64,000 nt of DNA from Streptoalloteichus hindustanus (lineage in GTDB: Bacteria > Actinomycetota > Actinomycetes > Mycobacteriales > Pseudonocardiaceae), in contig NZ_FQVN01000001.1 of assembly GCF_900129375.1 (NCBI RefSeq), positions 310,001-374,000 of the forward strand. The letters are read 5' to 3'. Of this stretch, positions 1 to 64,000 are shown piece after piece. How positions within the stretch are numbered: position 1 is the stretch's first letter; each line of letters begins with the position of its first letter. The notes beneath the pieces are model-generated. The model worked only from the letters and a program-made list of their open reading frames with translations. It was not told where the DNA came from and did no database searches. A program made the translations under genes and the position numbers.

Positions 1-2502
1 CGCCGCGGCGTCGACGAGCCCAGTCGGCCCGCCATGCCGGGCCCGGGCACCGTCCCTCCCCCCGGCCGGGGCCGTCCCGTGGACGAGCCGAGCCGGCCGG
101 CCATGCCGGCTCCCGGCCCGCCCACCGGGGGACGCGCGCGGCGCGGTCAGGTGCCGGGCGCCCCCCAGCCTCCGACGCCGCCCGCGCCCACCGCCGGGCC
201 GACGCCGCCGCCCGTCCCCCCGCGCGGCCCCCAGCCGCCCGTCCCGGAGGAGCAGGCGGGCCGGCCGGGAGCGCCCGCCACCCCGCCCCGCGGCAGCGGG
301 CCGCGCCCGATGCCGACCCGCAAGCGCCCGGCCGGCCCGGGCGGCCCCGGTGAGCGCGTCCGACAGACTCCGCCGACTCCGGCGCCCCCTCCCGGCACCC
401 CTCCGGCGCCCGGCGTCCTCGACGCCCTGACGGGCGAGGACCCCACGCCGTCCCGGCCCGTGCCGCAACCGCCCCGCCCCACGCCGCCACCACCGGCTCC
501 GCCCGCCGGAGCCGCGCCTGGGCGGCGCGCGCCCGGCCCGACCGGCACCGGCGTGGGCCCGAAGCCCGCCGGACGCCGGGGCGTCGTCCCGCCCCCGCCC
601 GGCCCCGCGCCGGAGGAGGTCACCCAGGAGGTCCCTGCGGTCGTCGACGGCCCCCAGGACGCCGAGGAGCGGCACGAGAAGAGCAAGAAGATCGACGCCA
701 CGCTGGCCCGCTTCTCCGCGGTCCACGACGAGGCGTTGGAGGCCGAGCAGAAGAAGCGCAACCGGCTGACCCGCTTCATCAAGCGCGACGACCTGCCCGA
801 CCTCGACGCGGCCGTCGAGTCGCCCTCCTCCGAGGAGGAGACGACGCTCCTCCCCCCGGCCACCGACGAGCCGCCGGCCGGCGGCAAGGGGACCAAGGGC
901 GCCGGCAAGGCCGCGGCGGCCCCGGTCGCGGCCAGCGGCACCGACGGCGACAAGGCGGCCGAGAAGGACGCTGAGGACGCCGAGCCCGACCCCGCCGAGG
1001 AGAAACGCCGCCGGGTCCGGCGACGGGCCGTGCTGGCGGGCAAGGGCTTCGCCATCGCCGCCGCGGCGCTGGTGTTCGTCGCCAGCGGCATCGGCTGGGG
1101 CGGGATGCGCTGGGCCGACAGCCAGGTCCGCAAGGTCACGGCCCTGGACCCCAACTCGGCGGACATCCAGGACAAGGACAAGCAGCTCGGGGACGAGAAC
1201 TTCCTGCTGGTCGGCTCGGACACCCGGGCTGGCGCGAGGCCGGAGGACCACGTCGGCACCCAGGCCGACGCCAAGGGCGCGCGCTCGGACAGCGTGATGA
1301 TCGCGCACATCCCGCAGGACCGGTCCCGGATCGTCGTGGTCTCCTTCCCGCGCGACCTCGAGGTCGACCTGCCCGAGTGCGACGAGTGGAACTCGGACAC
1401 CGGCAAGCTCACCGGCAAGAAGTCCAAGGCGGTGAAGAACGCCAAGATCAACGAGGCGTACGCCGCCGGCGGCCCGATGTGCACGAACAAGGTCGTGCAG
1501 AAGATCAGCGGTCTGGCGATCAACCACTTCCTCGGCGTGGACTTCCACGGGTTCAAGGACATGGTCAACGCGGTCGACGGCGTCGAGGTGTGCATCCCGA
1601 AGCCGATGATCGACGAGAAGCTGGGGCCGATCTTCCCGCAGGCGGGCAAGAAGGTCCTCCGGGACAACGACGCGTTGAACTTCGTGCGGGCCCGCTACCT
1701 GACCAACGACCCGACCTCCGACTACGGTCGGATGAAGCGGCAACAGCAGTTCCTGTCCTCGCTGCTGCGCAAGGTCATGTCCAGCCAGGTGCTGCTCGAC
1801 CCCGGCAAGCTCACCTCGTTCGTCCGCGAGCTCGGCAAGAACACCTTCGGCGACAACGTCGGCGCCGACCAGCTCCTCAACCTCGCCCAGTCGATGCGCG
1901 GGGTGTCGGCCGGCCAGATCACCTTCGTCACCGTGCCGACCGTCGGCGAGGCCAACAAGCGCGGCAACGAGGTGCTGCGCGTCAACGACACCCGCGCCCT
2001 GTTCCAGGCGATCATCGACGGCACGCCGCTGCCGGGCGAGAAGCCGGCGCAGAAGGGGCCGACGCCGGCCCAGGCGCCGCCGGCCGCCACCGGCGGTCCG
2101 GTGGACCCGAAGACGGTCAAGGTGCAGGTGGTGAACGGCACCAGTCAGGGCGGTGTGGGCAAGGAGACCGCGGACCAGCTCGCCGCCCAGGGTTTCACCG
2201 TGGTGATGCGGCGGGACGGCGAGAAGACCGACAAGACGGTGATCCGCTACTCCGGCCAGCGCGCCGACCAGGCCCGCGCGCTCAAGTCCGCGGTGCCCAG
2301 CGCGCAGCTGGTCGAGGACCCCTCGCTGGGAGGCGCGATCCAGCTCGTGATCGGCGCGAACTTCGACCGCAAGGTGATCAAGCCGGGCAGCGAGCCGCCG
2401 CCGGGCGACCAGAAGGCGGGCGGGGAGCAGAAGCCGACGGCTGGCCCCCTGCCGAAGGACCTGTCGACGGTCAACGCCGCCGACACCGGCCCCTGCGGCT
2501 GA
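1..2502 (+). CDS. LytR-CpsA-Psr (LCP) cell-wall ligase, 5'-truncated by window edge
   Basis: LCP proteins transfer undecaprenyl-linked glycopolymers (arabinogalactan, teichoic acid or capsule) onto peptidoglycan outside the membrane. The frame is open from base 1, so the true start lies upstream; the first in-window ATG is at 34. Counting from that ATG, residues 1-200 are Pro/Gly-rich cytoplasmic sequence, a transmembrane helix lies near 335-357, the LCP catalytic domain near 385-575 and a LytR_C domain near 690-776. The LCP domain shows FLLVGSDTR, SDSVMIAHI, VVSFPRDL, the Arg-rich FVRARY and DYGRMKRQQQF motifs. Two copies of VDEPSRPAMP sit about 28 residues apart at the edge. The gene precedes phoU as rv0822c precedes phoY2 in mycobacteria (from memory). 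LCP membership is certain; the glycopolymer is not. Confidence 0.93.
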   Translation, partial: RRGVDEPSRPAMPGPGTVPPPGRGRPVDEPSRPAMPAPGPPTGGRARRGQVPGAPQPPTPPAPTAGPTPPPVPPRGPQPPVPEEQAGRPGAPATPPRGSGPRPMPTRKRPAGPGGPGERVRQTPPTPAPPPGTPPAPGVLDALTGEDPTPSRPVPQPPRPTPPPPAPPAGAAPGRRAPGPTGTGVGPKPAGRRGVVPPPPGPAPEEVTQEVPAVVDGPQDAEERHEKSKKIDATLARFSAVHDEALEAEQKKRNRLTRFIKRDDLPDLDAAVESPSSEEETTLLPPATDEPPAGGKGTKGAGKAAAAPVAASGTDGDKAAEKDAEDAEPDPAEEKRRRVRRRAVLAGKGFAIAAAALVFVASGIGWGGMRWADSQVRKVTALDPNSADIQDKDKQLGDENFLLVGSDTRAGARPEDHVGTQADAKGARSDSVMIAHIPQDRSRIVVVSFPRDLEVDLPECDEWNSDTGKLTGKKSKAVKNAKINEAYAAGGPMCTNKVVQKISGLAINHFLGVDFHGFKDMVNAVDGVEVCIPKPMIDEKLGPIFPQAGKKVLRDNDALNFVRARYLTNDPTSDYGRMKRQQQFLSSLLRKVMSSQVLLDPGKLTSFVRELGKNTFGDNVGADQLLNLAQSMRGVSAGQITFVTVPTVGEANKRGNEVLRVNDTRALFQAIIDGTPLPGEKPAQKGPTPAQAPPAATGGPVDPKTVKVQVVNGTSQGGVGKETADQLAAQGFTVVMRRDGEKTDKTVIRYSGQRADQARALKSAVPSAQLVEDPSLGGAIQLVIGANFDRKVIKPGSEPPPGDQKAGGEQKPTAGPLPKDLSTVNAADTGPCG

Positions 2503-2574
2503 GGAAGATCCCGGGAGATCAGCGGGCGATCAACGCAGGCCAGAGTGGGTGCGAACACGGCTCCGACACCTCTG

Positions 2575-2629
2575 GTTCACTGTGGGTTCACCCGAACATC
2601 GCGTCTCCGCGACCGATGACCCGTAGCCT
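2575..2629 (+). promoter_or_regulatory. PHO box and leaderless promoter of phoU
   Basis: Two direct GTTCAC units start at 2575 and 2586, an exact 11-bp period as in actinobacterial PhoP operators. The second unit (GTTCACC) ends 31 nt before a TAGCCT -10 hexamer at 2624-2629. Six bases later comes the phoU ATG, so the transcript is probably leaderless. PhoP control is an inference from the repeat. Confidence 0.8.
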
Positions 2630-2635
2630 TGGGAC

Positions 2636-3295
2636 ATGCGTGAGGCTTACCACGAGCAGCTCCAGGACCTGGCCGGCGAGCTGGCGACGATGTGCGACAT
2701 GGCCGCCACCGCGATGGAGAAGGCCACCAGGTCCCTGCTCGACGTCGACCTCGGCCTCGCCGAGGAGGTCATCGGCGACGACGTGAAGGTCGACGAGGAG
2801 CGCGCGCGGAGCGAGGAGCACGCGCTGGCGCTGCTCGCGTTGCAGTCGCCGGTCGCGACCGACCTGCGCATCGTGATCACCACCCTGCACGCGGCGGAGA
2901 GCCTGGAGCGCATGGGCGACCTCGCGCAGCACGTCGCCAAGGCGACCCGGCGCCGGCACCCGCAGCCCGTGCTGCCCGACCAGGTCCGGCCGTACTTCGC
3001 CGAGATGGGCCGCGTCGCCGTGCACCTGGCGCGGCGGGCCGAGGAGGTCATCCGCACCAAGGACATCGACCTCGCCCGCCAGCTGGAGGACGAGGACGAC
3101 GCCATGGACGACCTGCACCGGCACCTGTTCTCGGTGCTGATGGACAAGGAGTGGCCGCACGGCACCGCCGCGGCCGTCGACGTCACCCTGCTCGGCCGGT
3201 TCTACGAGCGCTTCGCCGACCACGCCGTGTCGGTGGCCCGGCGGATGGTCTTCGTGGTGACCGGCAAGATGCCGGGCTCCGAAGATCAGCACTGA
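2636..3295 (+). CDS. phoU: Phosphate signalling protein PhoU
   Basis: PhoU is a cytoplasmic all-helical protein that couples the Pst transporter to the PhoR sensor kinase and represses the Pho regulon when phosphate is plentiful. The 219-residue length is normal. It has two PhoU three-helix bundles (about 10-100 and 115-205), with the metal-site segments [14 protein letters not shown] in the first and [16 protein letters not shown] in the second. The ATG at 2636 follows a -10 element by 6 nt, has no Shine-Dalgarno and fits leaderless translation. phoU here is separate from and convergent with pstSCAB, the same arrangement as mycobacterial phoY2 and phoT. A PHO box upstream implies PhoP feedback. 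Confidence 0.96.
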
Positions 3296-3468
3296 CCCAA
3301 CACCGACCGGTGCTGATCCGCACTGACCAGCACTGACCAACCCGCCAGCGCTGGACCACCCCTGGCCAGCTGGCTGGCGCGGACGGGCACGACCTCACGG
3401 CGCTGCCCGGCGTCTGCACGACGCCGGACAGCACGGCCCCGGCCCACCAGTCGCGGGACCACGACGAA

Positions 3469-3500
3469 ACGCCCCTCGCACCGACCGGTGCGAGGGGCGT
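3469..3500. terminator. Bidirectional terminator between phoU and pstB
   Basis: A perfect 14-bp inverted repeat pairs 3469-3482 with 3487-3500 around a GACC loop. It lies between the convergent ends of phoU and pstB and could end both transcripts. The flanking 3296-3553 otherwise shows only short GCACTGACC direct repeats. Confidence 0.8.
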
Positions 3501-3553
3501 CGTGTCGCGGCCCGCTGTGCCGACTCCCGCCGCCGGGAGCCAGCCGACGGGGA

Positions 3554-4330
3554 TCAGCCGAAGCGGCCGGAGATGTAGTCCTCGGTGGCCTTCTGGCTGG
3601 GGTTGGAGAAGATCTTCTCGGTGTCGTCGACCTCGACCAGCCGGCCGGGCTGACCCACACCGGCCAGGTTGAAGAACGCGGTCTGGTCGCTGACCCGCGC
3701 CGCCTGCTGCATGTTGTGCGTGACGATGACGATCGTGTAGTCCTGCTTCAGCTCCGTGATCAGGTCCTCGATCGCCAGCGTGGAGATCGGGTCCAGGGCC
3801 GAGCAGGGCTCGTCCATCAGCAGCACGTCCGGCTGCACGGCGATGGCGCGGGCGATGCACAGCCGCTGCTGCTGACCGCCGGAGAGGCCGCCGCCCGGCT
3901 TGTCCAGCCGGTCCTTGACCTCCTCCCAGAGGTTCGCGCCCCGCAGCGACCGCTCGCACACCTCGTCGAGCCGCTTCCGGTTCTTCACCCCGGCCAGCCT
4001 GAGCCCGGCGACCACGTTGTCCCTGATCGACATCGTCGGGAACGGGTTGGGCCGCTGGAACACCATGCCGATGGTGCGCCGCACCTCGACCGGGTCGACG
4101 TTGGCGGCGTAGATGTCCTCGCCGTCCAGCAGCACCTGGCCCTCGACCCTGGCCCCCGGCGTCACCTCGTGCATGCGGTTGAGCGAGCGCAGCACGGTCG
4201 ACTTGCCGCAGCCCGACGGGCCGATGAAGGCGGTGACGCTGCGCGGCGGGACCGACAGCGTCACGCTGTCCACGGCGTGGAACTTGCCGTAGTAGATGTT
4301 GACGTCCTTGATGTCGATGCGCTTTGCCAT
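3554..4330 (-). CDS. pstB: Phosphate ABC transporter ATP-binding protein PstB
   Basis: PstB is the cytoplasmic ATPase that drives high-affinity phosphate import through PstCA. The 258-residue protein shows Walker [10 protein letters not shown], the ABC signature LSGGQQQR, Walker [13 protein letters not shown] and the switch His in [11 protein letters not shown]. The ATG at 4330 was chosen because it starts [15 protein letters not shown], the usual PstB N-terminus; a longer open frame upstream lies inside pstA. It is the last gene of the leftward pstS-pstC-pstA-pstB operon, 17 nt after pstA. Confidence 0.98.
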
Positions 4331-4347
4331 CGCTGGTTCCCGCCCGC

Positions 4348-5259
4348 TCACTTCTTGATGGCCGACAACCGCGAGATGACGGTGGCCAGCAGGTTGAACA
4401 GCATGATGATCAGCACGAGGGACATCGCCGCGCCCCACGTGCGGTTGAACCCGGCCGTCTCGGGGTTGGCGAACTGGTCGTTCATCAGCAGCGGCAGGTT
4501 CGCCTGGTTGCCGTCGAAGACGTTCAGGTTGATCGAGGACGCGTAGGCGCCGACGATCAGCGCGGGCGCGGTCTCGCCCATCACCCTGGCCAGGCCGAGC
4601 ATCACGCCGGTGACGATGCCGGACATCGCCGTCGGCAGGACGATCTTCACGATCGTCTTCCACTTCGGCACGCCCAACGCGTACGACGCCTCGCGCAGCT
4701 CGTTGGGCACGATCCGCAGCATCTCCTCCGTCGTGCGGATGACCACCGGGATCATCAGCAGCAACAGGGACAGCGACACCGCGAAGCCGCTGCGGCCGAA
4801 CCCGAGGATCGAGATCCACAGCGCGTAGACGAACAGGCCGGACACGATCGAGGGGACACCGGTGAGGATGTCGACCATGAACGTGGTGAACCGGGCGAGC
4901 CGGGTGCCCGCGCCGTACTCCACGAGGTAGACGCCCACCATCACGCCCACCGGCACCGACAGCAGCGCCGTGGACAGGGCCTGCACCACCGTGCCGTAGA
5001 TCGCGTGGTACGCGCCGCCCCGGTCGTCGTAGGGGCGCAGCCCGTACAGCGAGTGCGTCCACCAGTCGGCGCTCAGGATCGGCTGCAGGCCCTTCTGCAC
5101 CACCGACCAGAGCACCCAGACCAGCGGGACCACGGCAACGAGGAAGGCCAGCGCCACCAGGGTGGTGGCCACCGCGTTCTTGATCTTCCGGCCGGCGCCG
5201 ATGCCCTGGAAGGCCGGGCCGGTGGCCGGGCGGTGCAGGTCGGTTGTCGCGGTCGTCAT
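4348..5259 (-). CDS. pstA: Phosphate ABC transporter permease PstA
   Basis: PstA is one of the two membrane permeases of the PstSCAB importer. The 303-residue protein has an N-terminal helix (about 35-60), five further hydrophobic segments and the cytoplasmic EAA-type loop around [20 protein letters not shown] that contacts PstB. The ATG at 5259 overlaps the pstC stop (ATGA), so translation of the two permeases is coupled. The long open frame running upstream of this ATG is pstC DNA read out of frame. Confidence 0.97.
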
Positions 5260-6359
5260 GCGGACCCCTTCCTCCCCGCGACGATGGTCCGCGCCAGGGC
5301 GTTGACCGCGAAGGTCAGGGCGAACAGGACCAGACCGGCCGCGATGTAGGCACCGGCGGTGAGCTCGTTGTTGAACTCGCCGGAACCCAGGGCGATCTTC
5401 GAGGCGATCGTCGCGCCGCCGTCGAAGAAGCTGAGCTTGGGCGCCGCGTTGGTGCCCGACAGGATCAGGTAGAGCGCGACGGTCTCGCCCAGCGCGCGGC
5501 CGAGGCCGAGCATGGAGGCGCTGACGTAGCCCGCCTTGCCGAACGGGATGACGGTGGTGCGCACCATCTCCCACTTGGTGGCGCCCAGCGCCAGCGCGCC
5601 CTCGATGTGCTCCTTCGGCGTGCGCTCGAAGACCTCGCGGCTGACCGCCGTGATGACGGGCAGGATCATCACCGCGAGGACCACCCCGGCGGTGAAGACG
5701 TTGCCCGCGCCGCCGATCGACACGTTGCCCGGGGCGAACAGCGGCACGAAGCCGAGGTTGCGGCTGAGCCACTCCGCGACCGGCACCAGCGTGGGGCCGA
5801 GCACCTTGATGCCCCACAGGCCGAAGATGATCGACGGCACGGCGGCCAGCAGGTCCACCACGTAGGCGAACGGGCGCGCGAGCCGTCGCGGCGCGTAGTG
5901 GGTCAGGAACAGCGCGATGCCCAGTGACACCGGCATCGCCAGCGCCAGCGCCAGCACCGAGGTGGCGACGGTGACCCACAGCAGGTAGAGGATGCCGAAC
6001 TGGAGGCCGTTCGGGTCGGTGGTGTTCCAGACCCCGCTGGTCAGGAACCCGACCTGGTTCGCGCGCAGCGCCGGCACCGCCTGCAGCAGCAGGAACAGGC
6101 CGATCGCCGCGATCAGCACGACGATGAACGCGCCGGAGCCGACGGCGGCGCCGCGGAAGACGCGGTCGCCGGGACGCCGGACCGGGGTGGATGCTGGCTC
6201 GCCCTGGGCGGTGTTCGCGGTGGAGATGGGACCCTCCGGAGTGTCCGGTGAGCTCGCGGCACCGCCCCGCGACGGCTCCAGTGTCCCGTGGGACACCCGC
6301 GCCCGACGGGGCGTCTCCTGGGCCGACGCGGAGCGGTCCGCCAGCGTCGAGTCGCTCAT
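5256..6359 (-). CDS. pstC: Phosphate ABC transporter permease PstC
   Basis: PstC is the partner permease of PstA. The 367-residue protein begins with about 60 hydrophilic Ser/Thr/Pro-rich residues, longer than in most PstC, then a first membrane helix (about 75-97), a periplasmic loop and five more helices. The EAA-type loop lies around [19 protein letters not shown]. The ATG at 6359 is 44 bp after pstS; a shorter form starting inside the N-terminal extension cannot be excluded. The stop overlaps the pstA start. Confidence 0.96.
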
Positions 6360-6403
6360 GGCGTCTCGTTCAGTCTCGCAGATGACGGGTGGTTCGTCCG
6401 GGC

Positions 6404-7513
6404 TCAGGCAATCGCCTTGACGGCGTCCTGCAGCTTGGTCCGGAACTCCTTCGGCAGCGGGACGTAGCCGACCTTGGTCAGGTTGTCCTGGCCGGGGCCG
6501 GCGGCGGTGCCGAGGAACGCCTTGACGGCCTTGGTGGTGTCGGCGTCGTAGCCCTTGGAGCAGACCAGCTCGTAGGTGACCAGGACCAGCGGGTAGGCGC
6601 CGGCCTCCTTCGAGGCGTACAGGGCGTCGAGGTCGATGACCATGTCGTTGCCCTGGCCCTTGATCTTGGCCGAGGCGATGGCCTTGCCGGCGGTGGCGTC
6701 GGTCAGCTCGACCGGGCCCGCACCGCTGTCGATCTTGGCCACGCCGAGCTTGGCGCTCTTGGCGAAGGAGCTCTCCACGTAGGTGATGGCGCCCTCGGTG
6801 GCCTTGACGCCGTCGGACACGCCCTGCGACTTGGCCTTGCCCTCGCCGACGCCGCCCTTGAACTGCTTGCCGCCGCCCTGCGTCCACGCGCTCTTGGCCG
6901 AGGCCTGCAGGTACTTCTGGAAGTTGTCGGTGGTGCCGGACTCGTCGGACCGGAAGAACACCACGATGTCCTTGTCCGGCAGGTTGGCGCTGCCGTTGAG
7001 CGCCTTGATGGCCGGGTCGTTCCACTTCTTGACCTGGCCGTTGAAGATCTTGGCCGTGGTCTCCGGGTTCAGCACGAGCCCGTCGACGCCCGGCAGGTTG
7101 TAGGCCACGGCCACCGGGCCGAAGACCAGCGGCAGGTGCCACGCCGGGTTGCTCTGGCAGCGCTCGGCGGCCTTGGCGACCTCGTCGTCCTTCAGCGGCG
7201 AGTCGGTGCCGCCGAAGTCCACCTGCTTCGAGGTGAACTGCTTGATGCCGTTGCCCGAGCCGGTCGGGTTGTAGGCCACGTCGAAGCCCTGGCACTTGGC
7301 GGCGTAGGCGGCGACGAACTCCTGGATGGCGTTGGTCTGCGCCGACGAGCCCTCGCCCGTGAGCTGCTTCTTGCCGCCGCAGTCCACGTTGACGCCGCTC
7401 GCGGCGCCGCTGCCACTCTGCGCCGGGGCGTTGTTGTCGCTGCCGCAGGCGGAGAGCAGGAGCGCGCTGGCGGCCGCGAGACCGAGCGCAGCGCCGTGCC
7501 GCTTGATGTTCAC
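6404..7513 (-). CDS. pstS: Phosphate-binding lipoprotein PstS
   Basis: PstS captures inorganic phosphate outside the membrane and delivers it to PstCA. The 369-residue precursor has a signal peptide ending in the lipobox LLSAC, so it should be lipid-anchored. Phosphate-site segments are visible: GEGSSAQ, GSGNGIKQF, FGGTDSPL and FFRSDESGTTDNFQKYL. A GGAGG ribosome binding site precedes the ATG. It is the first gene of the operon and follows a PHO box, so it should be strongly induced by phosphate starvation. Confidence 0.98.
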   Translation of the reverse strand: MNIKRHGAALGLAAASALLLSACGSDNNAPAQSGSGAASGVNVDCGGKKQLTGEGSSAQTNAIQEFVAAYAAKCQGFDVAYNPTGSGNGIKQFTSKQVDFGGTDSPLKDDEVAKAAERCQSNPAWHLPLVFGPVAVAYNLPGVDGLVLNPETTAKIFNGQVKKWNDPAIKALNGSANLPDKDIVVFFRSDESGTTDNFQKYLQASAKSAWTQGGGKQFKGGVGEGKAKSQGVSDGVKATEGAITYVESSFAKSAKLGVAKIDSGAGPVELTDATAGKAIASAKIKGQGNDMVIDLDALYASKEAGAYPLVLVTYELVCSKGYDADTTKAVKAFLGTAAGPGQDNLTKVGYVPLPKEFRTKLQDAVKAIA

Positions 7514-7584
7514 CAGGATCCTCCACAGCTGGGGAAGGCGGGGTGTTGTCGCGGCCGGTCTACCTCCCGCGACCGCTGCGCCGG

Positions 7585-7639
7585 ACGCTAGGCAGGGCGG
7601 GTTGACGTGCGCCGGTTTCCAGGTGAACGAAAAGTGAAC
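7585..7639 (-). promoter_or_regulatory. PHO box and -10 element of pstS
   Basis: On the minus strand two GTTCAC units (7639-7634 and 7628-7623) repeat with an 11-bp period. The second unit ends 31 nt before a TAGCGT -10 hexamer (7590-7585), exactly the spacing seen at phoU. A leader of about 65-70 nt would then precede the pstS ATG. Confidence 0.8.
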
Positions 7640-7739
7640 AAGGCCGACCGGGTGAGGATTGACCCCTCTTTGGTCTGATCCTGTGCCCGGCCTGTGACCT
7701 GGTGCTATGCGTTCCGTGACAGAGGGCTCACTGTTCGGG

Positions 7740-8684
7740 TTAACGGGCGTACTGCGCGTCGGTGTCCCAGTGCCGGAAGCCCAGGCGCTGGTACACCGCG
7801 ATCGCGGGCGCGTTGTCCGACTCGACGTAGAGCATCACGGCCGGCAGACCCGCCGCGCGCAGGTGGTGCAGGCCGGCCAGGGTGAGCGCCTTGCCCAGCC
7901 CGCCGCCCTGCGCGTCCGGGTCCACCCCGAGCACGTAGACCTCGCCGATCGGCTCCTCGTCGGCGTGCACCTTCGTCCAGTGGAAGCCCACCAGCCGCTC
8001 ACCGGCGGCGGCATCCCCGCCGTTCTCGCCGTTCCCGGTCGTGCGCACGGCGAGCAGGAACCCGGCGGGGTCGAACCACGGCTCCGCCTCGCGCGCCCGC
8101 ACGTCGGCGACGGTCCAGCCGCCCTGCTCGGGGTGCCAGGAGAACGCCCGGTTGTTCACCTCGACCACGGCCGACTCGTCCTGGTCCACCACGAAGGGCC
8201 GCAGCCGCACGCCCTCGGGCAGGCTCGGCGCGGCCAGCGGCTCGTCGAACTCCATGCGCATCCGCCACAGCGCCCTGACCTGCCGGAACCCGTACCGCTC
8301 CGCCAGGCGGACGGCGCCGGGGTGCGCGCCGTGCGTCCAGATCCGCAGCGCGTCCCGGCCCGGCGCCAGCGCCACGAGGCCGTCCACCAGCGCGGCGCCG
8401 AAACCGCGCCGGCGCAGCTCGGGGCGCACCACCAGCTCGGCCACGGCCGGCGCGTCCCCGCTCCCCGGCTCCAGGTGCGCGTAGCCGGCCAGCCGGCCGT
8501 CCGCGTCCCGGACGAGCAGGTGCCGCGACAGCTCCGGCGCGGGCTCGACGTCCGGCCGCAGCCGGAGCCGCACGTGGTCGGACACCGGGGACACCCGGTC
8601 GGCCGCCACCGCGGCGTCGATCAGCCCCACCACGTCGGCCGAGAGCTCGGAGTCGAGGACGTCCCGCCATTCCCGCTGCACCAC
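7740..8684 (-). CDS. mshD: Mycothiol synthase MshD
   Basis: MshD acetylates Cys-GlcN-inositol with acetyl-CoA in the last step of mycothiol synthesis. The 314-residue protein has two GNAT domains. The N-terminal one carries VAELVVRPELRRRGFGAAL; the C-terminal one carries VYVLGVDPDAQGGGLGKAL, the acetyl-CoA pyrophosphate loop. GTG 8684 gives a length like that of mycobacterial MshD (about 315 residues) and lies 7 nt after a TAGCGT -10 box. An upstream start at 8771 would add 29 poorly conserved residues. The gene follows glnR on the same strand, as in mycobacteria. Confidence 0.93.
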   Translation of the reverse strand: MVQREWRDVLDSELSADVVGLIDAAVAADRVSPVSDHVRLRLRPDVEPAPELSRHLLVRDADGRLAGYAHLEPGSGDAPAVAELVVRPELRRRGFGAALVDGLVALAPGRDALRIWTHGAHPGAVRLAERYGFRQVRALWRMRMEFDEPLAAPSLPEGVRLRPFVVDQDESAVVEVNNRAFSWHPEQGGWTVADVRAREAEPWFDPAGFLLAVRTTGNGENGGDAAAGERLVGFHWTKVHADEEPIGEVYVLGVDPDAQGGGLGKALTLAGLHHLRAAGLPAVMLYVESDNAPAIAVYQRLGFRHWDTDAQYAR

Positions 8685-8691
8685 GGCCCCG

Positions 8692-8697
8692 ACGCTA
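8692..8697 (-). promoter_or_regulatory. Leaderless -10 element of mshD
   Basis: TAGCGT on the minus strand stands 7 nt before GTG 8684. It suggests a leaderless transcript separate from glnR read-through and fixes the mshD start. Confidence 0.6.
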
Positions 8698-8834
8698 GTC
8701 GACGCGCCGCGCGGGTCGCGCGTGCCGATGATCACGGCGGTGCCCCGGTCGGGTGACAGCTCCGGTGACAACTCCGGCGACGGCGCGCCCGCCGGCTCCG
8801 ACCGCCGGCGGCGGGACCGACCCGATCGAGGGGC

Positions 8835-9584
8835 TCAGCGACCGGACCGGAGGAACGCCGCCTCGTCCGGGAAGTCGACGAGGTCCGCCACCGGCTCCGC
8901 CGCGCGGCCGCCCCTCGGCGGCCGGACGAACTTGTAGCCGACGTTGCGCACGGTCCCGATCAGGCTCTCGTGCTCGGGGCCGAGCTTCGCCCGCAGCCGC
9001 CGCACGTGCACGTCCACCGTGCGGGTGCCGCCGAAGAAGTCGTAGCCCCACACCTCCTGCAGCAACTGCGCGCGGGTGAACACCCGGCCGGCGTGCTGCG
9101 CGAGGTACTTGAGCAGCTCGAACTCCTTGTAGGTCAGTTCGAGCGGGCGGCCGCGCAGCCGGGCCGTGTAGGTCGCCTCGTCGATCACCAGGTCGCCGAG
9201 CTGGAGGGCGCCGTCGCCGCCGCGGTGCGCGGCGGCCCTGCGGGAACGGACCAGCCGCAGCCGGGCGTCCACCTCGGCCGGGCCGGCGGTCGGGAGCAGG
9301 ATCTCGTCCACGCCCCAGTCCGCGCTCACCGCGACCAGGCTGCCCTCGGTGACCACCGCGACGACCGGCACGTCCACACCGCTGTTGGCCAACAGCCGAC
9401 ACAGGCCGCGCGCGCCCACCAGGTCGCCGCGCGCGTCCACCAGCACCGCGTCGTGCGGGCCCGCCTCCAGCAGGGCGGAGACCTCGGGCGCCAGCGGACG
9501 CACGGTGTGCGGCAACAACGCGAGTGCCGGCAGCACCGCGTCCGGCTCGGGATCGTGGGTCAGGAGCAACAGGTCGGCGCTCAT
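8835..9584 (-). CDS. glnR: GlnR-type nitrogen response regulator
   Basis: This is an OmpR-family regulator with an atypical receiver (1-115) and a winged-helix DNA-binding domain (about 128-225). GlnR controls ammonium assimilation genes such as glnA and amtB in actinomycetes. The segments [22 protein letters not shown] and [18 protein letters not shown], together with the [14 protein letters not shown] recognition region, match mycobacterial GlnR (Rv0818) as I remember it. The receiver lacks the full acidic pocket, which suits the phosphorylation-independent dimer known for GlnR. It sits upstream of mshD and divergent from the hydrolase operon. Confidence 0.9.
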
Positions 9585-9682
9585 CCGGGCCGCCTCCTCC
9601 CCGCCGCGGCCGCACCGCGGACGCTCGTGCCGTGCAAGGGGCGTGGCTCCGTTGCCAACAGCTGTCGGGCAGGATACCCGCC

Positions 9683-10483
9683 GTGACCTGCGGAAGCCCA
9701 GCGCCCGCCACCCGTTCCGTGGCCGTGTTCACAACCGACCGGGTACGCCTGGCCGGCGTGGTCGTGGCCCCCGGGCACGAGCTGGCGGTCGTCGTGGGGC
9801 ACGGCTTCACCAACAACGTCTCCCGCCCGGCGGTGCGCCGCGTCCTCCACCGGCTCGCGCGCGGCCGGACGGTCGTCGCCCTCGACTTCCGGGGACACGG
9901 TCGATCCGGCGGCCGCAGCACCGTGGGCGTCGACGAGGTGCTGGACCTCGCCGCCGGGGTCGACCTCGCCCGGCGGCTCGGGCACGACCGGGTCGCCACG
10001 CTCGGCTTCTCGATGGGCGCCTCGGTGGCGCTGCGGCACGCCGCGCTCGCCCCGCCGGCGGAGCGGCCGGGCGCGGTGGTGGCGGTCAGTGGCCCCGCGC
10101 GCTGGTTCGAGCGCGAGACGCCGCCGATGCGCCGGCTGCACTGGCTCGTGGAGGAGCCGGCCGGCCGCGTGCTGGCCAGGGCGCTCGGCGTGCGGCTGGG
10201 GGCGGCGTGGCGGGACGTGCCGCCCAGCCCCGTGGAACTGGCGCGGCACGTGCCGCCCACCCCGCTCCTGCTCGTCCACGGCGACCGCGACCACTACTTC
10301 CCGGTCGCGCACGGTCGGTCCCTGCAGCTCGCCGCCGGCGGGGACACCGAGCTCTGGCTGGAGCGCGGGATGCGGCACGCCGAGTCCGCCGCGACCCCCG
10401 ACCTGGTAGACCGGATGGGGGCGTGGCTGGACGCCAACACCCGCCGATCCGCGGATCCCCGACAGGACGGACACGTCGCGTGA
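9683..10483 (+). CDS. Alpha/beta hydrolase
   Basis: A 266-residue alpha/beta-hydrolase fold protein of unknown substrate, probably cytoplasmic. It shows the oxyanion segment [15 protein letters not shown], the nucleophile elbow GFSMGAS, the acid-containing [10 protein letters not shown] and a late catalytic His in GMRHAES, so the triad appears complete. GTG 9683 was chosen because it gives a normal N-terminus and lies 7 nt after CAGGAT, a possible -10 box. Its stop overlaps the next start (GTGA), making it the first gene of a three-gene coupled operon with a DUF2993 protein and a thioredoxin. Confidence 0.85.
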
Positions 10484-11253
10484 AGAAGCTCGTCATCGCA
10501 CTGCTGGTGCTGCTCGGCCTGCTGGTCGCCGCCGACTTCGGCGCGGCGGCGTTCGCCGAGTACCAGCTGTCCAAGAAGCTGCGGGCGGAGCTGAAGCTGA
10601 CCGACGACCCGGACGTGCGGGTCAACGGCTTCCCCTTCCTCACCCAGGCGCTGGCGGGCGACTACCGCGAGATCGAGATCCGGGCCAACCGGGTGGCCTT
10701 CGGCCAGTTCCGCGACCTCGGGCTGGTGGCGACCGCCCGGCACGTCCGCGCCCCGCTGTCCGGCCTGGCCTCCGGGTCCGCCCGGGTCGTGGTGGACGAG
10801 GTGGACGGGCAGCTGGAGGTCAGGGCCAACGACATCGGCCGGATGATCGAGATCCCGGACCTGCGGATCGAGCCGGCGCCGGAGGAGGTCGCGGCGGTGG
10901 CCGGGGCGGCGGGCAAGCCGCCGGCCGGCGACCGCACCACGGCCGGGGTCCGGCTGACCGGCAGCACGGAGCTCGCCGGGCAGAAGATCCGGGCGACGGT
11001 GACCGGCGTGCTCACCCTGCTCGACAACCAGATCCAGGTCACGCCCAGGGAGACCAAGATCGACGCGGGCGGCGGCGCGTTCTCGCTGCCGGAGGCGATG
11101 AAACGGCAGGTCCTGAAGACCTTCACGTTCCGGCTCGACCCCGGCGGCCTGCCGCTCAACGCCCAGCCGACCGAGGTCGCCGCGCAGAACGGCGCGCTGG
11201 TGATCCGGGGCAAGGCGACGAACGTGACCCTCGGGGGTGGCTCGACCCGATGA
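10480..11253 (+). CDS. DUF2993 exported or membrane-anchored protein
   Basis: A 257-residue protein with an N-terminal signal or anchor ([19 protein letters not shown]) followed by a DUF2993 domain, which resembles lipid-binding tubular folds. The conserved opening VRVNGFPFLTQALAGDYREI is clear. GTG 10480 overlaps the hydrolase stop, and its own stop overlaps the thioredoxin ATG. The same position is held by rv0817c in mycobacteria (from memory). No enzymatic motif is visible; a role in the cell envelope is an inference from the signal sequence. Confidence 0.82.
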   Translation: MKKLVIALLVLLGLLVAADFGAAAFAEYQLSKKLRAELKLTDDPDVRVNGFPFLTQALAGDYREIEIRANRVAFGQFRDLGLVATARHVRAPLSGLASGSARVVVDEVDGQLEVRANDIGRMIEIPDLRIEPAPEEVAAVAGAAGKPPAGDRTTAGVRLTGSTELAGQKIRATVTGVLTLLDNQIQVTPRETKIDAGGGAFSLPEAMKRQVLKTFTFRLDPGGLPLNAQPTEVAAQNGALVIRGKATNVTLGGGSTR

Positions 11254-11696
11254 GCACGGGCTGGTGGGCGCTGCTCGGCACGGTGGCGGTGACCCTCGCG
11301 CTGGGCACGCTGCACCGCGTGCGCGAGGGCCGGGTCCGGCGGAAGGAGAGCGCGGAGGTGGCGGTGGCGGAACCGGAGGGGTTGCTGGAGGGGCTGCCGG
11401 AGGCGGTGCGCGCGGCGCTGGGGGGCGGCGTGACGCTGGTCCAGCTCTCGTCCACCTTCTGCGCGCCGTGCCGGCACGCCCGGGTGCTGCTGTCCGACCT
11501 GGCCGGTCGCACGGAGGGGCTGCGGCACGTCGAGATCGACCTCACCGAGCGGCCCGAGCTGGCCCGGCGGCTCGGCGTGCTCCGCACCCCCACCACGCTC
11601 GCGCTCGACGCCGCCGGGCGCGAGCTGTTGCGGGTGAGCGGCGTCCCCAGGCGGGACGCGCTCCTGGACGCCCTGCGCCCGCACCTTCCCGGCTGA
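11250..11696 (+). CDS. Membrane-anchored thioredoxin-like protein (ThiX-type)
   Basis: A 148-residue protein with one N-terminal membrane helix (about 3-22) and a thioredoxin fold. Its redox motif STFCAPCRHAR has CAPC in place of the classical CGPC, and the cis-Pro lies in LRTPTTLAL. The tether would place the domain at the membrane; which side is not clear. It overlaps the DUF2993 stop by ATGA and lies just upstream of the sulfurtransferase operon, the same order as rv0816c-rv0815c (from memory). A role in thiol or sulfane-sulfur transfer is inferred from context. Confidence 0.85.
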   Translation: MSTGWWALLGTVAVTLALGTLHRVREGRVRRKESAEVAVAEPEGLLEGLPEAVRAALGGGVTLVQLSSTFCAPCRHARVLLSDLAGRTEGLRHVEIDLTERPELARRLGVLRTPTTLALDAAGRELLRVSGVPRRDALLDALRPHLPG

Positions 11697-11937
11697 CCGA
11701 CCCGGGCCGGCCGCAGGGGGCCACCCGCTCCAGGCCGGGTCCCGCCCTTCGGCCAGCCGGCCGCGCCGAAAACATCGGCCAGACAACGCTTCTTCGCGAA
11801 AACAACGAGCGCCGCCGGGCCGCCACCCGGCCCCGGAGAGGCCCGTCGCCGGGAATCCCCCTACCGGCCGTAGGCCAGTTGTTCCATCTGGTGGACGCCC
11901 CTCCCAGTGACAAGGAGGGTTCGGTAGCCTCCGACCC

Positions 11938-12012
11938 ATGCACTGGCTGTTCACGAAGCGACGCGCGGTCGACCTCTGCCGCGTCTTCAGCAGCCTGTGT
12001 CCGACGCGCTGA
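11938..12012 (+). CDS. Cysteine-containing leader peptide of the sulfur operon
   Basis: This 24-codon reading frame encodes a basic peptide with Cys at 14 and 21 and the ending SSLCPTR. A TAGCCT -10 box lies at 11925-11930, 7 nt before the ATG, so the mRNA would start on the leader. Actinobacterial sulfurtransferase operons are known to carry such leaderless cysteine-rich ORFs, which act as cysteine-responsive attenuators in mycobacteria. Stalling at the Cys codons would change folding of the 12013-12118 segment and expose the downstream ribosome binding site. The ORF and promoter are seen in the sequence; regulation is an inference. Confidence 0.8.
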   Translation: MHWLFTKRRAVDLCRVFSSLCPTR

Positions 12013-12081
12013 CCCGGCGGTCGGCCCGACGGTGACGCGCGCCGCGCTGAGGCAGGAGCGCGACCCGGCCGATAACCGCCG

Positions 12082-12113
12082 CTGACGGACTTTCCCCGTC
12101 CACCGTCAGGAGG
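12082..12113 (+). promoter_or_regulatory. Alternative hairpins over the DUF4395 ribosome binding site
   Basis: CTGACGG (12082-12088) can pair with CCGTCAG (12103-12109), which covers the first bases of the AGGAGG Shine-Dalgarno (12108-12113). The same GACGG can instead pair with CCGTC at 12096-12100, leaving the Shine-Dalgarno free. Two mutually exclusive stems just after a cysteine leader ORF are what an attenuator needs. Confidence 0.55.
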
Positions 12114-12118
12114 TCATC

Positions 12119-12631
12119 GTGTCCGCAGACCACCCCGTCGACCCGACCCCGTCCGACGCCCCGTCACCCTCCGCCGGCCGGACCCGGCCCAACCGGGCCG
12201 ACCAGCCCGTCGACCCCCGGGGTCCCCGCTTCACCGCGTGGATGACCAGCGCCGTGCTCGCCGTGGTGCTGGTCACCGGGAGCTGGCGCCTGCTCGCCGC
12301 GCAGGCGGTGATCTTCGCCCTGTGCGCCTTCGTCAGCCTCCGGCTGAACCCGTACGGCCTGCTCTTCCGCAAGGCCGTGCAGCCCCGGCTCCGCCCGACG
12401 ACGGAGCGCGAGGCGACGCCGCCGCTGCGCTTCGCGCAGGGCGTCGGCTTCGCCTTCGCCCTCGTCGGCGTCGTCGGCTACGCCTCCGGGTTCACCGCGC
12501 TCGGGGTCGTGGCCACGTCCGCGGCCCTGGTCGCGGCGCTCCTCAACGCCGCCTTCGGGTTCTGCCTCGGCTGCGAGGCCTACCTCCTGATCCGCCGGCT
12601 CGCGCCGGCACACCGCCACCAGACGTCCTGA
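12119..12631 (+). CDS. DUF4395 membrane protein
   Basis: A 170-residue integral membrane protein with about four hydrophobic segments (residues 40-80 and 105-155) and a Cys pair in NAAFGFCLGCEAYLL that could be redox-active or bind metal. GTG 12119 follows AGGAGG by 5 nt. DUF4395 proteins are regularly encoded beside rhodaneses and thioredoxins in actinomycetes. Here the gene lies between the cysteine leader and the sulfurtransferase, 29 bp before it, so one transcript is likely. Its function is unknown; transfer or transport of a sulfur species fits the context. Confidence 0.85.
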   Translation: MSADHPVDPTPSDAPSPSAGRTRPNRADQPVDPRGPRFTAWMTSAVLAVVLVTGSWRLLAAQAVIFALCAFVSLRLNPYGLLFRKAVQPRLRPTTEREATPPLRFAQGVGFAFALVGVVGYASGFTALGVVATSAALVAALLNAAFGFCLGCEAYLLIRRLAPAHRHQTS

Positions 12632-12660
12632 ACCGCGAGTTAGGGAAGAAGGAGCGCTCG

Positions 12661-13506
12661 ATGAGCCGTGAGAACGTCCTGGTCTCGGCCGAGTGGGCCG
12701 AGCAGAACCTCGACACGCCAGGGGTGGTGTTCGTCGAGGTGGACGAGGACACCACCGCCTACGACGGTGGCCACATCCCGGGCGCCGTGCGGGTCGACTG
12801 GCGGACGGAGCTGCAGGACCCGGTGCGCCGCGACTTCGTCGACCGCGCCGGCTTCGAGAAGCTGCTGTCCGCCAAGGGCATCGCCAACGAGGACACCGTC
12901 GTCCTGTACGGCGGCAACAACAACTGGTTCGCCGCCTACGCGTACTGGTACTTCCGCCTGTACGGGCACCAGAGCGTCAAGCTGCTCGACGGCGGCCGCA
13001 AGAAGTGGGAGCTCGACGGCCGCCCGCTGACCAGGGACGCCGTCGAGCGCGAGGCGACGACCTACCAGGCCCAGGAGCAGGACGCCTCGATCAGGGCGTT
13101 CCGGGACGAGGTCGTCGACGCGATCGGCGCCAAGAACCTGGTCGACGTGCGGTCGCCCGACGAGTTCGCCGGCAAGCTGCTCGCCCCCGCGCACCTGCCG
13201 CAGGAGCAGGCGCAGCGGGCGGGGCACATCCCGTCGGCGATCAACGTGCCGTGGAGCAAGGCGGCCAACGAGGACGGCACGTTCAAGAACGACGACGAGC
13301 TGCGGACGATCTACGGCGAGGCCGGCCTCGACGGGTCGAAGCCGACCATCGCCTACTGCCGCATCGGCGAGCGCTCCTCGCACACCTGGTTCGTGCTCCA
13401 CGAGCTGCTGGGCCACGAGGACGTGAAGAACTACGACGGGTCGTGGACCGAGTACGGCTCGCTGGTCGGCGTGCCGATCGAGGTCGGCGCCGGGAAGGAG
13501 TCCTGA
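12661..13506 (+). CDS. Thiosulfate sulfurtransferase (rhodanese), CysA/SseA type
   Basis: This enzyme transfers sulfane sulfur from thiosulfate or a similar donor to a thiol acceptor. The 281-residue protein has two rhodanese domains. The N-terminal one (about 5-130) is catalytically inactive and carries YDGGHIPGAVRVDW. The C-terminal one (about 150-275) has the active loop YCRIGERSSHTWFV with the catalytic Cys. Length and CRIGERS match mycobacterial CysA2/CysA3. A GAAGGAG site precedes the ATG at 12661. It is followed one base later by the DUF1416 gene. Confidence 0.96.
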   Translation: MSRENVLVSAEWAEQNLDTPGVVFVEVDEDTTAYDGGHIPGAVRVDWRTELQDPVRRDFVDRAGFEKLLSAKGIANEDTVVLYGGNNNWFAAYAYWYFRLYGHQSVKLLDGGRKKWELDGRPLTRDAVEREATTYQAQEQDASIRAFRDEVVDAIGAKNLVDVRSPDEFAGKLLAPAHLPQEQAQRAGHIPSAINVPWSKAANEDGTFKNDDELRTIYGEAGLDGSKPTIAYCRIGERSSHTWFVLHELLGHEDVKNYDGSWTEYGSLVGVPIEVGAGKES

Positions 13507-13507
13507 C

Positions 13508-13813
13508 GTGAGCGGATGCGGTGCCCCGGAGCAGTCGGCCGCGTTGCCGGCCAACGTGGACCCGGGCAAGGAGATCGTGCTGACCGGCAGGGTGCTCGCC
13601 GACGGGCAGCCGGTGGGCGGGGCGTTCGTGCGCCTGCTGGACGCGGCGGGCGAGTTCACCGCCGAGGTCGTGTCCTCGCCGGAGGGCGACTTCCGCTTCT
13701 TCGCCGCGCCCGGCGCCTGGACCGTGCGGGCGCTGCACCGGTCCGGCCGGGGCGAGACGGCGGTCAGCGCGGACGGCCCCGGCCTGCACACCCTGGAGGT
13801 CGCGGTCGCCTGA
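13508..13813 (+). CDS. DUF1416 protein (SseC-like)
   Basis: A 101-residue beta-rich protein with a carboxypeptidase-regulatory/transthyretin-like pattern (VLADGQPVGGAFVRLLDAAG, then GAWTVRALHRSG). The start GTG lies one base after the sulfurtransferase stop, so the two are co-translated. The equivalent mycobacterial gene sseC always follows cysA2 or cysA3. It has a single Cys, near the N-terminus in SGCGAP. Its molecular role is unknown; the neighbours suggest sulfur transfer or cofactor sulfuration. Confidence 0.9.
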   Translation: MSGCGAPEQSAALPANVDPGKEIVLTGRVLADGQPVGGAFVRLLDAAGEFTAEVVSSPEGDFRFFAAPGAWTVRALHRSGRGETAVSADGPGLHTLEVAVA

Positions 13814-13838
13814 GGCGGACCCGCGTTCCCGGCGTGAC

Positions 13839-13872
13839 GGGGCCCGGATCACCCGAGGGTGGTCCGGGCCCC
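13839..13872 (+). terminator. Terminator after the sulfurtransferase operon
   Basis: GGGGCCCGGATCACC (13839-13853) pairs with GGTGGTCCGGGCCCC (13858-13872) with one mismatch and a 4-nt loop. It lies 25 bp after the DUF1416 stop. Confidence 0.72.
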
Positions 13873-13953
13873 CGCGCGTGGCGGGCCGGGTGGTTCGGCG
13901 GTGAGCGGAACCTCACTGCCCCGGCCGGCCCCGTCCGCCGTTATCCTCGGCAG

Positions 13954-14055
13954 GTGCTGCACTGGTTGTTCACCGCCCTGATGGTGCTGGTCGTCGTGCT
14001 GACCACGTGGTTCGCCGGCTACGTGGTCTTCCGGCTCTTCGCCGACCAGCGCTGA
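13954..14055 (+). CDS. Small single-helix membrane protein (33 aa)
   Basis: GTG 13954 opens a 33-codon frame encoding HWLFTALMVLVVVLTTWFAG and a short basic tail, in other words one transmembrane helix. A TATCCT -10 box at 13942-13947 lies exactly 6 nt before the GTG, the leaderless spacing used by other genes here. The FABP gene follows 21 bp later, so this may also serve as its leader cistron. I do not recognise a family. Support comes from the promoter and the clean hydrophobic profile. Confidence 0.6.
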   Translation: MLHWLFTALMVLVVVLTTWFAGYVVFRLFADQR

Positions 14056-14076
14056 CCCCCAACCCCCAGCGAGATC

Positions 14077-14718
14077 ATGACTGAGACCCCTGGCCAGCCC
14101 GTTCCCGGCAGCGGCGACGCCGCGTTGCGCGCCGCCGCCGAGCGTGCCGCCGCCACCCGCGACCGCAACCTGCCCCAGTTCGACGACCTGCCGGTCCCGC
14201 CGGACACGGCGAACCTCCGGCAGGGCGCCGACCTGCACGAGCAGTGCCTGTCGCTGCTGCCGCTGGTCGGCGTGTGGCGCGGGGAGGGCGAGATCGTCTA
14301 CCCGACCATCGACGGCCCGTACCGGTTCGGCCAGCAGGTGACCTTCGCCCACGACGGCCGTCCGTTCCTCTACTACGAGGCGCGGGCCTGGCTGCTGGAC
14401 GAGAACGGCGCGGTCGTGCGGCAGGCGGCCCGCGAGGTCGGCTGGTGGCGGCCGCAGCCCGACGACACCATCGAGATGCTGCTCGCCCACTCCACGGGCG
14501 TCGTGGAGATCTTCTACGGCCGCCCGCGGGGGCAGACGGCCTGGGAGCTGGCCACCGACGCCGTGGTGCGGACCGCGACGGCGCGGGACGTCACCGCGGC
14601 GCAGCGCCTGTACGGCATCGTCGAGGGCGGCGACCTGGCCTACGTCGAGGAGCGGGCGATGTCCGGCCAGCCGATGCAGCCGCACGCCTCGGCGCGCCTG
14701 CGTCGCGTCGTCGGCTGA
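14077..14718 (+). CDS. FABP-like heme-binding beta-barrel (nitrobindin-type)
   Basis: A 213-residue protein of the DUF1794/nitrobindin family, a 10-stranded barrel that binds ferric heme and isomerises peroxynitrite in characterised members. The family signature appears as [13 protein letters not shown]. The heme-ligating His near the C-terminus is probably that in [11 protein letters not shown]. About 60 N-terminal residues before the barrel are Ala-rich and variable. The gene is in the same place as rv0813c relative to the sulfurtransferase genes (from memory). Confidence 0.9.
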
Positions 14719-15029
14719 CACCGGCCTCCGCCGGACCGGCCGACCCACCGGGGTCGTCCACATCGGACACCTCCCGGTTCGCGCCGGCCAGTCCGCGTTG
14801 GCCGTCCTGGTGGGCGGGTGCTGACACGGCTGCCACAGCGGCGGTGCCGGCGCGCTCGTCCACTTCGGCCTCGGCGACGAGTGGGAGTTGAGCGTTCCGA
14901 TCTCGTCCTGTCCGGGGCGCGCGTGAGCGCCGGCGACATGCTGGCGACATGTTGTGACTCGGGACGGCAGGAGAGCTTTCCCACGCTGATGTCGAGCTCG
15001 CGCCCGGCCCCAGGCCGCCCGGAGCGGCG
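14719..15029. other. Intergenic region between convergent genes
   Basis: These 311 bp separate the ends of the FABP and lyase genes. I see GC-rich imperfect hairpins but no gene, promoter or strong terminator. Confidence 0.6.
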
Positions 15030-15884
15030 TCAGATGTACTCGGCCTCGTACAGATCGGCCAGCACGGCCTGCACCTCGCGGGCCCGCTCGGGGTTGGCCA
15101 GCGCCTCGCCGTCCAACGTGTGCACCCGGGTGATCCGGCGGACGCTCGAGGTCAGGAACAACGCGTCCGCGGACCGCAGGTCCTCGACCCGCAACGGCTC
15201 GACCTTCGTGGTCCACCCGGCGCGCTCCGCGCCGCGGAACAACGCGCCCTGGGTGGTCCCCGGCAGCACACCGCTGCTCGGCGGCGTGGTCCGCAGGGTG
15301 CGCTCGTTCACCACGACCACGGTCGACGTCGGCCCCTCCAGCACGGAGCCGTCGGAGGCGACGAAGACGACCTCGTCCGCGTCGTGCGCCTGGGCGTACC
15401 GGACAGCGGCCATGTTCACGGCGTAGGACAACGTCTTGGCGCCCAGCAACAGCCACGGCGCGCGCTCCGCGTGGCCCGGGGCGAAGCCGCGCTCCAGCGT
15501 GATCGCCGAGACGCCCTCGGCCCGCTGCCGGCGCACGCCCTCCCCGATCGGCAGCCCCATCGCGTAGGCGGTGGTGGAACCGTCACCGAACTCCGGGCCC
15601 CGCGTGTAGACGAGCTTGAGGGCCATCTCCTCGCCCACCGGCCAGGCGTCGATCACCGCGCGGACGCAGCGCCGCCACGCGTCCAGGTCCGGCTCGGGCA
15701 GGTCGAGCATGGCCGCCGACCGGGCGAACCGGCCCAGGTGGGGCTCCAACTCGCGCGGCCGGCCGTCGACCACCAGCACCGTCTCGAACACCCCGTCGCC
15801 GCGCAACGCACCGAGGTCGTCGGCGCGCAGCAGCGGGGCCTCCGGGTCCAACAGGCTTCCGTCCAGGCCGGCGAGCACGCGCAT
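15030..15884 (-). CDS. Aminodeoxychorismate lyase (PabC-like, PLP class IV)
   Basis: A 284-residue fold-type IV PLP enzyme, likely splitting aminodeoxychorismate to p-aminobenzoate and pyruvate for folate. The PLP Lys is in LLGAKTLSYAVNM and the phosphate-cup segment is SDGSVLEGPTSTVVVV. GRGVFETVL-like sequence (GDGVFETVLV) marks the N-terminal domain. Branched-chain or D-amino-acid transaminases are alternatives in this fold; the short length and PabC-like context favour the lyase. It is monocistronic and divergent from the Nur-like regulator. Confidence 0.82.
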   Translation of the reverse strand: MRVLAGLDGSLLDPEAPLLRADDLGALRGDGVFETVLVVDGRPRELEPHLGRFARSAAMLDLPEPDLDAWRRCVRAVIDAWPVGEEMALKLVYTRGPEFGDGSTTAYAMGLPIGEGVRRQRAEGVSAITLERGFAPGHAERAPWLLLGAKTLSYAVNMAAVRYAQAHDADEVVFVASDGSVLEGPTSTVVVVNERTLRTTPPSSGVLPGTTQGALFRGAERAGWTTKVEPLRVEDLRSADALFLTSSVRRITRVHTLDGEALANPERAREVQAVLADLYEAEYI

Positions 15885-15961
15885 GAACCCACACTACGAC
15901 CCGCCGAACGGCCGGCGCAGCCGGCCGCCGACAGCGCTAAGCCGGTGGTGGTGGACGAGCC

Positions 15962-15967
15962 TACGAT
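15962..15967 (+). promoter_or_regulatory. Leaderless -10 element of the Fur/Nur gene
   Basis: TACGAT stands exactly 6 nt before GTG 15974, with no Shine-Dalgarno between. This supports a leaderless start. Confidence 0.65.
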
Positions 15968-15973
15968 CAGGGC

Positions 15974-16411
15974 GTGGACACCAGCCTGCGGCGCACGCTG
16001 CACGAGCGGGGCATGCGGATGACCCCGCAGCGGCAGTTGGTGCTCGACGCGGTGCGCGACCTCGAGCACGCCACACCCGAGCAGATCTGCCAGCACGTCC
16101 AGCGGACCGCCCCCACGGTCAACATCACGACGATCTACCGCACACTCGACCTGATGGAGCGACTCGGCCTGGTGCGGCACACCCACCTCGGCCACGGGGC
16201 GCCCGTCTACTCGGTCGAGGACCACGAGCACGTGCACCTGGTCTGCCACCGCTGCGGCCACGTGGACGAGGTGCCGTGCGAGACGCTTTCCGGCCTGGTG
16301 GAACAACTTCGCCACGACCGGGGGTTCAACCTGGACGCCACCCACGTCGCGCTGCACGGCGTCTGCGCCGGCTGCGTGACCACACCCGACAAGCCCGGAG
16401 AACCGACGTGA
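15974..16411 (+). CDS. Fur-family metalloregulator, Nur-like
   Basis: A 145-residue Fur-family repressor: winged helix (1-85) with RMTPQRQLVLDAV and the recognition helix NITTIYRTLDLM, then a dimerisation and metal domain. Structural zinc Cys pairs are CHRC and CAGC. The hinge and metal segment LGHGAPVYSVEDHEHVHLV resembles the nickel-sensing Nur of Streptomyces more than Fur or Zur. Streptomyces nur also neighbours a ygfZ gene, from memory. The stop overlaps the ygfZ start (GTGA), so both are translated together. Confidence 0.85.
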   Translation: MDTSLRRTLHERGMRMTPQRQLVLDAVRDLEHATPEQICQHVQRTAPTVNITTIYRTLDLMERLGLVRHTHLGHGAPVYSVEDHEHVHLVCHRCGHVDEVPCETLSGLVEQLRHDRGFNLDATHVALHGVCAGCVTTPDKPGEPT

Positions 16412-17535
16412 TCTCACCGCTCCTCGCCCGACCCGGCGCGGTCGCGCCGCCAGAGGACTCGCCGGACGCCGGCGTGCCCTGGCACTTCGGCGACCCGCTC
16501 GCCGAGCAGCGCTCCGCCGCCCGCTCCGCCGTGGTGGTGGACCGCTCACACCGCACCGTGCTCGCGGTGTCCGGCGAGGAGCGGTTGAGCTGGCTGCACA
16601 CCCTGCTCACCCAGCACCTCACCCAGCTCCCGGACGGGGCGGGCACCGAGGCGCTGGTGCTCGACGGCAACGGCCGGGTCGACTGCCACCTCGTGCTGGC
16701 GCACCTGGACGAGCGGGTCTGGCTGGACGCCGACCACGGCGCCACGACGACCGGGGCGCTGCCGCCCGCCGCCCCGCAGCCGGTGGGCGCCTACCTGGAC
16801 GCGATGCGGTTCTGGTCCAAGGTCGAGGTCACCGACGAGTCCGCCGACTTCGCGCTGCTGACGGTGCTCGGCCCGAACGCCCCCGAGCTGCTCGCCGCGG
16901 CGGGCGCGTCCGCGCCGACCGAGCGGCTCGCCGTGGCACCGGTCGCGGGCGGCGGCTGGGTGCGGCGCATGCCGTGGCCGCGCCCCGCCGGCTACGACCT
17001 GCTCGTGCCCAGGGCCGCGCTGGTCGACTGGTGGGAGCGGCTGGAGCACGCCGGCGCCCGCCCCGCGGGGAGCTGGGCGTTCGAGGCGCTGCGCGTGGAG
17101 GCGCTGCGGCCGAGGGTCGGGCTCGACACCGACAACCGCACCATCCCGCACGAGGTCGGCTGGATCGGCGGCGCGGTGCACCTGGAGAAGGGCTGCTACC
17201 GGGGCCAGGAGACGGTCGCCCGCGTGCACAACCTCGGCAAGCCGCCACGTCGCATGGTGCTGCTGCACCTCGACGGCTCGCCCGAGGTGCTGCCCGAGCC
17301 CGGGGACCCGGTCAGCCTGGACGGGAAGGCGGTGGGCCGCGTCGGCACCGCCGTCCTGCACCACGAGCTCGGCCCCATCGCGCTGGCCCTGCTCAAGCGG
17401 TCGGCGCCGATCGACGCGCAGTTCGCCGCCGGAGCCGAGGACCGCGTCGTGGCCGCGGCGGTCGACCCCGACTCGGTGCCCACCGACACCGGTGAGCCCC
17501 CGGGCCGTCAGGCCATCCGCCGGCTCCACACCTGA
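16408..17535 (+). CDS. ygfZ: Folate-dependent Fe-S cluster maintenance protein YgfZ
   Basis: YgfZ/IBA57 proteins bind tetrahydrofolate and help assemble or repair Fe-S clusters in MiaB-type enzymes. The 375-residue protein has GcvT-like domains and the diagnostic motif KGCYRGQETVAR with the conserved Cys. The N-terminal part carries the GcvT-like VDRSHRTVLAVSGEERLSWL. GTG 16408 overlaps the regulator stop. Coupling to a metalloregulator suggests metal-dependent expression, which is an inference. Confidence 0.92.
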   Translation: MISPLLARPGAVAPPEDSPDAGVPWHFGDPLAEQRSAARSAVVVDRSHRTVLAVSGEERLSWLHTLLTQHLTQLPDGAGTEALVLDGNGRVDCHLVLAHLDERVWLDADHGATTTGALPPAAPQPVGAYLDAMRFWSKVEVTDESADFALLTVLGPNAPELLAAAGASAPTERLAVAPVAGGGWVRRMPWPRPAGYDLLVPRAALVDWWERLEHAGARPAGSWAFEALRVEALRPRVGLDTDNRTIPHEVGWIGGAVHLEKGCYRGQETVARVHNLGKPPRRMVLLHLDGSPEVLPEPGDPVSLDGKAVGRVGTAVLHHELGPIALALLKRSAPIDAQFAAGAEDRVVAAAVDPDSVPTDTGEPPGRQAIRRLHT

Positions 17536-17549
17536 GTCGGCCCGAGCCC

Positions 17550-17592
17550 ACGACGACCCGCCCGTGACCCCGTGGTCCGGGCGGGTCGTCGT
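17550..17592 (+). terminator. Terminator after ygfZ
   Basis: A perfect 15-bp inverted repeat (17550-17564 with 17578-17592) and a TTTCC tail lie 15 bp after the ygfZ stop. Confidence 0.85.
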
Positions 17593-17760
17593 TTCCGGCG
17601 CCGCGCGCGTCCACGCGTCTGTGCGTCCACGCGTCCACGCTCGTCACCGAGTCGCCCGGCCGCCGTGGCCGCGCGGGCCGCTGCGCCGGATGGGGGACAT
17701 GGGGTGCGGGCGACCTTCGGAGGAGGTCGCCCGGTCGTTGGCTGTGCCAGGATCGGCCAC

Positions 17761-18657
17761 ATGGCAGAGACGCCTGGTCGGAGCGAGCCGCGCGGCGCGA
17801 TGTCGGGGAGACCCGGCGCGCACGGCACGTTGATCACGGTGGCCCCCACCGGGGCCGAGCACGCCAAGGCCGACGTCCCGAACCTGCCCGTCACCCTGGA
17901 CGAGCTGGTGCGCACCGCGCAGGACTGCGAGCGCGTGGGCGCCGCCATGATCCACGTGCACATCCGCGACGAGAAGGCGCGGCCCACGCTCGACCTGGGC
18001 CGGCTGCGGGACACCGTGGCCGCGCTGCGGTCGGAGACCAACCTGGTCGTGCAGCTCTCCACCGGGGGCGCGGTCACCGACCAGGAGGAGGACCGGCTGC
18101 GGGTGCTCGACGCCCAGCCCGACTCGGCCTCCTGCACCATGGGCACGGTCAACTTCGGGGACGACGTGTTCCTGAACCGCTGGGCGTTCGTCGTGGAGCT
18201 GCACCAGCGGATGCGCGAGCGCGGCATCGTCCCCGAGTACGAGATCTTCGACCTGGGGCAGCTCGCCGCGTTGCGCCGGCTGCTCGACGAGCACGGCCCG
18301 CCCGCCGGCGGACACGTGCACGTCGACCTCGTCATGGGGGTTCCCGGCGGCATGCCGGGCGACGCGGAGACGCTGGTCGCCGCGCTGCGCCTGCTGCCGG
18401 AGGGCGCCACCTTCTCCGCCACCGGCGTCGGGCGCGCCTCGCTGCCGGTCCTGTTCGCCTCGCTCGCCGCCGGGGGCCACCTCAGGGTGGGCATGGAGGA
18501 CACGCTGTCCTACGCGCGGGGCGAGCGGGTGCGGGACAACGCCCAGCTGGTGGCCAGGGCCGCCGGGCTGGCCCGCGTCGCGCAGCGCCCCCCGCTGACC
18601 CCCGACGAGGTGCGCGCGATCCTCGGCGTCCGGCAGCCCGCCGGCGCCACGTCCTGA
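17761..18657 (+). CDS. BKACE-family beta-keto acid cleavage enzyme (DUF849)
   Basis: Members condense a beta-keto acid with acetyl-CoA and cleave it, as in 3-keto-5-aminohexanoate cleavage during lysine fermentation. The 298-residue TIM barrel shows the zinc-site motif IHVHIRD, LSTGGAVTDQEEDR, the phosphate-strand segment HVHVDLVMGVPGG and VGMEDTLSYARG with the metal-ligand Glu. The ATG at 17761 follows a weak CAGGAT -10 box by 7 nt. No other lysine-degradation gene is nearby, so the substrate cannot be named. Confidence 0.85.
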   Translation: MAETPGRSEPRGAMSGRPGAHGTLITVAPTGAEHAKADVPNLPVTLDELVRTAQDCERVGAAMIHVHIRDEKARPTLDLGRLRDTVAALRSETNLVVQLSTGGAVTDQEEDRLRVLDAQPDSASCTMGTVNFGDDVFLNRWAFVVELHQRMRERGIVPEYEIFDLGQLAALRRLLDEHGPPAGGHVHVDLVMGVPGGMPGDAETLVAALRLLPEGATFSATGVGRASLPVLFASLAAGGHLRVGMEDTLSYARGERVRDNAQLVARAAGLARVAQRPPLTPDEVRAILGVRQPAGATS

Positions 18658-18727
18658 TCCGGACAGCTCACCACCGAGGAGCGACGAAGTGTTGGCTGCT
18701 GGCCGCGGAGTCCCGCAGGATGGACAC

Positions 18728-19303
18728 GTGATCGAGGTCCGTCCCGGCGGGCGGCGGCGCATCGACCGCGTACTCGCCCCGGGCTACACCGAGGGCGTCG
18801 AGCGGCGGTCGCTCGGCGACGTGCGGGCACTGCGCGACGAGGCCGCGCAGGAGGAGACCGACCTGTCCTACCTGCGTCGGCTGTTGCACGCCCGGATCGA
18901 CATCGTGCGGGCCGAACAACGGCGACGGGTCGAGGGCGGCGCCAGCTCCGTGGTGGAGCAGCTCGCCGGCATCCTCGCGGTCAACGCCGTCGGGCCGGCC
19001 ACCGGCTCCGGCCGGTACCAGACGATGGAACCGTCCCGGGCCGAGGCGCACCGCCGGCACGTGGAGGCCCTGGTCTCCGACGTGGACTTGTCGGACGTCA
19101 CAGCGCTGTCGGATGGCAAGCTGGAGGACGCGCTGCGCGCCTACACCGCCGAGGAGGAGTCGGTCTCGCAGCGCCGACGCGAGGTCCAGGTGGTGGTCGA
19201 CCGGCTCAACGCCGAGATCGCCCGCCGGTACCGGGAGGGCCAGGCGTCGGTCGACGAGTTGCTCGCCGCGGAGCGCGCCCCACGCGATTCCGAGGAGGGC
19301 TGA
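18728..19303 (+). CDS. rsiG: RsiG-type c-di-GMP-binding anti-sigma factor (AmfC family)
   Basis: In Streptomyces, RsiG holds the sporulation sigma factor WhiG inactive when bound to c-di-GMP. The 191-residue protein carries the paired signature E(X)3S(X)2R(X)3Q(X)3D. The second copy, ESVSQRRREVQVVVD, is perfect and preceded by the Glu. The first, ETDLSYLRRLLHARID, has His in the Gln position. Both lie on long helices, as in the antiparallel coiled coil of RsiG. GTG 18728 lies 6 nt after CAGGAT; GTG 18689 would add 13 residues. A whiG gene is not in this window. Confidence 0.85.
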   Translation: MIEVRPGGRRRIDRVLAPGYTEGVERRSLGDVRALRDEAAQEETDLSYLRRLLHARIDIVRAEQRRRVEGGASSVVEQLAGILAVNAVGPATGSGRYQTMEPSRAEAHRRHVEALVSDVDLSDVTALSDGKLEDALRAYTAEEESVSQRRREVQVVVDRLNAEIARRYREGQASVDELLAAERAPRDSEEG

Positions 19304-19319
19304 GGCAGGGGAGGCCACC

Positions 19320-20297
19320 ATTACCGCGACGCACACGCCGGACTCGGTCGAGCTGGTCGAGCTGGTCCGCAACGGCTTCCGGGAGGGCGTGCACCGCGGG
19401 ACGGTGGTCCTGCTCGGCCCCGACGGCGAGGTCCGGCAGGCGCTCGGCGCGCCGGAGCGGCCGATGTTCCCCCGGTCGTCCAACAAGCCCTTCCAGGGGC
19501 TGGCGATGCTGCGGTGCGGCCTGGACCTGCCCGACGACGCCGACCTCGCCCTGGGCTGCGCCTCGCACAGCGGCGAGCCGGAGCACGTCGAGCGCGCGCT
19601 GGCGATCCTGCGCAAGCACGGGCTGGACGAGGACGCGCTGGGCTGCCCGCCCGACCTGCCCGGACACGAGCCGAGCCGAACCGAGCTGCTGGCCCGCGGC
19701 GGTGGACCCCGGCGCGCGGCGATGAACTGCTCCGGCAAGCACGCCGCCATGCTCGCCACCTGCGTGCAGCGCGGCTGGTCCACCGAGGACTACCTGGACC
19801 CGGCGCACCCGCTCCAGGTCGCGGTCCGCGAGACCGTGGAGGAGCTGACGGGCGAGCCCGTCGCCGCGACCGCCGTCGACGGCTGCGGCGCCCCGCTGTT
19901 CGCCTTCTCGCTCACCGGCCTCGCACGCGCGTTCGCGGCCCTGGTGGCGGCGGAGCCGGGCAGCCAGGAGCGACGGATCGCCGACGCCATGCGCGCGCAC
20001 CCGTACCTGGTCGCCGGCACCGACCGGGAGGACACCCGGCTGATGCGGGCCGTGCCCGGCCTGCTGTCGAAGGCCGGCGCCGAGGGCGTGCACGCCGTGG
20101 CCCTGCCCGGGGTGGGCGCGGTGGCCGTGAAGATCACCGACGGCGCCGCGCGCGCCCGGCTGCCGGTCACCGTGGGCGCGCTGCGCGCGCTCGGCGTGCC
20201 GACGTCGCCGGAGCTGGCCGCCCTGGCCGAGGAGACCGTCCTGGGCGGCGGCCAGCCGGTGGGCACCGTCCGCCTGCTGCCCGGCGTTCTCGGCTGA
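19320..20297 (+). CDS. L-asparaginase with apparent ATT start codon
   Basis: The product resembles the serine-type asparaginases of actinomycetes and rhizobia (AnsA/AsnII type), which deaminate asparagine. Motifs are FPRSSNKPFQ, CASHSGEPEH, NCSGKHAAML and GTDREDTRLM. The conserved reading frame starts at or just before ATITATHTPDS. A GGGGAGG site at about 19308 is followed after a normal gap by ATT (19320), with no ATG, GTG or TTG in frame nearby. The next in-frame GTG would remove about 26 residues. ATT initiation gives 325 residues, a usual length. It follows rsiG by 16 bp. Confidence 0.82.
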   Translation: MTATHTPDSVELVELVRNGFREGVHRGTVVLLGPDGEVRQALGAPERPMFPRSSNKPFQGLAMLRCGLDLPDDADLALGCASHSGEPEHVERALAILRKHGLDEDALGCPPDLPGHEPSRTELLARGGGPRRAAMNCSGKHAAMLATCVQRGWSTEDYLDPAHPLQVAVRETVEELTGEPVAATAVDGCGAPLFAFSLTGLARAFAALVAAEPGSQERRIADAMRAHPYLVAGTDREDTRLMRAVPGLLSKAGAEGVHAVALPGVGAVAVKITDGAARARLPVTVGALRALGVPTSPELAALAEETVLGGGQPVGTVRLLPGVLG

Positions 20298-20357
20298 TCC
20301 CGACCCTGCCCTCCCGCGGCCTGGAAAATTCCCTTCAGGTCGTGCGGGAGCGCTGGG

Positions 20358-20363
20358 TAGCGT
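20358..20363 (+). promoter_or_regulatory. Leaderless -10 element of the MFS gene
   Basis: TAGCGT stands 6 nt before GTG 20370, and no Shine-Dalgarno lies between. Confidence 0.6.
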
Positions 20364-20369
20364 CCGTCC

Positions 20370-21566
20370 GTGTCGAACGGGCCGGGTCCTCGCCGACGCT
20401 GGCTCGTGCTGGCCGTCGGAGCCGCGGCACAGGGTGTGAACGCCGTCGGGTTCCTCGGGTTGCCCGTGCTCACGCCCCAGCTCCGCGACCACTTCCGACT
20501 GGACCTGCCGGCGGTCGGCCTGCTGCTCGGGGCCGTCAGCCTGGGCACGGTGCTCGCGCTCGTGCCGTGGGGAGTCGCGACCGACCGGTTCGGAGAACGT
20601 CCGGTGATGTTGGTCGGCCTGCTCGGCTCGGCTGCCTGTCTCGGCGGGGCCGCGCTGGCCACCGACGTCGTCGTGGTCGGCGCGGCCCTGCTCGGGCTCG
20701 GCCTGTTCGGGGCCAGCGTCAACGCCGCCAGCGGCCGGGCCGTCATGACCTGGTTCGCCGACGGTCGACGCGGGTTGGCCATGGGGGTCCGCCAGACCGC
20801 GACGCCGCTGGGCGCCGCGCTGGCCGCCGTGTCGCTGCCGACCCTGGCCGCGCGGTCCGGCGTGCCGGCGGCGTTCGCGGCGCTGGGCGGTCTGACCACG
20901 GTCGTGGCGCTCGCGGTGGCGCTGTGGGTTCGGGAACCGCCCGGCGCGGTGCGCGCGCCCCGGCGGAGGAGGGTCGCGAGGGTCGGGGGCGGCGACCAAG
21001 TGCTGCGCTCACCCCGGCTGTGGCGGCTGGCCCTGGGCAGCGGGTTGCTCGTGGTTCCCCAGTTCACGGCGTCCGCGCTGCTGGTCGAGTTCCTGCACGA
21101 CCACCACGGGCTCTCCGCCGGCTCGGCGGCGGTGGTGTTGGGCGTCGCCCAGGTGCTCGGCGGCGCCGGGCGGCTCGGCACGGGGCTGTGGTCGGACGCG
21201 TCGGGGAGCCGGCTGGGGCCGCTGCGGGTGCTGTCGGCCCTCGTCGCCGCCGGGTTCCTCGCGGGCGCCCTCGTGGACAGCGCGCCGGTGGGGCTGGTGG
21301 TGGCCACGCTGGTGCCCACGGCGGCGCTGGCGTTGTGCTGGAACGCGCTCGCCTACACGGCCGCCGGGGAAATGGCGCCGAGCGGGCGCAGCGGCACCGC
21401 TCTGGGGCTCCAGAACAGCGCCAACTTCGCGAGCGCCGCTCTCACGCCGGCAGCGGCGGGTTGGGTCGCCACGCACGTGTCCTGGCCGGCGGCGCTCCTG
21501 CTGGCCGCCGGCAGCGCCGCGGCGGCCCGTCTGGTCCTGCACGGCCTGCGCGAGGGCAGTGGTTGA
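20370..21566 (+). CDS. MFS transporter
   Basis: A 398-residue major facilitator with 12 predicted membrane helices. The cytoplasmic loop between helices 2 and 3 has the MFS motif GVATDRFGERPVML, and loop 8-9 carries GRLGTGLWSDASGSR. Length and the MGVRQTATPLG segment suit the CynX/NimT or nitrate-type families, but the substrate cannot be read from sequence. GTG 20370 has a leaderless promoter. It is monocistronic and is followed by a long repeat-rich intergenic region. Confidence 0.85.
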   Translation: MSNGPGPRRRWLVLAVGAAAQGVNAVGFLGLPVLTPQLRDHFRLDLPAVGLLLGAVSLGTVLALVPWGVATDRFGERPVMLVGLLGSAACLGGAALATDVVVVGAALLGLGLFGASVNAASGRAVMTWFADGRRGLAMGVRQTATPLGAALAAVSLPTLAARSGVPAAFAALGGLTTVVALAVALWVREPPGAVRAPRRRRVARVGGGDQVLRSPRLWRLALGSGLLVVPQFTASALLVEFLHDHHGLSAGSAAVVLGVAQVLGGAGRLGTGLWSDASGSRLGPLRVLSALVAAGFLAGALVDSAPVGLVVATLVPTAALALCWNALAYTAAGEMAPSGRSGTALGLQNSANFASAALTPAAAGWVATHVSWPAALLLAAGSAAAARLVLHGLREGSG

Positions 21567-21674
21567 GGTGCCGGGTGCGCCGCTTCAGGCTCCAGCTGGT
21601 CCTGCGCTGGCGAGAGCCCCGGCGCCGAGCTCCACGCGCGGAACACCAACTTCACTCGAAGGCGTAGATCAGGG

Positions 21675-21745
21675 CTGAGTCGCGCGACCCAGGGCTTGGC
21701 CAGGGGGTCCCCCCTTTTTCAGCGTCTCGGGGAGGTCTGACAGTT
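21675..21745 (-). repeat. Structured intergenic repeat S, copy A
   Basis: Read on the minus strand it runs CTGTCAGACC, a GAGACGCTGAAAAAGGGGGG core, an inverted G-run/C-run, then CCAAGCCCTGGGTCGCG. The whole stretch aligns with copy D at 28982-29058. The core also aligns with copies B and C. Confidence 0.7.
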
Positions 21746-21908
21746 CGGGGTAGCTCGGACACCCTCGGGTGGGTGAAAGCGGCGAGGTGCGCGCACTGAG
21801 CGACGACCAGCGGGGCGCGGGGACGACCGGACCGAGCCACACCTTTGGGTGAATTCGCAGCCTGGCACCACCGCTGTGAACAGCGCCGACGGACCACTCC
21901 TCTGGAGA

Positions 21909-21953
21909 CAGCCCCCACCCGCCCTGGGGGGCGAGCCCTGCTCCAGCCTATCC
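21909..21953. repeat. 45-nt intergenic element R2, copy 1
   Basis: It begins CAGCCCCCACCCGCCC, passes a GGGGGGC run that can pair with its GCCCCC, and ends CCTATCC. It matches 43538-43582 at 43 of 45 bases. DnaA boxes follow about 36 bp later at both loci. Confidence 0.8.
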
Positions 21954-21989
21954 GCCCAGCACGGAGCGTCAAAGTTCTTCACACTCCGC

Positions 21990-22017
21990 TGTGGATAACT
22001 CGGGCACCTGTGGACAA
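21990..22017. other. Pair of DnaA boxes
   Basis: TGTGGATAA (21990-21998) and TGTGGACAA (22009-22017) are perfect complements of TTATCCACA and TTGTCCACA, 19 bp apart in the same orientation. Confidence 0.6.
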
Positions 22018-22201
22018 CTCGGGGTCAGGGCAGGATCACCGCAGGTCAGCGGTAGACCAATCCCGGAAAGCAGCGCGGGGCGGTCCACATCGGGAGCTCG
22101 AAGCAGGGCACAGCACCGGGGAAGGTGACACCCGACGGGACGCACCACCGGAGCGTCAGCCGCCCGAAAGCCGACCGCGCGAGACACCAGCGCGTGCCCA
22201 G

Positions 22202-23131
22202 CTAGTTGAAGCGCTCCCGTTCCGCCACGTCGGCCCAGAAGTCCCGGAGCCGCTCGTACAGCTCCGCGACCTCGTCGACATCCCCCGCCTCAAGGGCGTC
22301 CACCGCCGCGTGCACGTCGTGGGCCGACGTGTCGGCGAGCAGCTGGGCGTCGTCGAGGAGCTGGACGAGGCCGCCGTAGTCCAGCTCGACGGCCGAGTGC
22401 GGGTGGAAGTGCTCCAGCCAGCGCCCGGTGTCCCGCAGCACCTTGGCCGGGCCGTCCTCGCCGATCGCCTTCCGCACCACGCCGTAGGCCCGGCTGACCC
22501 GCCGGCGCGCGTCCGCCATCGCCATCCGCCAGCAGACCCGTCGGCGCGGGTCGTCCTGCGGGGCGAGCACGACCTGCCGGGAGTCCGGGTCGACCAGCGC
22601 GAACCAGGGCAGTGGCACGGTCCAGGTGGAGGAGACCACGTGGACGGCGCCCGAGGTCAGCTCGGACATCACGGCGGAGGCGCGGGCGCGGACCGCGTCG
22701 GCCGAGACCGGCAGCACGAACTCGCGCAGCGGGACCGGGGCGGTGGCCAGGAAGCCCACCAGGGCCGCCGCGGAGCGCGGCCGGACGTCGAGGGGGCACA
22801 CGAGCGGACCCGGCCCCACCTCGGCCGGGTCCTCGGCCTCGCCGCCGGTCTCGTCGACCTCGTCGCCGCCAGTGGGCACCTCCGCCGGGTCGAGCACGAG
22901 GACGTCCACCGGCGCGTTGGGCGCGGGGCTGCCGTCGGCGAGCTCGCCCGGCAGCAGTCTGGGCGGGACGGCGAGCTGTGCTCTCAGCCACAGCTCGCGT
23001 TCCCGGTCTCCGGCGTCGGCGGGGTCCAGGTTCCTGGTCCGCAACGCCTCTTCCACCCGTTGCCGCAACGGAGCGTCAATCACGGGCAACGGTTCGTACA
23101 CCCTCAGGTAGGCGACGAACGGACGCGGCAC
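22202..23131 (-). CDS. Conserved hypothetical actinobacterial protein
   Basis: A 309-residue cytoplasmic protein without a motif I can assign. It opens with VPRPFVAYLRVYEPLPVIDA, has an acidic linker (about 90-115) and ends in a helical region rich in Asp, Glu and Leu. GTG 23131 was chosen because the AYLRVYEP opening looks conserved, and the sequence upstream of it is low-complexity. Its place beside DUF3073 recalls rv0811c of mycobacteria, but the orientation differs, so the equivalence is unsure. It is monocistronic. Confidence 0.65.
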   Translation of the reverse strand: MPRPFVAYLRVYEPLPVIDAPLRQRVEEALRTRNLDPADAGDRERELWLRAQLAVPPRLLPGELADGSPAPNAPVDVLVLDPAEVPTGGDEVDETGGEAEDPAEVGPGPLVCPLDVRPRSAAALVGFLATAPVPLREFVLPVSADAVRARASAVMSELTSGAVHVVSSTWTVPLPWFALVDPDSRQVVLAPQDDPRRRVCWRMAMADARRRVSRAYGVVRKAIGEDGPAKVLRDTGRWLEHFHPHSAVELDYGGLVQLLDDAQLLADTSAHDVHAAVDALEAGDVDEVAELYERLRDFWADVAERERFN

Positions 23132-23603
23132 CCGGGCATACTCGCACGAGCCGAGGAACGGGGGCAGGCGCGGTGCCCTACGGGACGCTTCGATCAGGTC
23201 AGGGACCTTGGGCGGCAAGCCCGGGCCTCCCGCTCGCGCGGTCGGCGCGACGGACGACGGTGGGGAGCCGAAGCGTTCCCGACCAGGGGTCAACCGCCGC
23301 GCGAGGGCGTTCCGGCATCCTGTGGGGCCTCTCGCTCTGGGCCGTTCGCCCAGGCAGGAGGGGCCACTCGCACCCGGACCCGGCCGCCCGCCGGTGGGGC
23401 GGAAGCGACGCGTGTGGGCTCGCGGGAAAAGGGACAATCGTCACTCGGGGGCGTCCCCAACGGGACATCACGCCCCTCCGGGCGGTGCCGCGTCGCGTCA
23501 AACCCCGTCGGCACGGTACGGTAGTTACCAGGAGAAGTTGTCGAGACCGAACGGGGCCGCCGTTTCCCCCGGCCGCCCCGTCCCTGTGCGAGGGGGTCGA
23601 GCC
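23132..23603. other. Divergent intergenic region
   Basis: These 472 bp lie between a leftward gene and DUF3073. TACGGT and TAGTTA near 23515-23526 are possible -10 boxes for DUF3073. Nothing else is apparent; open frames here are GC-driven. Confidence 0.5.
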
Positions 23604-23786
23604 ATGGGGCGCGGCCGTGCGAAGGCCAAGCAGACGAAGGTGGCCCGAGAGCTCAAGTACAGCTCCCCCGCCACGGACTTCGAGGCCCTGCAGCGGGAGC
23701 TGTCGGGTGGCAAGTCCTTTGGCGACAAGCAGGACGACGACCGTGAGGACCCGTACGACGACGGGTACGACGACTGGCGCCGTTGA
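23604..23786 (+). CDS. DUF3073 protein
   Basis: A 60-residue, highly charged protein that is near-universal in actinobacteria (rv0810c type). The N-terminus MGRGRAKAKQTKVARELKY is basic and nearly invariant in the family. The C-terminus is Asp-rich (DDREDPYDDGYDDWRR), a polar charge split that suggests RNA or protein binding. The ATG at 23604 fits the family start. Function is unknown. It is monocistronic and ends before a strong terminator. Confidence 0.92.
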   Translation: MGRGRAKAKQTKVARELKYSSPATDFEALQRELSGGKSFGDKQDDDREDPYDDGYDDWRR

Positions 23787-24086
23787 CCCCGCTGCTCTCC
23801 TCGTCGACCTGACGGTCGGCACGGAGCGACAGTCGGTCTCGGCACGTCGTCCTGCCTTCCCGGGTTCGTTCCTCCCCCGGCCTCCGGCCGGGTTGGCACG
23901 CGCCCGGGTGGGGCAAGGATCGCGATAGCCACTCGGGCGGAAGCCACCTGCCCGGGACGACACGTCAGCGCGCTGGGTGCGGCTGGGCCTGGAACAACCG
24001 CGTCCAGCGCGCTGAACGGCACTTGAGAGTTCGGGACGGTGTTCGGAGCTCGGACGTCCGGGGTTGCCCGGGCGACGAGGACCCGG

Positions 24087-24128
24087 GAACGGCCCGGCAC
24101 CGCTGGCGACAGCGGCGCCGGGCCGTTC
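24087..24128. terminator. Bidirectional terminator between DUF3073 and iolD
   Basis: A nested inverted repeat: GAACGGCCCGGC (24087-24098) pairs with 24117-24128, and inside it CCGCTG (24100-24105) pairs with CAGCGG (24110-24115). It closes the DUF3073 transcript and, from the other side, the iol operon. The rest of 23787-24157 shows nothing. Confidence 0.8.
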
Positions 24129-24157
24129 TCCACCTCCGGGCCGGCGGTCGCCGCCGG

Positions 24158-26029
24158 TCACGCCCGCCCGACGTACCTCCGTTGGCGTCGCTTGCCGTCC
24201 CGGTGCCCGGCGTGCCCGGACAGGTGCTCGGGAACGCCCACCTCCCACCACGCACCCGTCTCCGTCCAGGACGACGGGTGGGTGCGGACCACGACCACCG
24301 CCGGCCGGCGCTCGGCCACCGCCACCTCGCGGGCCTTGCGGTAGGCCGCCGGCAGCTCCGCGAGATCCCCCACCGACAGGACGGAACAGCCGAGGGCCGT
24401 CGCGTGCCCGGCGAAGTCGACCCGGGGGCGGCGGCCTTCCTCGTGCTCCGAGCGGCAGTCGTCGTACATGTTGTTGAACGCCCCGCCGCCCTGCGAGGTC
24501 TGGAGTCGGGCGATGACCGCGTAGCCGTCGTTGTCGCAGACCACGGCCACGAAGCCGTGCCCGGCGAACGCCGCCGAGTACAGCTCGGAGTTGAGCATCA
24601 GGTAGGAGCCGTCGCCGAGCAGCGTGGTGACGACGCCCCCGGGGTGGGTGCGCCCCCGGGCCATCGCCGCGCCCCAGGCGCCGGACAGCTCGTAGCCCAT
24701 GCACGAGAAGCCGTACTCGACGTCCATCGTGGCCGGGCCGGTCGCGCGCCACCCGCCGACCAGCTCGCCGGGCAGGCCCCCGGAGGCGGTCATGACGTAG
24801 TCGTCCGGCCCGGACAGCTCGTTGACCACGCCCACGACCTGCGCGTAGGTCGGCGGACGGCCGGGCGTCGGCTCGCGCAGGCGGTCGAGGTGCGCGTCCC
24901 ACACGGCCCGCTCGGCCGCCGCGCCGGCCGTCCAGTCCGGGTCCGCCCGGTGGTCGCCGAGCGCCGGGCCGAGCTCCCGCAGGCCCTCCGCGGCGTCGCC
25001 GACGACCGCGAGCGCGCCGTGCTTGACCGCGTCGAACCGGGCCGCGTTGAGGGTGACCAGGCGCGCCTCGGGGTGGAACACGGTCCACGACGCGGTGGTG
25101 AAGTCCTGGAGCCGGGTGCCCACGGCGAGCACCAGGTCGGCCCGCGCGGCGAGCGCGTTGGCCGAGCGGGAGCCGGTGATGCCGAGCGGGCCGGCGTGCA
25201 GCGGGTGGTCGTGCGGGACCAGGGTGCGCCCGGCGGTGGTCTCGGTGACCGGGATGCCGTGCGCCTCGGCGAACTCCAACGCCTCCCGACCGGCTCCGGA
25301 GTAGCGGACGCCGCCGCCGAGCACGAGCAGCGGCCGACGGGCGGAGCGCAGCGCGGCGGCCGCGTCGGCGATCTCGCGGCGGTCGGGACGGGGTCGGGGG
25401 ACCCGGTGCACGACCTCGCGGAACAGCTCGGTGGGGAAGTCACCCGTCTCGACCTGCACGTCCTGCGGCAACGCCAGCACGACCGGGCCGCAGTCGGCCG
25501 GGTCGGTGAGGACCCTGGCGACCTGGGGCAGGGTGGCGAGGAGCTGCTCGGGGCGGGTGATGCGGTCGAGGTACCGGCTGACCGCGCGGAACGCGTCGTT
25601 GGCGGTGGCTGTCGGGTCGTCGAAGTGCTCGACCTGCTGGAGCACCGGGTCGGGCGCCCGGCTGACGAAGGTGTCGCCGGGCAGCAGCAGGACCGGGAGG
25701 CGGTTGGCGTGCGCGACGCCCGCCGCGGTGACCATGTTCAACGCGCCGGGGCCGACGGAGGACGTGGCGACGCCGACCTGGCGGCGGTGCGTCGCCCTGG
25801 CCTGCGCCACGGCGGCCAGCGCCATGCCCTGCTCGGTGTGCCCCCGCCAGGTCGGCAGCTCGTCCCGATGCTCGTGGAGCGCGGTGCCCAGGCCGAGCAC
25901 GTTGCCGTGCCCGAAGATCGCGAACACGCCGGGGAACAGCGGGGCCTCGCCGCCGTCGAACAGTTCGGTGCGCTGAGCGGCCATCCACCGGACGAGGGCC
26001 TGCGCGGTGGTGAGGCGAACTTCGCTCAT
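24158..26029 (-). CDS. iolD: 3D-trihydroxycyclohexane-1,2-dione hydrolase IolD
   Basis: IolD opens the ring of THcHDO to 5-deoxy-glucuronate in myo-inositol breakdown. The 623-residue ThDP enzyme has the catalytic Glu region GHGNVLGLGTALHEHRDELP, HTEQGMALAA and the ThDP/Mg motif LLGDGSYLMLNSELYSA. It also has the aromatic-rich YGFSCMGYELSGAWGAAMA. The ATG at 26029 overlaps the iolB stop (ATGA). It is the last gene of the leftward iol operon and ends before a strong terminator. Confidence 0.96.
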   Translation of the reverse strand: MSEVRLTTAQALVRWMAAQRTELFDGGEAPLFPGVFAIFGHGNVLGLGTALHEHRDELPTWRGHTEQGMALAAVAQARATHRRQVGVATSSVGPGALNMVTAAGVAHANRLPVLLLPGDTFVSRAPDPVLQQVEHFDDPTATANDAFRAVSRYLDRITRPEQLLATLPQVARVLTDPADCGPVVLALPQDVQVETGDFPTELFREVVHRVPRPRPDRREIADAAAALRSARRPLLVLGGGVRYSGAGREALEFAEAHGIPVTETTAGRTLVPHDHPLHAGPLGITGSRSANALAARADLVLAVGTRLQDFTTASWTVFHPEARLVTLNAARFDAVKHGALAVVGDAAEGLRELGPALGDHRADPDWTAGAAAERAVWDAHLDRLREPTPGRPPTYAQVVGVVNELSGPDDYVMTASGGLPGELVGGWRATGPATMDVEYGFSCMGYELSGAWGAAMARGRTHPGGVVTTLLGDGSYLMLNSELYSAAFAGHGFVAVVCDNDGYAVIARLQTSQGGGAFNNMYDDCRSEHEEGRRPRVDFAGHATALGCSVLSVGDLAELPAAYRKAREVAVAERRPAVVVVRTHPSSWTETGAWWEVGVPEHLSGHAGHRDGKRRQRRYVGRA

Positions 26030-26934
26030 GGCCGGCCTTCCCGGACGCGCCCGGCTGCGGAGGTGACCGGGCAGCGGGGGTCGGGGGGAACGCTCGCCCA
26101 GGTGTCGCGGACCCAGCCGTGGGCGGGGTCGTCGCAGAACGCCATCGAGCGTTCCGCGCCCGGCCCGGCCAGCACGTTCAGGTAGTACAGGGGGTAGCCG
26201 GGGGCCGCGACGCACGGGCCGTGGTAGCCGCGCGGGATGAGGAAGACGTCGCCGTCGCGCACCACGACGTCCTCGTCGATGACGCCGTCGTCGGTGTAGG
26301 TGCGGTGCAGGCCGAACCCCTCACGATCGGGTGTCACGCCGTCGCGTCCGGCCACCCGGAAGTAGTAGATCTCCTCGTTGGCCACCGGGCACGGCTCGCT
26401 GTCGTCGTGCTTGTGCGGCGGGTAGGAGGACCAGTTGCCGTCGGGCGTGATCAGCTCACAGGCGTTGAGCTTGTCCGCGTGCTCCCACACCCCAGGCACG
26501 CCGAAGTTGGTCACCTGCCGGGTGGCGTTCCCGGCGCCCCTGACCTCGACCGGCACGTCCTCGGCCGGCCCGTATCCGGGGCGCAGCCGCCGGCCGCACC
26601 GGGCCATGGGCAGCGCGAGCTCGCAGCCCCCGGCGCTGGTCAGCACCACCTCGGCGTCCCGGGGCACGTAGGCGAAGTCGGTGACCCTGGTGAACACCGA
26701 CTCCCGACCGGCGAGCTCGAACCGCTCGCCGTCGACCTCGACGACGCACCCCCCGGCCAGCGGCAGCACGAACGCCTCGAACTCCCCGGTGCGGACGGTG
26801 CGGGACGCGCCCGCCACCAACCGCAGCACGCGCAGCCCGGTCCACGTCCACCCCGCGTCGTCCGGGGCGAGCAGGACCGGGTCGTCGCCGTCGGCGAGGC
26901 TGCCGTGCGGTCGGTGCAGTTTGCTGTCGGTCAC
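26026..26934 (-). CDS. iolB: 5-deoxy-glucuronate isomerase IolB
   Basis: IolB converts 5-deoxy-D-glucuronate to 2-deoxy-5-keto-gluconate. The 302-residue bicupin shows the metal-site sequence NWSSYPPHKHDD, then EEIYYFRV and LIPRGYHGPCVAAPGYPLYY. GTG 26934 overlaps the stop of the upstream aldolase gene (GTGA), and its own stop overlaps iolD. The order aldolase-iolB-iolD with overlaps implies one translationally coupled unit. Confidence 0.96.
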   Translation of the reverse strand: MTDSKLHRPHGSLADGDDPVLLAPDDAGWTWTGLRVLRLVAGASRTVRTGEFEAFVLPLAGGCVVEVDGERFELAGRESVFTRVTDFAYVPRDAEVVLTSAGGCELALPMARCGRRLRPGYGPAEDVPVEVRGAGNATRQVTNFGVPGVWEHADKLNACELITPDGNWSSYPPHKHDDSEPCPVANEEIYYFRVAGRDGVTPDREGFGLHRTYTDDGVIDEDVVVRDGDVFLIPRGYHGPCVAAPGYPLYYLNVLAGPGAERSMAFCDDPAHGWVRDTWASVPPDPRCPVTSAAGRVREGRP

Positions 26935-27851
26935 GCGGGGACCTCCTCGGAACGGGCGGAGCGGAGCACCTGGGCCGCGGCCTCGACGGCGGCCGCCACG
27001 TCGCCGTGCGGCGGGTAGAGCAGCGCCCGGCCGACGACGAGCCCCCGCGCCGCGGGGTGGCGCAGCGCGGCGCCCCACGAGGCGAGGTCGGCGGCCGGGT
27101 CGGGCGAGGGAACGCCGCCGAGCAGGATCACCGGCAGCGTGGTGGCGCCCAGGACGGTGTCCGGCGCGCTCGGCGCCGGCAGCTTCAACCAGGTGTGGGC
27201 CGAGGTGCGCCCGAGGCCGCCGGCCACGGCGACGGCGCGGGCCAGCGACGTCGGGTCGCGCCGCAGGACCAGCCGGCCGGCCCCGTCCCGGGCGTGGGGC
27301 AGGGGTTCGACCATCGCCATGAGGCCGCGGTCGGCCAGCTCGGACACCGCGTGCGCGCAGGACTGGAGCGTGGGCACCGTGCCGGGGTCCTCGTCCACCA
27401 GCCGGAGCAGCATCTTGCCGCCGTCGAGCCGGCAGGCGGCGATGGCGTCGGCGTCGTAGCCGGTGAACCGGTCGTCGACCTCCCAGTCCGCGCCGGCCAG
27501 GCCACCCCGGTTCATCGAGCCGATCACGACCCGGTCGTCCAGCGCGCCGAGCAGGAGCAGCTCCTCCACGACGTCCGGGGCGCCGAGCACGCCGTCGACG
27601 GCGGGGTTGGCCAGCGCGACCAGCAGCCGCGCGAGCAGGGACCGGCGGTCGGCCATGGCCGTGGGGTCGTCGCCGACGCCGAGCGCGCCGCGGGCCGGGT
27701 GGTCGGCGGCGACCAGGAAGAGCGTGCCGCCGGCGGAGAGCAGCCGTTCTCGGCGACGGCGGGCGGCGTAGGCCCTGGCGACCGCGCCGGGGTTGGTGGC
27801 CCTGGTCTCCAGCAGTTCGGCCCAGTCGGCGTCGCTGATGGCGGGCGTCAC
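26931..27851 (-). CDS. Cgl0159-type (beta/alpha)8 aldolase of inositol catabolism
   Basis: A 306-residue TIM-barrel protein related to DeoC/LacD-type aldolases and typical of actinobacterial iol clusters (Cgl0159 family). It may cleave 2-deoxy-5-keto-gluconate 6-phosphate, the IolJ step. Visible segments are FLVAADHPARGALGVG, VIGSMNRGGLAG, the probable Schiff-base strand LDGGKMLLRL and TSAHTWLKLPA. GTG 27851 overlaps the iolC stop. The aldolase assignment rests on family and position; no other iolJ candidate is in the cluster. Confidence 0.85.
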   Translation of the reverse strand: MTPAISDADWAELLETRATNPGAVARAYAARRRRERLLSAGGTLFLVAADHPARGALGVGDDPTAMADRRSLLARLLVALANPAVDGVLGAPDVVEELLLLGALDDRVVIGSMNRGGLAGADWEVDDRFTGYDADAIAACRLDGGKMLLRLVDEDPGTVPTLQSCAHAVSELADRGLMAMVEPLPHARDGAGRLVLRRDPTSLARAVAVAGGLGRTSAHTWLKLPAPSAPDTVLGATTLPVILLGGVPSPDPAADLASWGAALRHPAARGLVVGRALLYPPHGDVAAAVEAAAQVLRSARSEEVPA

Positions 27852-28780
27852 GAGAGGAACTCCTCGATCTCGTCGAGCGTGGGCATGGCGTCGGCGCAGG
27901 CCAGCCGGCCCGCCACGAGGGCGCCGGCGGCGTTGGCGTACCGGGCGACGCGGACGGGGCCCCAGCCGGAGAGCAGGCCGTGGGCCAACGCCCCGCCGAA
28001 GGCGTCCCCGGCACCCAGTCCGCAGACCACGTCCACCGGTCTGGGCGGAACCGTCCACACGCCGTCCCGGGTGGCGACCAGGACGCCGTCGCCGCCCTTC
28101 TTCACCACCGCCAGCTCGACGCCCCGGTCCAGCAGACGGCGCGCCGCCTCCTCCGGGTCCGCGACGCCGACCGCGACCTCCACCTCGGTCCGGTTGCCGA
28201 CGGCCACCGTGACGTGGTCGAGCATCCAGCCGATCTCCCGGCGGGCGGTGGCCACGTCGGGCCAGAACACCGGCCGGTAGTCCAGGTCGAGCACGGTGTG
28301 CGCGCGGCGCCCGCGGTGGCGCAGGATCTCGCGCTGCGTCGCCCGCGCCGGCTCGGCGGACACCCCCGTTCCGGTGACCCACAGCAGGGGGACGTCCCGC
28401 ACCACGTCCCAGGGCACGTCCTCGGGCCGGACCGTGAGGTCGGGCGCGGTGGGCAGCCGGTAGAACACCAGCGGCGGGTCGGCCGGCGGGTCCAGCGCGC
28501 AGAACACCACCGGGGTGAGCAGGCCGGGCTCGGTGCCCACGTGGCTCGGGTCGACCCCGAAGCCGCGCAGCGCCTCCCGCACGTACTCGCCGAAGCCGTC
28601 CGGGCCGACCTTGGTCAACACCGCGCCCCGCCGACCGAGCCGCGCGGCCGCCACCGCCACATTGGTGGCGGTGCCGCCGAGCGACTTGGCGAAGGTGCGC
28701 ACCCCGGCCAGCGGGACCCCGCTCTGCTCGGGGTAGAGGTCCACACCGACCCTGCCGACGGTCAGCACCTCCAGGTTCAC
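27848..28780 (-). CDS. iolC: 5-dehydro-2-deoxygluconokinase IolC
   Basis: IolC phosphorylates 2-deoxy-5-keto-gluconate. The 310-residue PfkB-family sugar kinase has the N-terminal glycine motif SLGGTATNVAVAAARLG and the C-terminal signature VVCGLGAGDAFGGALAHG with the catalytic Asp. GTG 28780 was chosen because AGGAAGG stands 10 nt upstream; GTG 28789 is too close to that site. It is the first gene of the iolC-aldolase-iolB-iolD coupled block. Confidence 0.94.
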   Translation of the reverse strand: MNLEVLTVGRVGVDLYPEQSGVPLAGVRTFAKSLGGTATNVAVAAARLGRRGAVLTKVGPDGFGEYVREALRGFGVDPSHVGTEPGLLTPVVFCALDPPADPPLVFYRLPTAPDLTVRPEDVPWDVVRDVPLLWVTGTGVSAEPARATQREILRHRGRRAHTVLDLDYRPVFWPDVATARREIGWMLDHVTVAVGNRTEVEVAVGVADPEEAARRLLDRGVELAVVKKGGDGVLVATRDGVWTVPPRPVDVVCGLGAGDAFGGALAHGLLSGWGPVRVARYANAAGALVAGRLACADAMPTLDEIEEFLS

Positions 28781-29284
28781 GACATCCACGCCTTCCTGGC
28801 TCGTCCGTTCCGTTCCCGTGTTCTTCGTGCTCCCCGCGTTCCCCTGTTCTCCGTGTTCTCCGTGGACCTGGCACTCCGGGCTCGGCCCGTCCGCGCCCCG
28901 GGGCGAACCTCGGTGCGACCACTCGCCGACCTGGCGGTAACGCTCACCGTTCTCACCCGTCCGAGGCCCTCGCGGAGCGCCGAAACTGTCGGTCCTCTGC
29001 GGGACTCTTAGAAAAGGGGGTCCCCCTAGAACCAGGCCCTGGGGTCGCGTGACCAGAACTCTGGGGTGACACGACGGAGGGTGGTCGCGGTGACTCCGCG
29101 CGCCGCCGGCCCGACGCCACTTCCCGGCTCGGCACCTCCCGGTCGTCATCTCCGCGGTTGTCAGTTGTGTCCACGTCAGATGCGCGCACCGCTGGCGCGC
29201 CTCATCCGCCGCTCTCCGGAGGGTGGGCCGGGCGGTGCCGCACCGCGGAGCGGTTGGACGCCATCGCCCCTCCCTGTCCCCTGC
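28781..29284. other. Long intergenic region inside the iol cluster
   Basis: These 504 bp split the iol genes into two blocks on one strand. On the minus strand 28795-28870 is a purine-rich degenerate repeat of GGAGAACAC-like units. Copy D of repeat S follows at 28982-29058. No open frame here is convincing and no LacI-type palindrome was found. Confidence 0.6.
28982..29058 (+). repeat. Structured intergenic repeat S, copy D
   Basis: On the plus strand it begins ACTGTCGGTCC, contains the perfect palindrome AGGGGGTCCCCCT and continues CCAGGCCCTGGGGTCGCG, itself a small inverted repeat. It aligns over about 75 nt with copy A, and in its 5' half with copies B and C. Confidence 0.7.
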
Positions 29285-30181
29285 TCAGCCCAACCCGGCG
29301 AGGAGCTCGCGCAGACACGCGAGGCTGCGCGCGGTGTCGCGGCGCGGCCGGGCGGCCTCCTCGGCCCCGTCGCCGGACAGCGCCGTGTCCTGCTCCAGCA
29401 CGTACCAACCCTGGTAGTCGGCGGCCGTCAGGGACGCGACGATCGCGGCGACGTCGACGTCGCCGTCCCCCAGCGGGGTGTAGATCCCCTGGCCGACCGC
29501 CTCGGTGTAGGTCAGCTCCCCGGCCCGGACCCGCTCGGCGACGGCGGCCCGCACGTCCTTGAGGTGGACGTGGCCGACGCGGTGCGCCCAGCGGGAGGCG
29601 ACCGCGGCCGGGTCGCCCCCACCGATCAGCAGGTGGCCGGTGTCCAGGCAGATCGACAGGTCCGAGTCGGAGAGGAAGCGCTCGGTCTCCGCGCCGGTCT
29701 CCACGTGGGTGCCGACGTGCGGGTGCAGCGCGGTCGTCAGACCGTGCCGCGCCGCCGCCTCCCGCACCGCCGCCGCCGTGGCGACCAGGGTCCGCCACTG
29801 CCCGTCGGTCAGCCGGGGCCGCTCGTCGTAACCGTCCAGCCCGGTCGACGCGGCCAGCACCAGCACCTCGGCGCCCCCGGCCGCCAGCACCCGGGCGACG
29901 CGGTCGGCCTCGGCCAGGCTTTCCTCGACCCGGTCGGCCTCGTGCAGCACGACGGGGAGGAACCCGCCGACCAGGCCCAACCCGTGCCGGGACAACACGG
30001 CGCGCAGCCGCTCCGGGTCGCTGGGCAGGTAGTCGGGCGGGCCCAGCTCGGTCGCGGTGAGCCCCAGCCCGGCCATCTCGGCGAGCACGGTCTCCGGGTC
30101 GAGGACGTGCCCCCACCCCGGCACCTCGCACACGCCCCAGGAGATCGGCGCCCCGGCCACTCTCGGCGTCGTCGCCATCAC
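29285..30181 (-). CDS. IolE/IolI-type sugar isomerase or dehydratase
   Basis: A 298-residue xylose-isomerase-like TIM barrel, by context either inosose dehydratase (IolE) or inosose isomerase (IolI). It has GAPISWGVCEVPGWGHVLD at the N-terminus, ALHPHVGTHVET and CLDTGHLLIGGGDP, which carry metal-binding His, Asp and Glu residues, and HVHLKDVRA. The start, GTG 30181 or ATG 30178, overlaps the iolG stop. Because no other iolE candidate is in the cluster, the dehydratase is favoured. Confidence 0.82.
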   Translation of the reverse strand: MMATTPRVAGAPISWGVCEVPGWGHVLDPETVLAEMAGLGLTATELGPPDYLPSDPERLRAVLSRHGLGLVGGFLPVVLHEADRVEESLAEADRVARVLAAGGAEVLVLAASTGLDGYDERPRLTDGQWRTLVATAAAVREAAARHGLTTALHPHVGTHVETGAETERFLSDSDLSICLDTGHLLIGGGDPAAVASRWAHRVGHVHLKDVRAAVAERVRAGELTYTEAVGQGIYTPLGDGDVDVAAIVASLTAADYQGWYVLEQDTALSGDGAEEAARPRRDTARSLACLRELLAGLG

Positions 30182-31191
30182 GCCACCCCCACCGGCTGCT
30201 GCCGCCCGACGCGGACCGGGAGCCCGCTGCGTCGGGACTCCTCACACGCCTCGGCCAACCGCAGGCTGACCAGGCTCTCCCTGGCGGGCGACGGGTTGGC
30301 CGCACGGCCCGCGACGACGTCCAGGAACACCGCCAGCTCGTTGCGGTAGGCGCGGTGGAACCGCTCGGGGAAGCCCGGGTAGGCGTCGCCGACCCGGGGT
30401 CCGCCCGGTTCCAGCGAGGTGAGGGGCGTGCGGTCGTCCAGGCCGACGACCAGGGTGTCCCTGCTGCCGAAGACCTCCGTCCGGCAGTCGTAACCGAGCG
30501 GGTCGTGCCGCCCGGCGGTGAGCAGACCGTGCGCCCCGCCGGCGAAGCGCAGCACGGCCACCGCGTTGTCCACGTCGCCGACCTCGGCGAACGCCTCGTC
30601 CACGAGCACGGAGCCGGACGCGTAGACCTCGACGACGGGTTCGCCGACCAGCCACGGCACCGCGTCGAGGTCGTGGATCAGGCAGTCCCGGAACAGGCCC
30701 CCGGAGGTCGCGACGAACTCCAACGCGGGCGGGGTGGCGTCGACGCACACGGCCCGCACCAGGTACACCCGGCCGACCTCGCCGGCGCGCAGCCGGCGGT
30801 GCAACTCCACCACCGCCGGGTCGAACCGCCGCTGGAAGCCGACCAGCACCTCCACCCCGGCCCGGTCGATCTCGTCGACCAGCCCCCGCATCGTGTCCAG
30901 GTCGTCGGCGAGCGGCTTCTCGCACAACGTCGGCACCCCGGCGGCCACGGCTCGCCGCAGCATCTCCGGGTGCGTCGGGGTGGGCGCCGCCAGCAGCACG
31001 CCGTCGCTGGCGGCGAGCAGGCCGTCGAGGTCGGCGACGGGCCGCGCCCGACCCCCGAGCCCGGCCGCCACCACCTCGGCCCTGCCGGGGACCGGGTCGA
31101 ACAGCAGCACCTCGTCGAGCTGGTCCAGCGCGGCCAGGTTGGCGGCGTGCATGGCGCCGATCCGACCGACCCCCGCGACTCCGATCCGCAT
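30178..31191 (-). CDS. iolG: Inositol 2-dehydrogenase, Gfo/Idh/MocA family
   Basis: IolG oxidises myo-inositol to scyllo-inosose with NAD. The 337-residue protein starts with the Rossmann motif GVAGVGRIGAMHAANL and has the family Lys in LCEKPLADD. A catalytic Asp/His pair lies in LFRDCLIHDLDAVPWL. It is the promoter-proximal iol gene, read divergently from the LacI regulator, with palindromic operators between. Other Gfo/Idh oxidoreductases look alike; the cluster supports inositol. Confidence 0.88.
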   Translation of the reverse strand: MRIGVAGVGRIGAMHAANLAALDQLDEVLLFDPVPGRAEVVAAGLGGRARPVADLDGLLAASDGVLLAAPTPTHPEMLRRAVAAGVPTLCEKPLADDLDTMRGLVDEIDRAGVEVLVGFQRRFDPAVVELHRRLRAGEVGRVYLVRAVCVDATPPALEFVATSGGLFRDCLIHDLDAVPWLVGEPVVEVYASGSVLVDEAFAEVGDVDNAVAVLRFAGGAHGLLTAGRHDPLGYDCRTEVFGSRDTLVVGLDDRTPLTSLEPGGPRVGDAYPGFPERFHRAYRNELAVFLDVVAGRAANPSPARESLVSLRLAEACEESRRSGLPVRVGRQQPVGVA

Positions 31192-31239
31192 CCGCTGCGT
31201 CTCCGTCCTGGTGGGAGGGCGCTTCTGTTGGAGCTCTGT

Positions 31240-31267
31240 TAGAGCGCTCTACTGATGAGAGCGCGCT
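31240..31267. promoter_or_regulatory. Candidate LacI-family operators of the iol cluster
   Basis: TAGAGCGCTCTA (31240-31251) is a perfect 12-bp palindrome with the AGCGCT core usual for LacI-family operators. A second palindrome, AGCGCGCT (31260-31267), is centred 18 bp away. They lie between iolG and lacI and could control both. Confidence 0.72.
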
Positions 31268-31367
31268 AATGCTGTAGCCTGCGTCACAGCAGTGTCAAGG
31301 GTCACATCGGGGAGAACCCAGAAGTAGGCCGAAGGAACTGGTCGGGAGCCGGGGCGGGGAGGAAGCG

Positions 31368-32363
31368 GTGGGTCGTCCCACCATGGAGGACGTCGCCCGA
31401 CGCGCGGGCGTCTCGCGGGCACTGGTCTCACTGGTGATGCGCGGCTCGCCCAAGGTCAGCGAGCGACGACGCGCCGCGGTGCTGCGCGCCGCCCAGGAGC
31501 TGGGCTACTCCCCGCACGCCATGGCCCGCTCACTGGCCAGCCGCACCTCGACCGTGCTCGGCGTGATGGTCTCCGACCTGCACAACCCGTTCTTCGCCGA
31601 GGTCGTCGACGGCCTGGACGAGGTGGCCAGGAACCAGGGCTTCGACCTCATCATCAGCACCGGCAGCCGAAGCCCCGCGCGGGAGCGACGGGCGCTCGGC
31701 AGCCTGCTGTCCTTCCGCCCGGCGGGGGTGGCGCTGCTCGGCACCGTCGTGTCGGCGGCGGACATCGCGACGGCGGCGCAACAACAGCCCGTCGTGCTGG
31801 TGGCCCGCTCCTCCCGACTGTCCACAGTGGACACTGTCAACGACGACGGCGAGGCCGGCTCCGAGGTGGCCGTGGACCACCTGGTCTCGCTGGGCCACAA
31901 GAGAATCGCGCACCTGGACGGCGGAAGCGGCTCGCAGGCCGCGCTGCGCCGACGGGGATACGACAGGGCGATGCGGCGACACGGACTGGACCCCGTGGTC
32001 GTGCGCAGCGAGTACACCGACGTCGCCGGCGCGAGGGCGGTCCGCGAACTGCTCGCCGACAGTGAGGACGACCTGCCCACGGCACTGGTCGCGGCCAACG
32101 ACTACAACGCCGTCGGCGCGCTGGCCGCGTTGGCGGAGGCCGGCCTGCGGGTGCCTGAGGACGTCTCGCTCGTCGGCTACGACAACACCTCGCTGGCCGG
32201 CCTCCGCCACCTCTCACTGACCACTGTGGACCAACCGCGGAGCGAGATGGGCCGGCTCGCGGGGGAGGCGTTGCTGCAACGCGTCCGCGGCGAACGCGCC
32301 GAGCCGGTGCGGCACCTTCTGCACCCATCGCTGGTCGTCCGCGGCACCACCGCGCCCCGGTAG
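31368..32363 (+). CDS. LacI-family regulator of the iol cluster
   Basis: A 331-residue LacI-type repressor. The N-terminal helix-turn-helix MEDVARRAGVSRALVSLVMRG is followed by the hinge helix MARSLASRTST and a periplasmic-binding-like effector domain from about residue 60. GTG 31368 follows a GGGAGGAAG site. It is divergent from iolG with palindromic operators between, so it probably represses the inositol genes and itself and is released by an inositol metabolite. The effector is inferred. Confidence 0.9.
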   Translation: MGRPTMEDVARRAGVSRALVSLVMRGSPKVSERRRAAVLRAAQELGYSPHAMARSLASRTSTVLGVMVSDLHNPFFAEVVDGLDEVARNQGFDLIISTGSRSPARERRALGSLLSFRPAGVALLGTVVSAADIATAAQQQPVVLVARSSRLSTVDTVNDDGEAGSEVAVDHLVSLGHKRIAHLDGGSGSQAALRRRGYDRAMRRHGLDPVVVRSEYTDVAGARAVRELLADSEDDLPTALVAANDYNAVGALAALAEAGLRVPEDVSLVGYDNTSLAGLRHLSLTTVDQPRSEMGRLAGEALLQRVRGERAEPVRHLLHPSLVVRGTTAPR

Positions 32364-32762
32364 CGTCCCACCGCCGTGTCGGCCGGGCTTCAGCTTTGTC
32401 GACGAGCGGTGCATGGCGGACCCGGTCACAGGTGGGCCCATTGGCGCCTGCCGCTCATCAGGGGCCGAGTTGCATCCTTTGTGGACAGTGAGATGCGGGA
32501 GAGAGCGGGTCTGGTCGTGGACGGTGGGGATTTCGCCCCATACCGGGTGGTTCCTGGCTCAGGCCAACCCTGTTCGACCACGTCTCACCGAGCATGAGAA
32601 CTACCGGGAGAAGACCCTCGGTCCGGCGCTCGATTCTCCAGCGGAATGAAGATCGGCACCACCCGGTGGTTCCGTCCCCACGGAGTGGACCTCGCCGTAC
32701 CCACGCCCGCCCAGCACTGAAGACCGCGACATCCCTCGGCGAAACCCGGATCGCAAACCCGG
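32364..32762. other. Intergenic region after lacI
   Basis: These 399 bp are somewhat less GC-rich than the coding DNA around them. I see no gene, repeat copy or promoter that I can support. Confidence 0.5.
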
Positions 32763-32809
32763 AAACGGCGGGGGCGGCGGTCCACTGTGGACCGCCGCCC
32801 CCGCCGTTT
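32763..32809. terminator. Large bidirectional terminator between lacI and purM
   Basis: A perfect inverted repeat with two 23-bp arms around one central base, running from AAACGGCGGG to CCCGCCGTTT. Its A-run and T-run flanks allow action in both directions. It ends 4 bp from the purM stop. Confidence 0.88.
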
Positions 32810-32813
32810 CAGA

Positions 32814-33920
32814 TCAGAAGCGGGGGTGGTCGCCCCGCAGCACCGCGCGCGGCACGTCGCCGTCGACCTCGGCGTCCGTACCCTCCAGCGTGCTGCTCTT
32901 GCACACCTCACCGACCACCCACGCCGGCACGTGCCGGGCGGTGAGGACGGCCAGCGCGCGGTCGACGTCCTCGGCCGCGACGACCGCGACCATCCCGACG
33001 CCCATGTTGAACGTGCGCTCCATCTCGTCCCGCTCGACGCGGCCCCGCTGCGCGACCACCGCGAACACCGGCGCCGGCGTCCAGGTGCCCCGGTCCAGCA
33101 CCGCGGTCAGGCCCTTGGGGATGACCCGGCCGAGGTTGCCGGCGAGACCGCCGCCGGTGACGTGCGCGAACGTCCGCACCTCGGTCTCGGCCGCCAGCGC
33201 CAGGCAGTCCTTGGCGTAGATGCGGGTCGGCTCCAGCAGCTCCTCGCCGAGCGTGCGGCCGAACTCCTCGACCTGGCCGGACAACGGCATCCGCGCGATG
33301 TCCAGCAGCACGTGCCTGGCCAGCGAGTAGCCGTTGGAGTGCAGGCCCGAGGAGGCCATCGCGATCACGACATCACCCGGGCGCACCCGCTCCGGGCCGA
33401 GCACCTCGGCGGCCTCGACCACGCCGACGCCGGTGGCCGACAGGTCGTACTCGCCCTGCGCCATCAGGCCGGGGTGCTCCGCGGTCTCGCCGCCGAGCAG
33501 CGCGCAGCCGGCCTGCTGGCAGCCGGTCGCCACGCCCTTCACCAGGTCGGCGATCCGCTCCGGCACCACCTTGCCCACGGCGATGTAGTCCTGCAGGAAC
33601 AGCGGCTCGGCCCCGCACACCACCAGGTCGTCCACGACCATGGCGACGAGGTCGATGCCCACGGTGTCGTGCTTGTCCAGCGCCTGCGCCACGGCGATCT
33701 TGGTGCCGACGCCGTCGGTGGAGGAGGCCAGCACCGGCTCCTTCCACCGGTCCAGCCGGAGGCGGAACAGACCGGCGAAGCCGCCGATGCCGCCCATGAC
33801 CTCGGGCCGGGTCGCCTTCTCCGCCCACGGGCGGAGCCGCTCCACCGCCTCGTCACCGGCGGCGATGTCGACGCCGGCCGCCGCGTAGGTGGCCTTCGGG
33901 CTCTCGATCTGGGTGGTCAC
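32814..33920 (-). CDS. purM: Phosphoribosylformylglycinamidine cyclo-ligase PurM
   Basis: PurM makes aminoimidazole ribonucleotide from FGAM and ATP, step five of purine synthesis. The 368-residue protein has the AIRS-fold segments SSTDGVGTKIAVAQAL, MVVDDLVVCGAEPLFLQDY, LLGGETAEHPG, MASSGLHSNGYSLAR and HVTGGGLAGNLGRV. GTG 33920 gives the usual N-terminus (TTYAAAGVDI-like). It lies 79 bp after purF and in the same orientation, the common actinobacterial purF-purM order. Confidence 0.97.
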   Translation of the reverse strand: MTTQIESPKATYAAAGVDIAAGDEAVERLRPWAEKATRPEVMGGIGGFAGLFRLRLDRWKEPVLASSTDGVGTKIAVAQALDKHDTVGIDLVAMVVDDLVVCGAEPLFLQDYIAVGKVVPERIADLVKGVATGCQQAGCALLGGETAEHPGLMAQGEYDLSATGVGVVEAAEVLGPERVRPGDVVIAMASSGLHSNGYSLARHVLLDIARMPLSGQVEEFGRTLGEELLEPTRIYAKDCLALAAETEVRTFAHVTGGGLAGNLGRVIPKGLTAVLDRGTWTPAPVFAVVAQRGRVERDEMERTFNMGVGMVAVVAAEDVDRALAVLTARHVPAWVVGEVCKSSTLEGTDAEVDGDVPRAVLRGDHPRF

Positions 33921-33999
33921 GACTGGTGCTCCATCTACGTGCGGTCGAGGTCTGCGGTGAGGGGACGGCGGCCGGCGCCCGGTGGGTTGCCCGGCGCGG

Positions 34000-35577
34000 T
34001 CACGGCCGCCGCACGGCGTCCTCCGCGCCGTAGCCGTTGGGCAGGACGGGCTCGGCCTGGCCGGACACGCCCCGCTCGATGCCCTCCAACAGGAACTTGC
34101 CGATCCGGGCGTCGTCGGGCAGCGCGATCGGGTAGTCGCCGTCGAAGCAGGCCGCGCACAACCGGCTGCGGGGCTGCTCGGTGGCGGCCACCAGGCCGTC
34201 CAACGACACGTAGCCCAGCGAGTCGGCGCCGATCGAGCGGCGGATGCCGTCCACGTCGAGCCCGTTGGCCACCAGCTCCGCGCGGGAGGCGAAGTCGATG
34301 CCGTAGAAGCACGGCCAGCGCACCGGCGGCGAGGCGATGCGCACGTGCACCTCCAGCGCGCCCGCCTCGCGCAGCATCCGCACCAGCGCGCGCTGCGTGT
34401 TGCCGCGGACGATCGAGTCGTCCACGACGACCAGCCGCTTGCCGCGGATGACGTCGCGCAGCGGGTTCAGCTTCAGCCGGATGCCGAGCTGGCGGATGGT
34501 CTGGCTCGGCTGGATGAAGGTCCGGCCCACGTAGGCGTTCTTGACCAGGCCCTGGCCGTACGGGATGCCCGAGGCCTGCGCGTAGCCGATGGCGGCCGGC
34601 GTGCCCGACTCCGGCACCGGGATCACCAGGTCGGCCTCGACCGGGTGCTCCGCGGCCAGCCGGCGGCCGATCTCCACGCGCGCCGCGTGCACGGACCGGC
34701 CGGAGATCGTCGTGTCCGGGCGGGCCAGGTACACGTACTCGAAGATGCAGCCCTTCGGCTCGGGCGTCGCGAAGCGCGAGCTGCGCAGCCCGTCCTCGTC
34801 GATGGCGATCAGCTCGCCGGGCTCGACCTCGCGGACGAAGCTCGCGCCCACGATGTCCAGGGCGGCGGTCTCGCTCGCCACGACCCAGCCCCGCTCCAGC
34901 CGGCCCAGGCACAGCGGGCGCACGCCCTGCGGGTCCCGCGCCGCGTACAGCGTCGACTCGTCGCAGAAGACCAGCGAGAACGCGCCGCGCAGGGTGGGCA
35001 GCAGCTCCATGGCCGCCTGCTCCAGGCCCGTGTCGGCCGCGCCGGCGGCGAGCAGGCCGCACACCAGGTCGGAGTCCGAGCTGGCCGACGCGCCCGCGCT
35101 ACTGGCCGGCAGCGCGTTCATCTCGCGCGCCCTGGCCAGCAGGTCGGCGGTGTTCACCAGGTTGCCGTTGTGGCCGAGCGCCAGCCCGCTGCCCGCCGCG
35201 GTCGTGCGGAAGGTGGGCTGGGCATTCTCCCAGGTGGTGGAGCCGGTGGTGGAGTACCGGTTGTGCCCGACGGCGACGTGGCCGCGCAGGGACGACAGCA
35301 CCTGCTCGTCGAACACCTGACTGACCAGGCCGAGCTCCTTGAACACCACCACCTGCGAGCCGTCGGCGACGGCGATGCCGGCCGCCTCCTGCCCTCGGTG
35401 CTGGAGCGCGTAGAGACCGTAGAAGGTGAGCTTGGCCACCTCCTCGCCAGGGGCCCACACACCGAAGACGCCGCACTCCTCGCGGGGGATGTCCCGGTCG
35501 AGGTTGGGCGGTTCTGGATCGCTCAGGAGCGCGGGGTAGAAGGGTCCGGATTCCGGAGTGGAAGGGTCGGTGACCAC
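34000..35577 (-). CDS. purF: Amidophosphoribosyltransferase PurF
   Basis: PurF transfers glutamine amide nitrogen to PRPP, the committed step of purine synthesis. The 525-residue precursor has a short propeptide before the N-terminal nucleophile Cys in EECGVFGVW, a glutaminase domain and a PRPP site VVVDDSIVRGNT. GTG 35577 was chosen over GTG 35610. GAGGGAG (35590-35584) lies 6 nt upstream, and the TACACT -10 box (35619-35614) would start transcription at about 35607, after the first GTG. Four Cys positions suit the Fe-S form of PurF, but the cluster is not proven. Confidence 0.95.
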   Translation of the reverse strand: MVTDPSTPESGPFYPALLSDPEPPNLDRDIPREECGVFGVWAPGEEVAKLTFYGLYALQHRGQEAAGIAVADGSQVVVFKELGLVSQVFDEQVLSSLRGHVAVGHNRYSTTGSTTWENAQPTFRTTAAGSGLALGHNGNLVNTADLLARAREMNALPASSAGASASSDSDLVCGLLAAGAADTGLEQAAMELLPTLRGAFSLVFCDESTLYAARDPQGVRPLCLGRLERGWVVASETAALDIVGASFVREVEPGELIAIDEDGLRSSRFATPEPKGCIFEYVYLARPDTTISGRSVHAARVEIGRRLAAEHPVEADLVIPVPESGTPAAIGYAQASGIPYGQGLVKNAYVGRTFIQPSQTIRQLGIRLKLNPLRDVIRGKRLVVVDDSIVRGNTQRALVRMLREAGALEVHVRIASPPVRWPCFYGIDFASRAELVANGLDVDGIRRSIGADSLGYVSLDGLVAATEQPRSRLCAACFDGDYPIALPDDARIGKFLLEGIERGVSGQAEPVLPNGYGAEDAVRRP

Positions 35578-35583
35578 CGAAAA

Positions 35584-35619
35584 CTCCCTCGCGACGGCAG
35601 CCGACTGCACCCAAGTGTA
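35584..35619 (-). promoter_or_regulatory. purF promoter and ribosome binding site
   Basis: The minus strand shows TACACT (35619-35614) as a -10 box and GAGGGAG (35590-35584) as Shine-Dalgarno, giving a leader of about 30 nt before GTG 35577. Confidence 0.55.
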
Positions 35620-35842
35620 AGTCGAACGGGTTCACCACCAGCCCTCCCCGGGGGTGGCGGCGGTCCCATTACGCCGTTACAAAACCCGGCCACGCCCGTT
35701 CGGCTCCCCCCGCCACCTCCGACAACCCCTCGCCGAGACCACTTTCCGGTAACACCCCGAACCAAAACCGCAAACGCTTGCGCCGGCAGCGCCCACCACC
35801 CGTGCGCCCGCACCGCTTCTCCCAACTCATTCGCAGGGGGGC

Positions 35843-35884
<42 letters not shown>

Positions 35885-36067
35885 TTGTTGGTCTCGCCCC
35901 GCCCCTTTGGACATGTGTCAGCCCCGGTTGCCGCGCTCCGCGGTCGCGCGCACGGCGGTGGCCGGTCGCCGTGCTGTCGATGCCGGTCTGGCACGCGCAG
36001 ATGGTGGTGGGCTCACGTTGACGTGTCCTGGCATCCCGGTGTCCCGGGCACACGGGCGCCAGAGGGG

Positions 36068-36169
36068 TCAACGCGGTGGGGAGAAGAGGCCGCCGGGCGG
36101 TGGCCGAGGCGCTCCGTGGTGGCCTTGCTCGTCCCTGACGGTCGTCCGCGTCGGGTGGTCCTGGTTCAT
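36068..36169 (-). CDS. Candidate small protein downstream of the DUF559 gene (33 aa)
   Basis: ATG 36169 opens a 33-codon frame encoding a basic, Pro- and His-rich peptide (MNQDHPTRTTVRDEQGHHG then GAPRPPPGGLFSPPR). A strong GGGAGG site stands 7 nt before the ATG. The upstream gene stops only 21 bp earlier, so translation could be coupled. I do not recognise a family, and the composition does not rule out chance. Confidence 0.4.
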   Translation of the reverse strand: MNQDHPTRTTVRDEQGHHGAPRPPPGGLFSPPR

Positions 36170-36190
36170 GGTGTTCCTCCCGGGTGTCGG

Positions 36191-37090
36191 TCAGGCCGCC
36201 GCGCCGCGGGCGCGGAAGGCGCGGGTGATCTCGTCGAGCAGGCGGCGCGGGTCGCGGAGGTCCTCGGCCCTGGCACGGACCGTCACCCAGCCCCGGCTGG
36301 CGAGCCAGGCGTCCCTGGCCGCGTCGGCCGCCACCCAGTTCTCGTGCGCCGCGCGGCCGTCGTACTCCAGCGCGATCCGCAGCTCGGGCCAGGCGAGGTC
36401 GAGCCGGCAGGCGGCCTGGCCGTCCAGGTCGGGCACCTCGTGCTGCGGCACCGGCACCGGGAGGCCCGCGTCGACGACCGTGAGCAGCAGGGCGCTCTCC
36501 TGCGGCGACTCGGCCAGCCCGGTCCCGAGGTCGAGCAGCAGTTCCGCCCGCGCGACCCCGCGCCGATCGACCTGGCGTGCCAGCCGCCCGCCGACGGTGG
36601 CGCGGAACCGCGCCCGGTACGGCGACGCCAGGCCGGCCAGCGCCTGGTCGAGGCAGGCGAGGGCGGTGGCGTCGCCGTCCCGGCGGAGCAGCTCCGCGAT
36701 GACCTGGTCGAGCACGAAGACCCGCAGGCCGGCCAGTTCGACGACGTCCTCCTCGCAGACCTGACCCTGGCGCATGCGCAGCCCGGGCCGGCGGCGGAGG
36801 TAGCGCGTGTAGGGCACCGTGACGTGGACCCGCTGGCCGTCCGCCGCCGTGCAGCCGTGGGCGAGCGCGGCGGTCGGTCCGGACAACACGGCGCCCTCGC
36901 CGGCGAACCAGAGGGCGGCGGAGGCCCGGGTGAGCGGGTCGAGTACCCGGTCCGGCGGAATGAGCACCCCCGTCCACAACTCCCGCAGCCGCCCCACCCG
37001 CACCGCGGCCCGAAGACCCCGCTCACCGAGGGCCGCGATCGCCTGTTCTCGCGTACACGCTCCATGTCTCGCTCCCGGTATCTCCAGCAT
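36191..37090 (-). CDS. AbiEi-like/DUF559 endonuclease-fold protein
   Basis: A 299-residue protein of a type common in actinobacteria. The N-terminal part (1-130) resembles the winged-helix and core region of AbiEi-type antitoxins (LTRASAALWFAGEGAVLSGPTA). The C-terminal part (200-295) is DUF559/Vsr-like with an acidic core RLDLAWPELRIALEYDG, compatible with a PD-(D/E)XK nuclease. No partner toxin gene is adjacent. A role in DNA repair or defence is possible but unproven. It is separate from the purine genes on the same strand. Confidence 0.75.
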   Translation of the reverse strand: MLEIPGARHGACTREQAIAALGERGLRAAVRVGRLRELWTGVLIPPDRVLDPLTRASAALWFAGEGAVLSGPTAALAHGCTAADGQRVHVTVPYTRYLRRRPGLRMRQGQVCEEDVVELAGLRVFVLDQVIAELLRRDGDATALACLDQALAGLASPYRARFRATVGGRLARQVDRRGVARAELLLDLGTGLAESPQESALLLTVVDAGLPVPVPQHEVPDLDGQAACRLDLAWPELRIALEYDGRAAHENWVAADAARDAWLASRGWVTVRARAEDLRDPRRLLDEITRAFRARGAAA

Positions 37091-37161
37091 GCGTCGACCA
37101 TGCCGCCGCGCGGGAACGACGCCAACCGGGAACCTCCGGCCTGTGGAGGAATTCGGGTGAC

Positions 37162-37170
37162 TGTGGATAA
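37162..37170. other. Single DnaA box
   Basis: TGTGGATAA, the complement of the perfect DnaA box TTATCCACA, lies alone in the 263-bp gap between two leftward genes. Confidence 0.45.
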
Positions 37171-37353
37171 CTCCGCGGAAAACCTGTCACGACCGCCGAT
37201 CGCGCCGACCCAGTGTCACCCGTGGAGCATTCCGAACCCGCCGGTGAGGCCGGGTGCCAGGCGTTTTCCGTCGTCCTGGCAATTGCCAGAAGTCAGTCAT
37301 TCGGGGCTCCGCTCCCGCGAACACGGGAGAAGCGGACTACTCGGCGCGTCGGC

Positions 37354-38091
37354 TCAACGAAGACGCAGCGCCGCCAGGATGGCGGGATCGCCCTCGCCAT
37401 TCAGCGGAACCCGACCCCACAGCGCGAGGTAGAGGTGCGACGCGCGACCACTCGCCCGGGCGTCCGTCGCCACGGTGGCCCCCGGCTTGACCTGTCGCAC
37501 CTCGGGCACCTCGCCGGGGACGAACCGGACCCGCCAGGTCTCGTCGCCGTCGTCGCAGACGACCAGCGCGGTGCCGCTGACGGCGAGGGGGCTGTCCACG
37601 GCCTGCTTGGCCGCGAGCAGCGTGCCCAGCGCCTCGTCCACGCCGTCGAGCGCGAGATCCCTGGACAGCGGGGCGGACGAGCGGGAGGCGCTGTGCGCGT
37701 CCCACCGCCGCAGGGCCATCTCGTGCGCGACCCGGCGGTGCCAGAACCAGGCCAACCGGGGGGCCGCGGGCGAGAACGTCCACACCGGGCGGTTGCCCGG
37801 CGTCGACCCGAGCACCTCGCGGACGTCGGCGACCTGTTCGTCGAGGAATCCGACCGGATCGGGAACCGTCGTGAGCGGATCCGGTCTCATCGGCTCCTGA
37901 CTTCCGCTCCGAACGTGCGCACTCACTGTTTGCAGGAATCGCCCGACGTGCATCGTGAGCTGACCGAACGTCCACGGCGGGCAGGACGGCACCATCGTCT
38001 CCGGGTCCACCTCCCGGACCACGTCCCGAAACATCCGACTCTGCTCGTCGAACGCACTCAGCCACCGCTGCACGCCCAACACCGTTCGCAC
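37354..38091 (-). CDS. Maleylpyruvate isomerase-family (mycothiol-dependent, DinB-like) protein
   Basis: A 245-residue member of the mycothiol-dependent maleylpyruvate isomerase family: an N-terminal DinB-like four-helix bundle (about 1-150) and a C-terminal MDMPI_C domain. The first metal His is in LTMHVGRFLQ and the Glu in RRVAHEMALRRWDAH. The His expected four residues after that Glu is Arg here, so the metal triad is incomplete. GTG 38091 was preferred because GAGGAGG stands 5 nt upstream; a longer frame begins at 38238. Catalytic activity is doubtful. Confidence 0.8.
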   Translation of the reverse strand: MRTVLGVQRWLSAFDEQSRMFRDVVREVDPETMVPSCPPWTFGQLTMHVGRFLQTVSAHVRSGSQEPMRPDPLTTVPDPVGFLDEQVADVREVLGSTPGNRPVWTFSPAAPRLAWFWHRRVAHEMALRRWDAHSASRSSAPLSRDLALDGVDEALGTLLAAKQAVDSPLAVSGTALVVCDDGDETWRVRFVPGEVPEVRQVKPGATVATDARASGRASHLYLALWGRVPLNGEGDPAILAALRLR

Positions 38092-38310
38092 ATCCCCCTC
38101 CTCGGTCAGACGGAGACACATCGTGCCGCGCATGATGCGAACTCCGCACCGAAAATGGTGAAGCTGGCCCGGAAACTCCACACGTTCGGCCCTGTGCGAG
38201 GTGTGCCAATCGGCGGCAATCGGTGATCTGTCCGCCATGGCGCATGCCGTGTCCGAATACCGTTAGCGAATCCCGGCTAATGCGTGTCCGGATGGCGGGA
38301 CGACAGCAGG

Positions 38311-38685
38311 TCAGCGCACGATCGGGAGCCACGGGGCGAGGTCGGCGCGGCTTCCCGACGCGTCGATCCGGCCGGCGGCGAGGGCGTCGTCCCACCGCAG
38401 TCGTCCGGTGGCGAGTTCCAGCCAGGTGCGCGGATCGGTCTGGACCACGTTGGGCGGGGTGCCCCGGGTGTGTCGCGGGCCGGCGACGCACTGCACGGCG
38501 GCGAACGGGGGCACGCGCACCTCCACGCTGCGCCCGGGCGCGACGTGTTCCAGGGTGCGCAGGCTGAGCCGGACCGCCGCCGCCAGGTCGGCGCGTGGCG
38601 GCTCGTCCGCCTCGCCGTCCAGCCACGGCGCGACGTGGAGCACGGCGGCGCGGAGTTCCTGCGGGTCGACGGTCCGTCGGGGCAC
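38311..38685 (-). CDS. Sterol-carrier-family protein
   Basis: A 124-residue protein of the bacterial sterol carrier (SCP2-like) family, with PPFAAVQCVAGPRHTRGTPP and the typical VVQTDPRTWLELATGRLRWD segment. Family members are small alpha/beta proteins thought to bind lipids; no catalytic motif is seen. GTG 38685 follows a TAGGCT -10 box (38697-38692) by 6 nt, so it is probably leaderless. In mycobacteria a similar small gene (rv0807, from memory) lies beside purF. Confidence 0.82.
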   Translation of the reverse strand: MPRRTVDPQELRAAVLHVAPWLDGEADEPPRADLAAAVRLSLRTLEHVAPGRSVEVRVPPFAAVQCVAGPRHTRGTPPNVVQTDPRTWLELATGRLRWDDALAAGRIDASGSRADLAPWLPIVR

Positions 38686-38691
38686 GGGGTC

Positions 38692-38697
38692 AGCCTA
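38692..38697 (-). promoter_or_regulatory. Leaderless -10 element of the sterol-carrier gene
   Basis: TAGGCT on the minus strand lies 6 nt before GTG 38685, with no Shine-Dalgarno between. Confidence 0.65.
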
Positions 38698-38813
38698 GGG
38701 AGGGCGGCCCAGGGCGGTCAGCGCGGAGAGGCCAGCCGGTTACCACCGAGAGAGCATTGCCGTGACCTGGTCACTTTGGAAGGGTTCTTTCCGAAGCGCC
38801 CCGAGGAGGTGCG

Positions 38814-41504
38814 ATGGCCCGGCGTCGGACCGCACGGCTCGCCCCACGGCTCGTCCCACTGCTCTGCCTCGCCATGGCCCTGCCGATGAGCGCCCCGGTC
38901 CCCGCGCGGGCGGGCGACCCGCCGGCCGACGCGCTGGCGGCCGACGTGCTGGCGGTGGACCGCCCCGGCGGGGTCAGCACGATCCCGAACTGGCAGCTCC
39001 AGTCCGCCGCCGCGGACCCGTCGCCGGGCGAGGAGGTCTCGCGGCCGGGCTACCGGGCCCCGGGCTGGCTCCGGGTCTCCGCCCGGTCGACGGTGATGGC
39101 CGGCCTCGTCGAGAACGGGCGCTACCCAGACCTCAACTACTCCACCAACCTCCGGGACGCCGTCGACCCGGCCGACTTCCGGGTGCCCTGGTGGTACCGG
39201 CGGGACTTCCTCGCGTGGCCCCGTTCGGGACGCCACACCTTCCTGCGCCTCAACGGGGGCGTCATCTCGCGCGGCGAGATCTGGCTCAACGGCGAGCGGA
39301 TCGCCGGGAGCGAGCAGGTCGCCGGCGCCTACCCGGCCCAGGAGATCGACGTCACGTCGCGGCTGCGGCGCGGCCGCAACGCGCTGGCGATCAAGGCGAT
39401 GCCCGGCGACCCGAACCACGACCTCACGGTGAGCTTCCTCGACTGGAGCCCGTCACCCCCGGACAACAACACCGGCCTCTGGCGGGACGTGCAGCTCGGC
39501 ACCACCGGGTCAGTGTCCCTTGTGGACAGTCGGGTGGCGTCGAACCTGGCGCTGCCCGGCATGGAACGGGCCGACCTCACCGTCACGGCCGAGGTCCGCA
39601 ACAACACCGACCGGCCACTGCGGACGGTGGTCTCGGGGCGGATCGACTCGATCCGGCTGCGGCAGGAGGTCGAGCTCCGGCCGCGGGAGACCCGCGCCGT
39701 CGACTTCGCTCCCGACGCCTTCCCCCAGCTCGTCGTGCGCCACCCGCGCGTCTGGTGGCCCGCGCAGCTGGGCGACCAGCCGCTCTACCGGCTCGACCTC
39801 TCCGCCCGGGTGGACGGCGACCTCTCCGACGAACGGGCCACGACGTTCGGCATCCGAGACGTGCGGGCCCCGCTGACGCCGCAGGGCTACCGCCAGTTCG
39901 AGATCAACGGCAAACCGCTGCTCATCCGGGGCGCGGGCTGGGCCTCCGACCTCTTCCTGCGCACCCAGCCGGGACGCCTCGCCGACCAGCTCCGGTACGT
40001 CCGGGACACCGGGCTGAACACCCTGCGCATGGAGGGCAAGCAGGAGGACCACGAGCTACTCGAGCTCGCCGACCGGATGGGCGTCATGCTGCTGCCCGGC
40101 TGGGAGTGCTGCACGAAGTGGGAGAAGTACGGCACGTGGACCGACGCCGACCACGTCGTGGCGGGGGCCTCGGCGAAGGCCGAGGCGCGGCGGTTGCGCG
40201 AGCACCCCAGCGTCATCGCGTTCCTCATCGGCAGCGACACCGCGCCACCGGCCCGCGTGGAGCGGACCTACCTGGAGGCGTTCCGCTCGGTGGGCTGGCG
40301 GGCCCCGGTCATCCCGTCCGCCAAGCTGCTGAGCTCACCGGAGCTGGGCTCCTCGGGCATGAAGATGGACGGCCCGTACTGGTGGGTTCCCCCGAACTAC
40401 TGGTACAACGACCGCCTCGGCGGCGCCTTCGGGTTCGCCTCGGAGGTCGGCCCCGGGCCGACGATCCCCGAGTTGGACGCCCTGCGCCGCTACCTGTCCC
40501 CCGCCGAGATCGAGGACCTGTGGCGGAACCCGGACAAGCGGCACTACCACCTCGCGCAGAAGGAGGTCTTCGGGACGCTCCGGCTGTTCGCCCGCGCGAT
40601 GAACCTCCGCTACGGGCCCCCGAGCGACCGGGACGACTTCCTGCGCAAGGCGCAGTTGATGAACTACGAGGCCAACCGCGCCCAGCTGGAGGCGTTCGGC
40701 CGTGACTTCTCCGACCCGGTGCGGCCGGCCACCGGGGTCATCTACTGGATGCTCAACAACGCGTGGCCGACGCTCTACTGGCACCTCTGGGACCACAACC
40801 TCTCGCCGGCCGGCTCCTACTTCGGCGCGAAGAAGGCGTTGCGGCCGCTGCACGTCCAGTACTCCTACGACGACCGCTCGGTCGTCCTCGTCAACACCGG
40901 CCCCGAGGAGGCGCGGGGGCTGACCGTGCGGTCCACGGTGTTCACTGTGGACGGCGCCGTGGTGGCGGACGGGACAGCGGCCGACAAGGCGGTCGGCAGC
41001 GGTTCCTCCGTACGCACGCTGACCACACCACCACCTCCCAGGGGAACGCACCTGCTGCGCCTGTTGCTCCTCGACGCCGAGGGCAGGGAGGTGGACCGCA
41101 ACGTCTACTGGCTGTCCGACCGCGCCGACGAGCTCGACTACGCGAACTCCACCTGGTGGCACACCCCGATCACGAACGGCGCGGACTACACCGGCCTGCG
41201 GGGGATGCCCGAGGCGCGGATCACCACCAGCACCCGGACCGAACACGGGACCGACGGAACGCTGCGCACCACCGTGACGGTGCGGAACCCCGCCGAGAGC
41301 GGCCCTGCGGCGTTCTTCCTGCGGGCGAACCTGCGCCGCGGACCGGACGGCGAGCAGGTGTTGCCGGTGCGCTGGAGCGACAACTACGTCACGCTCTGGC
41401 CGGGCGAGACCGCCGAGCTGCGGGCCGAGTACCGGGCCGACGACCTCGCGGGCGCCCGCCCCCACGTCGAGGTCACCGGGTGGAACACGGCTCGCGTCGG
41501 CTAG
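38814..41504 (+). CDS. Secreted exo-beta-D-glucosaminidase, GH2 family
   Basis: GH2 exo-glucosaminidases release glucosamine from chitosan oligomer ends. The 896-residue precursor has a signal peptide (about 1-33), a jelly-roll sugar-binding domain (100-240), an immunoglobulin-like domain (250-350), a TIM barrel (360-640) and C-terminal beta domains. The acid/base Asp is expected in FLIGSDTAP and the nucleophile Glu in GFASEVGPGP, matching actinomycete CsxA enzymes rather than beta-mannosidases. An AGGAGG-like site precedes the ATG. No chitosanase or uptake system is adjacent. Confidence 0.9.
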   Translation: MARRRTARLAPRLVPLLCLAMALPMSAPVPARAGDPPADALAADVLAVDRPGGVSTIPNWQLQSAAADPSPGEEVSRPGYRAPGWLRVSARSTVMAGLVENGRYPDLNYSTNLRDAVDPADFRVPWWYRRDFLAWPRSGRHTFLRLNGGVISRGEIWLNGERIAGSEQVAGAYPAQEIDVTSRLRRGRNALAIKAMPGDPNHDLTVSFLDWSPSPPDNNTGLWRDVQLGTTGSVSLVDSRVASNLALPGMERADLTVTAEVRNNTDRPLRTVVSGRIDSIRLRQEVELRPRETRAVDFAPDAFPQLVVRHPRVWWPAQLGDQPLYRLDLSARVDGDLSDERATTFGIRDVRAPLTPQGYRQFEINGKPLLIRGAGWASDLFLRTQPGRLADQLRYVRDTGLNTLRMEGKQEDHELLELADRMGVMLLPGWECCTKWEKYGTWTDADHVVAGASAKAEARRLREHPSVIAFLIGSDTAPPARVERTYLEAFRSVGWRAPVIPSAKLLSSPELGSSGMKMDGPYWWVPPNYWYNDRLGGAFGFASEVGPGPTIPELDALRRYLSPAEIEDLWRNPDKRHYHLAQKEVFGTLRLFARAMNLRYGPPSDRDDFLRKAQLMNYEANRAQLEAFGRDFSDPVRPATGVIYWMLNNAWPTLYWHLWDHNLSPAGSYFGAKKALRPLHVQYSYDDRSVVLVNTGPEEARGLTVRSTVFTVDGAVVADGTAADKAVGSGSSVRTLTTPPPPRGTHLLRLLLLDAEGREVDRNVYWLSDRADELDYANSTWWHTPITNGADYTGLRGMPEARITTSTRTEHGTDGTLRTTVTVRNPAESGPAAFFLRANLRRGPDGEQVLPVRWSDNYVTLWPGETAELRAEYRADDLAGARPHVEVTGWNTARVG

Positions 41505-41544
41505 CGGTGACCGCCTAGCGGTGGCCGCCCGGGGCCGATGTGCC

Positions 41545-41550
41545 TAGCGT
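41545..41550 (+). promoter_or_regulatory. Leaderless -10 element of the GH15 gene
   Basis: TAGCGT stands 7 nt before ATG 41558, so the GH15 message is probably leaderless. The gene lies only 53 bp after the GH2 gene but has its own promoter. Confidence 0.6.
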
Positions 41551-41557
41551 GGGAGTG

Positions 41558-43420
41558 ATGGCACGTCAGCACGAGCGTCCGCTTCCGTCCGGCAGCCCCA
41601 TCGAGGACTACGCGTTGCTGTCCGACCTGCGCACCGCCGCGCTGGTCGGCAGGGACGGCTCGGTGGACTGGTTGTGCCTGCCCCGCTTCGACGCCCCGTC
41701 CTGCTTCGCCCGTCTGCTCGGCGGGGAGGGCCACTGGCAGATCTGCCCGACCGGCCCCGTCTCGGAGGTCCGACGGCGCTACCGCGACACGTCGATGGTG
41801 CTGGAGACGGAGTTCCACACCCAGGACGGCGCGGTCCGGCTGATCGACTCCATGCCGCCGCACCGCAGGGAGCACGAGGACGAGCCCAGCGTGGTGCGCG
41901 TGCTGGAGGGGGTGTCGGGCGAGGTTGAGGTCAAGCTGCGCTGGGTGGTGCGCTTCGCCTACGGCGACGCCATTCCGTGGGTGCGCCGGTGCGACAGCGC
42001 GGAGGGCCAGACCATCCTGGCGGTGGCCGGCCCGCACACCGTCCTGCTCCGGGGCGACCGACTGCCCTACCGGGCGCGGCACGAGCGCGCCCACGAGGCG
42101 GTCTTCACCGTCGCCGCCGGCCAGCGGCTGTCCTGGGTGATGCAGTGGAGCCCGGCGCACAAGCCGATGCCCCCGGCGCTCGACGCGGACCGGTCGACGG
42201 AGGAGACCGAGGCGTTCTGGCGCCAGTGGTCCGGGCGGATCAGCTACGACGGCCCGCACGCGGAGGTGGTGCGCCGCTCGCTGACCACCCTCAAGGCGCT
42301 CGTCTACGACCCCAGCGGCGGGATCGTCGCCGCCCCCACCACCTCGCTGCCGGAGGCCCCCGGCGGGGAGCGGAACTGGGACTACCGCTACTGCTGGCTG
42401 CGCGACGCGACCTTCACCCTGCTGGCGCTGGACAACTTCGGCTGTTCGCAGGAGGCCGAGCGGTGGCGGGACTGGCTGGTGCGCGCGACGGCGGGGGACC
42501 CGGCGAACGCCCAGATCATGTACGGCGTCGACGGCGAGCGGCACCTCGTCGAGTGGGAGGTGGACTGGCTGCCCGGCTACGGCGGCGCGCGCCCGGTGCG
42601 GGTCGGCAACGCGGCCTTCCGGCAGCTCCAGCTCGACGTCTACGGCGAGGTGATGGACGCGCTGCACCTGGCCAGGGAACGCGGGCTCGAGGAGAGCCCG
42701 GAGTCGTGGGCCGTGCAGCGCGGCATGATGCGACACCTGGAACACGTGTGGCAGCAGCCCGACCGGGGTCTGTGGGAGGTGCGCGGTCCGGAGCGGCACT
42801 TCACGCACTCCCGCGTCATGGTCTGGGTCGCGTTCGACCGCGCGGTGCGCGCGGTCGAGCAGCACGGCCTCCCCGGTCCGGTGGAGCGGTGGCGCGAGTT
42901 GCGCGAGGTCGTGCACGCCGAGGTGCTGCGACAGGGGTGGAACGGCGAGCTCGGCGCGTTCACCCAGTACTACGGGGGCACCGAGCTGGACGCGGCCACC
43001 CTGCTCATCCCCGCCGTGGGCTTCCTGCCGGGGGACGACGAGCGCGTGCTCGGCACGCTCGACGCGATCGACCGGACGCTGCGCCACGGCGACCTGATCG
43101 ACCGCTACTCCACCCGCAGTGGACAGTCGCATGTGGACGGTCTGGTGGGGCGCGAGGCGTCGTTCCTCGCCTGTTCCTTCTGGTACGTCGACGCGCTCGC
43201 GCTCGGCGGGCGCCGGGACGAGGCGGAGGCGATGTTCGGCCGGCTGGTGGCGCTGGCCAACGACGTGGGCCTGTTCGCCGAGGAGTACGACGCCGACCGG
43301 GGCCGGTTCTGCGGGAACTTCCCCCAGGCGTTCAGCCACCTGGCGCTGGTCAACAGCGCGGCGGTGCTGTTCGGCGGCCGACAGCGTCACGAGCGCGACC
43401 GCGCCAACGGGGCGTCGTGA
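41558..43420 (+). CDS. GH15 family glycoside hydrolase (glucoamylase/trehalase type)
   Basis: A 620-residue GH15 protein of the kind that includes mycobacterial trehalases as well as glucoamylases. The N-terminal beta-sandwich (1-240) starts IEDYALLSDLRTAALVGRDG. The (alpha/alpha)6 barrel has NWDYRYCWLRDATFTLLAL, a candidate acid Glu in EWEVDWLPGYGG and a second in LVGREASFLACSFWYVDAL. No signal peptide is seen, so it acts inside the cell, where trehalose or alpha-glucan are likely substrates. ATG 41558 was chosen for its leaderless promoter. Confidence 0.88.
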   Translation: MARQHERPLPSGSPIEDYALLSDLRTAALVGRDGSVDWLCLPRFDAPSCFARLLGGEGHWQICPTGPVSEVRRRYRDTSMVLETEFHTQDGAVRLIDSMPPHRREHEDEPSVVRVLEGVSGEVEVKLRWVVRFAYGDAIPWVRRCDSAEGQTILAVAGPHTVLLRGDRLPYRARHERAHEAVFTVAAGQRLSWVMQWSPAHKPMPPALDADRSTEETEAFWRQWSGRISYDGPHAEVVRRSLTTLKALVYDPSGGIVAAPTTSLPEAPGGERNWDYRYCWLRDATFTLLALDNFGCSQEAERWRDWLVRATAGDPANAQIMYGVDGERHLVEWEVDWLPGYGGARPVRVGNAAFRQLQLDVYGEVMDALHLARERGLEESPESWAVQRGMMRHLEHVWQQPDRGLWEVRGPERHFTHSRVMVWVAFDRAVRAVEQHGLPGPVERWRELREVVHAEVLRQGWNGELGAFTQYYGGTELDAATLLIPAVGFLPGDDERVLGTLDAIDRTLRHGDLIDRYSTRSGQSHVDGLVGREASFLACSFWYVDALALGGRRDEAEAMFGRLVALANDVGLFAEEYDADRGRFCGNFPQAFSHLALVNSAAVLFGGRQRHERDRANGAS

Positions 43421-43537
43421 GAACTGCCGCCGAATTCGGGCCGCCCCCTCGATGAGGACGCTGTTGGTGGGGGCACCGTCGACGAGGACGCTGTCCTCGC
43501 CCCTCCGGCGGACCCACCTCTCCGCCGCCCCTCAGGT

Positions 43538-43582
43538 CAGCCCCCACCCGCCCTGGGGGGCGAGCCCCGCTCCAACCTATCC
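43538..43582. repeat. 45-nt intergenic element R2, copy 2
   Basis: It matches 21909-21953 at 43 of 45 bases in the same orientation. Here, as there, it follows the 3' end of a rightward gene and stands about 37 bp before DnaA boxes. It could also act as a terminator stem (GCCCCC with GGGGGC). Confidence 0.8.
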
Positions 43583-43619
43583 CGCGCCCACCAGGCACCC
43601 CAACAGCAGAAACGCGACC

Positions 43620-43700
43620 TGTGGACAACTGCCCCGCGACCGGCCCGTCGTTCACCCGGCAATGGTGTGACTGTGGACAACCAGCGCCGCCTGTGGACAA
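43620..43700. other. Cluster of three perfect DnaA boxes
   Basis: TGTGGACAA, the complement of TTGTCCACA, occurs at 43620-43628, 43672-43680 and 43692-43700, all in one orientation. Spacings are 52 and 20 bp. The cluster lies between convergent genes, where promoter control is unlikely. Confidence 0.65.
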
Positions 43701-43732
43701 CTTCCCCGGGCCACGGCCGACATTCGGTATCT

Positions 43733-43799
43733 TGTGCCCACTACAGGGCTTGCTAGGGGTGGAACCCCCCATTTCCAACGTCTCACGAGAGACCGACAA
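43733..43799 (-). repeat. Structured intergenic repeat S, copy B
   Basis: On the minus strand it reads TGTCGGTCTCTCGTGAGACG, with GTCTC and GAGAC able to pair. Then come TTGGAAATGGGGGG, a C-run partner and a GCCCTGTAGTGGG tail. The central GAGACGTTGGAAATGGGGGG is identical in copy C. The rest of 43421-43952 holds only element R2 and the DnaA boxes; no gene is seen. Confidence 0.7.
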
Positions 43800-43952
43800 G
43801 AACGGTGACGTGGAGCCCCCTGGACGGGCGAAGAATCCACGAAGACACCCGCGCGGGCGACCGCAGAAGCTGCCGACGCGGAATCGCGCGAGACCACCAG
43901 GAGCGGCGCAGGCGGCCGCTGACGTCCCGGAAGATCGACTGACCGAACGTGG

Positions 43953-46184
43953 TCAGGAGAGCAGGCGGTTGATCTGGTCCGGCGGCCCGGGGCGGGCGAA
44001 GTACCACCCCTGCCCGGAGTCGCAGCCGATGTCGTCCAGCCGGCGGGCCTGGGCCTCGGTCTCCACCCCCTCGGCGGTCACCCCGAGCCCCAGCGCGTGC
44101 GCCAGCGAGACCAGCGTGCCCACGATGCGCGCGTCGACCACGTGCGAGCCGTCCGCCGCCGACGCCCGCAGGCCCTCGACGAACGAGCCGGCGATCTTCA
44201 GCTCGTGCACCGGGAGGTGCCGCAGGTAGGCCAGGTTCGAGTAGCCGGTGCCGAAGTCGTCGATGGCGATCCGCACCCCCATGGCCGACAGCGCGCGCAG
44301 GGCGTCCAGCGGCTCGTCGGCGGTGCCCATGACGGCGCTCTCCGTCAGCTCCAGCTGGAGCCGGGTGGCCTCCACCCCGGTGTCGGCGAGGACCTTGGCG
44401 ACGTCGGCGACCAGACCGGGGTCGCGGGACTGCCGCACCGCGAGGTTCACGCTGATGAACGGCGCGCGCGAGCCGAACCGGTCCTGCCACAGGCGGGCCT
44501 GCCGGCACGCCTCGCGCAGCACCCACCGCCCCAGCGGCACGATCTGGCCGGTCTCCTCGGCCAGCCCGATGAACCGGTCCGGCGCGAGCAGGCCGAACTC
44601 CGGGTGCCGCCAGCGGACCAGCGCCTCGGCGCCCACCAGCTGGCCGTCGGACAGCCGCACCAGCGGCTGGTAGTCCAGGTAGAACTCGCCGCGCTCGATG
44701 GCCGCCGGCATGGTGGCCGACAACGTGAACCGGGCGACCTCGCGGGCGTTGCGCTCCGGGTCGAACAACGCCCACTTGGCCTTGCCGTCGGACTTGGCCC
44801 AGTAGAGCGTGATGTCCGCGTCCCGCATGACGTCGGCCGGAGTCGTGCCCTGGACGGGGCGTTCGACCAGGCCGATGCTGGCCGAGACGGCCAGCTCGTG
44901 CTCCCCGACCCGGATCGGGGCCTCCAGCGCGGCCAGCACGTGGTCGGCGATGGTGACCACGTCCTGGGTGCTGCCGGAGCGCTCGACCAGGATGATGAAC
45001 TCGTCGCCGCCGATCCGGGCGACCAGCCGGCCCGGCGCGGAGACGCAGGCGTCCAGCCGCTGGCCGACCGCCACCAGGAGCTGGTCGCCGACGTCGTGGC
45101 CCAGGCTGTCGTTGATGACCTTGAACCCGTCGAGGTCGAGGTAGCACAGGCCGACCCGGCCGTCCCGGCCGCCGGTCTCGAACGCCCGGGAGAGCCGGTC
45201 GAGGAACAGCGCCCGGTTGGGCAGGCCGGTGAGCGGGTCGTGCAGCGCCTGGTACCGCAGCCGCTCCTGGAGCAGGTGCCGGTCGGTGACGTCCTCGATC
45301 ATCGCCACCTGGTACGTGGGGTTGCCCCGGTCGTCCCGGATCAGCGAGGTGGTCAGGTGCGTCCAGATGACCTCGCCGTCGCTGCGGAAGAACCGCTTCT
45401 CCACCCGGAAGTGGTCCCGCTGCCCCTGGACCAGCTCGTCGTAGAGCCGCCACACGCTGGCCGCGTCCTCGGGGTGCATGAAGTCGCGGACGTTGCGCTG
45501 CCGCAGCTCCTCCAGGCTGTAGCCCATCATGTCGAGCAGCGAGGCGTTGGCGTCGAGGATGCGGCCGGCCACGTCGCCGACGCCGATCCCGGTCGCCGCC
45601 TCGGCGAACACCGCGCGGAACCGGGCCTCGCTGGCCCGCAGCGCCTGCTCGGTCTGGTCCCTGGCGACGAACACGGCCTGGCTGATCGCCTCCTGCTCGT
45701 CGAGGGTGCGCTGCCGCAACGCCTCGGCGTAGCCGCCGGCCAGCGCGCCCTGCACGGCGGCCACCCGCTCGACGGCGCGCTCCCGGCCGGGGCAGGCGTC
45801 CCCGGTGAGGCCGAGCCGGGCCGGCAGGTCGGTGGCGAGCAGCGCCACCGTGCGGGTGAGGGTCTCGGTCCCGGTGAAGTGCGCGGCCACCATCGCCGCG
45901 CCGACCTCCCGCGCGGGCGCGGGGTCGAACGGCTCGGCGAGCAGCGCGGTGACGAGCTGCCTGGTCAGCCCGGCCAGGTGCTGCTCGACCTCGGAACGGC
46001 TCATCGAGACGTAGCTCGTCCCGGCGACGGCCTCGGCCCAGGCCAGGGCGAAGCCGAGCACGACGTCCGCGTGGCCGGTGACGTCGTCGTCGGCGGCACC
46101 GCCGCCGACCGCCCCCCGCCCGGCGAGCGCGGCCAGGCCGAGGCGGTGCCTCGGTTCCGGGATTCCCTCGGCCGGGCGGCTCAC
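43953..46184 (-). CDS. PAS-GGDEF-EAL cyclic-di-GMP signalling protein
   Basis: A 743-residue cytoplasmic protein. Residues 1-190 form an unassigned helical domain, and a helical linker with DQTEQALRASEARF leads to a PAS domain (about 200-315). GGDEF (about 320-485) has an intact RIGGDEF active site. EAL (about 490-740) keeps AEALVRW, ELTES, DDFGTGYSN, EGVE and GQGWYF, but the usual LKID motif is LKIA, so phosphodiesterase activity may be reduced. No membrane helix is seen. GTG 46184 overlaps the stop of the upstream methyltransferase gene, making it the last gene of a four-gene operon. Confidence 0.92.
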   Translation of the reverse strand: MSRPAEGIPEPRHRLGLAALAGRGAVGGGAADDDVTGHADVVLGFALAWAEAVAGTSYVSMSRSEVEQHLAGLTRQLVTALLAEPFDPAPAREVGAAMVAAHFTGTETLTRTVALLATDLPARLGLTGDACPGRERAVERVAAVQGALAGGYAEALRQRTLDEQEAISQAVFVARDQTEQALRASEARFRAVFAEAATGIGVGDVAGRILDANASLLDMMGYSLEELRQRNVRDFMHPEDAASVWRLYDELVQGQRDHFRVEKRFFRSDGEVIWTHLTTSLIRDDRGNPTYQVAMIEDVTDRHLLQERLRYQALHDPLTGLPNRALFLDRLSRAFETGGRDGRVGLCYLDLDGFKVINDSLGHDVGDQLLVAVGQRLDACVSAPGRLVARIGGDEFIILVERSGSTQDVVTIADHVLAALEAPIRVGEHELAVSASIGLVERPVQGTTPADVMRDADITLYWAKSDGKAKWALFDPERNAREVARFTLSATMPAAIERGEFYLDYQPLVRLSDGQLVGAEALVRWRHPEFGLLAPDRFIGLAEETGQIVPLGRWVLREACRQARLWQDRFGSRAPFISVNLAVRQSRDPGLVADVAKVLADTGVEATRLQLELTESAVMGTADEPLDALRALSAMGVRIAIDDFGTGYSNLAYLRHLPVHELKIAGSFVEGLRASAADGSHVVDARIVGTLVSLAHALGLGVTAEGVETEAQARRLDDIGCDSGQGWYFARPGPPDQINRLLS

Positions 46185-46984
46185 GGCGTGCGCCCCACCC
46201 CGGCGAGCACGCCGAACCGGCTGGGGTCCGGGTCGGGCGCGTCGGCCGGCTCCGGCCGCCACTCCGGCAGGTAGACCACCCCGGGCGGGACCAGCTCGTA
46301 GCCCGCGAGGAGGGCGGCGACCGCCGCCGGGGAGCGCAGGGCGAGCGGCGTGGCGCTGCGGGCGTAGAGCTGCTTCATGCTGGCACGACGCTCGTCGGCC
46401 GCGTCGGTCCCGTGCGAGAGCAGCAGGTAGCTGCCGGACGGGCCGGCGTTCCGGTAGCGGGCGATGATGCCGGCGGGGTCGCCGGAGTCCGGCACGAAGT
46501 GCAGCAACGCCATCATCAGCACGGCCACCGGCTGGTCCGGGTCGATGAGCCGGCGCGTCTCCGGGGCGGCGAGCACCGCGTCGGGGTCGCAGGCGTCGGC
46601 CTGGACGACCGCCGCGTGCTCGTTGCCGGCGAGGATGGCCCGGCTGTGGGCGACGGCGACGGGGTCGTTGTCCACGTAGACCACCCGGGCGGCGGGGTCG
46701 ACCGCCTGCGCCACCTCGTGCACGTTCCCCACGGTCGGGATGCCCGACCCCAGGTCCAGGAACTGCCGGATGCCGTCGTCCAGGCAGTAGCGCACCGCCC
46801 GCCGCAGGAACGCCCGGTTCGCCCGGGTGATCTCCGGCAGCTCGGGCACGATGCGCAGGGCCTGCTCCGCCAACGCGCGGTCCACCGCGAAGTTGTGCGA
46901 GCCCCCCAGCCAGTAGTCGTAGACCCGCGCCGCGCTCGGCCGCTCCACGTCCACCTCGACCGGGGCCCACGTCGGTCTGTCCAC
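46181..46984 (-). CDS. DUF574 SAM-dependent methyltransferase, paralogue 1
   Basis: A 267-residue DUF574 (Methyltransf_19) protein, a Rossmann methyltransferase family expanded in actinomycetes with unknown substrates. The family opening is PSAARVYDYWLGGSHNFAVD. The SAM loop is FLDLGSGIPTVGNVHEVAQ, followed by the acidic strand end VVYVDNDPVAVAHSR and LLHFVPDSGDP. GTG 46984 was chosen because GGGAGG stands 6 nt upstream and the sequence aligns with the start of paralogue 3. Its stop overlaps the GGDEF-EAL start. Confidence 0.9.
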   Translation of the reverse strand: MDRPTWAPVEVDVERPSAARVYDYWLGGSHNFAVDRALAEQALRIVPELPEITRANRAFLRRAVRYCLDDGIRQFLDLGSGIPTVGNVHEVAQAVDPAARVVYVDNDPVAVAHSRAILAGNEHAAVVQADACDPDAVLAAPETRRLIDPDQPVAVLMMALLHFVPDSGDPAGIIARYRNAGPSGSYLLLSHGTDAADERRASMKQLYARSATPLALRSPAAVAALLAGYELVPPGVVYLPEWRPEPADAPDPDPSRFGVLAGVGRTP

Positions 46985-47014
46985 GTCTTCCCTCCCGGTG
47001 CGCACACCACAGGG

Positions 47015-47845
47015 TCACACTCTGCGTCCTACTCCTGCGTACCCGATGTCCCGGCGCGGGTGCTCGTCCGTCGTCCGTGGCGTGTCGGGCCGCCACTCCG
47101 CCAGGCGGGTCACCCCGGGGTCGACGAGCTCGAAACCGGCGAGCAGGGCCGTGACCTCGGCACGCGACCGCAGCGTGAAGCGCTGCGCGCTGCTCGCGTA
47201 GAGAGCGGCCACCCGGGACACCTGCTCGCCGACGGCCTCGTTGTCCGAATCGCCGGTGAGGTGCGAGAGCACGAGGTGGCTCCCCGGCGCCATGGCCTCC
47301 CGGTAGCGGCCGATGACGTGGACCGGGTCGTCGGAGTCTGGCACGAAGTGCAACGACGCCACCATGAGTACCGCCACCGGCCGGTCCAGGTCGAGCAGAC
47401 CCGTCACTTCGGGCGACGGGAGCACCCGTTCGGGGTCGCGGAGGTCGGCGTGCAGGATCTCGGCCCCGGGCACGTCGGCGAGCATCACCCGACTGTGGGA
47501 GACGGCGACCGGGTCGCTGTCCACGTAGACCACCCGCGCGGCGGGGTCGACCGCCTGCGCCACCTCGTGCACGTTCCCCACGGTCGGGATGCCCGACCCC
47601 AGGTCCAGGAACTGCCGGATCCCGCTGGCCAGGCAGTACCGCACCGCCCGCCGCAGGAACGCCCTGGTCGCGCGCATCGCGGCCGGCAGCTCGGGCACGA
47701 TGCGGACCGCGCGCTCCGCCAACGCGCGGTCCACCGCGAAGTTGTGCGACCCGCCCAACCAGTAGTCGTGGACCCTGGCCGCGCTCGGGCGGTCCAGGTC
47801 CACGTCCTCGGGGAGGCCCCGCGACCCCGTGGCCACGGAGGTCAT
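47015..47845 (-). CDS. DUF574 SAM-dependent methyltransferase, paralogue 2
   Basis: The middle of three tandem paralogues, 276 residues. It has PSAARVHDYWLGGSHNFAVD, the same FLDLGSGIPTVGNVHEVAQ loop, VVYVDSDPVAVSHSR and SLHFVPDSDDP. ATG 47845 overlaps the stop of paralogue 3 (ATGA). A 123-bp block (47542-47664) is identical to 48357-48479 in paralogue 3 at every base, including third codon positions, while the flanks have diverged. Paralogue 1 follows after 30 bp. Confidence 0.9.
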   Translation of the reverse strand: MTSVATGSRGLPEDVDLDRPSAARVHDYWLGGSHNFAVDRALAERAVRIVPELPAAMRATRAFLRRAVRYCLASGIRQFLDLGSGIPTVGNVHEVAQAVDPAARVVYVDSDPVAVSHSRVMLADVPGAEILHADLRDPERVLPSPEVTGLLDLDRPVAVLMVASLHFVPDSDDPVHVIGRYREAMAPGSHLVLSHLTGDSDNEAVGEQVSRVAALYASSAQRFTLRSRAEVTALLAGFELVDPGVTRLAEWRPDTPRTTDEHPRRDIGYAGVGRRV

Positions 47846-48648
47846 GGTTTCCGCCCCACCCCGGCGTAGCCGGCGAACCGCTCCGGGTGGTCGTCGGCCG
47901 CGTCCCCGACCTCCGGGCGCCACCGGGGGAGCGGGACGAGGCCCGGCTCGACCAGCTCGAACCCGTCGAGCAGGGCGGCGACCTCCGCGTGCGAGCGCAT
48001 GCGCATCGGGGTGCGGGTGCGGGCGTAGAGCCGCTGGTGCGGCTCGGCCCGCTCGGGCCGCCCCTCGTGGGTGGCGTGCGAGAGCACCAGGTGGCTGCCC
48101 GGCGCCATCTCCTCGGCGTAGCGGGCGACGACGGCCGCGGGGTCGTCGGCGTCCTGGACGAAGTGCAGGACCGCCACCATGAGCAGGGCCAGCGGCTCGT
48201 CCGGGTCGAGCAGCTCGCGGACCGCGGGCGCGGCCAGGACCGCGTCCGGGTCCCGCAGGTCGCCGTGGACCACGGCGGTGCGCCCCTCCCGGGGGAGGAT
48301 CGCCCGGCTGTGGACGACCGCCACCGGGTCGAGGTCGACGTAGACGACGCGGCAGCCGGGGTCGACCGCCTGCGCCACCTCGTGCACGTTCCCCACGGTC
48401 GGGATGCCCGACCCCAGGTCCAGGAACTGCCGGATCCCGCTGGCCAGGCAGTACCGCACCGCCCGCCGCAGGAACGCCCGGTTGGTCCGCATGATGCGGG
48501 GCAGGTCCGGCCAGAGCTGGACGGCCTCCGCGGCGAGCTCGCGGTCCACCGCGAAGTTGTGCGACCCACCCAGGTAGTAGTCGTAGACCCTGGCCGCGCT
48601 GGGACGGGCCAGGTCGATGTCACCGGGCGCCCAGTCGGGACGGTCCAC
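47842..48648 (-). CDS. DUF574 SAM-dependent methyltransferase, paralogue 3
   Basis: The first gene of the operon, 268 residues, with PSAARVYDYYLGGSHNFAVD, the FLDLGSGIPTVGNVHEVAQ SAM loop, VVYVDLDPVAVVHSR and VLHFVQDADDP. GTG 48648 follows GAGGAG by 6 nt. The shared block with paralogue 2 suggests recent gene conversion. Substrate and role are unknown. The coupled layout with a GGDEF-EAL protein suggests that methylation and c-di-GMP signalling act together, which is an inference from gene order only. Confidence 0.9.
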   Translation of the reverse strand: MDRPDWAPGDIDLARPSAARVYDYYLGGSHNFAVDRELAAEAVQLWPDLPRIMRTNRAFLRRAVRYCLASGIRQFLDLGSGIPTVGNVHEVAQAVDPGCRVVYVDLDPVAVVHSRAILPREGRTAVVHGDLRDPDAVLAAPAVRELLDPDEPLALLMVAVLHFVQDADDPAAVVARYAEEMAPGSHLVLSHATHEGRPERAEPHQRLYARTRTPMRMRSHAEVAALLDGFELVEPGLVPLPRWRPEVGDAADDHPERFAGYAGVGRKP

Positions 48649-48931
48649 TGGTCGCTCCTCACTCCGCTGTCGCCGGCCCCCAGGGCCCTCCCGAGCATAG
48701 GACTGACGTTTGATTCACTCCAATGAGGAGCTCCGTCACATTGCGTAACCACTCGTCCGGCTGAGCCGGTATCGCCCGTCCGTCCCCGGCCGATCGTCGG
48801 GTGATCCCCCTCCCGATCGTCCAGCACCGCGTCCCGGCCGCCGCGCGCCCCCTCTTTATCGCACGACCGTGTTAAATTAGTTCCCTGGTCGACGCGTCCG
48901 AGGGGGGCGGCGTGCCGAGAAGGGGGCCCGG
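48649..48931. other. Divergent promoter region of the methyltransferase operon
   Basis: These 283 bp separate the methyltransferase operon from the small membrane gene. The TTAAATTAGTT stretch near 48873-48883 is the most AT-rich sequence of the area. I cannot assign a firm -10/-35 pair to either side. Confidence 0.45.
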
Positions 48932-49105
48932 ATGCTGGAAGTGATCGGAATCGTGCTGGTGGTGCAGGGGGTCCTGTCCCTGTTCACCGATCCCGTGCTG
49001 ATGCGGTGGGCGAGCGGCCACCAACCGTGGGCCGGTGTCGTGGTGGGACTGGTCGGGCTCGCTCTGGCGGCCGCCGGCGCGGCCCGACGGAAGAAGGCCG
49101 ACTGA
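48932..49105 (+). CDS. Small two-helix membrane protein (57 aa)
   Basis: A 57-residue protein read divergently from the methyltransferase operon. Two hydrophobic helices (about 3-20 and 33-49) are separated by a short polar turn, and the tail ARRKKAD is basic, suggesting both ends in the cytoplasm. A GAAGGGGG site stands 5 nt before the ATG at 48932. An unusually AT-rich stretch (TTAAATTAGTT near 48873) upstream may hold its promoter. I do not recognise the family. Confidence 0.6.
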   Translation: MLEVIGIVLVVQGVLSLFTDPVLMRWASGHQPWAGVVVGLVGLALAAAGAARRKKAD

Positions 49106-49236
49106 GCCGGCGACGACACTTTCCGGAAAGACGTCGGCCGTCCGGCCGCCCGGTCCCGTCAGCCGCGCGTTCACCGGAACGACCGCACGACATCGCCCGG
49201 CCGGCGGTTGGCGCGCCACCGGGCGGCCAGCACGGC

Positions 49237-49269
49237 GGAGGGCGGGTCCCACCCGGGGACCCGCCCTCC
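49237..49269. terminator. Bidirectional terminator upstream of the purL 3' end
   Basis: A perfect 13-bp inverted repeat (49237-49249 with 49257-49269) with a 7-nt loop lies between the convergent small membrane gene and purL. Confidence 0.8.
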
Positions 49270-49352
49270 CACCGTTCAGCGCCTCCGGTCATGCCGACCG
49301 GCGAACCGGGGCGCGGGCGCCTCAGTCGAACAGCGCCCCCATCGAACAGCCC

Positions 49353-51680
49353 TCAGTCGAACAACGCGGGGAGCGTGCCCTCCCAGGTGTCCCGCAGCTC
49401 GTCCAGGCCGAACGTCGCCACGTCCTGGATCTCCAGCGCCCGCGACTCCGGGTCGACCACGCCGATCCGGCTCCACGGCAGGCCGCGCGCGGTGCACATG
49501 TCCGTGAACCGCAGCTCCTCCGTGCGCGGCACCGCCACGAGCGCCCGGCCGGCGGACTCGGCGAACAGCCACACGAACGGGTCCGCGTCCGGGGGCAGCA
49601 CGACCCGGCACCCGGTCTGGCCGGCCAACGCCGCCTCGACCAGGGCCTGGGCCAACCCGCCCTCGGCGAGGTCGTGCGCCGCCGACACCATGCCGTCCCG
49701 GGAGCCGGCCACCAGCACCTCGGCCAGCAGGCGCTCCGCCGCCAGGTCCACCTTCGGCGGCCGACCGCCGAGGTGGCCGTGCGTCACGTGCGCCCACTCC
49801 GAGCCGCCGAACTCGTCGCGGGTCTCCCCGAGCAGCAGCAGGGTCTCGCCGGCCTCGGCGCCGAAGCCGGTCGGGATGCGCCGCCGCACGTCGTCGATCA
49901 CGCCGAGTACGCCCACGACCGGCGTGGGCAGGATCGCCGTGTCACCCGTCTGGTTGTAGAAGCTGACGTTGCCACCGGTGACCGGGATTCCCAGCTCCCG
50001 GCAGCCGTCGGCCAGGCCGCGCACCGCCTGCTGGAACTGCCACATCACGCCGGGGTCCTCGGGCGAGCCGAAGTTCAGGCAGTTGGTGACCGCCAGCGGC
50101 GTCGCGCCGGTCACGGCGACGTTGCGGTACGCCTCGGCCAGCGCGAGCTGCGTGCCCGTGTACGGGTCCAGCCGCACGTACCGGCCGTTGCAGTCGGTGG
50201 AGACCGCCACGCCCCGGCCGGTCTCCTCGTCGATCCGGACCATGCCGGAGTCGGCGGGCTGGGCCAGCACGGTGTTGCCCCGCACGTAGCGGTCGTACTG
50301 GTCGGTGACCCACCGCCGCGAGCACAGGTTCGGCGAGGAGATCATCCGGAGCAGGGTCTCCCGCAGCTCCGCCGGCGTGCCCGGCCGGGCCAGCCGCTCC
50401 GGGCCGTCGGCGACCAGGTCGTCCTGGCTGGCCGGGCGCTCCACCGGCCGCTCGTACACCGGGCCCTCGTGGGCCACGGTGCGCGGCGGCACGTCCACCA
50501 CGGTCTCGCCGTGCCAGGTGATCTCCAGGCGACCGGTGTCGGTCACCTCGCCGATCACCGTGGCCGGAACGTCCCACTTCGCGCAGACCCGCAGGAACGC
50601 GTCCACGTCGGCGGGGCGCACGACCGCGCACATCCGCTCCTGGGACTCGCTGGACAGGATCTCCGCCGGGGTCATGCCCTCGGCGCGCAACGGCACCCGG
50701 TCCAGCTCCACGCGCATGCCGCCGTCACCGGCCGAGGCCAGCTCCGAGGTCGCGCAGGACAGGCCCGCGCCGCCGAGGTCCTGGATGCCCACGACCAGCC
50801 CGGAGCGGAACAGCTCCAGGCAGCACTCGATGAGCACCTTCTCGGTGAACGGGTCGCCCACCTGGACGCTGGGCAGCTTCTTGCGGCCGGCGCCCGACTC
50901 GTCGCCGGAGAAGGTGTCCGACGCGAGCACGGACACGCCGCCGATACCGTCGAGCCCGGTGCGCGCGCCGAAGAGGATCACCTTGTTGCCGGTGCCCGAC
51001 GCGTGCGCCAGGTGCAGGTCCTCGACCCGCATCGAGCCCACGCACAGGGCGTTGACCAGCGGGTTCCCCGCGTAGGACGCGTCGAACACGACCTCGCCGC
51101 CGATGTTGGGCAGGCCGAGGCAGTTGCCGTAGCCGCCGACGCCGGCGACCACGCCGGGCAGCACCCGGCGGGTGTCCGGGGCGTCGGCCGGGCCGAACCG
51201 CAGCGGGTCCATCACCGCGACCGGGCGGGCGCCCATCGCCAGGATGTCGCGCACGATGCCGCCGACGCCGGTCGCCGCGCCCTGGTAGGGCTCGACGTAG
51301 GACGGGTGGTTGTGCGACTCCACCTTGAAGGTGACCGCCCAGCCGTCGCCGATGTCCACCACGCCGGCGTTCTCGCCGATGCCGGCCAGCATCCTGGCCC
51401 GCATCTCCTCGGTGGTGGTCTCCCCGAAGTACCGCAGGTGCACCTTGGAGGACTTGTAGGAGCAGTGCTCGCTCCACATCACCGAGTACATCGCCAGCTC
51501 GGCGTCGGTGGGCCGACGGCCGAGGATCTCCCGGATCCGGGCGTACTCGTCGTCCTTGAGCCCCAGCTCCCGGTGGGGCTGGGGGTGGTCGGGGGTGGCC
51601 GCCGCGTGCTGGACGGTGTCCACGGGCGCGCCGACCCGGCCGTCGTTGTCGGTCGTCTGTGTCGTGCTACCGCCGGTCAT
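49353..51680 (-). CDS. purL: Phosphoribosylformylglycinamidine synthase subunit PurL
   Basis: PurL is the ATP-dependent synthetase of the three-part FGAM synthase (PurLQS). The 775-residue small-type PurL shows [68 protein letters not shown] and the C-terminal [19 protein letters not shown] 51680 overlaps the purQ stop (ATGA). Its stop codon region is echoed downstream by near-repeats of TGTTCGACTGAG. Confidence 0.97.
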
Positions 51681-52408
51681 GCCGCCACCAGTGCGTCGAG
51701 AACGGACAGGAACATGCCGAGACCGTCGTCGCTGGGGCCGGTCAGGGCGTCGATGGCGTGCTCGGGGTGCGGCATCAGGCCGACGATCCGACCGGTCGGG
51801 TCGGTGATGCCGGCGATGTGGTTCAGCGCGCCGTTGGGGCTGTCAACGCCCAGGTGCCGCTTGAGCGCCTGGCCGGGCTCCGGCTCGTCCACGACGTACC
51901 GGAAGACGACGCGGCCCTCCCCCTCCAGCTCGTCCAGGGTGGCCGCGTCGGCGACGTAGCGGCCCTCCATGTTCTTCAGCGGGACGAGGATCTCGGCGCC
52001 GCGCTCGTAGCGGGAGGTCCACGCGGTGGCGTTGTTCTCCACCCGCAGCCACTGGTCCCGGCACACGAAGTGCAGGCCCGCGTTGCGCACCAGCGCGCCG
52101 GGCAGCAGGCCCGACTCGCACAGGATCTGGAAACCGTTGCAGATGCCCAGCACGGGCATGCCCCGCCTGGCGGCGCGGACGACCTCGCCCATCACGGGCG
52201 CGAACCGGGCGATGGCCCCGGCCCTGAGGTAGTCGCCGTAGGAGAAGCCGCCGGGGACGACGACGGCGTCCACACCGCGCAGGTCGGCGTCGGCGTGCCA
52301 GAGCGGCACGGCCTCGGCGGCGCCGTCCCGGCCCGCCAGCCGGACCGCCCTGGCGGCGTCCACGTCGTCCAGGGTGCCGGGGAAGGTGATGACGCCGACG
52401 CGGGTCAT
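51677..52408 (-). CDS. purQ: Phosphoribosylformylglycinamidine synthase glutaminase PurQ
   Basis: PurQ hydrolyses glutamine and passes ammonia to PurL. The 243-residue class I amidotransferase has the nucleophile Cys in [11 protein letters not shown] and the His/Glu pair in [32 protein letters not shown] is clear. ATG 52408 overlaps the purS stop, and its own stop overlaps purL, so the three subunits are translated in tight stoichiometry. Confidence 0.97.
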
Positions 52409-52644
52409 GCGTCCACCCGGCGGACGACCCAGTCCTCGATGACCGGGTTGGCGAGGAAGGTCTCGGCGATCTTGGCGAGCGTGGCGTCGTCGACGGAGTC
52501 GTCGACCTCCAGCTCGAAGTGCTTGCCCTGACGAACGGAGGTCACTCCGTCGAAGCCCAGCCGCGGCAGCGCGTTGGCCACCGCCTGACCCTGCGGGTCG
52601 AGGATCTCCTGCTTGGGCATGACGTCGACGACGACTCGGGCCAC
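52405..52644 (-). CDS. purS: Phosphoribosylformylglycinamidine synthase subunit PurS
   Basis: PurS is the small structural subunit that bridges PurL and PurQ. The 79-residue protein has the full PurS pattern: [19 protein letters not shown], a [18 protein letters not shown] strand pair and [12 protein letters not shown] at the C-terminus. GTG 52644 follows a GGGAG site. It is the first gene of the purS-purQ-purL unit and is divergent from the epimerase. Confidence 0.95.
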
Positions 52645-52782
52645 TCTTGGGTCTCCCGGGTTCAGGAAGTGCCACGACCGCGGCACTCCGGTCGGCGGTA
52701 CGGCCGCAGAGTACCTGAGCTGCGCGTTCGCCCTGCGCGAGAGGTCTGGCGGCGGGGCTGGGCGGCCCGGGAGGGTGGGCCC

Positions 52783-53784
52783 ATGCGAGTTCTCGTACTG
52801 GGTGGAACGGTGTTCCTGTCGAAAGCGGTGGCGGCCGAGGCGGCGCGTCGGGGCCACGAGGTGGTGTGCGCCGCGCGCGGCGAGTCCGGGGCCGTGCCGG
52901 AGGGGACGCGGCTGGTGCGGGTGGACCGGAACGCGCCGGACGCCTACGCGCCGTTGGCCGGGGAGCGGTTCGACGCCGTGGTCGACGTGGCGGTGATGTC
53001 CTACCGGTGGGTGTCGGAGGCGTTGGACGCGCTCGCGGACCGGGCCGGCCACTGGACCTTCGTGTCGTCGGTCAGCGCCTACTCCGACACGTCCCGGCCG
53101 GGGCTGTCCGTCGACGCGGCGCTGCACGAGCCGTACACCGAGGAGGTGCCGGAGTCCCGACCGGAGCTGGCTCCCGAGCTCTACGGGCGGATCAAGGTGG
53201 CCGGGGAGAACGCGGTCCGCGACCGGGTCGGGGACCGCGCGTTCGTCGTGCGCCCCGGACTGATCACCGGCCCGGGGGACAGCTACGACCGGTTCGGCTA
53301 CTGGCCGGCACGGATGTCGCGCGGCGGCCGGGTCGTCGTCCCCGACGCGCCCACCCAGCCCACGCAGTACGTCGACGTCCGGGACCTGGCGGACTGGATC
53401 GTGGACGCGGCCGAGGGCCGGCTCGTGGGCACGTTCGACGGGGTCGGACCGGCCCAGCCCCTCGGCGAGTTCCTGCGGGAGGTCGCCGACCTCGTCGCGC
53501 CCGACGACGTGGAGCTGGTCCCGGTGTCGCCGGAGGCCCTGACGGCCGCCGGCGTCGGGCCGTGGTCGGGCCCGAAGTCACTGCCGCTGTGGCTGCCGCC
53601 CGCGTTGCACGGGCTGACCGCCCACGACGCGACCCCCTCGCTCGCGGCCGGCCTGCGGCCCCGCCCGCTGGCCGACGCGGTGGCCGCCGCCCTGGCGCAC
53701 GAGCGGGCGTTGGGGCTGGACCGGCCGCGGACGGCCGGTCTGACGGTGGCAGAAGAAAACGAATTGCTTTCGGCTCTTGACTGA
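52783..53784 (+). CDS. NAD-dependent epimerase/dehydratase family protein
   Basis: A 333-residue extended short-chain dehydrogenase. The Rossmann motif is [20 protein letters not shown] (GGTVFLS, the isoflavone-reductase/epimerase form), the Ser region is [11 protein letters not shown] and the catalytic pair is in [31 protein letters not shown] fits members that act as reductases of unknown substrates. The ATG at 52783 follows GGGAGG. It is read divergently from purS and is not obviously part of the purine pathway. Confidence 0.85.
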
Positions 53785-53939
53785 ACGTTGATCTTTGCCC
53801 CAAATGGATGACAGCGGTACGCCGCGGTAACGGTGGCCCGCCGTCCCGACGATCCTCCGATCGGACGCGCTGACCGGGGGTTCGTGGAGCTTCTGGGGGA
53901 CGTGCGGCCGCGAGGACGGCGAGCGACGAGCTCACCGAG

Positions 53940-53983
53940 GACGAGGCCCCGCCGGGAAGCCCCCCGACCGGTGGGGCCTCGTC
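53940..53983. terminator. Terminator after the epimerase
   Basis: GACGAGGCCCC (53940-53950) pairs perfectly with GGGGCCTCGTC (53973-53983) around a 22-nt loop, 155 bp after the epimerase stop. Confidence 0.65.
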
Positions 53984-54012
53984 ATGTCCGCCTGCCGCCC
54001 GGACGACGGACC

Positions 54013-54054
54013 ACCGACGACCAGCGACCGACGACCAGCGACCGACGAGCGACG
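54013..54054. repeat. 14-bp tandem repeat
   Basis: ACCGACGACCAGCG occurs twice exactly (54013-54026 and 54027-54040), followed by a third degenerate unit. It lies in the otherwise empty gap 53984-54216, where I see no gene. Confidence 0.7.
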
Positions 54055-54216
54055 ACGGGCAGGCCGATGACGGACGACCGGCGAGCCCCGTGCGACGGGG
54101 CGCGCCGGCCAACGCGGGTTCTCCCCGCTGGCGGACACGAGTCGGCCCGGTGGCCGACCGCCGGGCGTCGCCCTCGCTGACGCCCCTCGCGGTCGGACCA
54201 CCGGGCCGAGCCGGTG

Positions 54217-55431
54217 TCAGAGCAGCGAACGGATCTGCGCCGCGACCAGGTCGATCCGGACGCCCTGGTTCGGACAGCCGCCGAAGTGGTGCAGCCCGAT
54301 CACCTTGTGCGTCCTGCGCGACAGCACGGGCGAGCCGGACGAGCCGCCCTCGGTGTCACACATGTACGAGATGTCGGCCTGCTTCGAGCTGCCGTCCACC
54401 TTGACCGCCTTGACCTGGCAGTTCCCCGACGGCGACTTGTCGTCGGTGAGGGCGAGCTTCTTCAGCTGCCCGCGCGGGTGCTGCACGATGTACATCTCCT
54501 CGCCCACCGCGGGCACCCGGACGTCGAGCTCCAGGTTGCCGAACGACTTGATGGACGCGAACTTCTGCACGTCGAACAGGGTGAAGTCGAGCCCGGAGTT
54601 GGTCTTCAGGACCGAGTTCGCGAGCACCTTGGTCACCGGGCCGCTGCCGCTGCCACCGCAGGTCGGGCACTGGTAGTTGAACCAGACCTCGGTCTTCTTG
54701 GCGGTCGCGGTGTCGGCGAAGCAGTGGTTGTTGGTCAGCATCCGGTTCTTGTCGCCGACCCGCCAGCCGGTGCACAGCGAGCGCCCGTTCATCAGCAGCC
54801 GGGCGACCGGCGGGGTCTTGCTGAACTCCTTGGGGTTGCTGGACTTGTAGCAGACAGCGTCCTTGTAGTTGTTGTTGCCGCAGATGCTGAACACCTGGAA
54901 GGAGCGCCGGTTGGCCTCCTCCTCCTCGGTGTAGCCCCGCGTGATGCGGTCCACGGCGACGCGGCTGTCCCGGCTCGGGGCCGCGCCGTTCCCGGCCCGC
55001 ACGCTCACGACGGCGGTGTCACCGGTGACGGACAGCGCCCAGAAGCCGCTGTCGTCCTGGCTGCCGGGGGAGTCGTCGGGGCGGGCGTGTCGGGGCTCGG
55101 CCGAGTAGGTGTGGACCTCGGACCGGTCGGGGCTGGCCACCGTGACCTGGTCCCCGGGACGCAGGTTCAGGTCGGACAGGTGGACCTTCACGTACCAGGC
55201 GCCGGGACGCCGGATGGTCGTGCTGGCGGCGTCGCCGCCCACCGCGACCGACACGGCCTCCTCGGTGCCGACCTCCTCGGCCGCCTGGTCGCGCCCCTGG
55301 GCGGGGGCGGCCACGGCCGGGGCGGTCTCGGCCGCGCCCAGCCCGGTGGCGGGCAGGGCCACCGCCGAGGCGGCGAGAACCGGCGTGGCGCCGAGCAGGG
55401 CGGTGACGATCAGCCGTAACGATGTCCGCAC
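54217..55431 (-). CDS. Secreted trypsin-like serine protease
   Basis: A 404-residue precursor with a signal peptide (RTSLRLIVTALLGATPVLAA), a beta-rich pro-region (about 45-150) and a chymotrypsin-fold domain. The triad is visible: His in MLTNNHCFAD, Asp in GLDFTLFDV and Ser in TEGGSSGSPVLSR. Several Cys residues could form disulfides. The layout resembles bacterial lysyl-endopeptidase-like S1 proteases. GTG 55431 follows GAGAGG by 7 nt; a longer frame from 55503 adds no credible signal. It is monocistronic. Confidence 0.9.
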   Translation of the reverse strand: MRTSLRLIVTALLGATPVLAASAVALPATGLGAAETAPAVAAPAQGRDQAAEEVGTEEAVSVAVGGDAASTTIRRPGAWYVKVHLSDLNLRPGDQVTVASPDRSEVHTYSAEPRHARPDDSPGSQDDSGFWALSVTGDTAVVSVRAGNGAAPSRDSRVAVDRITRGYTEEEEANRRSFQVFSICGNNNYKDAVCYKSSNPKEFSKTPPVARLLMNGRSLCTGWRVGDKNRMLTNNHCFADTATAKKTEVWFNYQCPTCGGSGSGPVTKVLANSVLKTNSGLDFTLFDVQKFASIKSFGNLELDVRVPAVGEEMYIVQHPRGQLKKLALTDDKSPSGNCQVKAVKVDGSSKQADISYMCDTEGGSSGSPVLSRRTHKVIGLHHFGGCPNQGVRIDLVAAQIRSLL

Positions 55432-55616
55432 GAGATCACCTCTCCGTGTGAGCAGGGGGTACACACAGGGCGAATCTTGCTGGCGGAGCGTGACTGCCGT
55501 CACCCGCCAATCGTTGGGACTTGCTGCCCCGACTGGGTGGCGTACAACTCGGTGCGACCGCCGCTTCCGGATGCCAGGATCAGTCGGATGGGACGGGGAA
55601 CCCCGGGGAGGTCGGG

Positions 55617-56252
55617 ATGCGGATCGTCCACTTCGGACACGCCTGCGTGCTGCTGGAGATCGGCGACACGCGCCTGCTGATCGATCCCGGCACGCTGTCC
55701 AGCGGTTTCGAGGCGCTGCGCGGGCTGGACGCGATCCTGTTCACGCACGCGCACGCGGACCACCTCGACCTGGGCCGTCTGCCCGCGCTGGTGGACGCCA
55801 GTCCCGACGCGGTGATCGTCGCCGATCCCGGATCGGCCGAACAGATCAGCGACCATGGGCTGAACTGCCGTACGGCACGGCCGGGTGACGTCCTCTCATC
55901 GGGCGATGTCCGGATCGACGTGGTTGGCGGAGAGCACGCGGTCATCCATCCGGACCTGCCCGGAATCCCTAACGTGGGTTACCTCGTTGGTCACGGTGCG
56001 TTCCTGCACCCGGGCGACTCGTTCGTCCGCCCGGAGCGACCGGTCGACGTGCTCGCGCTGCCCACGGGCGCGCCGTGGCTCAAGGCCGCCGAGGCGGTCG
56101 ACTACCTCCGGGCCGTGCGGCCCCGGGTGGCGGTGCCCGTCCACGAGGCCGTGCTGGCCTCGCCGCAGCTCCACTACACGCTGTTCGAGCGGCTCGCGCC
56201 GGAGGGCACCGAGGTGCGGGTGCTCCGCCACGGCGAGCCGGCCGAGGTGTGA
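55617..56252 (+). CDS. Metallo-beta-lactamase-fold hydrolase (UlaG-like)
   Basis: A 211-residue MBL-fold protein. The metal-binding motif is FTHAHADHLDLGR, and further ligands are probably the His in VGGEHAVIHPD and the Asp in LHPGDSFV. The N-terminus RIVHFGHACVLLEIGDTRLL is typical of the UlaG/L-ascorbate-6-phosphate lactonase branch, but the substrate is unknown. The ATG at 55617 follows GGGGAGG. It is convergent with the DUF2334 gene. Confidence 0.85.
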   Translation: MRIVHFGHACVLLEIGDTRLLIDPGTLSSGFEALRGLDAILFTHAHADHLDLGRLPALVDASPDAVIVADPGSAEQISDHGLNCRTARPGDVLSSGDVRIDVVGGEHAVIHPDLPGIPNVGYLVGHGAFLHPGDSFVRPERPVDVLALPTGAPWLKAAEAVDYLRAVRPRVAVPVHEAVLASPQLHYTLFERLAPEGTEVRVLRHGEPAEV

Positions 56253-56325
56253 GGGCGAGGGGACGCCGCGTCCGGCGGCAGCCGGCGACGACCGGCAGTC
56301 GGCGGTCGGCAGTCGGCGGCGACGC

Positions 56326-57105
56326 TCAGCGCCGTCGACCCGCCCCGGAAGGCGCCTCGGGAAGCGGGCGAGCGGGGCTGACGAACTCCGCGTACGTCGT
56401 GGGCTCGGCGCCGTGGTGCAGGGCGATGTCCACCGCGTCCAGCACGGCCTGACGCGGACCCGGCCGCGCCAGGTCGGCGGCGTCGACCCCGAGCCGCACC
56501 AACCCGCCCCGCCGGGCGGCGCGCGCCACCCCCAGCACCAGGGCCCAACACCACCAGGGCTCGGCCACGTCGCCACGGCCGACGCCGTGCACCCGCGCGC
56601 GGTGCACGGCACCCGAGCGCAGGTCGTGCACGGCGGTCGCCTCCGCGCAGACCGCGAACCCGTGCCGGCGCAACGCCGCGCGCGTGCCGGGCGAGGCGAG
56701 CCAACGGGGCGGGGCGAAGCAGTCCGTGCTCAGCTCCAGGCGCTCCAACGCGGCCCGGGCCGCGAGCAGGCGCAGGCCGGCCTCGTGCGTGGGCAGGGCC
56801 GCGAACTCGCCCCGACGCCAGAGCCGCGCCCCCGGAACCCACCCGCCGTCCGAGCGGTCGGGATGCGCGAACCCGTGCAGCACCAGGGCGTCGCCCACGG
56901 ACTGGCGCAGGCGCACCCAGCGCAGCGCCGGCGACCCGGGATCGGTCCGGTCGCCGTGCGCGGGCCGGGGCGTCAGCAGCAACGAGAGCGGCACCGCGCG
57001 CCGGTCGAGGTCGGCGGCCAGCTCCGCGCAGCGCCGCACCGTCCGGCCGGCGATGCCGGACAGCGAGACCACGAGCCTGGTGGGCACATACCCATGACGC
57101 CGCAC
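56326..57105 (-). CDS. DUF2334 polysaccharide-deacetylase-like protein
   Basis: A 259-residue protein of the DUF2334 family, which shares the NodB/polysaccharide deacetylase barrel. It has VVSLSGIAGRT near the start, LVLHGFAHPDRS with the metal His and an internal FAPPRWLASPGTRAAL. GTG 57105 is used here; GTG 57087 is an equal alternative. It lies 105 bp after purC on the same strand, so it may be co-transcribed with it. Substrate and localisation are unknown. Confidence 0.8.
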   Translation of the reverse strand: MRRHGYVPTRLVVSLSGIAGRTVRRCAELAADLDRRAVPLSLLLTPRPAHGDRTDPGSPALRWVRLRQSVGDALVLHGFAHPDRSDGGWVPGARLWRRGEFAALPTHEAGLRLLAARAALERLELSTDCFAPPRWLASPGTRAALRRHGFAVCAEATAVHDLRSGAVHRARVHGVGRGDVAEPWWCWALVLGVARAARRGGLVRLGVDAADLARPGPRQAVLDAVDIALHHGAEPTTYAEFVSPARPLPEAPSGAGRRR

Positions 57106-57210
57106 GGCGGTGACGGTGGCCTGGCCACCGGGTGACCAGGCGATACCGATCCGGCGAACTCCGGTCGGAACCGGCGGCCGCCCCAGCCCCCGGCTCCTCG
57201 GCCCCGGCCG

Positions 57211-58104
57211 TCAGCCCCTCGGCGCCGGCCAGTCCGCCAACGAGCGACCGGAGATCATCTCGTACGCCTCGACGTAACGCGCCCGGGTGGCGGCCACGAC
57301 CTCGTCCGGCAGCGCCGGCGGCGGCGCGTCGGACGCCCGGTCCCAGCCCGAGGCGGGCGAGGTCAGCCAGTCCCGCACGAACTGCTTGTCGAACGAGGGC
57401 TGCACCCGGCCCGGCTGGTAGCCCTCGGCCGGCCAGAACCGCGACGAGTCCGGCGTGAGCACCTCGTCGGCGAGCACCAGACCGCCCTCGGGCGCGACGC
57501 CGAACTCGAACTTGGTGTCGGCCAGCAGCACCCCGCGCCCCGCGGCGTGCTCCGCCGCCCGCGCGTAGATCCCCAGGGTGAGCGCCCGCAGCCGCTCCGC
57601 CCGCTCCCGGCCGACGGACGCGACCACCGCGTCGAAGCTGACGTTCTCGTCGTGCGCGCCGATCTCCGCCTTCGTCGCCGGGGTGAAGATCGGCTCCGGC
57701 AGGCGGTCGGACTCCGCCAGCCCCGGCGGCAGCTCGATGCCGCACACCGCGCCGGTCCGCCGGTAGTCGGCCAGACCGGAGCCGGTGAGGTAGCCGCGGG
57801 CCACGCACTCCACCGGCAGCATCTCCAGCCGGCGCACGAGCAGCGCCCGGCCACGCACCTCGTCCGGGATGCGCTCGTCGTCCCACGCCACCAGGTGGTT
57901 GGGCACCACGTCGGCCAGCAACTCGAACCAGAACACGCTCATCGCCGTGAGCACCCGGCCCTTGTCCGGGATGGGCGTGGGCAGCACGTGGTCGTAGGCC
58001 GAGATCCGGTCCGAGGCGACCAACAACAGGTGCTGGTCGTCCACGGCGTGAAGCTGGCGGACCTTGCCGGCGGCGATCTGCGGGTAGTCGGCGAGCGAAG
58101 CCAC
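57211..58104 (-). CDS. purC: Phosphoribosylaminoimidazole-succinocarboxamide synthase PurC
   Basis: PurC joins CAIR and aspartate to SAICAR with ATP. The 297-residue protein has [39 protein letters not shown], the SAICAR synthetase motif LADTKFEFG and [16 protein letters not shown] 58104 stands 6 nt after a TAGGGT -10 box (58116-58111), so the gene is probably leaderless. It leads a transcript that may include the DUF2334 gene. Confidence 0.97.
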
Positions 58105-58110
58105 GCGGCA

Positions 58111-58116
58111 ACCCTA
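58111..58116 (-). promoter_or_regulatory. Leaderless -10 element of purC
   Basis: TAGGGT on the minus strand lies 6 nt before GTG 58104, with no Shine-Dalgarno between. Confidence 0.65.
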
Positions 58117-58273
58117 AGCCGCCCCGCCCCACCAGCGTGAACGGCCCCTTCTCGAAACACTGCCCCAGTTGTCCGCGCCATCTCCCGGCCCGGGCCCCGA
58201 GCGCCCGCCGACGAGCCCTCGACGGCACTTCCCCCGAACATCACCCGGGCGGGCGAAGCGACCCCGCGCTTTT

Positions 58274-58340
58274 CTGTCAGACCCCCGTGAGACGTTGGAA
58301 ATGGGGGGATCCCCTCTACATAACTCTGTAGTGGGGTGAC
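58274..58340 (+). repeat. Structured intergenic repeat S, copy C
   Basis: On the plus strand it reads CTGTCAGACCCCCGTGAGAC, then TTGGAAATGGGGGG, a GGGGATCCCC palindrome and CTCTGTAGTGGGG. The core is identical to copy B, and the first ten bases (CTGTCAGACC) equal those of copy A. It lies in the 306-bp gap between the PPE-like gene and purC, where nothing else is seen. Confidence 0.7.
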
Positions 58341-58410
58341 TGTTCGCGAGAACCGCGGAGGGGGCGCCCGACACCGGGCGCCCCCTCCGACGCGAAGCCC
58401 TCAGAAGCCC

Positions 58411-59841
58411 TCAGGGACGGGTGTCGAGATCGCCGATGACCGACGGCGCGACGTGCTCGCCGCTGCCCCAGATGTCGTCAGTCTCCTGGAGGTAGTTGGA
58501 GCGCCGCTCCTTGTCCTCCTCCCGCTGCCCGCCGGCCGCTCCCGCCATCGGAGCCGCGCCGCCCGCGATCCCCGCGGCCGGTCCCCGACCACCCGCCGGG
58601 CCGGCCGCTCCGACTGGCCCGACCGGTGCCCCACCCGCGACCGGTCCCGCGGCGGACAGCGCGCCGGGACCCACCGGACCGCGAGGAGCCGGACCCGCGC
58701 CAGCGGCCCCCGCCGCACCACCGCTCCCGATGCCCGGGCCGACTCCTCCACCGCCGCGCGGTCCGCCACCGGGGCCTCCGGAACCACCGGGGCCGCCGGC
58801 GCCCTGAGCACGCGGATCGGGCGTGGCGGCGGGCCCGCCAGCAGACGGGCGACCCGTCGGCGGGCCGGACGGAGTGCGCGGCGCGCTGGTGGACGGGCTC
58901 GGCCCTCCCTGGTTGTGACCGGGGTTCAGGACACTGGTGATGCGCCCGCTGGACGGCGGGAGGGGCGACTTCGGGGTGTTGCTCTGCGGCGTGATCGTCG
59001 GAGCCTTGGGCTGGTTCGTCGTTCCGGTACGACCCCCGCCGGGGTTCGGGCCGCTGGACGGGACCGCGGGCGAGGGCGGCGGAGGAATCGGGCGTCCACC
59101 GGACGACTGGGGATTCCCGGAGCCGGGCCCGAGCGGGCCGCTGCCGGCCCCCGCCGGGCCGGCGGCCGCGGTGCTCGTCGACGCGCTGGTGGGGCTGATC
59201 GGGTTGTACTCGACCCCGCCCCGCATGCCCGCGACCATCGACTGGGCCGACGCGATGCCCGTCGTGCTGACCCGGCCGCCACCACCGGTCGCACCGACGT
59301 CGGTGGCCACGATCGGCGCGGGCACGAACGCTGGAAGGCCGGCCATGGTCGTCGTGACGTTGCTGTCATACGCCTTGGCCAGGTCGCGGGCCCGCTCCTC
59401 GGCCTGCCGCGCCGACTCCTCCTGCTTCTCCTTGTCGGTCTTCATGCCGAACAGGTGCGACAGGCCGCGCTCCAGCGCGTTGTCCGTCGCGGTGACGTGC
59501 ACGGGAGCCGGCATCTTGGCCTTGATGTCGTCGTAGGACCTGGCCAGCTCGGCCGCCCCGTCACCCACCTTGGCCGAGACGTCCTTGGCGTCCCGCGCGA
59601 ACTGGGCCAGCGGGGAGACGCCGTTCTTCATCGCCTCGGCGGCGCCGCCCTCCCACACCGCGTCGGTCTCCCGCAACGCGCCGTCGATCAGGTCGCTCAC
59701 CTTGTCGAACTGCGTGCCGATCCCCTGCTGCCAGGTCCGCACGGAGTTCGCCACCGACTCGCTGGACCCACCGGTGAACCAGCCGTGCAACGTCGGATGG
59801 CTGATCGCGTCCCAGTTCGTCCCGGACGTCATCCCACTCAT
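58411..59841 (-). CDS. PPE-like type VII secretion substrate
   Basis: A 476-residue protein with an N-terminal helical PPE/WXG-type domain (about 1-170) and a long low-complexity Pro/Gly/Ser region. The WXG-like turn is DAVWEGGAAEAM and the opening is NWDAISHPTLHGWFTGG. The C-terminal tail ETDDIWGSGEHVAPSVIG resembles tails of other actinomycete PPE-like proteins. ATG 59841 follows GAGGGGG by 8 nt. It clusters with DUF3558 lipoproteins and EspG, but no Ecc secretion genes are in the window. It may be exported as a pair with the adjacent helical protein. Confidence 0.82.
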   Translation of the reverse strand: MSGMTSGTNWDAISHPTLHGWFTGGSSESVANSVRTWQQGIGTQFDKVSDLIDGALRETDAVWEGGAAEAMKNGVSPLAQFARDAKDVSAKVGDGAAELARSYDDIKAKMPAPVHVTATDNALERGLSHLFGMKTDKEKQEESARQAEERARDLAKAYDSNVTTTMAGLPAFVPAPIVATDVGATGGGGRVSTTGIASAQSMVAGMRGGVEYNPISPTSASTSTAAAGPAGAGSGPLGPGSGNPQSSGGRPIPPPPSPAVPSSGPNPGGGRTGTTNQPKAPTITPQSNTPKSPLPPSSGRITSVLNPGHNQGGPSPSTSAPRTPSGPPTGRPSAGGPAATPDPRAQGAGGPGGSGGPGGGPRGGGGVGPGIGSGGAAGAAGAGPAPRGPVGPGALSAAGPVAGGAPVGPVGAAGPAGGRGPAAGIAGGAAPMAGAAGGQREEDKERRSNYLQETDDIWGSGEHVAPSVIGDLDTRP

Positions 59842-59854
59842 CGCCGCAACCCCC

Positions 59855-60493
59855 TCATCCCCCCGCCGGCAGATTCCCCAACACCTCGGCCACGACCGTC
59901 TCACCATAACCACAGGGATTTCCCTGGGCTCTGCTCCTGGAGCTGACAGAACCAACGTGAACAACCAGCACCTGGTCGTCCGCCACTCCTGCCATGACAC
60001 TACAGATGGTGCTCGCGAAATCCGTCCACACGACTGGAAAGCCGGACGCCTCACTGCTCTTGAAGTTGTCGTACGCCTTCTGCCTCGCGTAGTACTCGCT
60101 GAGTCCCTTTCCTTTCGTGTCAGGGCTCAACGTCACCCTGATGTCACCCGACCAGGTGCACTTGTCTTCGCCCCACCCCGACTTTCCGGGCCTGCTCGCC
60201 GTCGGCAGTCCCAATGCTCGGAGCTGGCTCTCCGTCAGCAACGCGCACGGATCAGCGCCCCGGAGCTTCTTGGGATTGCTCACCCTTGGAGTGGAACCGC
60301 CCTGTCGCGCTGATGTCGGGTCAGCGCCGGTCGACGCGGCACTCACCGGATTCGGCGCACCGCCAGTCACGCTCGTGCAGCCAGCCAGCATCGCCCCGGC
60401 AACGAGCAGCAGTCCGGTTACCCGAAACCGAACTGCTCCCGGGGAAACCCGGATCAACTTCGCCGAGCTGGCACGCCCACTCACCGCACACAC
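59855..60493 (-). CDS. DUF3558 lipoprotein, paralogue 1
   Basis: A 212-residue precursor with lipobox LAGC after a signal peptide, hence membrane-anchored outside. The DUF3558 domain has DPCALLTESQLRALGL, CTWSGDIRVTLSPD and a C-terminal LGNLPAGG tail. GTG 60493 starts 4 bp after the stop of the second DUF3558 gene; GTG 60484 is another option. The two proteins share gene order, motifs and tail, so they are a tandem duplication. Function is unknown; members often accompany type VII substrates. Confidence 0.85.
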   Translation of the reverse strand: MCAVSGRASSAKLIRVSPGAVRFRVTGLLLVAGAMLAGCTSVTGGAPNPVSAASTGADPTSARQGGSTPRVSNPKKLRGADPCALLTESQLRALGLPTASRPGKSGWGEDKCTWSGDIRVTLSPDTKGKGLSEYYARQKAYDNFKSSEASGFPVVWTDFASTICSVMAGVADDQVLVVHVGSVSSRSRAQGNPCGYGETVVAEVLGNLPAGG

Positions 60494-60497
60494 CCGC

Positions 60498-61094
60498 TCA
60501 TCCGCCGGCAGGCAGGTTCTTCAACACCTCTGCCGCGATCCGCTCCCCGAACGCACAGGTGTCCTTGTGCTCCACCTTCCGGCTCACGTTGTTCGCGTAC
60601 TGGACCAACAGGAGCTGGTCCTCCGCCACCCCGACGTTCACGTTGCAGCGAATCTCACCGAAGTCGGCCCGAACAGCCGGGTAGCCGGCAACGGTGCTCG
60701 CCTCGAAATTGTTGTAGCTGCTCTTCCTCAGGTACACCTCGGTCAACCCGCGACGCTTCGTGTCCGGCGCGACGGTCACCCTGATCGCGTCGGACCAGGT
60801 GCACAACGTCTCTCCCCACGGCGCCTGGTCCGGTTTGCCCGACTGCGCCGCACCCAACTCACGGAGCTGGTTCGGCGTCAGAAGTTGACACGGATCCATC
60901 CCACGCAGGTTCTTGGGATTCGAAACACGGGGCGCACCACCACTCGCCGAGGGGGAAACACCAGTAGACGAGGTGGATCCTTGCCCGCTTCCGGTTTTCG
61001 TGGTCGGCGTCCCGCCAATCACGGAACCGCATCCTGCCAACGCGGTGGATCCGACGAACAACAGCGCGATGACACGAAGACGGAGAAACCGCAT
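60498..61094 (-). CDS. DUF3558 lipoprotein, paralogue 2
   Basis: A 198-residue lipoprotein precursor (lipobox LAGC) similar to its downstream neighbour. It has DPCQLLTPNQLRELGA, CTWSDAIRVTVAPDTKRRGL and the ending LKNLPAGG. A Ser/Thr/Gly-rich linker (about 25-50) follows the anchor Cys. The ATG at 61094 comes one base after the stop of the upstream helical-protein gene, so the genes are co-translated. Confidence 0.86.
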   Translation of the reverse strand: MRFLRLRVIALLFVGSTALAGCGSVIGGTPTTKTGSGQGSTSSTGVSPSASGGAPRVSNPKNLRGMDPCQLLTPNQLRELGAAQSGKPDQAPWGETLCTWSDAIRVTVAPDTKRRGLTEVYLRKSSYNNFEASTVAGYPAVRADFGEIRCNVNVGVAEDQLLLVQYANNVSRKVEHKDTCAFGERIAAEVLKNLPAGG

Positions 61095-61095
61095 A

Positions 61096-61536
61096 CTAGG
61101 ACCTCGTCGGCAGGTGGTCGTTTTCCTGGTACAGCCCCAGCGACCGGTCTATCTGGTCGATCACAGACTGCAGCGCCTTGATCGTGCTGTCGATCGCCAT
61201 GGTCAGCGAGCCCTGGTCCGCCGTGGCCTTCTCCGCCAGCTTCTGCACCGCTTGCCCACTCGCCGGGTCCTCTCCCGGCGCCCGGGTCTGCCGGAGGAGG
61301 TAGGCGATGCTCATCGCCCTGTTCATCTCGTCGATCGCCTCTTGGAACTTGGCCTTGAGGCGTGGGGCGTCCTCGGTGCGTACGCTGAACCTGGCGACCG
61401 GTGCGCCGACGGGCGCGCCCGAGGCGCCAGCCGTCTGGGTGGCCGCGTGGACCCCCTCGACCGCGCCGGCGGCAGCGGCCCCGAACCCCGCGGGCACGGG
61501 CGCGACCAGGTTCAGCCAGCCCCCGTCTGTCGACAT
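61096..61536 (-). CDS. Small helical type VII-associated protein
   Basis: A 146-residue protein with an Ala/Gly-rich N-terminus (1-45) and two long amphipathic helices (about 50-85 and 95-135). It resembles ESX partner proteins in shape although no clear WXG motif is present. Visible segments are FQEAIDEMNRAMSIAYLLR and IDSTIKALQSVIDQIDRSL. It starts the run of four genes ending in the PPE-like gene, with one base between it and DUF3558. I do not recognise a named family; the type VII link is from context. Confidence 0.72.
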   Translation of the reverse strand: MSTDGGWLNLVAPVPAGFGAAAAGAVEGVHAATQTAGASGAPVGAPVARFSVRTEDAPRLKAKFQEAIDEMNRAMSIAYLLRQTRAPGEDPASGQAVQKLAEKATADQGSLTMAIDSTIKALQSVIDQIDRSLGLYQENDHLPTRS

Positions 61537-61621
61537 GGCTCCTCCCCCGATTGGTTGCGGTGCCCGACCCAGTGTGCCGGGCGATCACCGCGCGTGGCGT
61601 CGAGTTGGCGGAAGACGCTGG

Positions 61622-62374
61622 TCATACCGACCGCACCAGCTCGTGGAGCAGGTCGACGAGCCGGTGGTGGTCGACCGGGGCGACGGTCAGCCAGCCAGAG
61701 CGCTCGTAGAACGCGTACCGGCCGCGGGCCGTGTCGGTGACCGTGACGACCCACGGGGCGCGCGTCCTGGCGCCCCAGCGGTCCCAGGAGGCCGCACCGA
61801 ACTGCCCCGCCGCCACCCGGTCGCCGCCGACCATGTCCACCAGCAGGCGGGCGTCGCCCGGTCGCACGCCCGCGTCCAGCAGCGCCGACTCGAAGGCGTA
61901 GTCGTCCCCGCCTTCGCGGTTCGCCTCCTCCACCGCGCCGCTGGGCACGTTCACCGCGGTTCCCGGACCGGGCGGCACGGCGGGCAGCAGACCGAGCACG
62001 GCCTCCACGAACGCCGTGTCCCGGACGAGGTCCAGGTGGACCACCCCGTCGAAGAGCACGGCGAGGATCCCGGTCTCGGCCCGCACCGCCGACAGCGCCC
62101 TGAGCTCGTGCCCCGGCCCCGCCGACCACCGCAGGTCGACGGCGACCGAGGGCTGCGCGACCACGCGCAGCGCGAGATCGAGATCCGGGTGCACGGAGCC
62201 GTCCGAGGCGGCGAGCTGACGCCCGCACAACGCGTCCCACGCCCGGTCGTCGAGCTGGCCGGCCTCGTCGAGTGTGCCGCCCTGCTCCGCCAGCGCCAGG
62301 ACGAGCGGTCTCGCGCCCAGCCCCAGACGACGCCACAGCACGTTGAACTCGGCCCGGTCCAGCGCAATCGGCAC
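61622..62374 (-). CDS. EspG-family ESX secretion-associated chaperone
   Basis: EspG proteins bind PE-PPE heterodimers in the cytosol and keep them soluble for type VII export. The 250-residue protein has the family opening IALDRAEFNVLWRRLGLG, a central VAVDLRWSAGPGHELRAL strand region and the ending RYAFYERSGWLTVAPVDH. GTG 62374 follows GGAGGGG by 9 nt. It is the promoter-proximal gene of the substrate cluster, 85 bp before the helical protein, and probably serves the PPE-like protein. Confidence 0.85.
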   Translation of the reverse strand: MPIALDRAEFNVLWRRLGLGARPLVLALAEQGGTLDEAGQLDDRAWDALCGRQLAASDGSVHPDLDLALRVVAQPSVAVDLRWSAGPGHELRALSAVRAETGILAVLFDGVVHLDLVRDTAFVEAVLGLLPAVPPGPGTAVNVPSGAVEEANREGGDDYAFESALLDAGVRPGDARLLVDMVGGDRVAAGQFGAASWDRWGARTRAPWVVTVTDTARGRYAFYERSGWLTVAPVDHHRLVDLLHELVRSV

Positions 62375-62439
62375 GACGTTGGCCCCCTCCGGCGTCCGCT
62401 GGTCGTCCCCATCCTGCCGCGCGGCGTGTGGGATCGGGA

Positions 62440-63273
62440 TCAGGCCCAGCGGTGAACCGTGAACGCGTCGCCGACCGAGATGGTGCCCGGCCGGACGACG
62501 GCCGCCTTCATGCCGAACAGCACGCCGCCCTCGTCGGCGTCCCGTCGGTAGGTCGCCAGGGTGCGGGTGGGCTCGGGGCCGGCCCGGCGCCCGGTCTCCT
62601 GGTCGACGGTGGGCACAACGCACCGCTTGCACCGCTTCTCGTAGCCGATCTCCACCTCGCCGACCAGGGCCGACCGGACGTCGTCCTCGGCGTGGGGCTC
62701 GTCCCAGCCGGCCAGGACGACGTTCGGCCGGAACCGGTTCATCGGCAGCGCCGCGACGCCCCGCTCGGCGAGGCGCCGGTTCAGCTCGGCCAGCGACGCC
62801 AACGAGGTGACCAGCAGTGCGTGGCCGTCGGCGAAGCCGGCCGTGCCACCGGTCTCGCCGGAGCTGACCCGGGCGTGGTCCGGCGGCACGCGGACCAGCC
62901 GGCAGTCGACGCCGAGGACCGCGCCGAACCACGCGGCGGCGTCATCACCCTGGTCGACACCCGGACCGGTGAAGGAGAACACCGTCACGTCCCGGCGCGG
63001 GCCGTCCTCGGCCACGGGCACCTTGAGGTCCTCGACTCCGGGAGCGCCGAGCACGAGCGTCGCGCCGTCGTCGAGCACCCGGGGCTGGACGGTGGCCATC
63101 GCCGGGAGCTGCCGCTGGCTCAGGAACCGACCGGTGTCCGCCGCCACGAGCATGAACTCCCGGTCGTGGCGCAGCCCGCGCGCGGTCACCTCCGCCCGGT
63201 CCACCGCCGTGCCCGCGCACCCCTTGACCGGGTAGTACGCGAGGGCGTGGACCGCGATCGACGGCCCGGTCAC
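62440..63273 (-). CDS. MOSC-domain oxidoreductase-like protein
   Basis: A 277-residue protein with a MOSC_N barrel (LAYYPVKGCAGTAVDRAEV) and a MOSC domain, related to mARC/YcbX enzymes that bind molybdenum cofactor and reduce N-hydroxylated compounds. The probable Mo-ligating Cys is in EKRCKRCVVPTVDQETG. There is no C-terminal 2Fe-2S domain, so electrons must come from a separate partner. GTG 63273 overlaps the purB stop (GTGA), an unexpected coupling to purine synthesis. Confidence 0.88.
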   Translation of the reverse strand: MTGPSIAVHALAYYPVKGCAGTAVDRAEVTARGLRHDREFMLVAADTGRFLSQRQLPAMATVQPRVLDDGATLVLGAPGVEDLKVPVAEDGPRRDVTVFSFTGPGVDQGDDAAAWFGAVLGVDCRLVRVPPDHARVSSGETGGTAGFADGHALLVTSLASLAELNRRLAERGVAALPMNRFRPNVVLAGWDEPHAEDDVRSALVGEVEIGYEKRCKRCVVPTVDQETGRRAGPEPTRTLATYRRDADEGGVLFGMKAAVVRPGTISVGDAFTVHRWA

Positions 63274-64000
63274 AGGATCGGGGCCGGGGCGTAGGCCGCG
63301 GCCTCCGGGTGGCGGGCGACGACCTCCTCCACCCGTCGGACGACCTCGGCGACCTGGGCGGCGGCGGCGCCGGTGAACGGCAGCCGGTCGGCGAGCAGCG
63401 CGTCGAGCTCGCCCCGGTCCAGCGGGACGCGCTCGTCGGCCGCCAGCCGGTCGAGCAGGTCGTTGCGCTCGGCGCCCTTCTCCCGCATCGCCAGCGCGGC
63501 GGCCACCGCGTGCTCCTTGATCGCCTCGTGGGCGGTCTCCCTGCCGACCCCGGCTCGCACGGCCGCCATCAGCACCTTGGTGGTGGCCAGGAACGGCAGG
63601 TAGCGGTCCAGCTCCCTGGCGACCACGGCGGGGAAGGCGCCGAACTCGTCCAGGACGGTCAGGAACGTCTCGACCAGGCCGTCGAAGGCGAAGAAGGCGT
63701 CGGGCAGGGCCACGCGGCGCACCACCGAGCACGACACGTCGCCCTCGTTCCACTGGTCGCCGGCCAGCTCGCCCACCATGCCGGCGTAGCCGCGCAGGAT
63801 GACGGCGAGGCCGTTGACCCGCTCACACGACCGGGTGTTCATCTTGTGGGGCATGGCGGAGGAGCCCACCTGGCCGGGCTTGAAGCCCTCGGTGACCAGC
63901 TCGTGCCCGGCCATCAGCCGAATGGTCTTGGCCAGCGAGGACGGCGCGGCGGCGAGCTGGACGAGGGCGGTGACCACCTCGAAGTCCAGCGACCGCGGGT
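63270..64000 (-). CDS. purB: Adenylosuccinate lyase PurB, 3' part (start outside window)
   Basis: PurB splits SAICAR and adenylosuccinate, releasing fumarate. Only the C-terminal 243 or so residues are here; the frame remains open to base 64000. The fumarase-superfamily signature GSSAMPHKMNTRSCERV, with the flexible-loop Ser, is present, and the C-terminal helical domain is complete. Downstream the stop overlaps the MOSC gene. With purC nearby this continues the purine block found in the same order in mycobacteria (from memory). Confidence 0.96.
   Translation of the reverse strand, partial: PRSLDFEVVTALVQLAAAPSSLAKTIRLMAGHELVTEGFKPGQVGSSAMPHKMNTRSCERVNGLAVILRGYAGMVGELAGDQWNEGDVSCSVVRRVALPDAFFAFDGLVETFLTVLDEFGAFPAVVARELDRYLPFLATTKVLMAAVRAGVGRETAHEAIKEHAVAAALAMREKGAERNDLLDRLAADERVPLDRGELDALLADRLPFTGAAAAQVAEVVRRVEEVVARHPEAAAYAPAPIL

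Follow-up and report, generated by a model that had tools for sequence, protein, structure and literature searches.

The S repeat is a real family of about 60 short, non-coding intergenic units in the soil bacterium Streptoalloteichus hindustanus. Read from the sequence, its conserved core is mainly promoter-like and not an RNA fold, with the spacing of a PafBC DNA-damage promoter, and we give about even credence to the prediction that S is a set of scattered genes for short hairpin RNAs, each behind a PafBC-like promoter. Four copies had been proposed in the window (the whole 64,000-nt stretch of DNA analysed), at 21675-21745 (-), 28982-29058 (+), 43733-43799 (-) and 58274-58340 (+), and all four were confirmed; a degenerate pattern built from them matched the window at exactly those places, versus 0 matches in 100 dinucleotide shuffles. 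By comparison with the sister species, the conserved unit begins some 5 nt ahead of TGTC and ends near +75. The copies, with their parts and neighbouring genes, are the following:

20370..21566, plus strand, MFS transporter, 3′ end toward A
21667..21747, minus strand, S copy A (unit -5..+75, limits from the ortholog profile): TGTCAGAC 21742-21735; -10-like GACGCT 21726-21721; G-run/C-run hairpin 21714-21703
22202..23437, minus strand, ORF without Pfam match, 3′ end toward A
27848..28912, minus strand, PfkB-family kinase, reads away from B (start codon assumed)
28982..29062, plus strand, S copy B (pattern and model match): TGTCGGTC 28987-28994; GACTCT 29003-29008; hairpin GGGGG-T-CCCCC 29016-29026
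29285..30181, minus strand, AP_endonuc_2 TIM barrel, 3′ end toward B
41540..43420, plus strand, glycosyl hydrolase family 15, 3′ end toward C
43723..43803, minus strand, S copy C (pattern and model match): TGTCGGTC 43798-43791; GACGTT 43782-43777; hairpin GGGGGGTTCCACCCC 43770-43756
43953..48827, minus strand, PAS-GGDEF-EAL protein, 3′ end toward C
57211..58104, minus strand, SAICAR synthetase, reads away from D
58270..58350, plus strand, S copy D (pattern and model match): TGTCAGAC 58275-58282; GACGTT 58291-58296; hairpin GGGGGGATCCCC 58303-58314
58411..60054, minus strand, long ORF without Pfam match, 3′ end toward D (absent from the GC3 gene calls)

The original prediction needed two adjustments here. 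It had paired the 3′ halves of A with D and of B with C, which is wrong: A and B have CCARGCCCTGGG(G)TCGCG in common, and C and D have CTGTAGTGGG. It had also placed all copies between genes. B overlaps a minus-strand ORF called at 27848-29149, in the part that extends it upstream, and the statement holds if this part is taken as spurious, as we do because the PfkB domain starts only at residue 48 of the ORF started at 28912. Copy A is syntenic, judged by its flanks, with a copy of the sister species (genome G001) in locus L149, and copies C and D are syntenic with copies of that genome in L162 and L159.

The prospect that a genome-wide search would return only these copies was not borne out. 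Across the genome the pattern occurs 19 times, including 15 new places, versus 0 for the reversed pattern, and the family model gave 60 matches at E<0.03 in the 7.28-Mb S. hindustanus genome. There are 59 matches in Streptoalloteichus tenebrarius, of the same genus, and S is found in 65 of 220 Pseudonocardiaceae genomes and 16 of 46 genera. Rfam 15 gave no match at the gathering threshold in the window and none at E<=1 in nine copy-holding loci, and the family is not described in the titles or abstract openings found by searching open-access PMC text.

The PafBC motif is given in the available text of PMC8151990 as TGTCGG or TGTCAG-N10-TA-N3-T, and that of PMC11804915 describes a -26 promoter motif engaged by PafB. 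Among the copies of the two Streptoalloteichus species, the TGTCRG -26 element is present in 53/61 and 47/50, TGTCRG-N11-A-N3-T in 98/111 (51/61 and 47/50), and the extended -10 TG at positions 13-14, together with A17 and T21, in 81/111 (43/61 and 38/50). With TA-N3-T sought ten bases after TGTCRG, the A and the final T are thus in place in 98/111 copies and the T of TA in 0/111; this PafBC-type -12 T is missing from every copy of the two species, which counts against a PafBC-like promoter. By eye, many copies from other genera have the full TANNNT, for example TAACGT in Amycolatopsis and Kibdelosporangium. The canonical form TGTCRGTG-N8-TANNNT occurs at 11 sites in the S. hindustanus genome versus 0 for its reverse, and the ORFs behind four of the 11, read by eye, correspond to UvrA, a UvrC-like nuclease, a DinF-like transporter and RecX (1.2 kb on). 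S therefore resembles PafBC-dependent (RecA-NDp) actinobacterial promoters, including canonical sites of the same genome, in TGTCRG and its spacing from the -10 A and T. It differs from them, besides the absent -12 T, in having mostly ACC or TCC at the canonical TG, in its tens of copies, in the G/C hairpin that follows immediately, and in seldom lying where it could serve a following gene (6/45 classed copies in S. hindustanus are so placed).

The hairpin sits at the expected transcription start. A G-run followed within 16 nt by C4+ was found in 111/111 Streptoalloteichus copies, compared with 40/449 background G-runs. The earlier claim that pairing is kept is correct in this respect, but the pairing does not amount to covariation because the letters hardly vary; a better sign of pairing is therefore the retention of the C-run in 14/111 copies although the spacer measures 3-10 nt instead of 0-2. 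Within Streptoalloteichus covariation is absent, a point against small-RNA genes: RNAalifold finds no pair, and the hairpin flanks are paired in 53/111 copies versus 45 expected, a number reached in 70 of 2000 shuffles. Alignment A3 of the Streptoalloteichus copies contains 110 of the 111, the weakest one, on contig C11, being left out. A second hairpin, P2 (e.g. ACTACAGGCCTGTAGT), was convincing by eye but was rejected, with 53.3% paired versus 52.9% in shuffled letters. For other genera, alignment A5 holds 71 of 85 prepared sequences (Glycomyces, a Rhodococcus-titled copy and some divergent ones were left out), and alignment A6 the 62 distinct among 69 sequences, with two of 28 further loci dropped because the anchor failed there. 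In these 62 copies, a longer hairpin, whose helix we named ourselves, showed six double-change pairs versus 3.1 in shuffles, with 0/500 shuffles reaching that number; RNAalifold finds three pairs there, none covarying. A lack of covariation beyond GC bias, which speaks against the original prediction, thus describes Streptoalloteichus and is only modestly escaped by the longer hairpin in other genera.

Classification of the copies by neighbouring genes revealed a preference for convergent gene ends in S. hindustanus: convergent pairs flank 26/45 classed copies versus 20% of intergenic length, and divergent pairs 0/45 versus 21%. In other genera the gene on the 5′ side lies on the same strand in 35/45 classed loci. 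The latter result, together with the GC-rich hairpin of all 111 copies and the reverse strand of copy A, which reads as a hairpin followed by TTTTT, would suit a transcription terminator or 3′-end element of the neighbouring genes, mostly two-sided between convergent ones. We consider this explanation unlikely, as it leaves unexplained why TGTCRG, TG, A and T are conserved at fixed spacing, and the logo of the copies has no common U-tract, the would-be tract being a mixture. The missing common tract counts against small-RNA genes as well.

Comparison of the two Streptoalloteichus species identified 35 copy pairs at 31 common syntenic loci; one further syntenic locus (L067/L155) is without a copy pair, the G001 copy lying near a contig end. 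Identity between the 35 orthologous pairs was 0.81 at -5..28, 0.91 at 28..42, 0.78 at 42..58, 0.74 at 58..76 and 0.61 at 76..110, where non-orthologous pairs reach 0.60. Positions 1-3, 5, 14, 17, 21 and 29-32 are 0.97-1.0 identical, compared with 0.46-0.60 at positions 9-12, 18 and 22; conservation at consensus positions is partly ascertained because the ortholog set came from model R1. Free of that ascertainment is the test of the tail against non-orthologous pairs, in which the stretch past the hairpin exceeds their 95th percentile in 21/35 pairs and the next downstream stretch in 4/35. The upstream surroundings are not fully saturated, with -75..-8 above the 95th percentile in 12/35 pairs and -150..-75 in 9/35. 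Two syntenic pairs (L101/L145 and L060/L146) have differing tails, and we count them, along with the copied pair described next, against small-RNA genes, since a mobile element would behave in this way.

One tandem S pair has evidently been copied into a gene: a block of about 320 nt with two S copies interrupts a gene that the sister species has intact, and the block is 94% identical over 325 nt to another locus. Same-strand tandem pairs, 138-194 nt apart, occur at six places, and inverted pairs with TIR-like ends only in genome G039. These observations, the patchy distribution across genera and the preference for convergent gene ends would be accounted for by a miniature mobile (MITE/REP-like) element that spreads by copying and survives mainly between convergent genes, where it is harmless, the promoter-like part being cargo or a mobilisation signal. 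S is like such elements in its tens of short non-coding copies, palindromic part, tandem pairs, convergent enrichment and occasional copying. It is unlike them in its promoter-type spacing and in the many syntenic copies, conserved above the surrounding DNA; the conserved positions are those of a promoter, a pattern not required of a MITE end. By eye, neither the two ends of the inserted block nor 19 aligned copies showed terminal inverted repeats, and the one insertion with an uninterrupted relative showed no target-site duplication, only a 4-nt common GCTT at one end. Spread by plasmid or phage was also considered and dropped, copy D having no match among plasmid or phage records. The proposal of a mobile mini-element thus gains from the tandem pair inside a gene and loses from the shared syntenic loci, and we regard it as a possible but doubtful account of the family.

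Among the three options of the original prediction, an untranslated RNA would fit best, for a different reason, namely a putative promoter layout with a hairpin at the expected start. Since this layout runs straight into the hairpin, S resembles an undescribed small-RNA gene present many times over. Each copy would have its own promoter, formed by the -26 TGTCRG and an extended -10 (TG-N-nAnnnT) with PafBC (RecA-NDp) DNA-damage spacing. Transcription would be expected to start at or beside the G-run, and the RNA would therefore open with a GGGGG..CCCC(C) hairpin, followed by a further 30-45 nt under selection. PafBC or a related WYL-domain activator would turn S on as single-stranded DNA accumulates. 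The product would be a small RNA with a hairpin, about 50 nt long, and its most likely role would be to act in trans during DNA damage; as a second-ranked role, transcription itself may matter at convergent gene ends.

The third option, a protein-binding site, is contained within this promoter reading. On its own it would make S about 60 decoys whose purpose is to hold PafBC-RNA polymerase or another WYL regulator, not to make RNA. The strong -26 element suits it, and so do the 14 WYL-domain matches in the genome, which make other regulators with related sites possible. According to the available text of PMC11804915, PafBC needs RNA polymerase to bind promoter DNA, and conservation extends downstream of the start site; decoys alone are thus improbable.

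Several other links were dropped. DUF222/HNH (13E12-type) genes carry RecA-NDp promoters, the promoter type proposed for S, but the S. hindustanus genome has 0 matches to PF02720. A leaderless peptide read from the G-run was rejected, as start codon and frame are not kept (by eye) and orthologs differ by 1-nt indels. A DnaA box (TGTGGACAA) lies at -30/-31 in 5/6 Actinokineospora copies; it is not general to S because no exact box occurs within 80 nt upstream in 111/111 Streptoalloteichus copies.

Bacterial multi-copy small RNA families have their own promoters, a 5′ hairpin and related copies at many loci. S would share these features, its promoter being promoter-like sequence, and differs in the far higher copy number of the predicted RNA and in matching no Rfam family; some 60 copies is odd for a small-RNA gene and counts against that reading. 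Carried further, and put forward only tentatively, S may encode undescribed DNA-damage-induced hairpin RNAs. About 60 related promoters per genome would respond in unison to PafBC activated by ssDNA, or to a sister WYL activator, and yield short 5′-hairpin RNAs at gene ends; in some Pseudonocardiaceae and members of a few other families, the damage response would thereby have a genome-wide arm that works through RNA or transcription interference. About 60 simultaneous starts would then be predicted after mitomycin C. The PafBC regulon, in the published text available, consists of protein genes; if S is PafBC-driven, non-coding units lying where two genes converge would be the most numerous PafBC targets in these genera, and a dispersed repeat would have a promoter, not a transposon end, as its conserved core.

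All four predicted copies of the repeat family S (A to D) were confirmed in the window, where a degenerate S pattern allowing up to 3 mismatches matched only these four and 100 shuffles gave none. Across the 7.28-Mb Streptoalloteichus hindustanus genome, in which the window corresponds to C19:310001-374000, the pattern matched 19 places (backwards-read control, 0). A covariance model made from these 19 places (R1) returned 72 matches at E<=10, 60 of them at E<0.03, and the genome-wide search thus went well beyond the original four. In the same-genus genome of S. tenebrarius, R1 gave 59 matches at E<=1e-3, and the 40 stretches fetched yielded 50 usable copies. The original prediction had also joined the 3′ half of A to D and that of B to C; this had to be corrected, as A goes with B and C with D.

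We aligned the best 61 R1 matches of S. hindustanus on TGTC (position 0). The sequence logo showed WWWCTGTCAGACC at -4..8, T13 G14, A17 and T21, a purine-rich stretch at 23-26, and then G29-G32 and C36-C39; TTTTCACCC at -37..-29 was weaker than the core. TGTCRG-N11-A-N3-T was present in 51/61 copies of S. hindustanus and 47/50 of S. tenebrarius, and an extended -10 TG plus A17 and T21 in 43/61 and 38/50, respectively. For PafBC, an activator of DNA-damage promoters, one report gives the motif TGTCGG-10N-TA-3N-T with the variants TGTCAG and TGTCAC (PMC8151990); two others describe a -26 motif contacted by PafB (PMC11804915) and name RecA-NDp, noting its resemblance to the PafBC motif (PMC8223512). 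The S core has the same geometry from TGTCRG to A17/T21, but the T of the "TA" is absent from 111/111 Streptoalloteichus copies, whereas Amycolatopsis, Kibdelosporangium and others have it in many of their copies. In layout, then, S resembles a PafBC promoter, but in Streptoalloteichus we would not class it as a member. Canonical TGTCRGTG-N8-TANNNT sites numbered 11 in S. hindustanus (reversed control, 0). By eye, the ORFs behind four of them look like those for UvrA, RecX, a UvrC-like nuclease and a DinF-like transporter; the RecX site is probably that of recA-recX, because the ORF 1.2 kb beyond it reads as RecX. ORFs behind the remaining seven were not obvious repair genes, and one lay on the opposite strand. 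Stretch L132 carries an ORF resembling, by eye, a Cas3-like HD protein, with a canonical PafBC-type site 58 nt upstream of it. The WYL domain had 14 matches in S. hindustanus.

The proposal that pairing is kept among copies held in one respect: a G-run followed by C4+ within 16 nt occurred in 111/111 Streptoalloteichus copies, compared with 40/449 G5+ runs in 400 kb of S. hindustanus background. The C-run is retained as the loop lengthens, because it is present in the 14/111 copies whose spacer is 3-10 nt and not 0-2. The G and C letters themselves barely vary, and the compensatory changes expected of a functional structure were not found in Streptoalloteichus: RNAalifold predicted no consensus pair in 110 copies, a second hairpin spotted by eye paired at chance level, and letters flanking the hairpin were paired in 53/111 copies versus 45 in shuffles (70/2000 shuffles reached 53). 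Among 62 distinct copies from other genera, RNAalifold predicted 3 pairs, 0 of them covarying. In the same 62, an 11-bp hairpin of the AGGGGTCCCC..GGGGACCCCT type had 6 double-change pairs versus 3.1 in shuffles (0/500) and outscored slid versions of itself, in a test biased in its favour because the helix was named from the same sequences; its proportion of paired cells (71.7% versus 70.7% in shuffles, 61/500) was not unusual.

Synteny between the two Streptoalloteichus genomes was called from alignments of one or both flanks, with two low-identity matches excluded. There were 32 syntenic locus pairs, 31 of which provided 35 S copy pairs. Ortholog identity (non-orthologous copies in brackets) was 0.62 (0.58) upstream at -150..-75, 0.81 (0.69) in the promoter part at -5..28, 0.91 (0.83) in the hairpin part at 28..42, 0.78 (0.63) at 42..58 and 0.74 (0.60) at 58..76 past the hairpin, and 0.61 (0.60) downstream at 76..110. 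The 95th percentile of non-orthologous pairs was exceeded by 21/35 pairs in the post-hairpin stretch and by 4/35 just downstream; the upstream side was not at chance (12/35 at -75..-8, 9/35 at -150..-75). This profile shows that ∼80 nt of S are conserved, including the post-hairpin part that varies between paralogs, and selection acts over this length. That S, conserved from its promoter part past its hairpin, is purely a binding site seems to us highly improbable. In the syntenic pairs L101/L145 and L060/L146, the tails differ at the same place.

With a crude GC3-based gene caller, 45/61 S. hindustanus copies could be classed (14 lie in gaps of >1 kb and 2 overlap a called ORF). Twenty-six were convergent, 13 tandem antisense, 6 tandem sense and 0 divergent, compared with a background by intergenic length, from twenty 20-kb stretches picked by hand, of 60% tandem, 20% convergent and 21% divergent. 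The binomial test gave p = 2e-8 for the convergent class and 3e-5 for the divergent one, taking copies as independent, which is imperfect since eight neighbouring pairs lie <340 nt apart. In other genera, with coarser gene calls and a 3′-side pattern less clear than in S. hindustanus, 45 of the 50 loci in the table could be assigned: 17 lay between convergent genes, 18 were sense and 8 antisense in tandem gaps, and 2 were divergent; 97 comparison gaps included 13 convergent and 22 divergent. The 5′-side gene shared the strand of S in 35/45 classed loci. A terminator is an unlikely reading of S.

S-bearing blocks of 172-325 nt were common to S. hindustanus loci with unmatched flanks. The tandem pairs C18:638865/639005 (L065) and C14:147748/147886 (L070) share 94% identity over 325 nt; the block begins at GCTTCGAGTTGC in both, and neither inverted repeats nor a target duplication were seen there. 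The S. tenebrarius site matching L065 is uninterrupted and, by eye, coding. Compared with this single relative, the two-copy block appears to have been inserted in S. hindustanus, where the interrupted gene seems further decayed, with a bigger deletion downstream. That S is a MITE- or REP-like element is a tentative possibility that we rather doubt. The gene split by the block (L065 2441-2759, L360) is by eye a GNAT-like acetyltransferase, uninterrupted in S. tenebrarius. In a genome from another family of the order, S occurs as inverted convergent pairs ∼110 nt apart, resembling a small element with inverted ends (L107, L112, L117, L120, L124, L127; 5/6 clear by eye, L127 imperfect).

A second dispersed element, T (AGCCCCCACCCGNCCNGGGGGGCGAGCCCNGCTCCA), is much more uniform than S. 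Two copies lie in the window:
21909-21953, minus strand, T copy
43538-43582, minus strand, T copy with a counterpart in the syntenic S. tenebrarius locus L162
T occurs at 84 places in S. hindustanus at <=3 mismatches, 61 of them exact (control, 0). Its opposite strand reads TAGGCT or TAGGTT (-10-like) and then a GC hairpin, and DnaA-box-like TTGTCCACAG or TTATCCACAG lies upstream in 11/11 copies inspected. DnaA-box-like TGTGGACAA or TGTGGATAA also stands at -30/-31 from TGTC in S copies L200, L204, L212, L233 and L234 (Actinokineospora) and likewise L181 and L189, approximately the position of the weak CACCC element in Streptoalloteichus copies. Elsewhere in the window, 46165-48648 holds three ∼830-nt tandem repeats (75-77% identity) within a PAS-GGDEF-EAL gene.

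Among the matches listed from named genomes (80 of at least 98 stretches), the S pattern occurred in Lentzea, Saccharothrix, Amycolatopsis, Kibdelosporangium, Actinokineospora, Actinocrispum, Umezawaea, Actinosynnema, Pseudonocardia, Streptoalloteichus and Glycomyces; one Planctomycetota match was rejected, not being S-like apart from the pattern itself. A record titled Rhodococcus rhodnii NRRL B-16535 may be misnamed, because its S copy (L198) has the same letters as L295 from a Pseudonocardiaceae genome. A sequence model of 71 copies (R2, E<=1e-4) matched 65/220 genomes of the family, including S. hindustanus, in 16/46 genera, with no more than 24 copies counted in any one genome; 19/298 genomes of the order, 6 outside the family; and 2/198 of a phylum sample, namely S. 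hindustanus and one at E 9.7e-5. S had no match in Rfam, copy D none in plasmid and phage records, and no description of the family was found in the open-access literature searched.

What is established for S is the layout of a promoter, a hairpin where transcription would be expected to begin, selection over ∼80 nt, copy number and location. That its copies are small-RNA units is the reading we favour over the others, though we hold it evenly balanced between right and wrong. PafBC-sigmaA RNA polymerase, or else a different WYL activator, would use such a promoter, and its product would be an RNA of ∼50 nt, which may act in trans or on convergent transcription.
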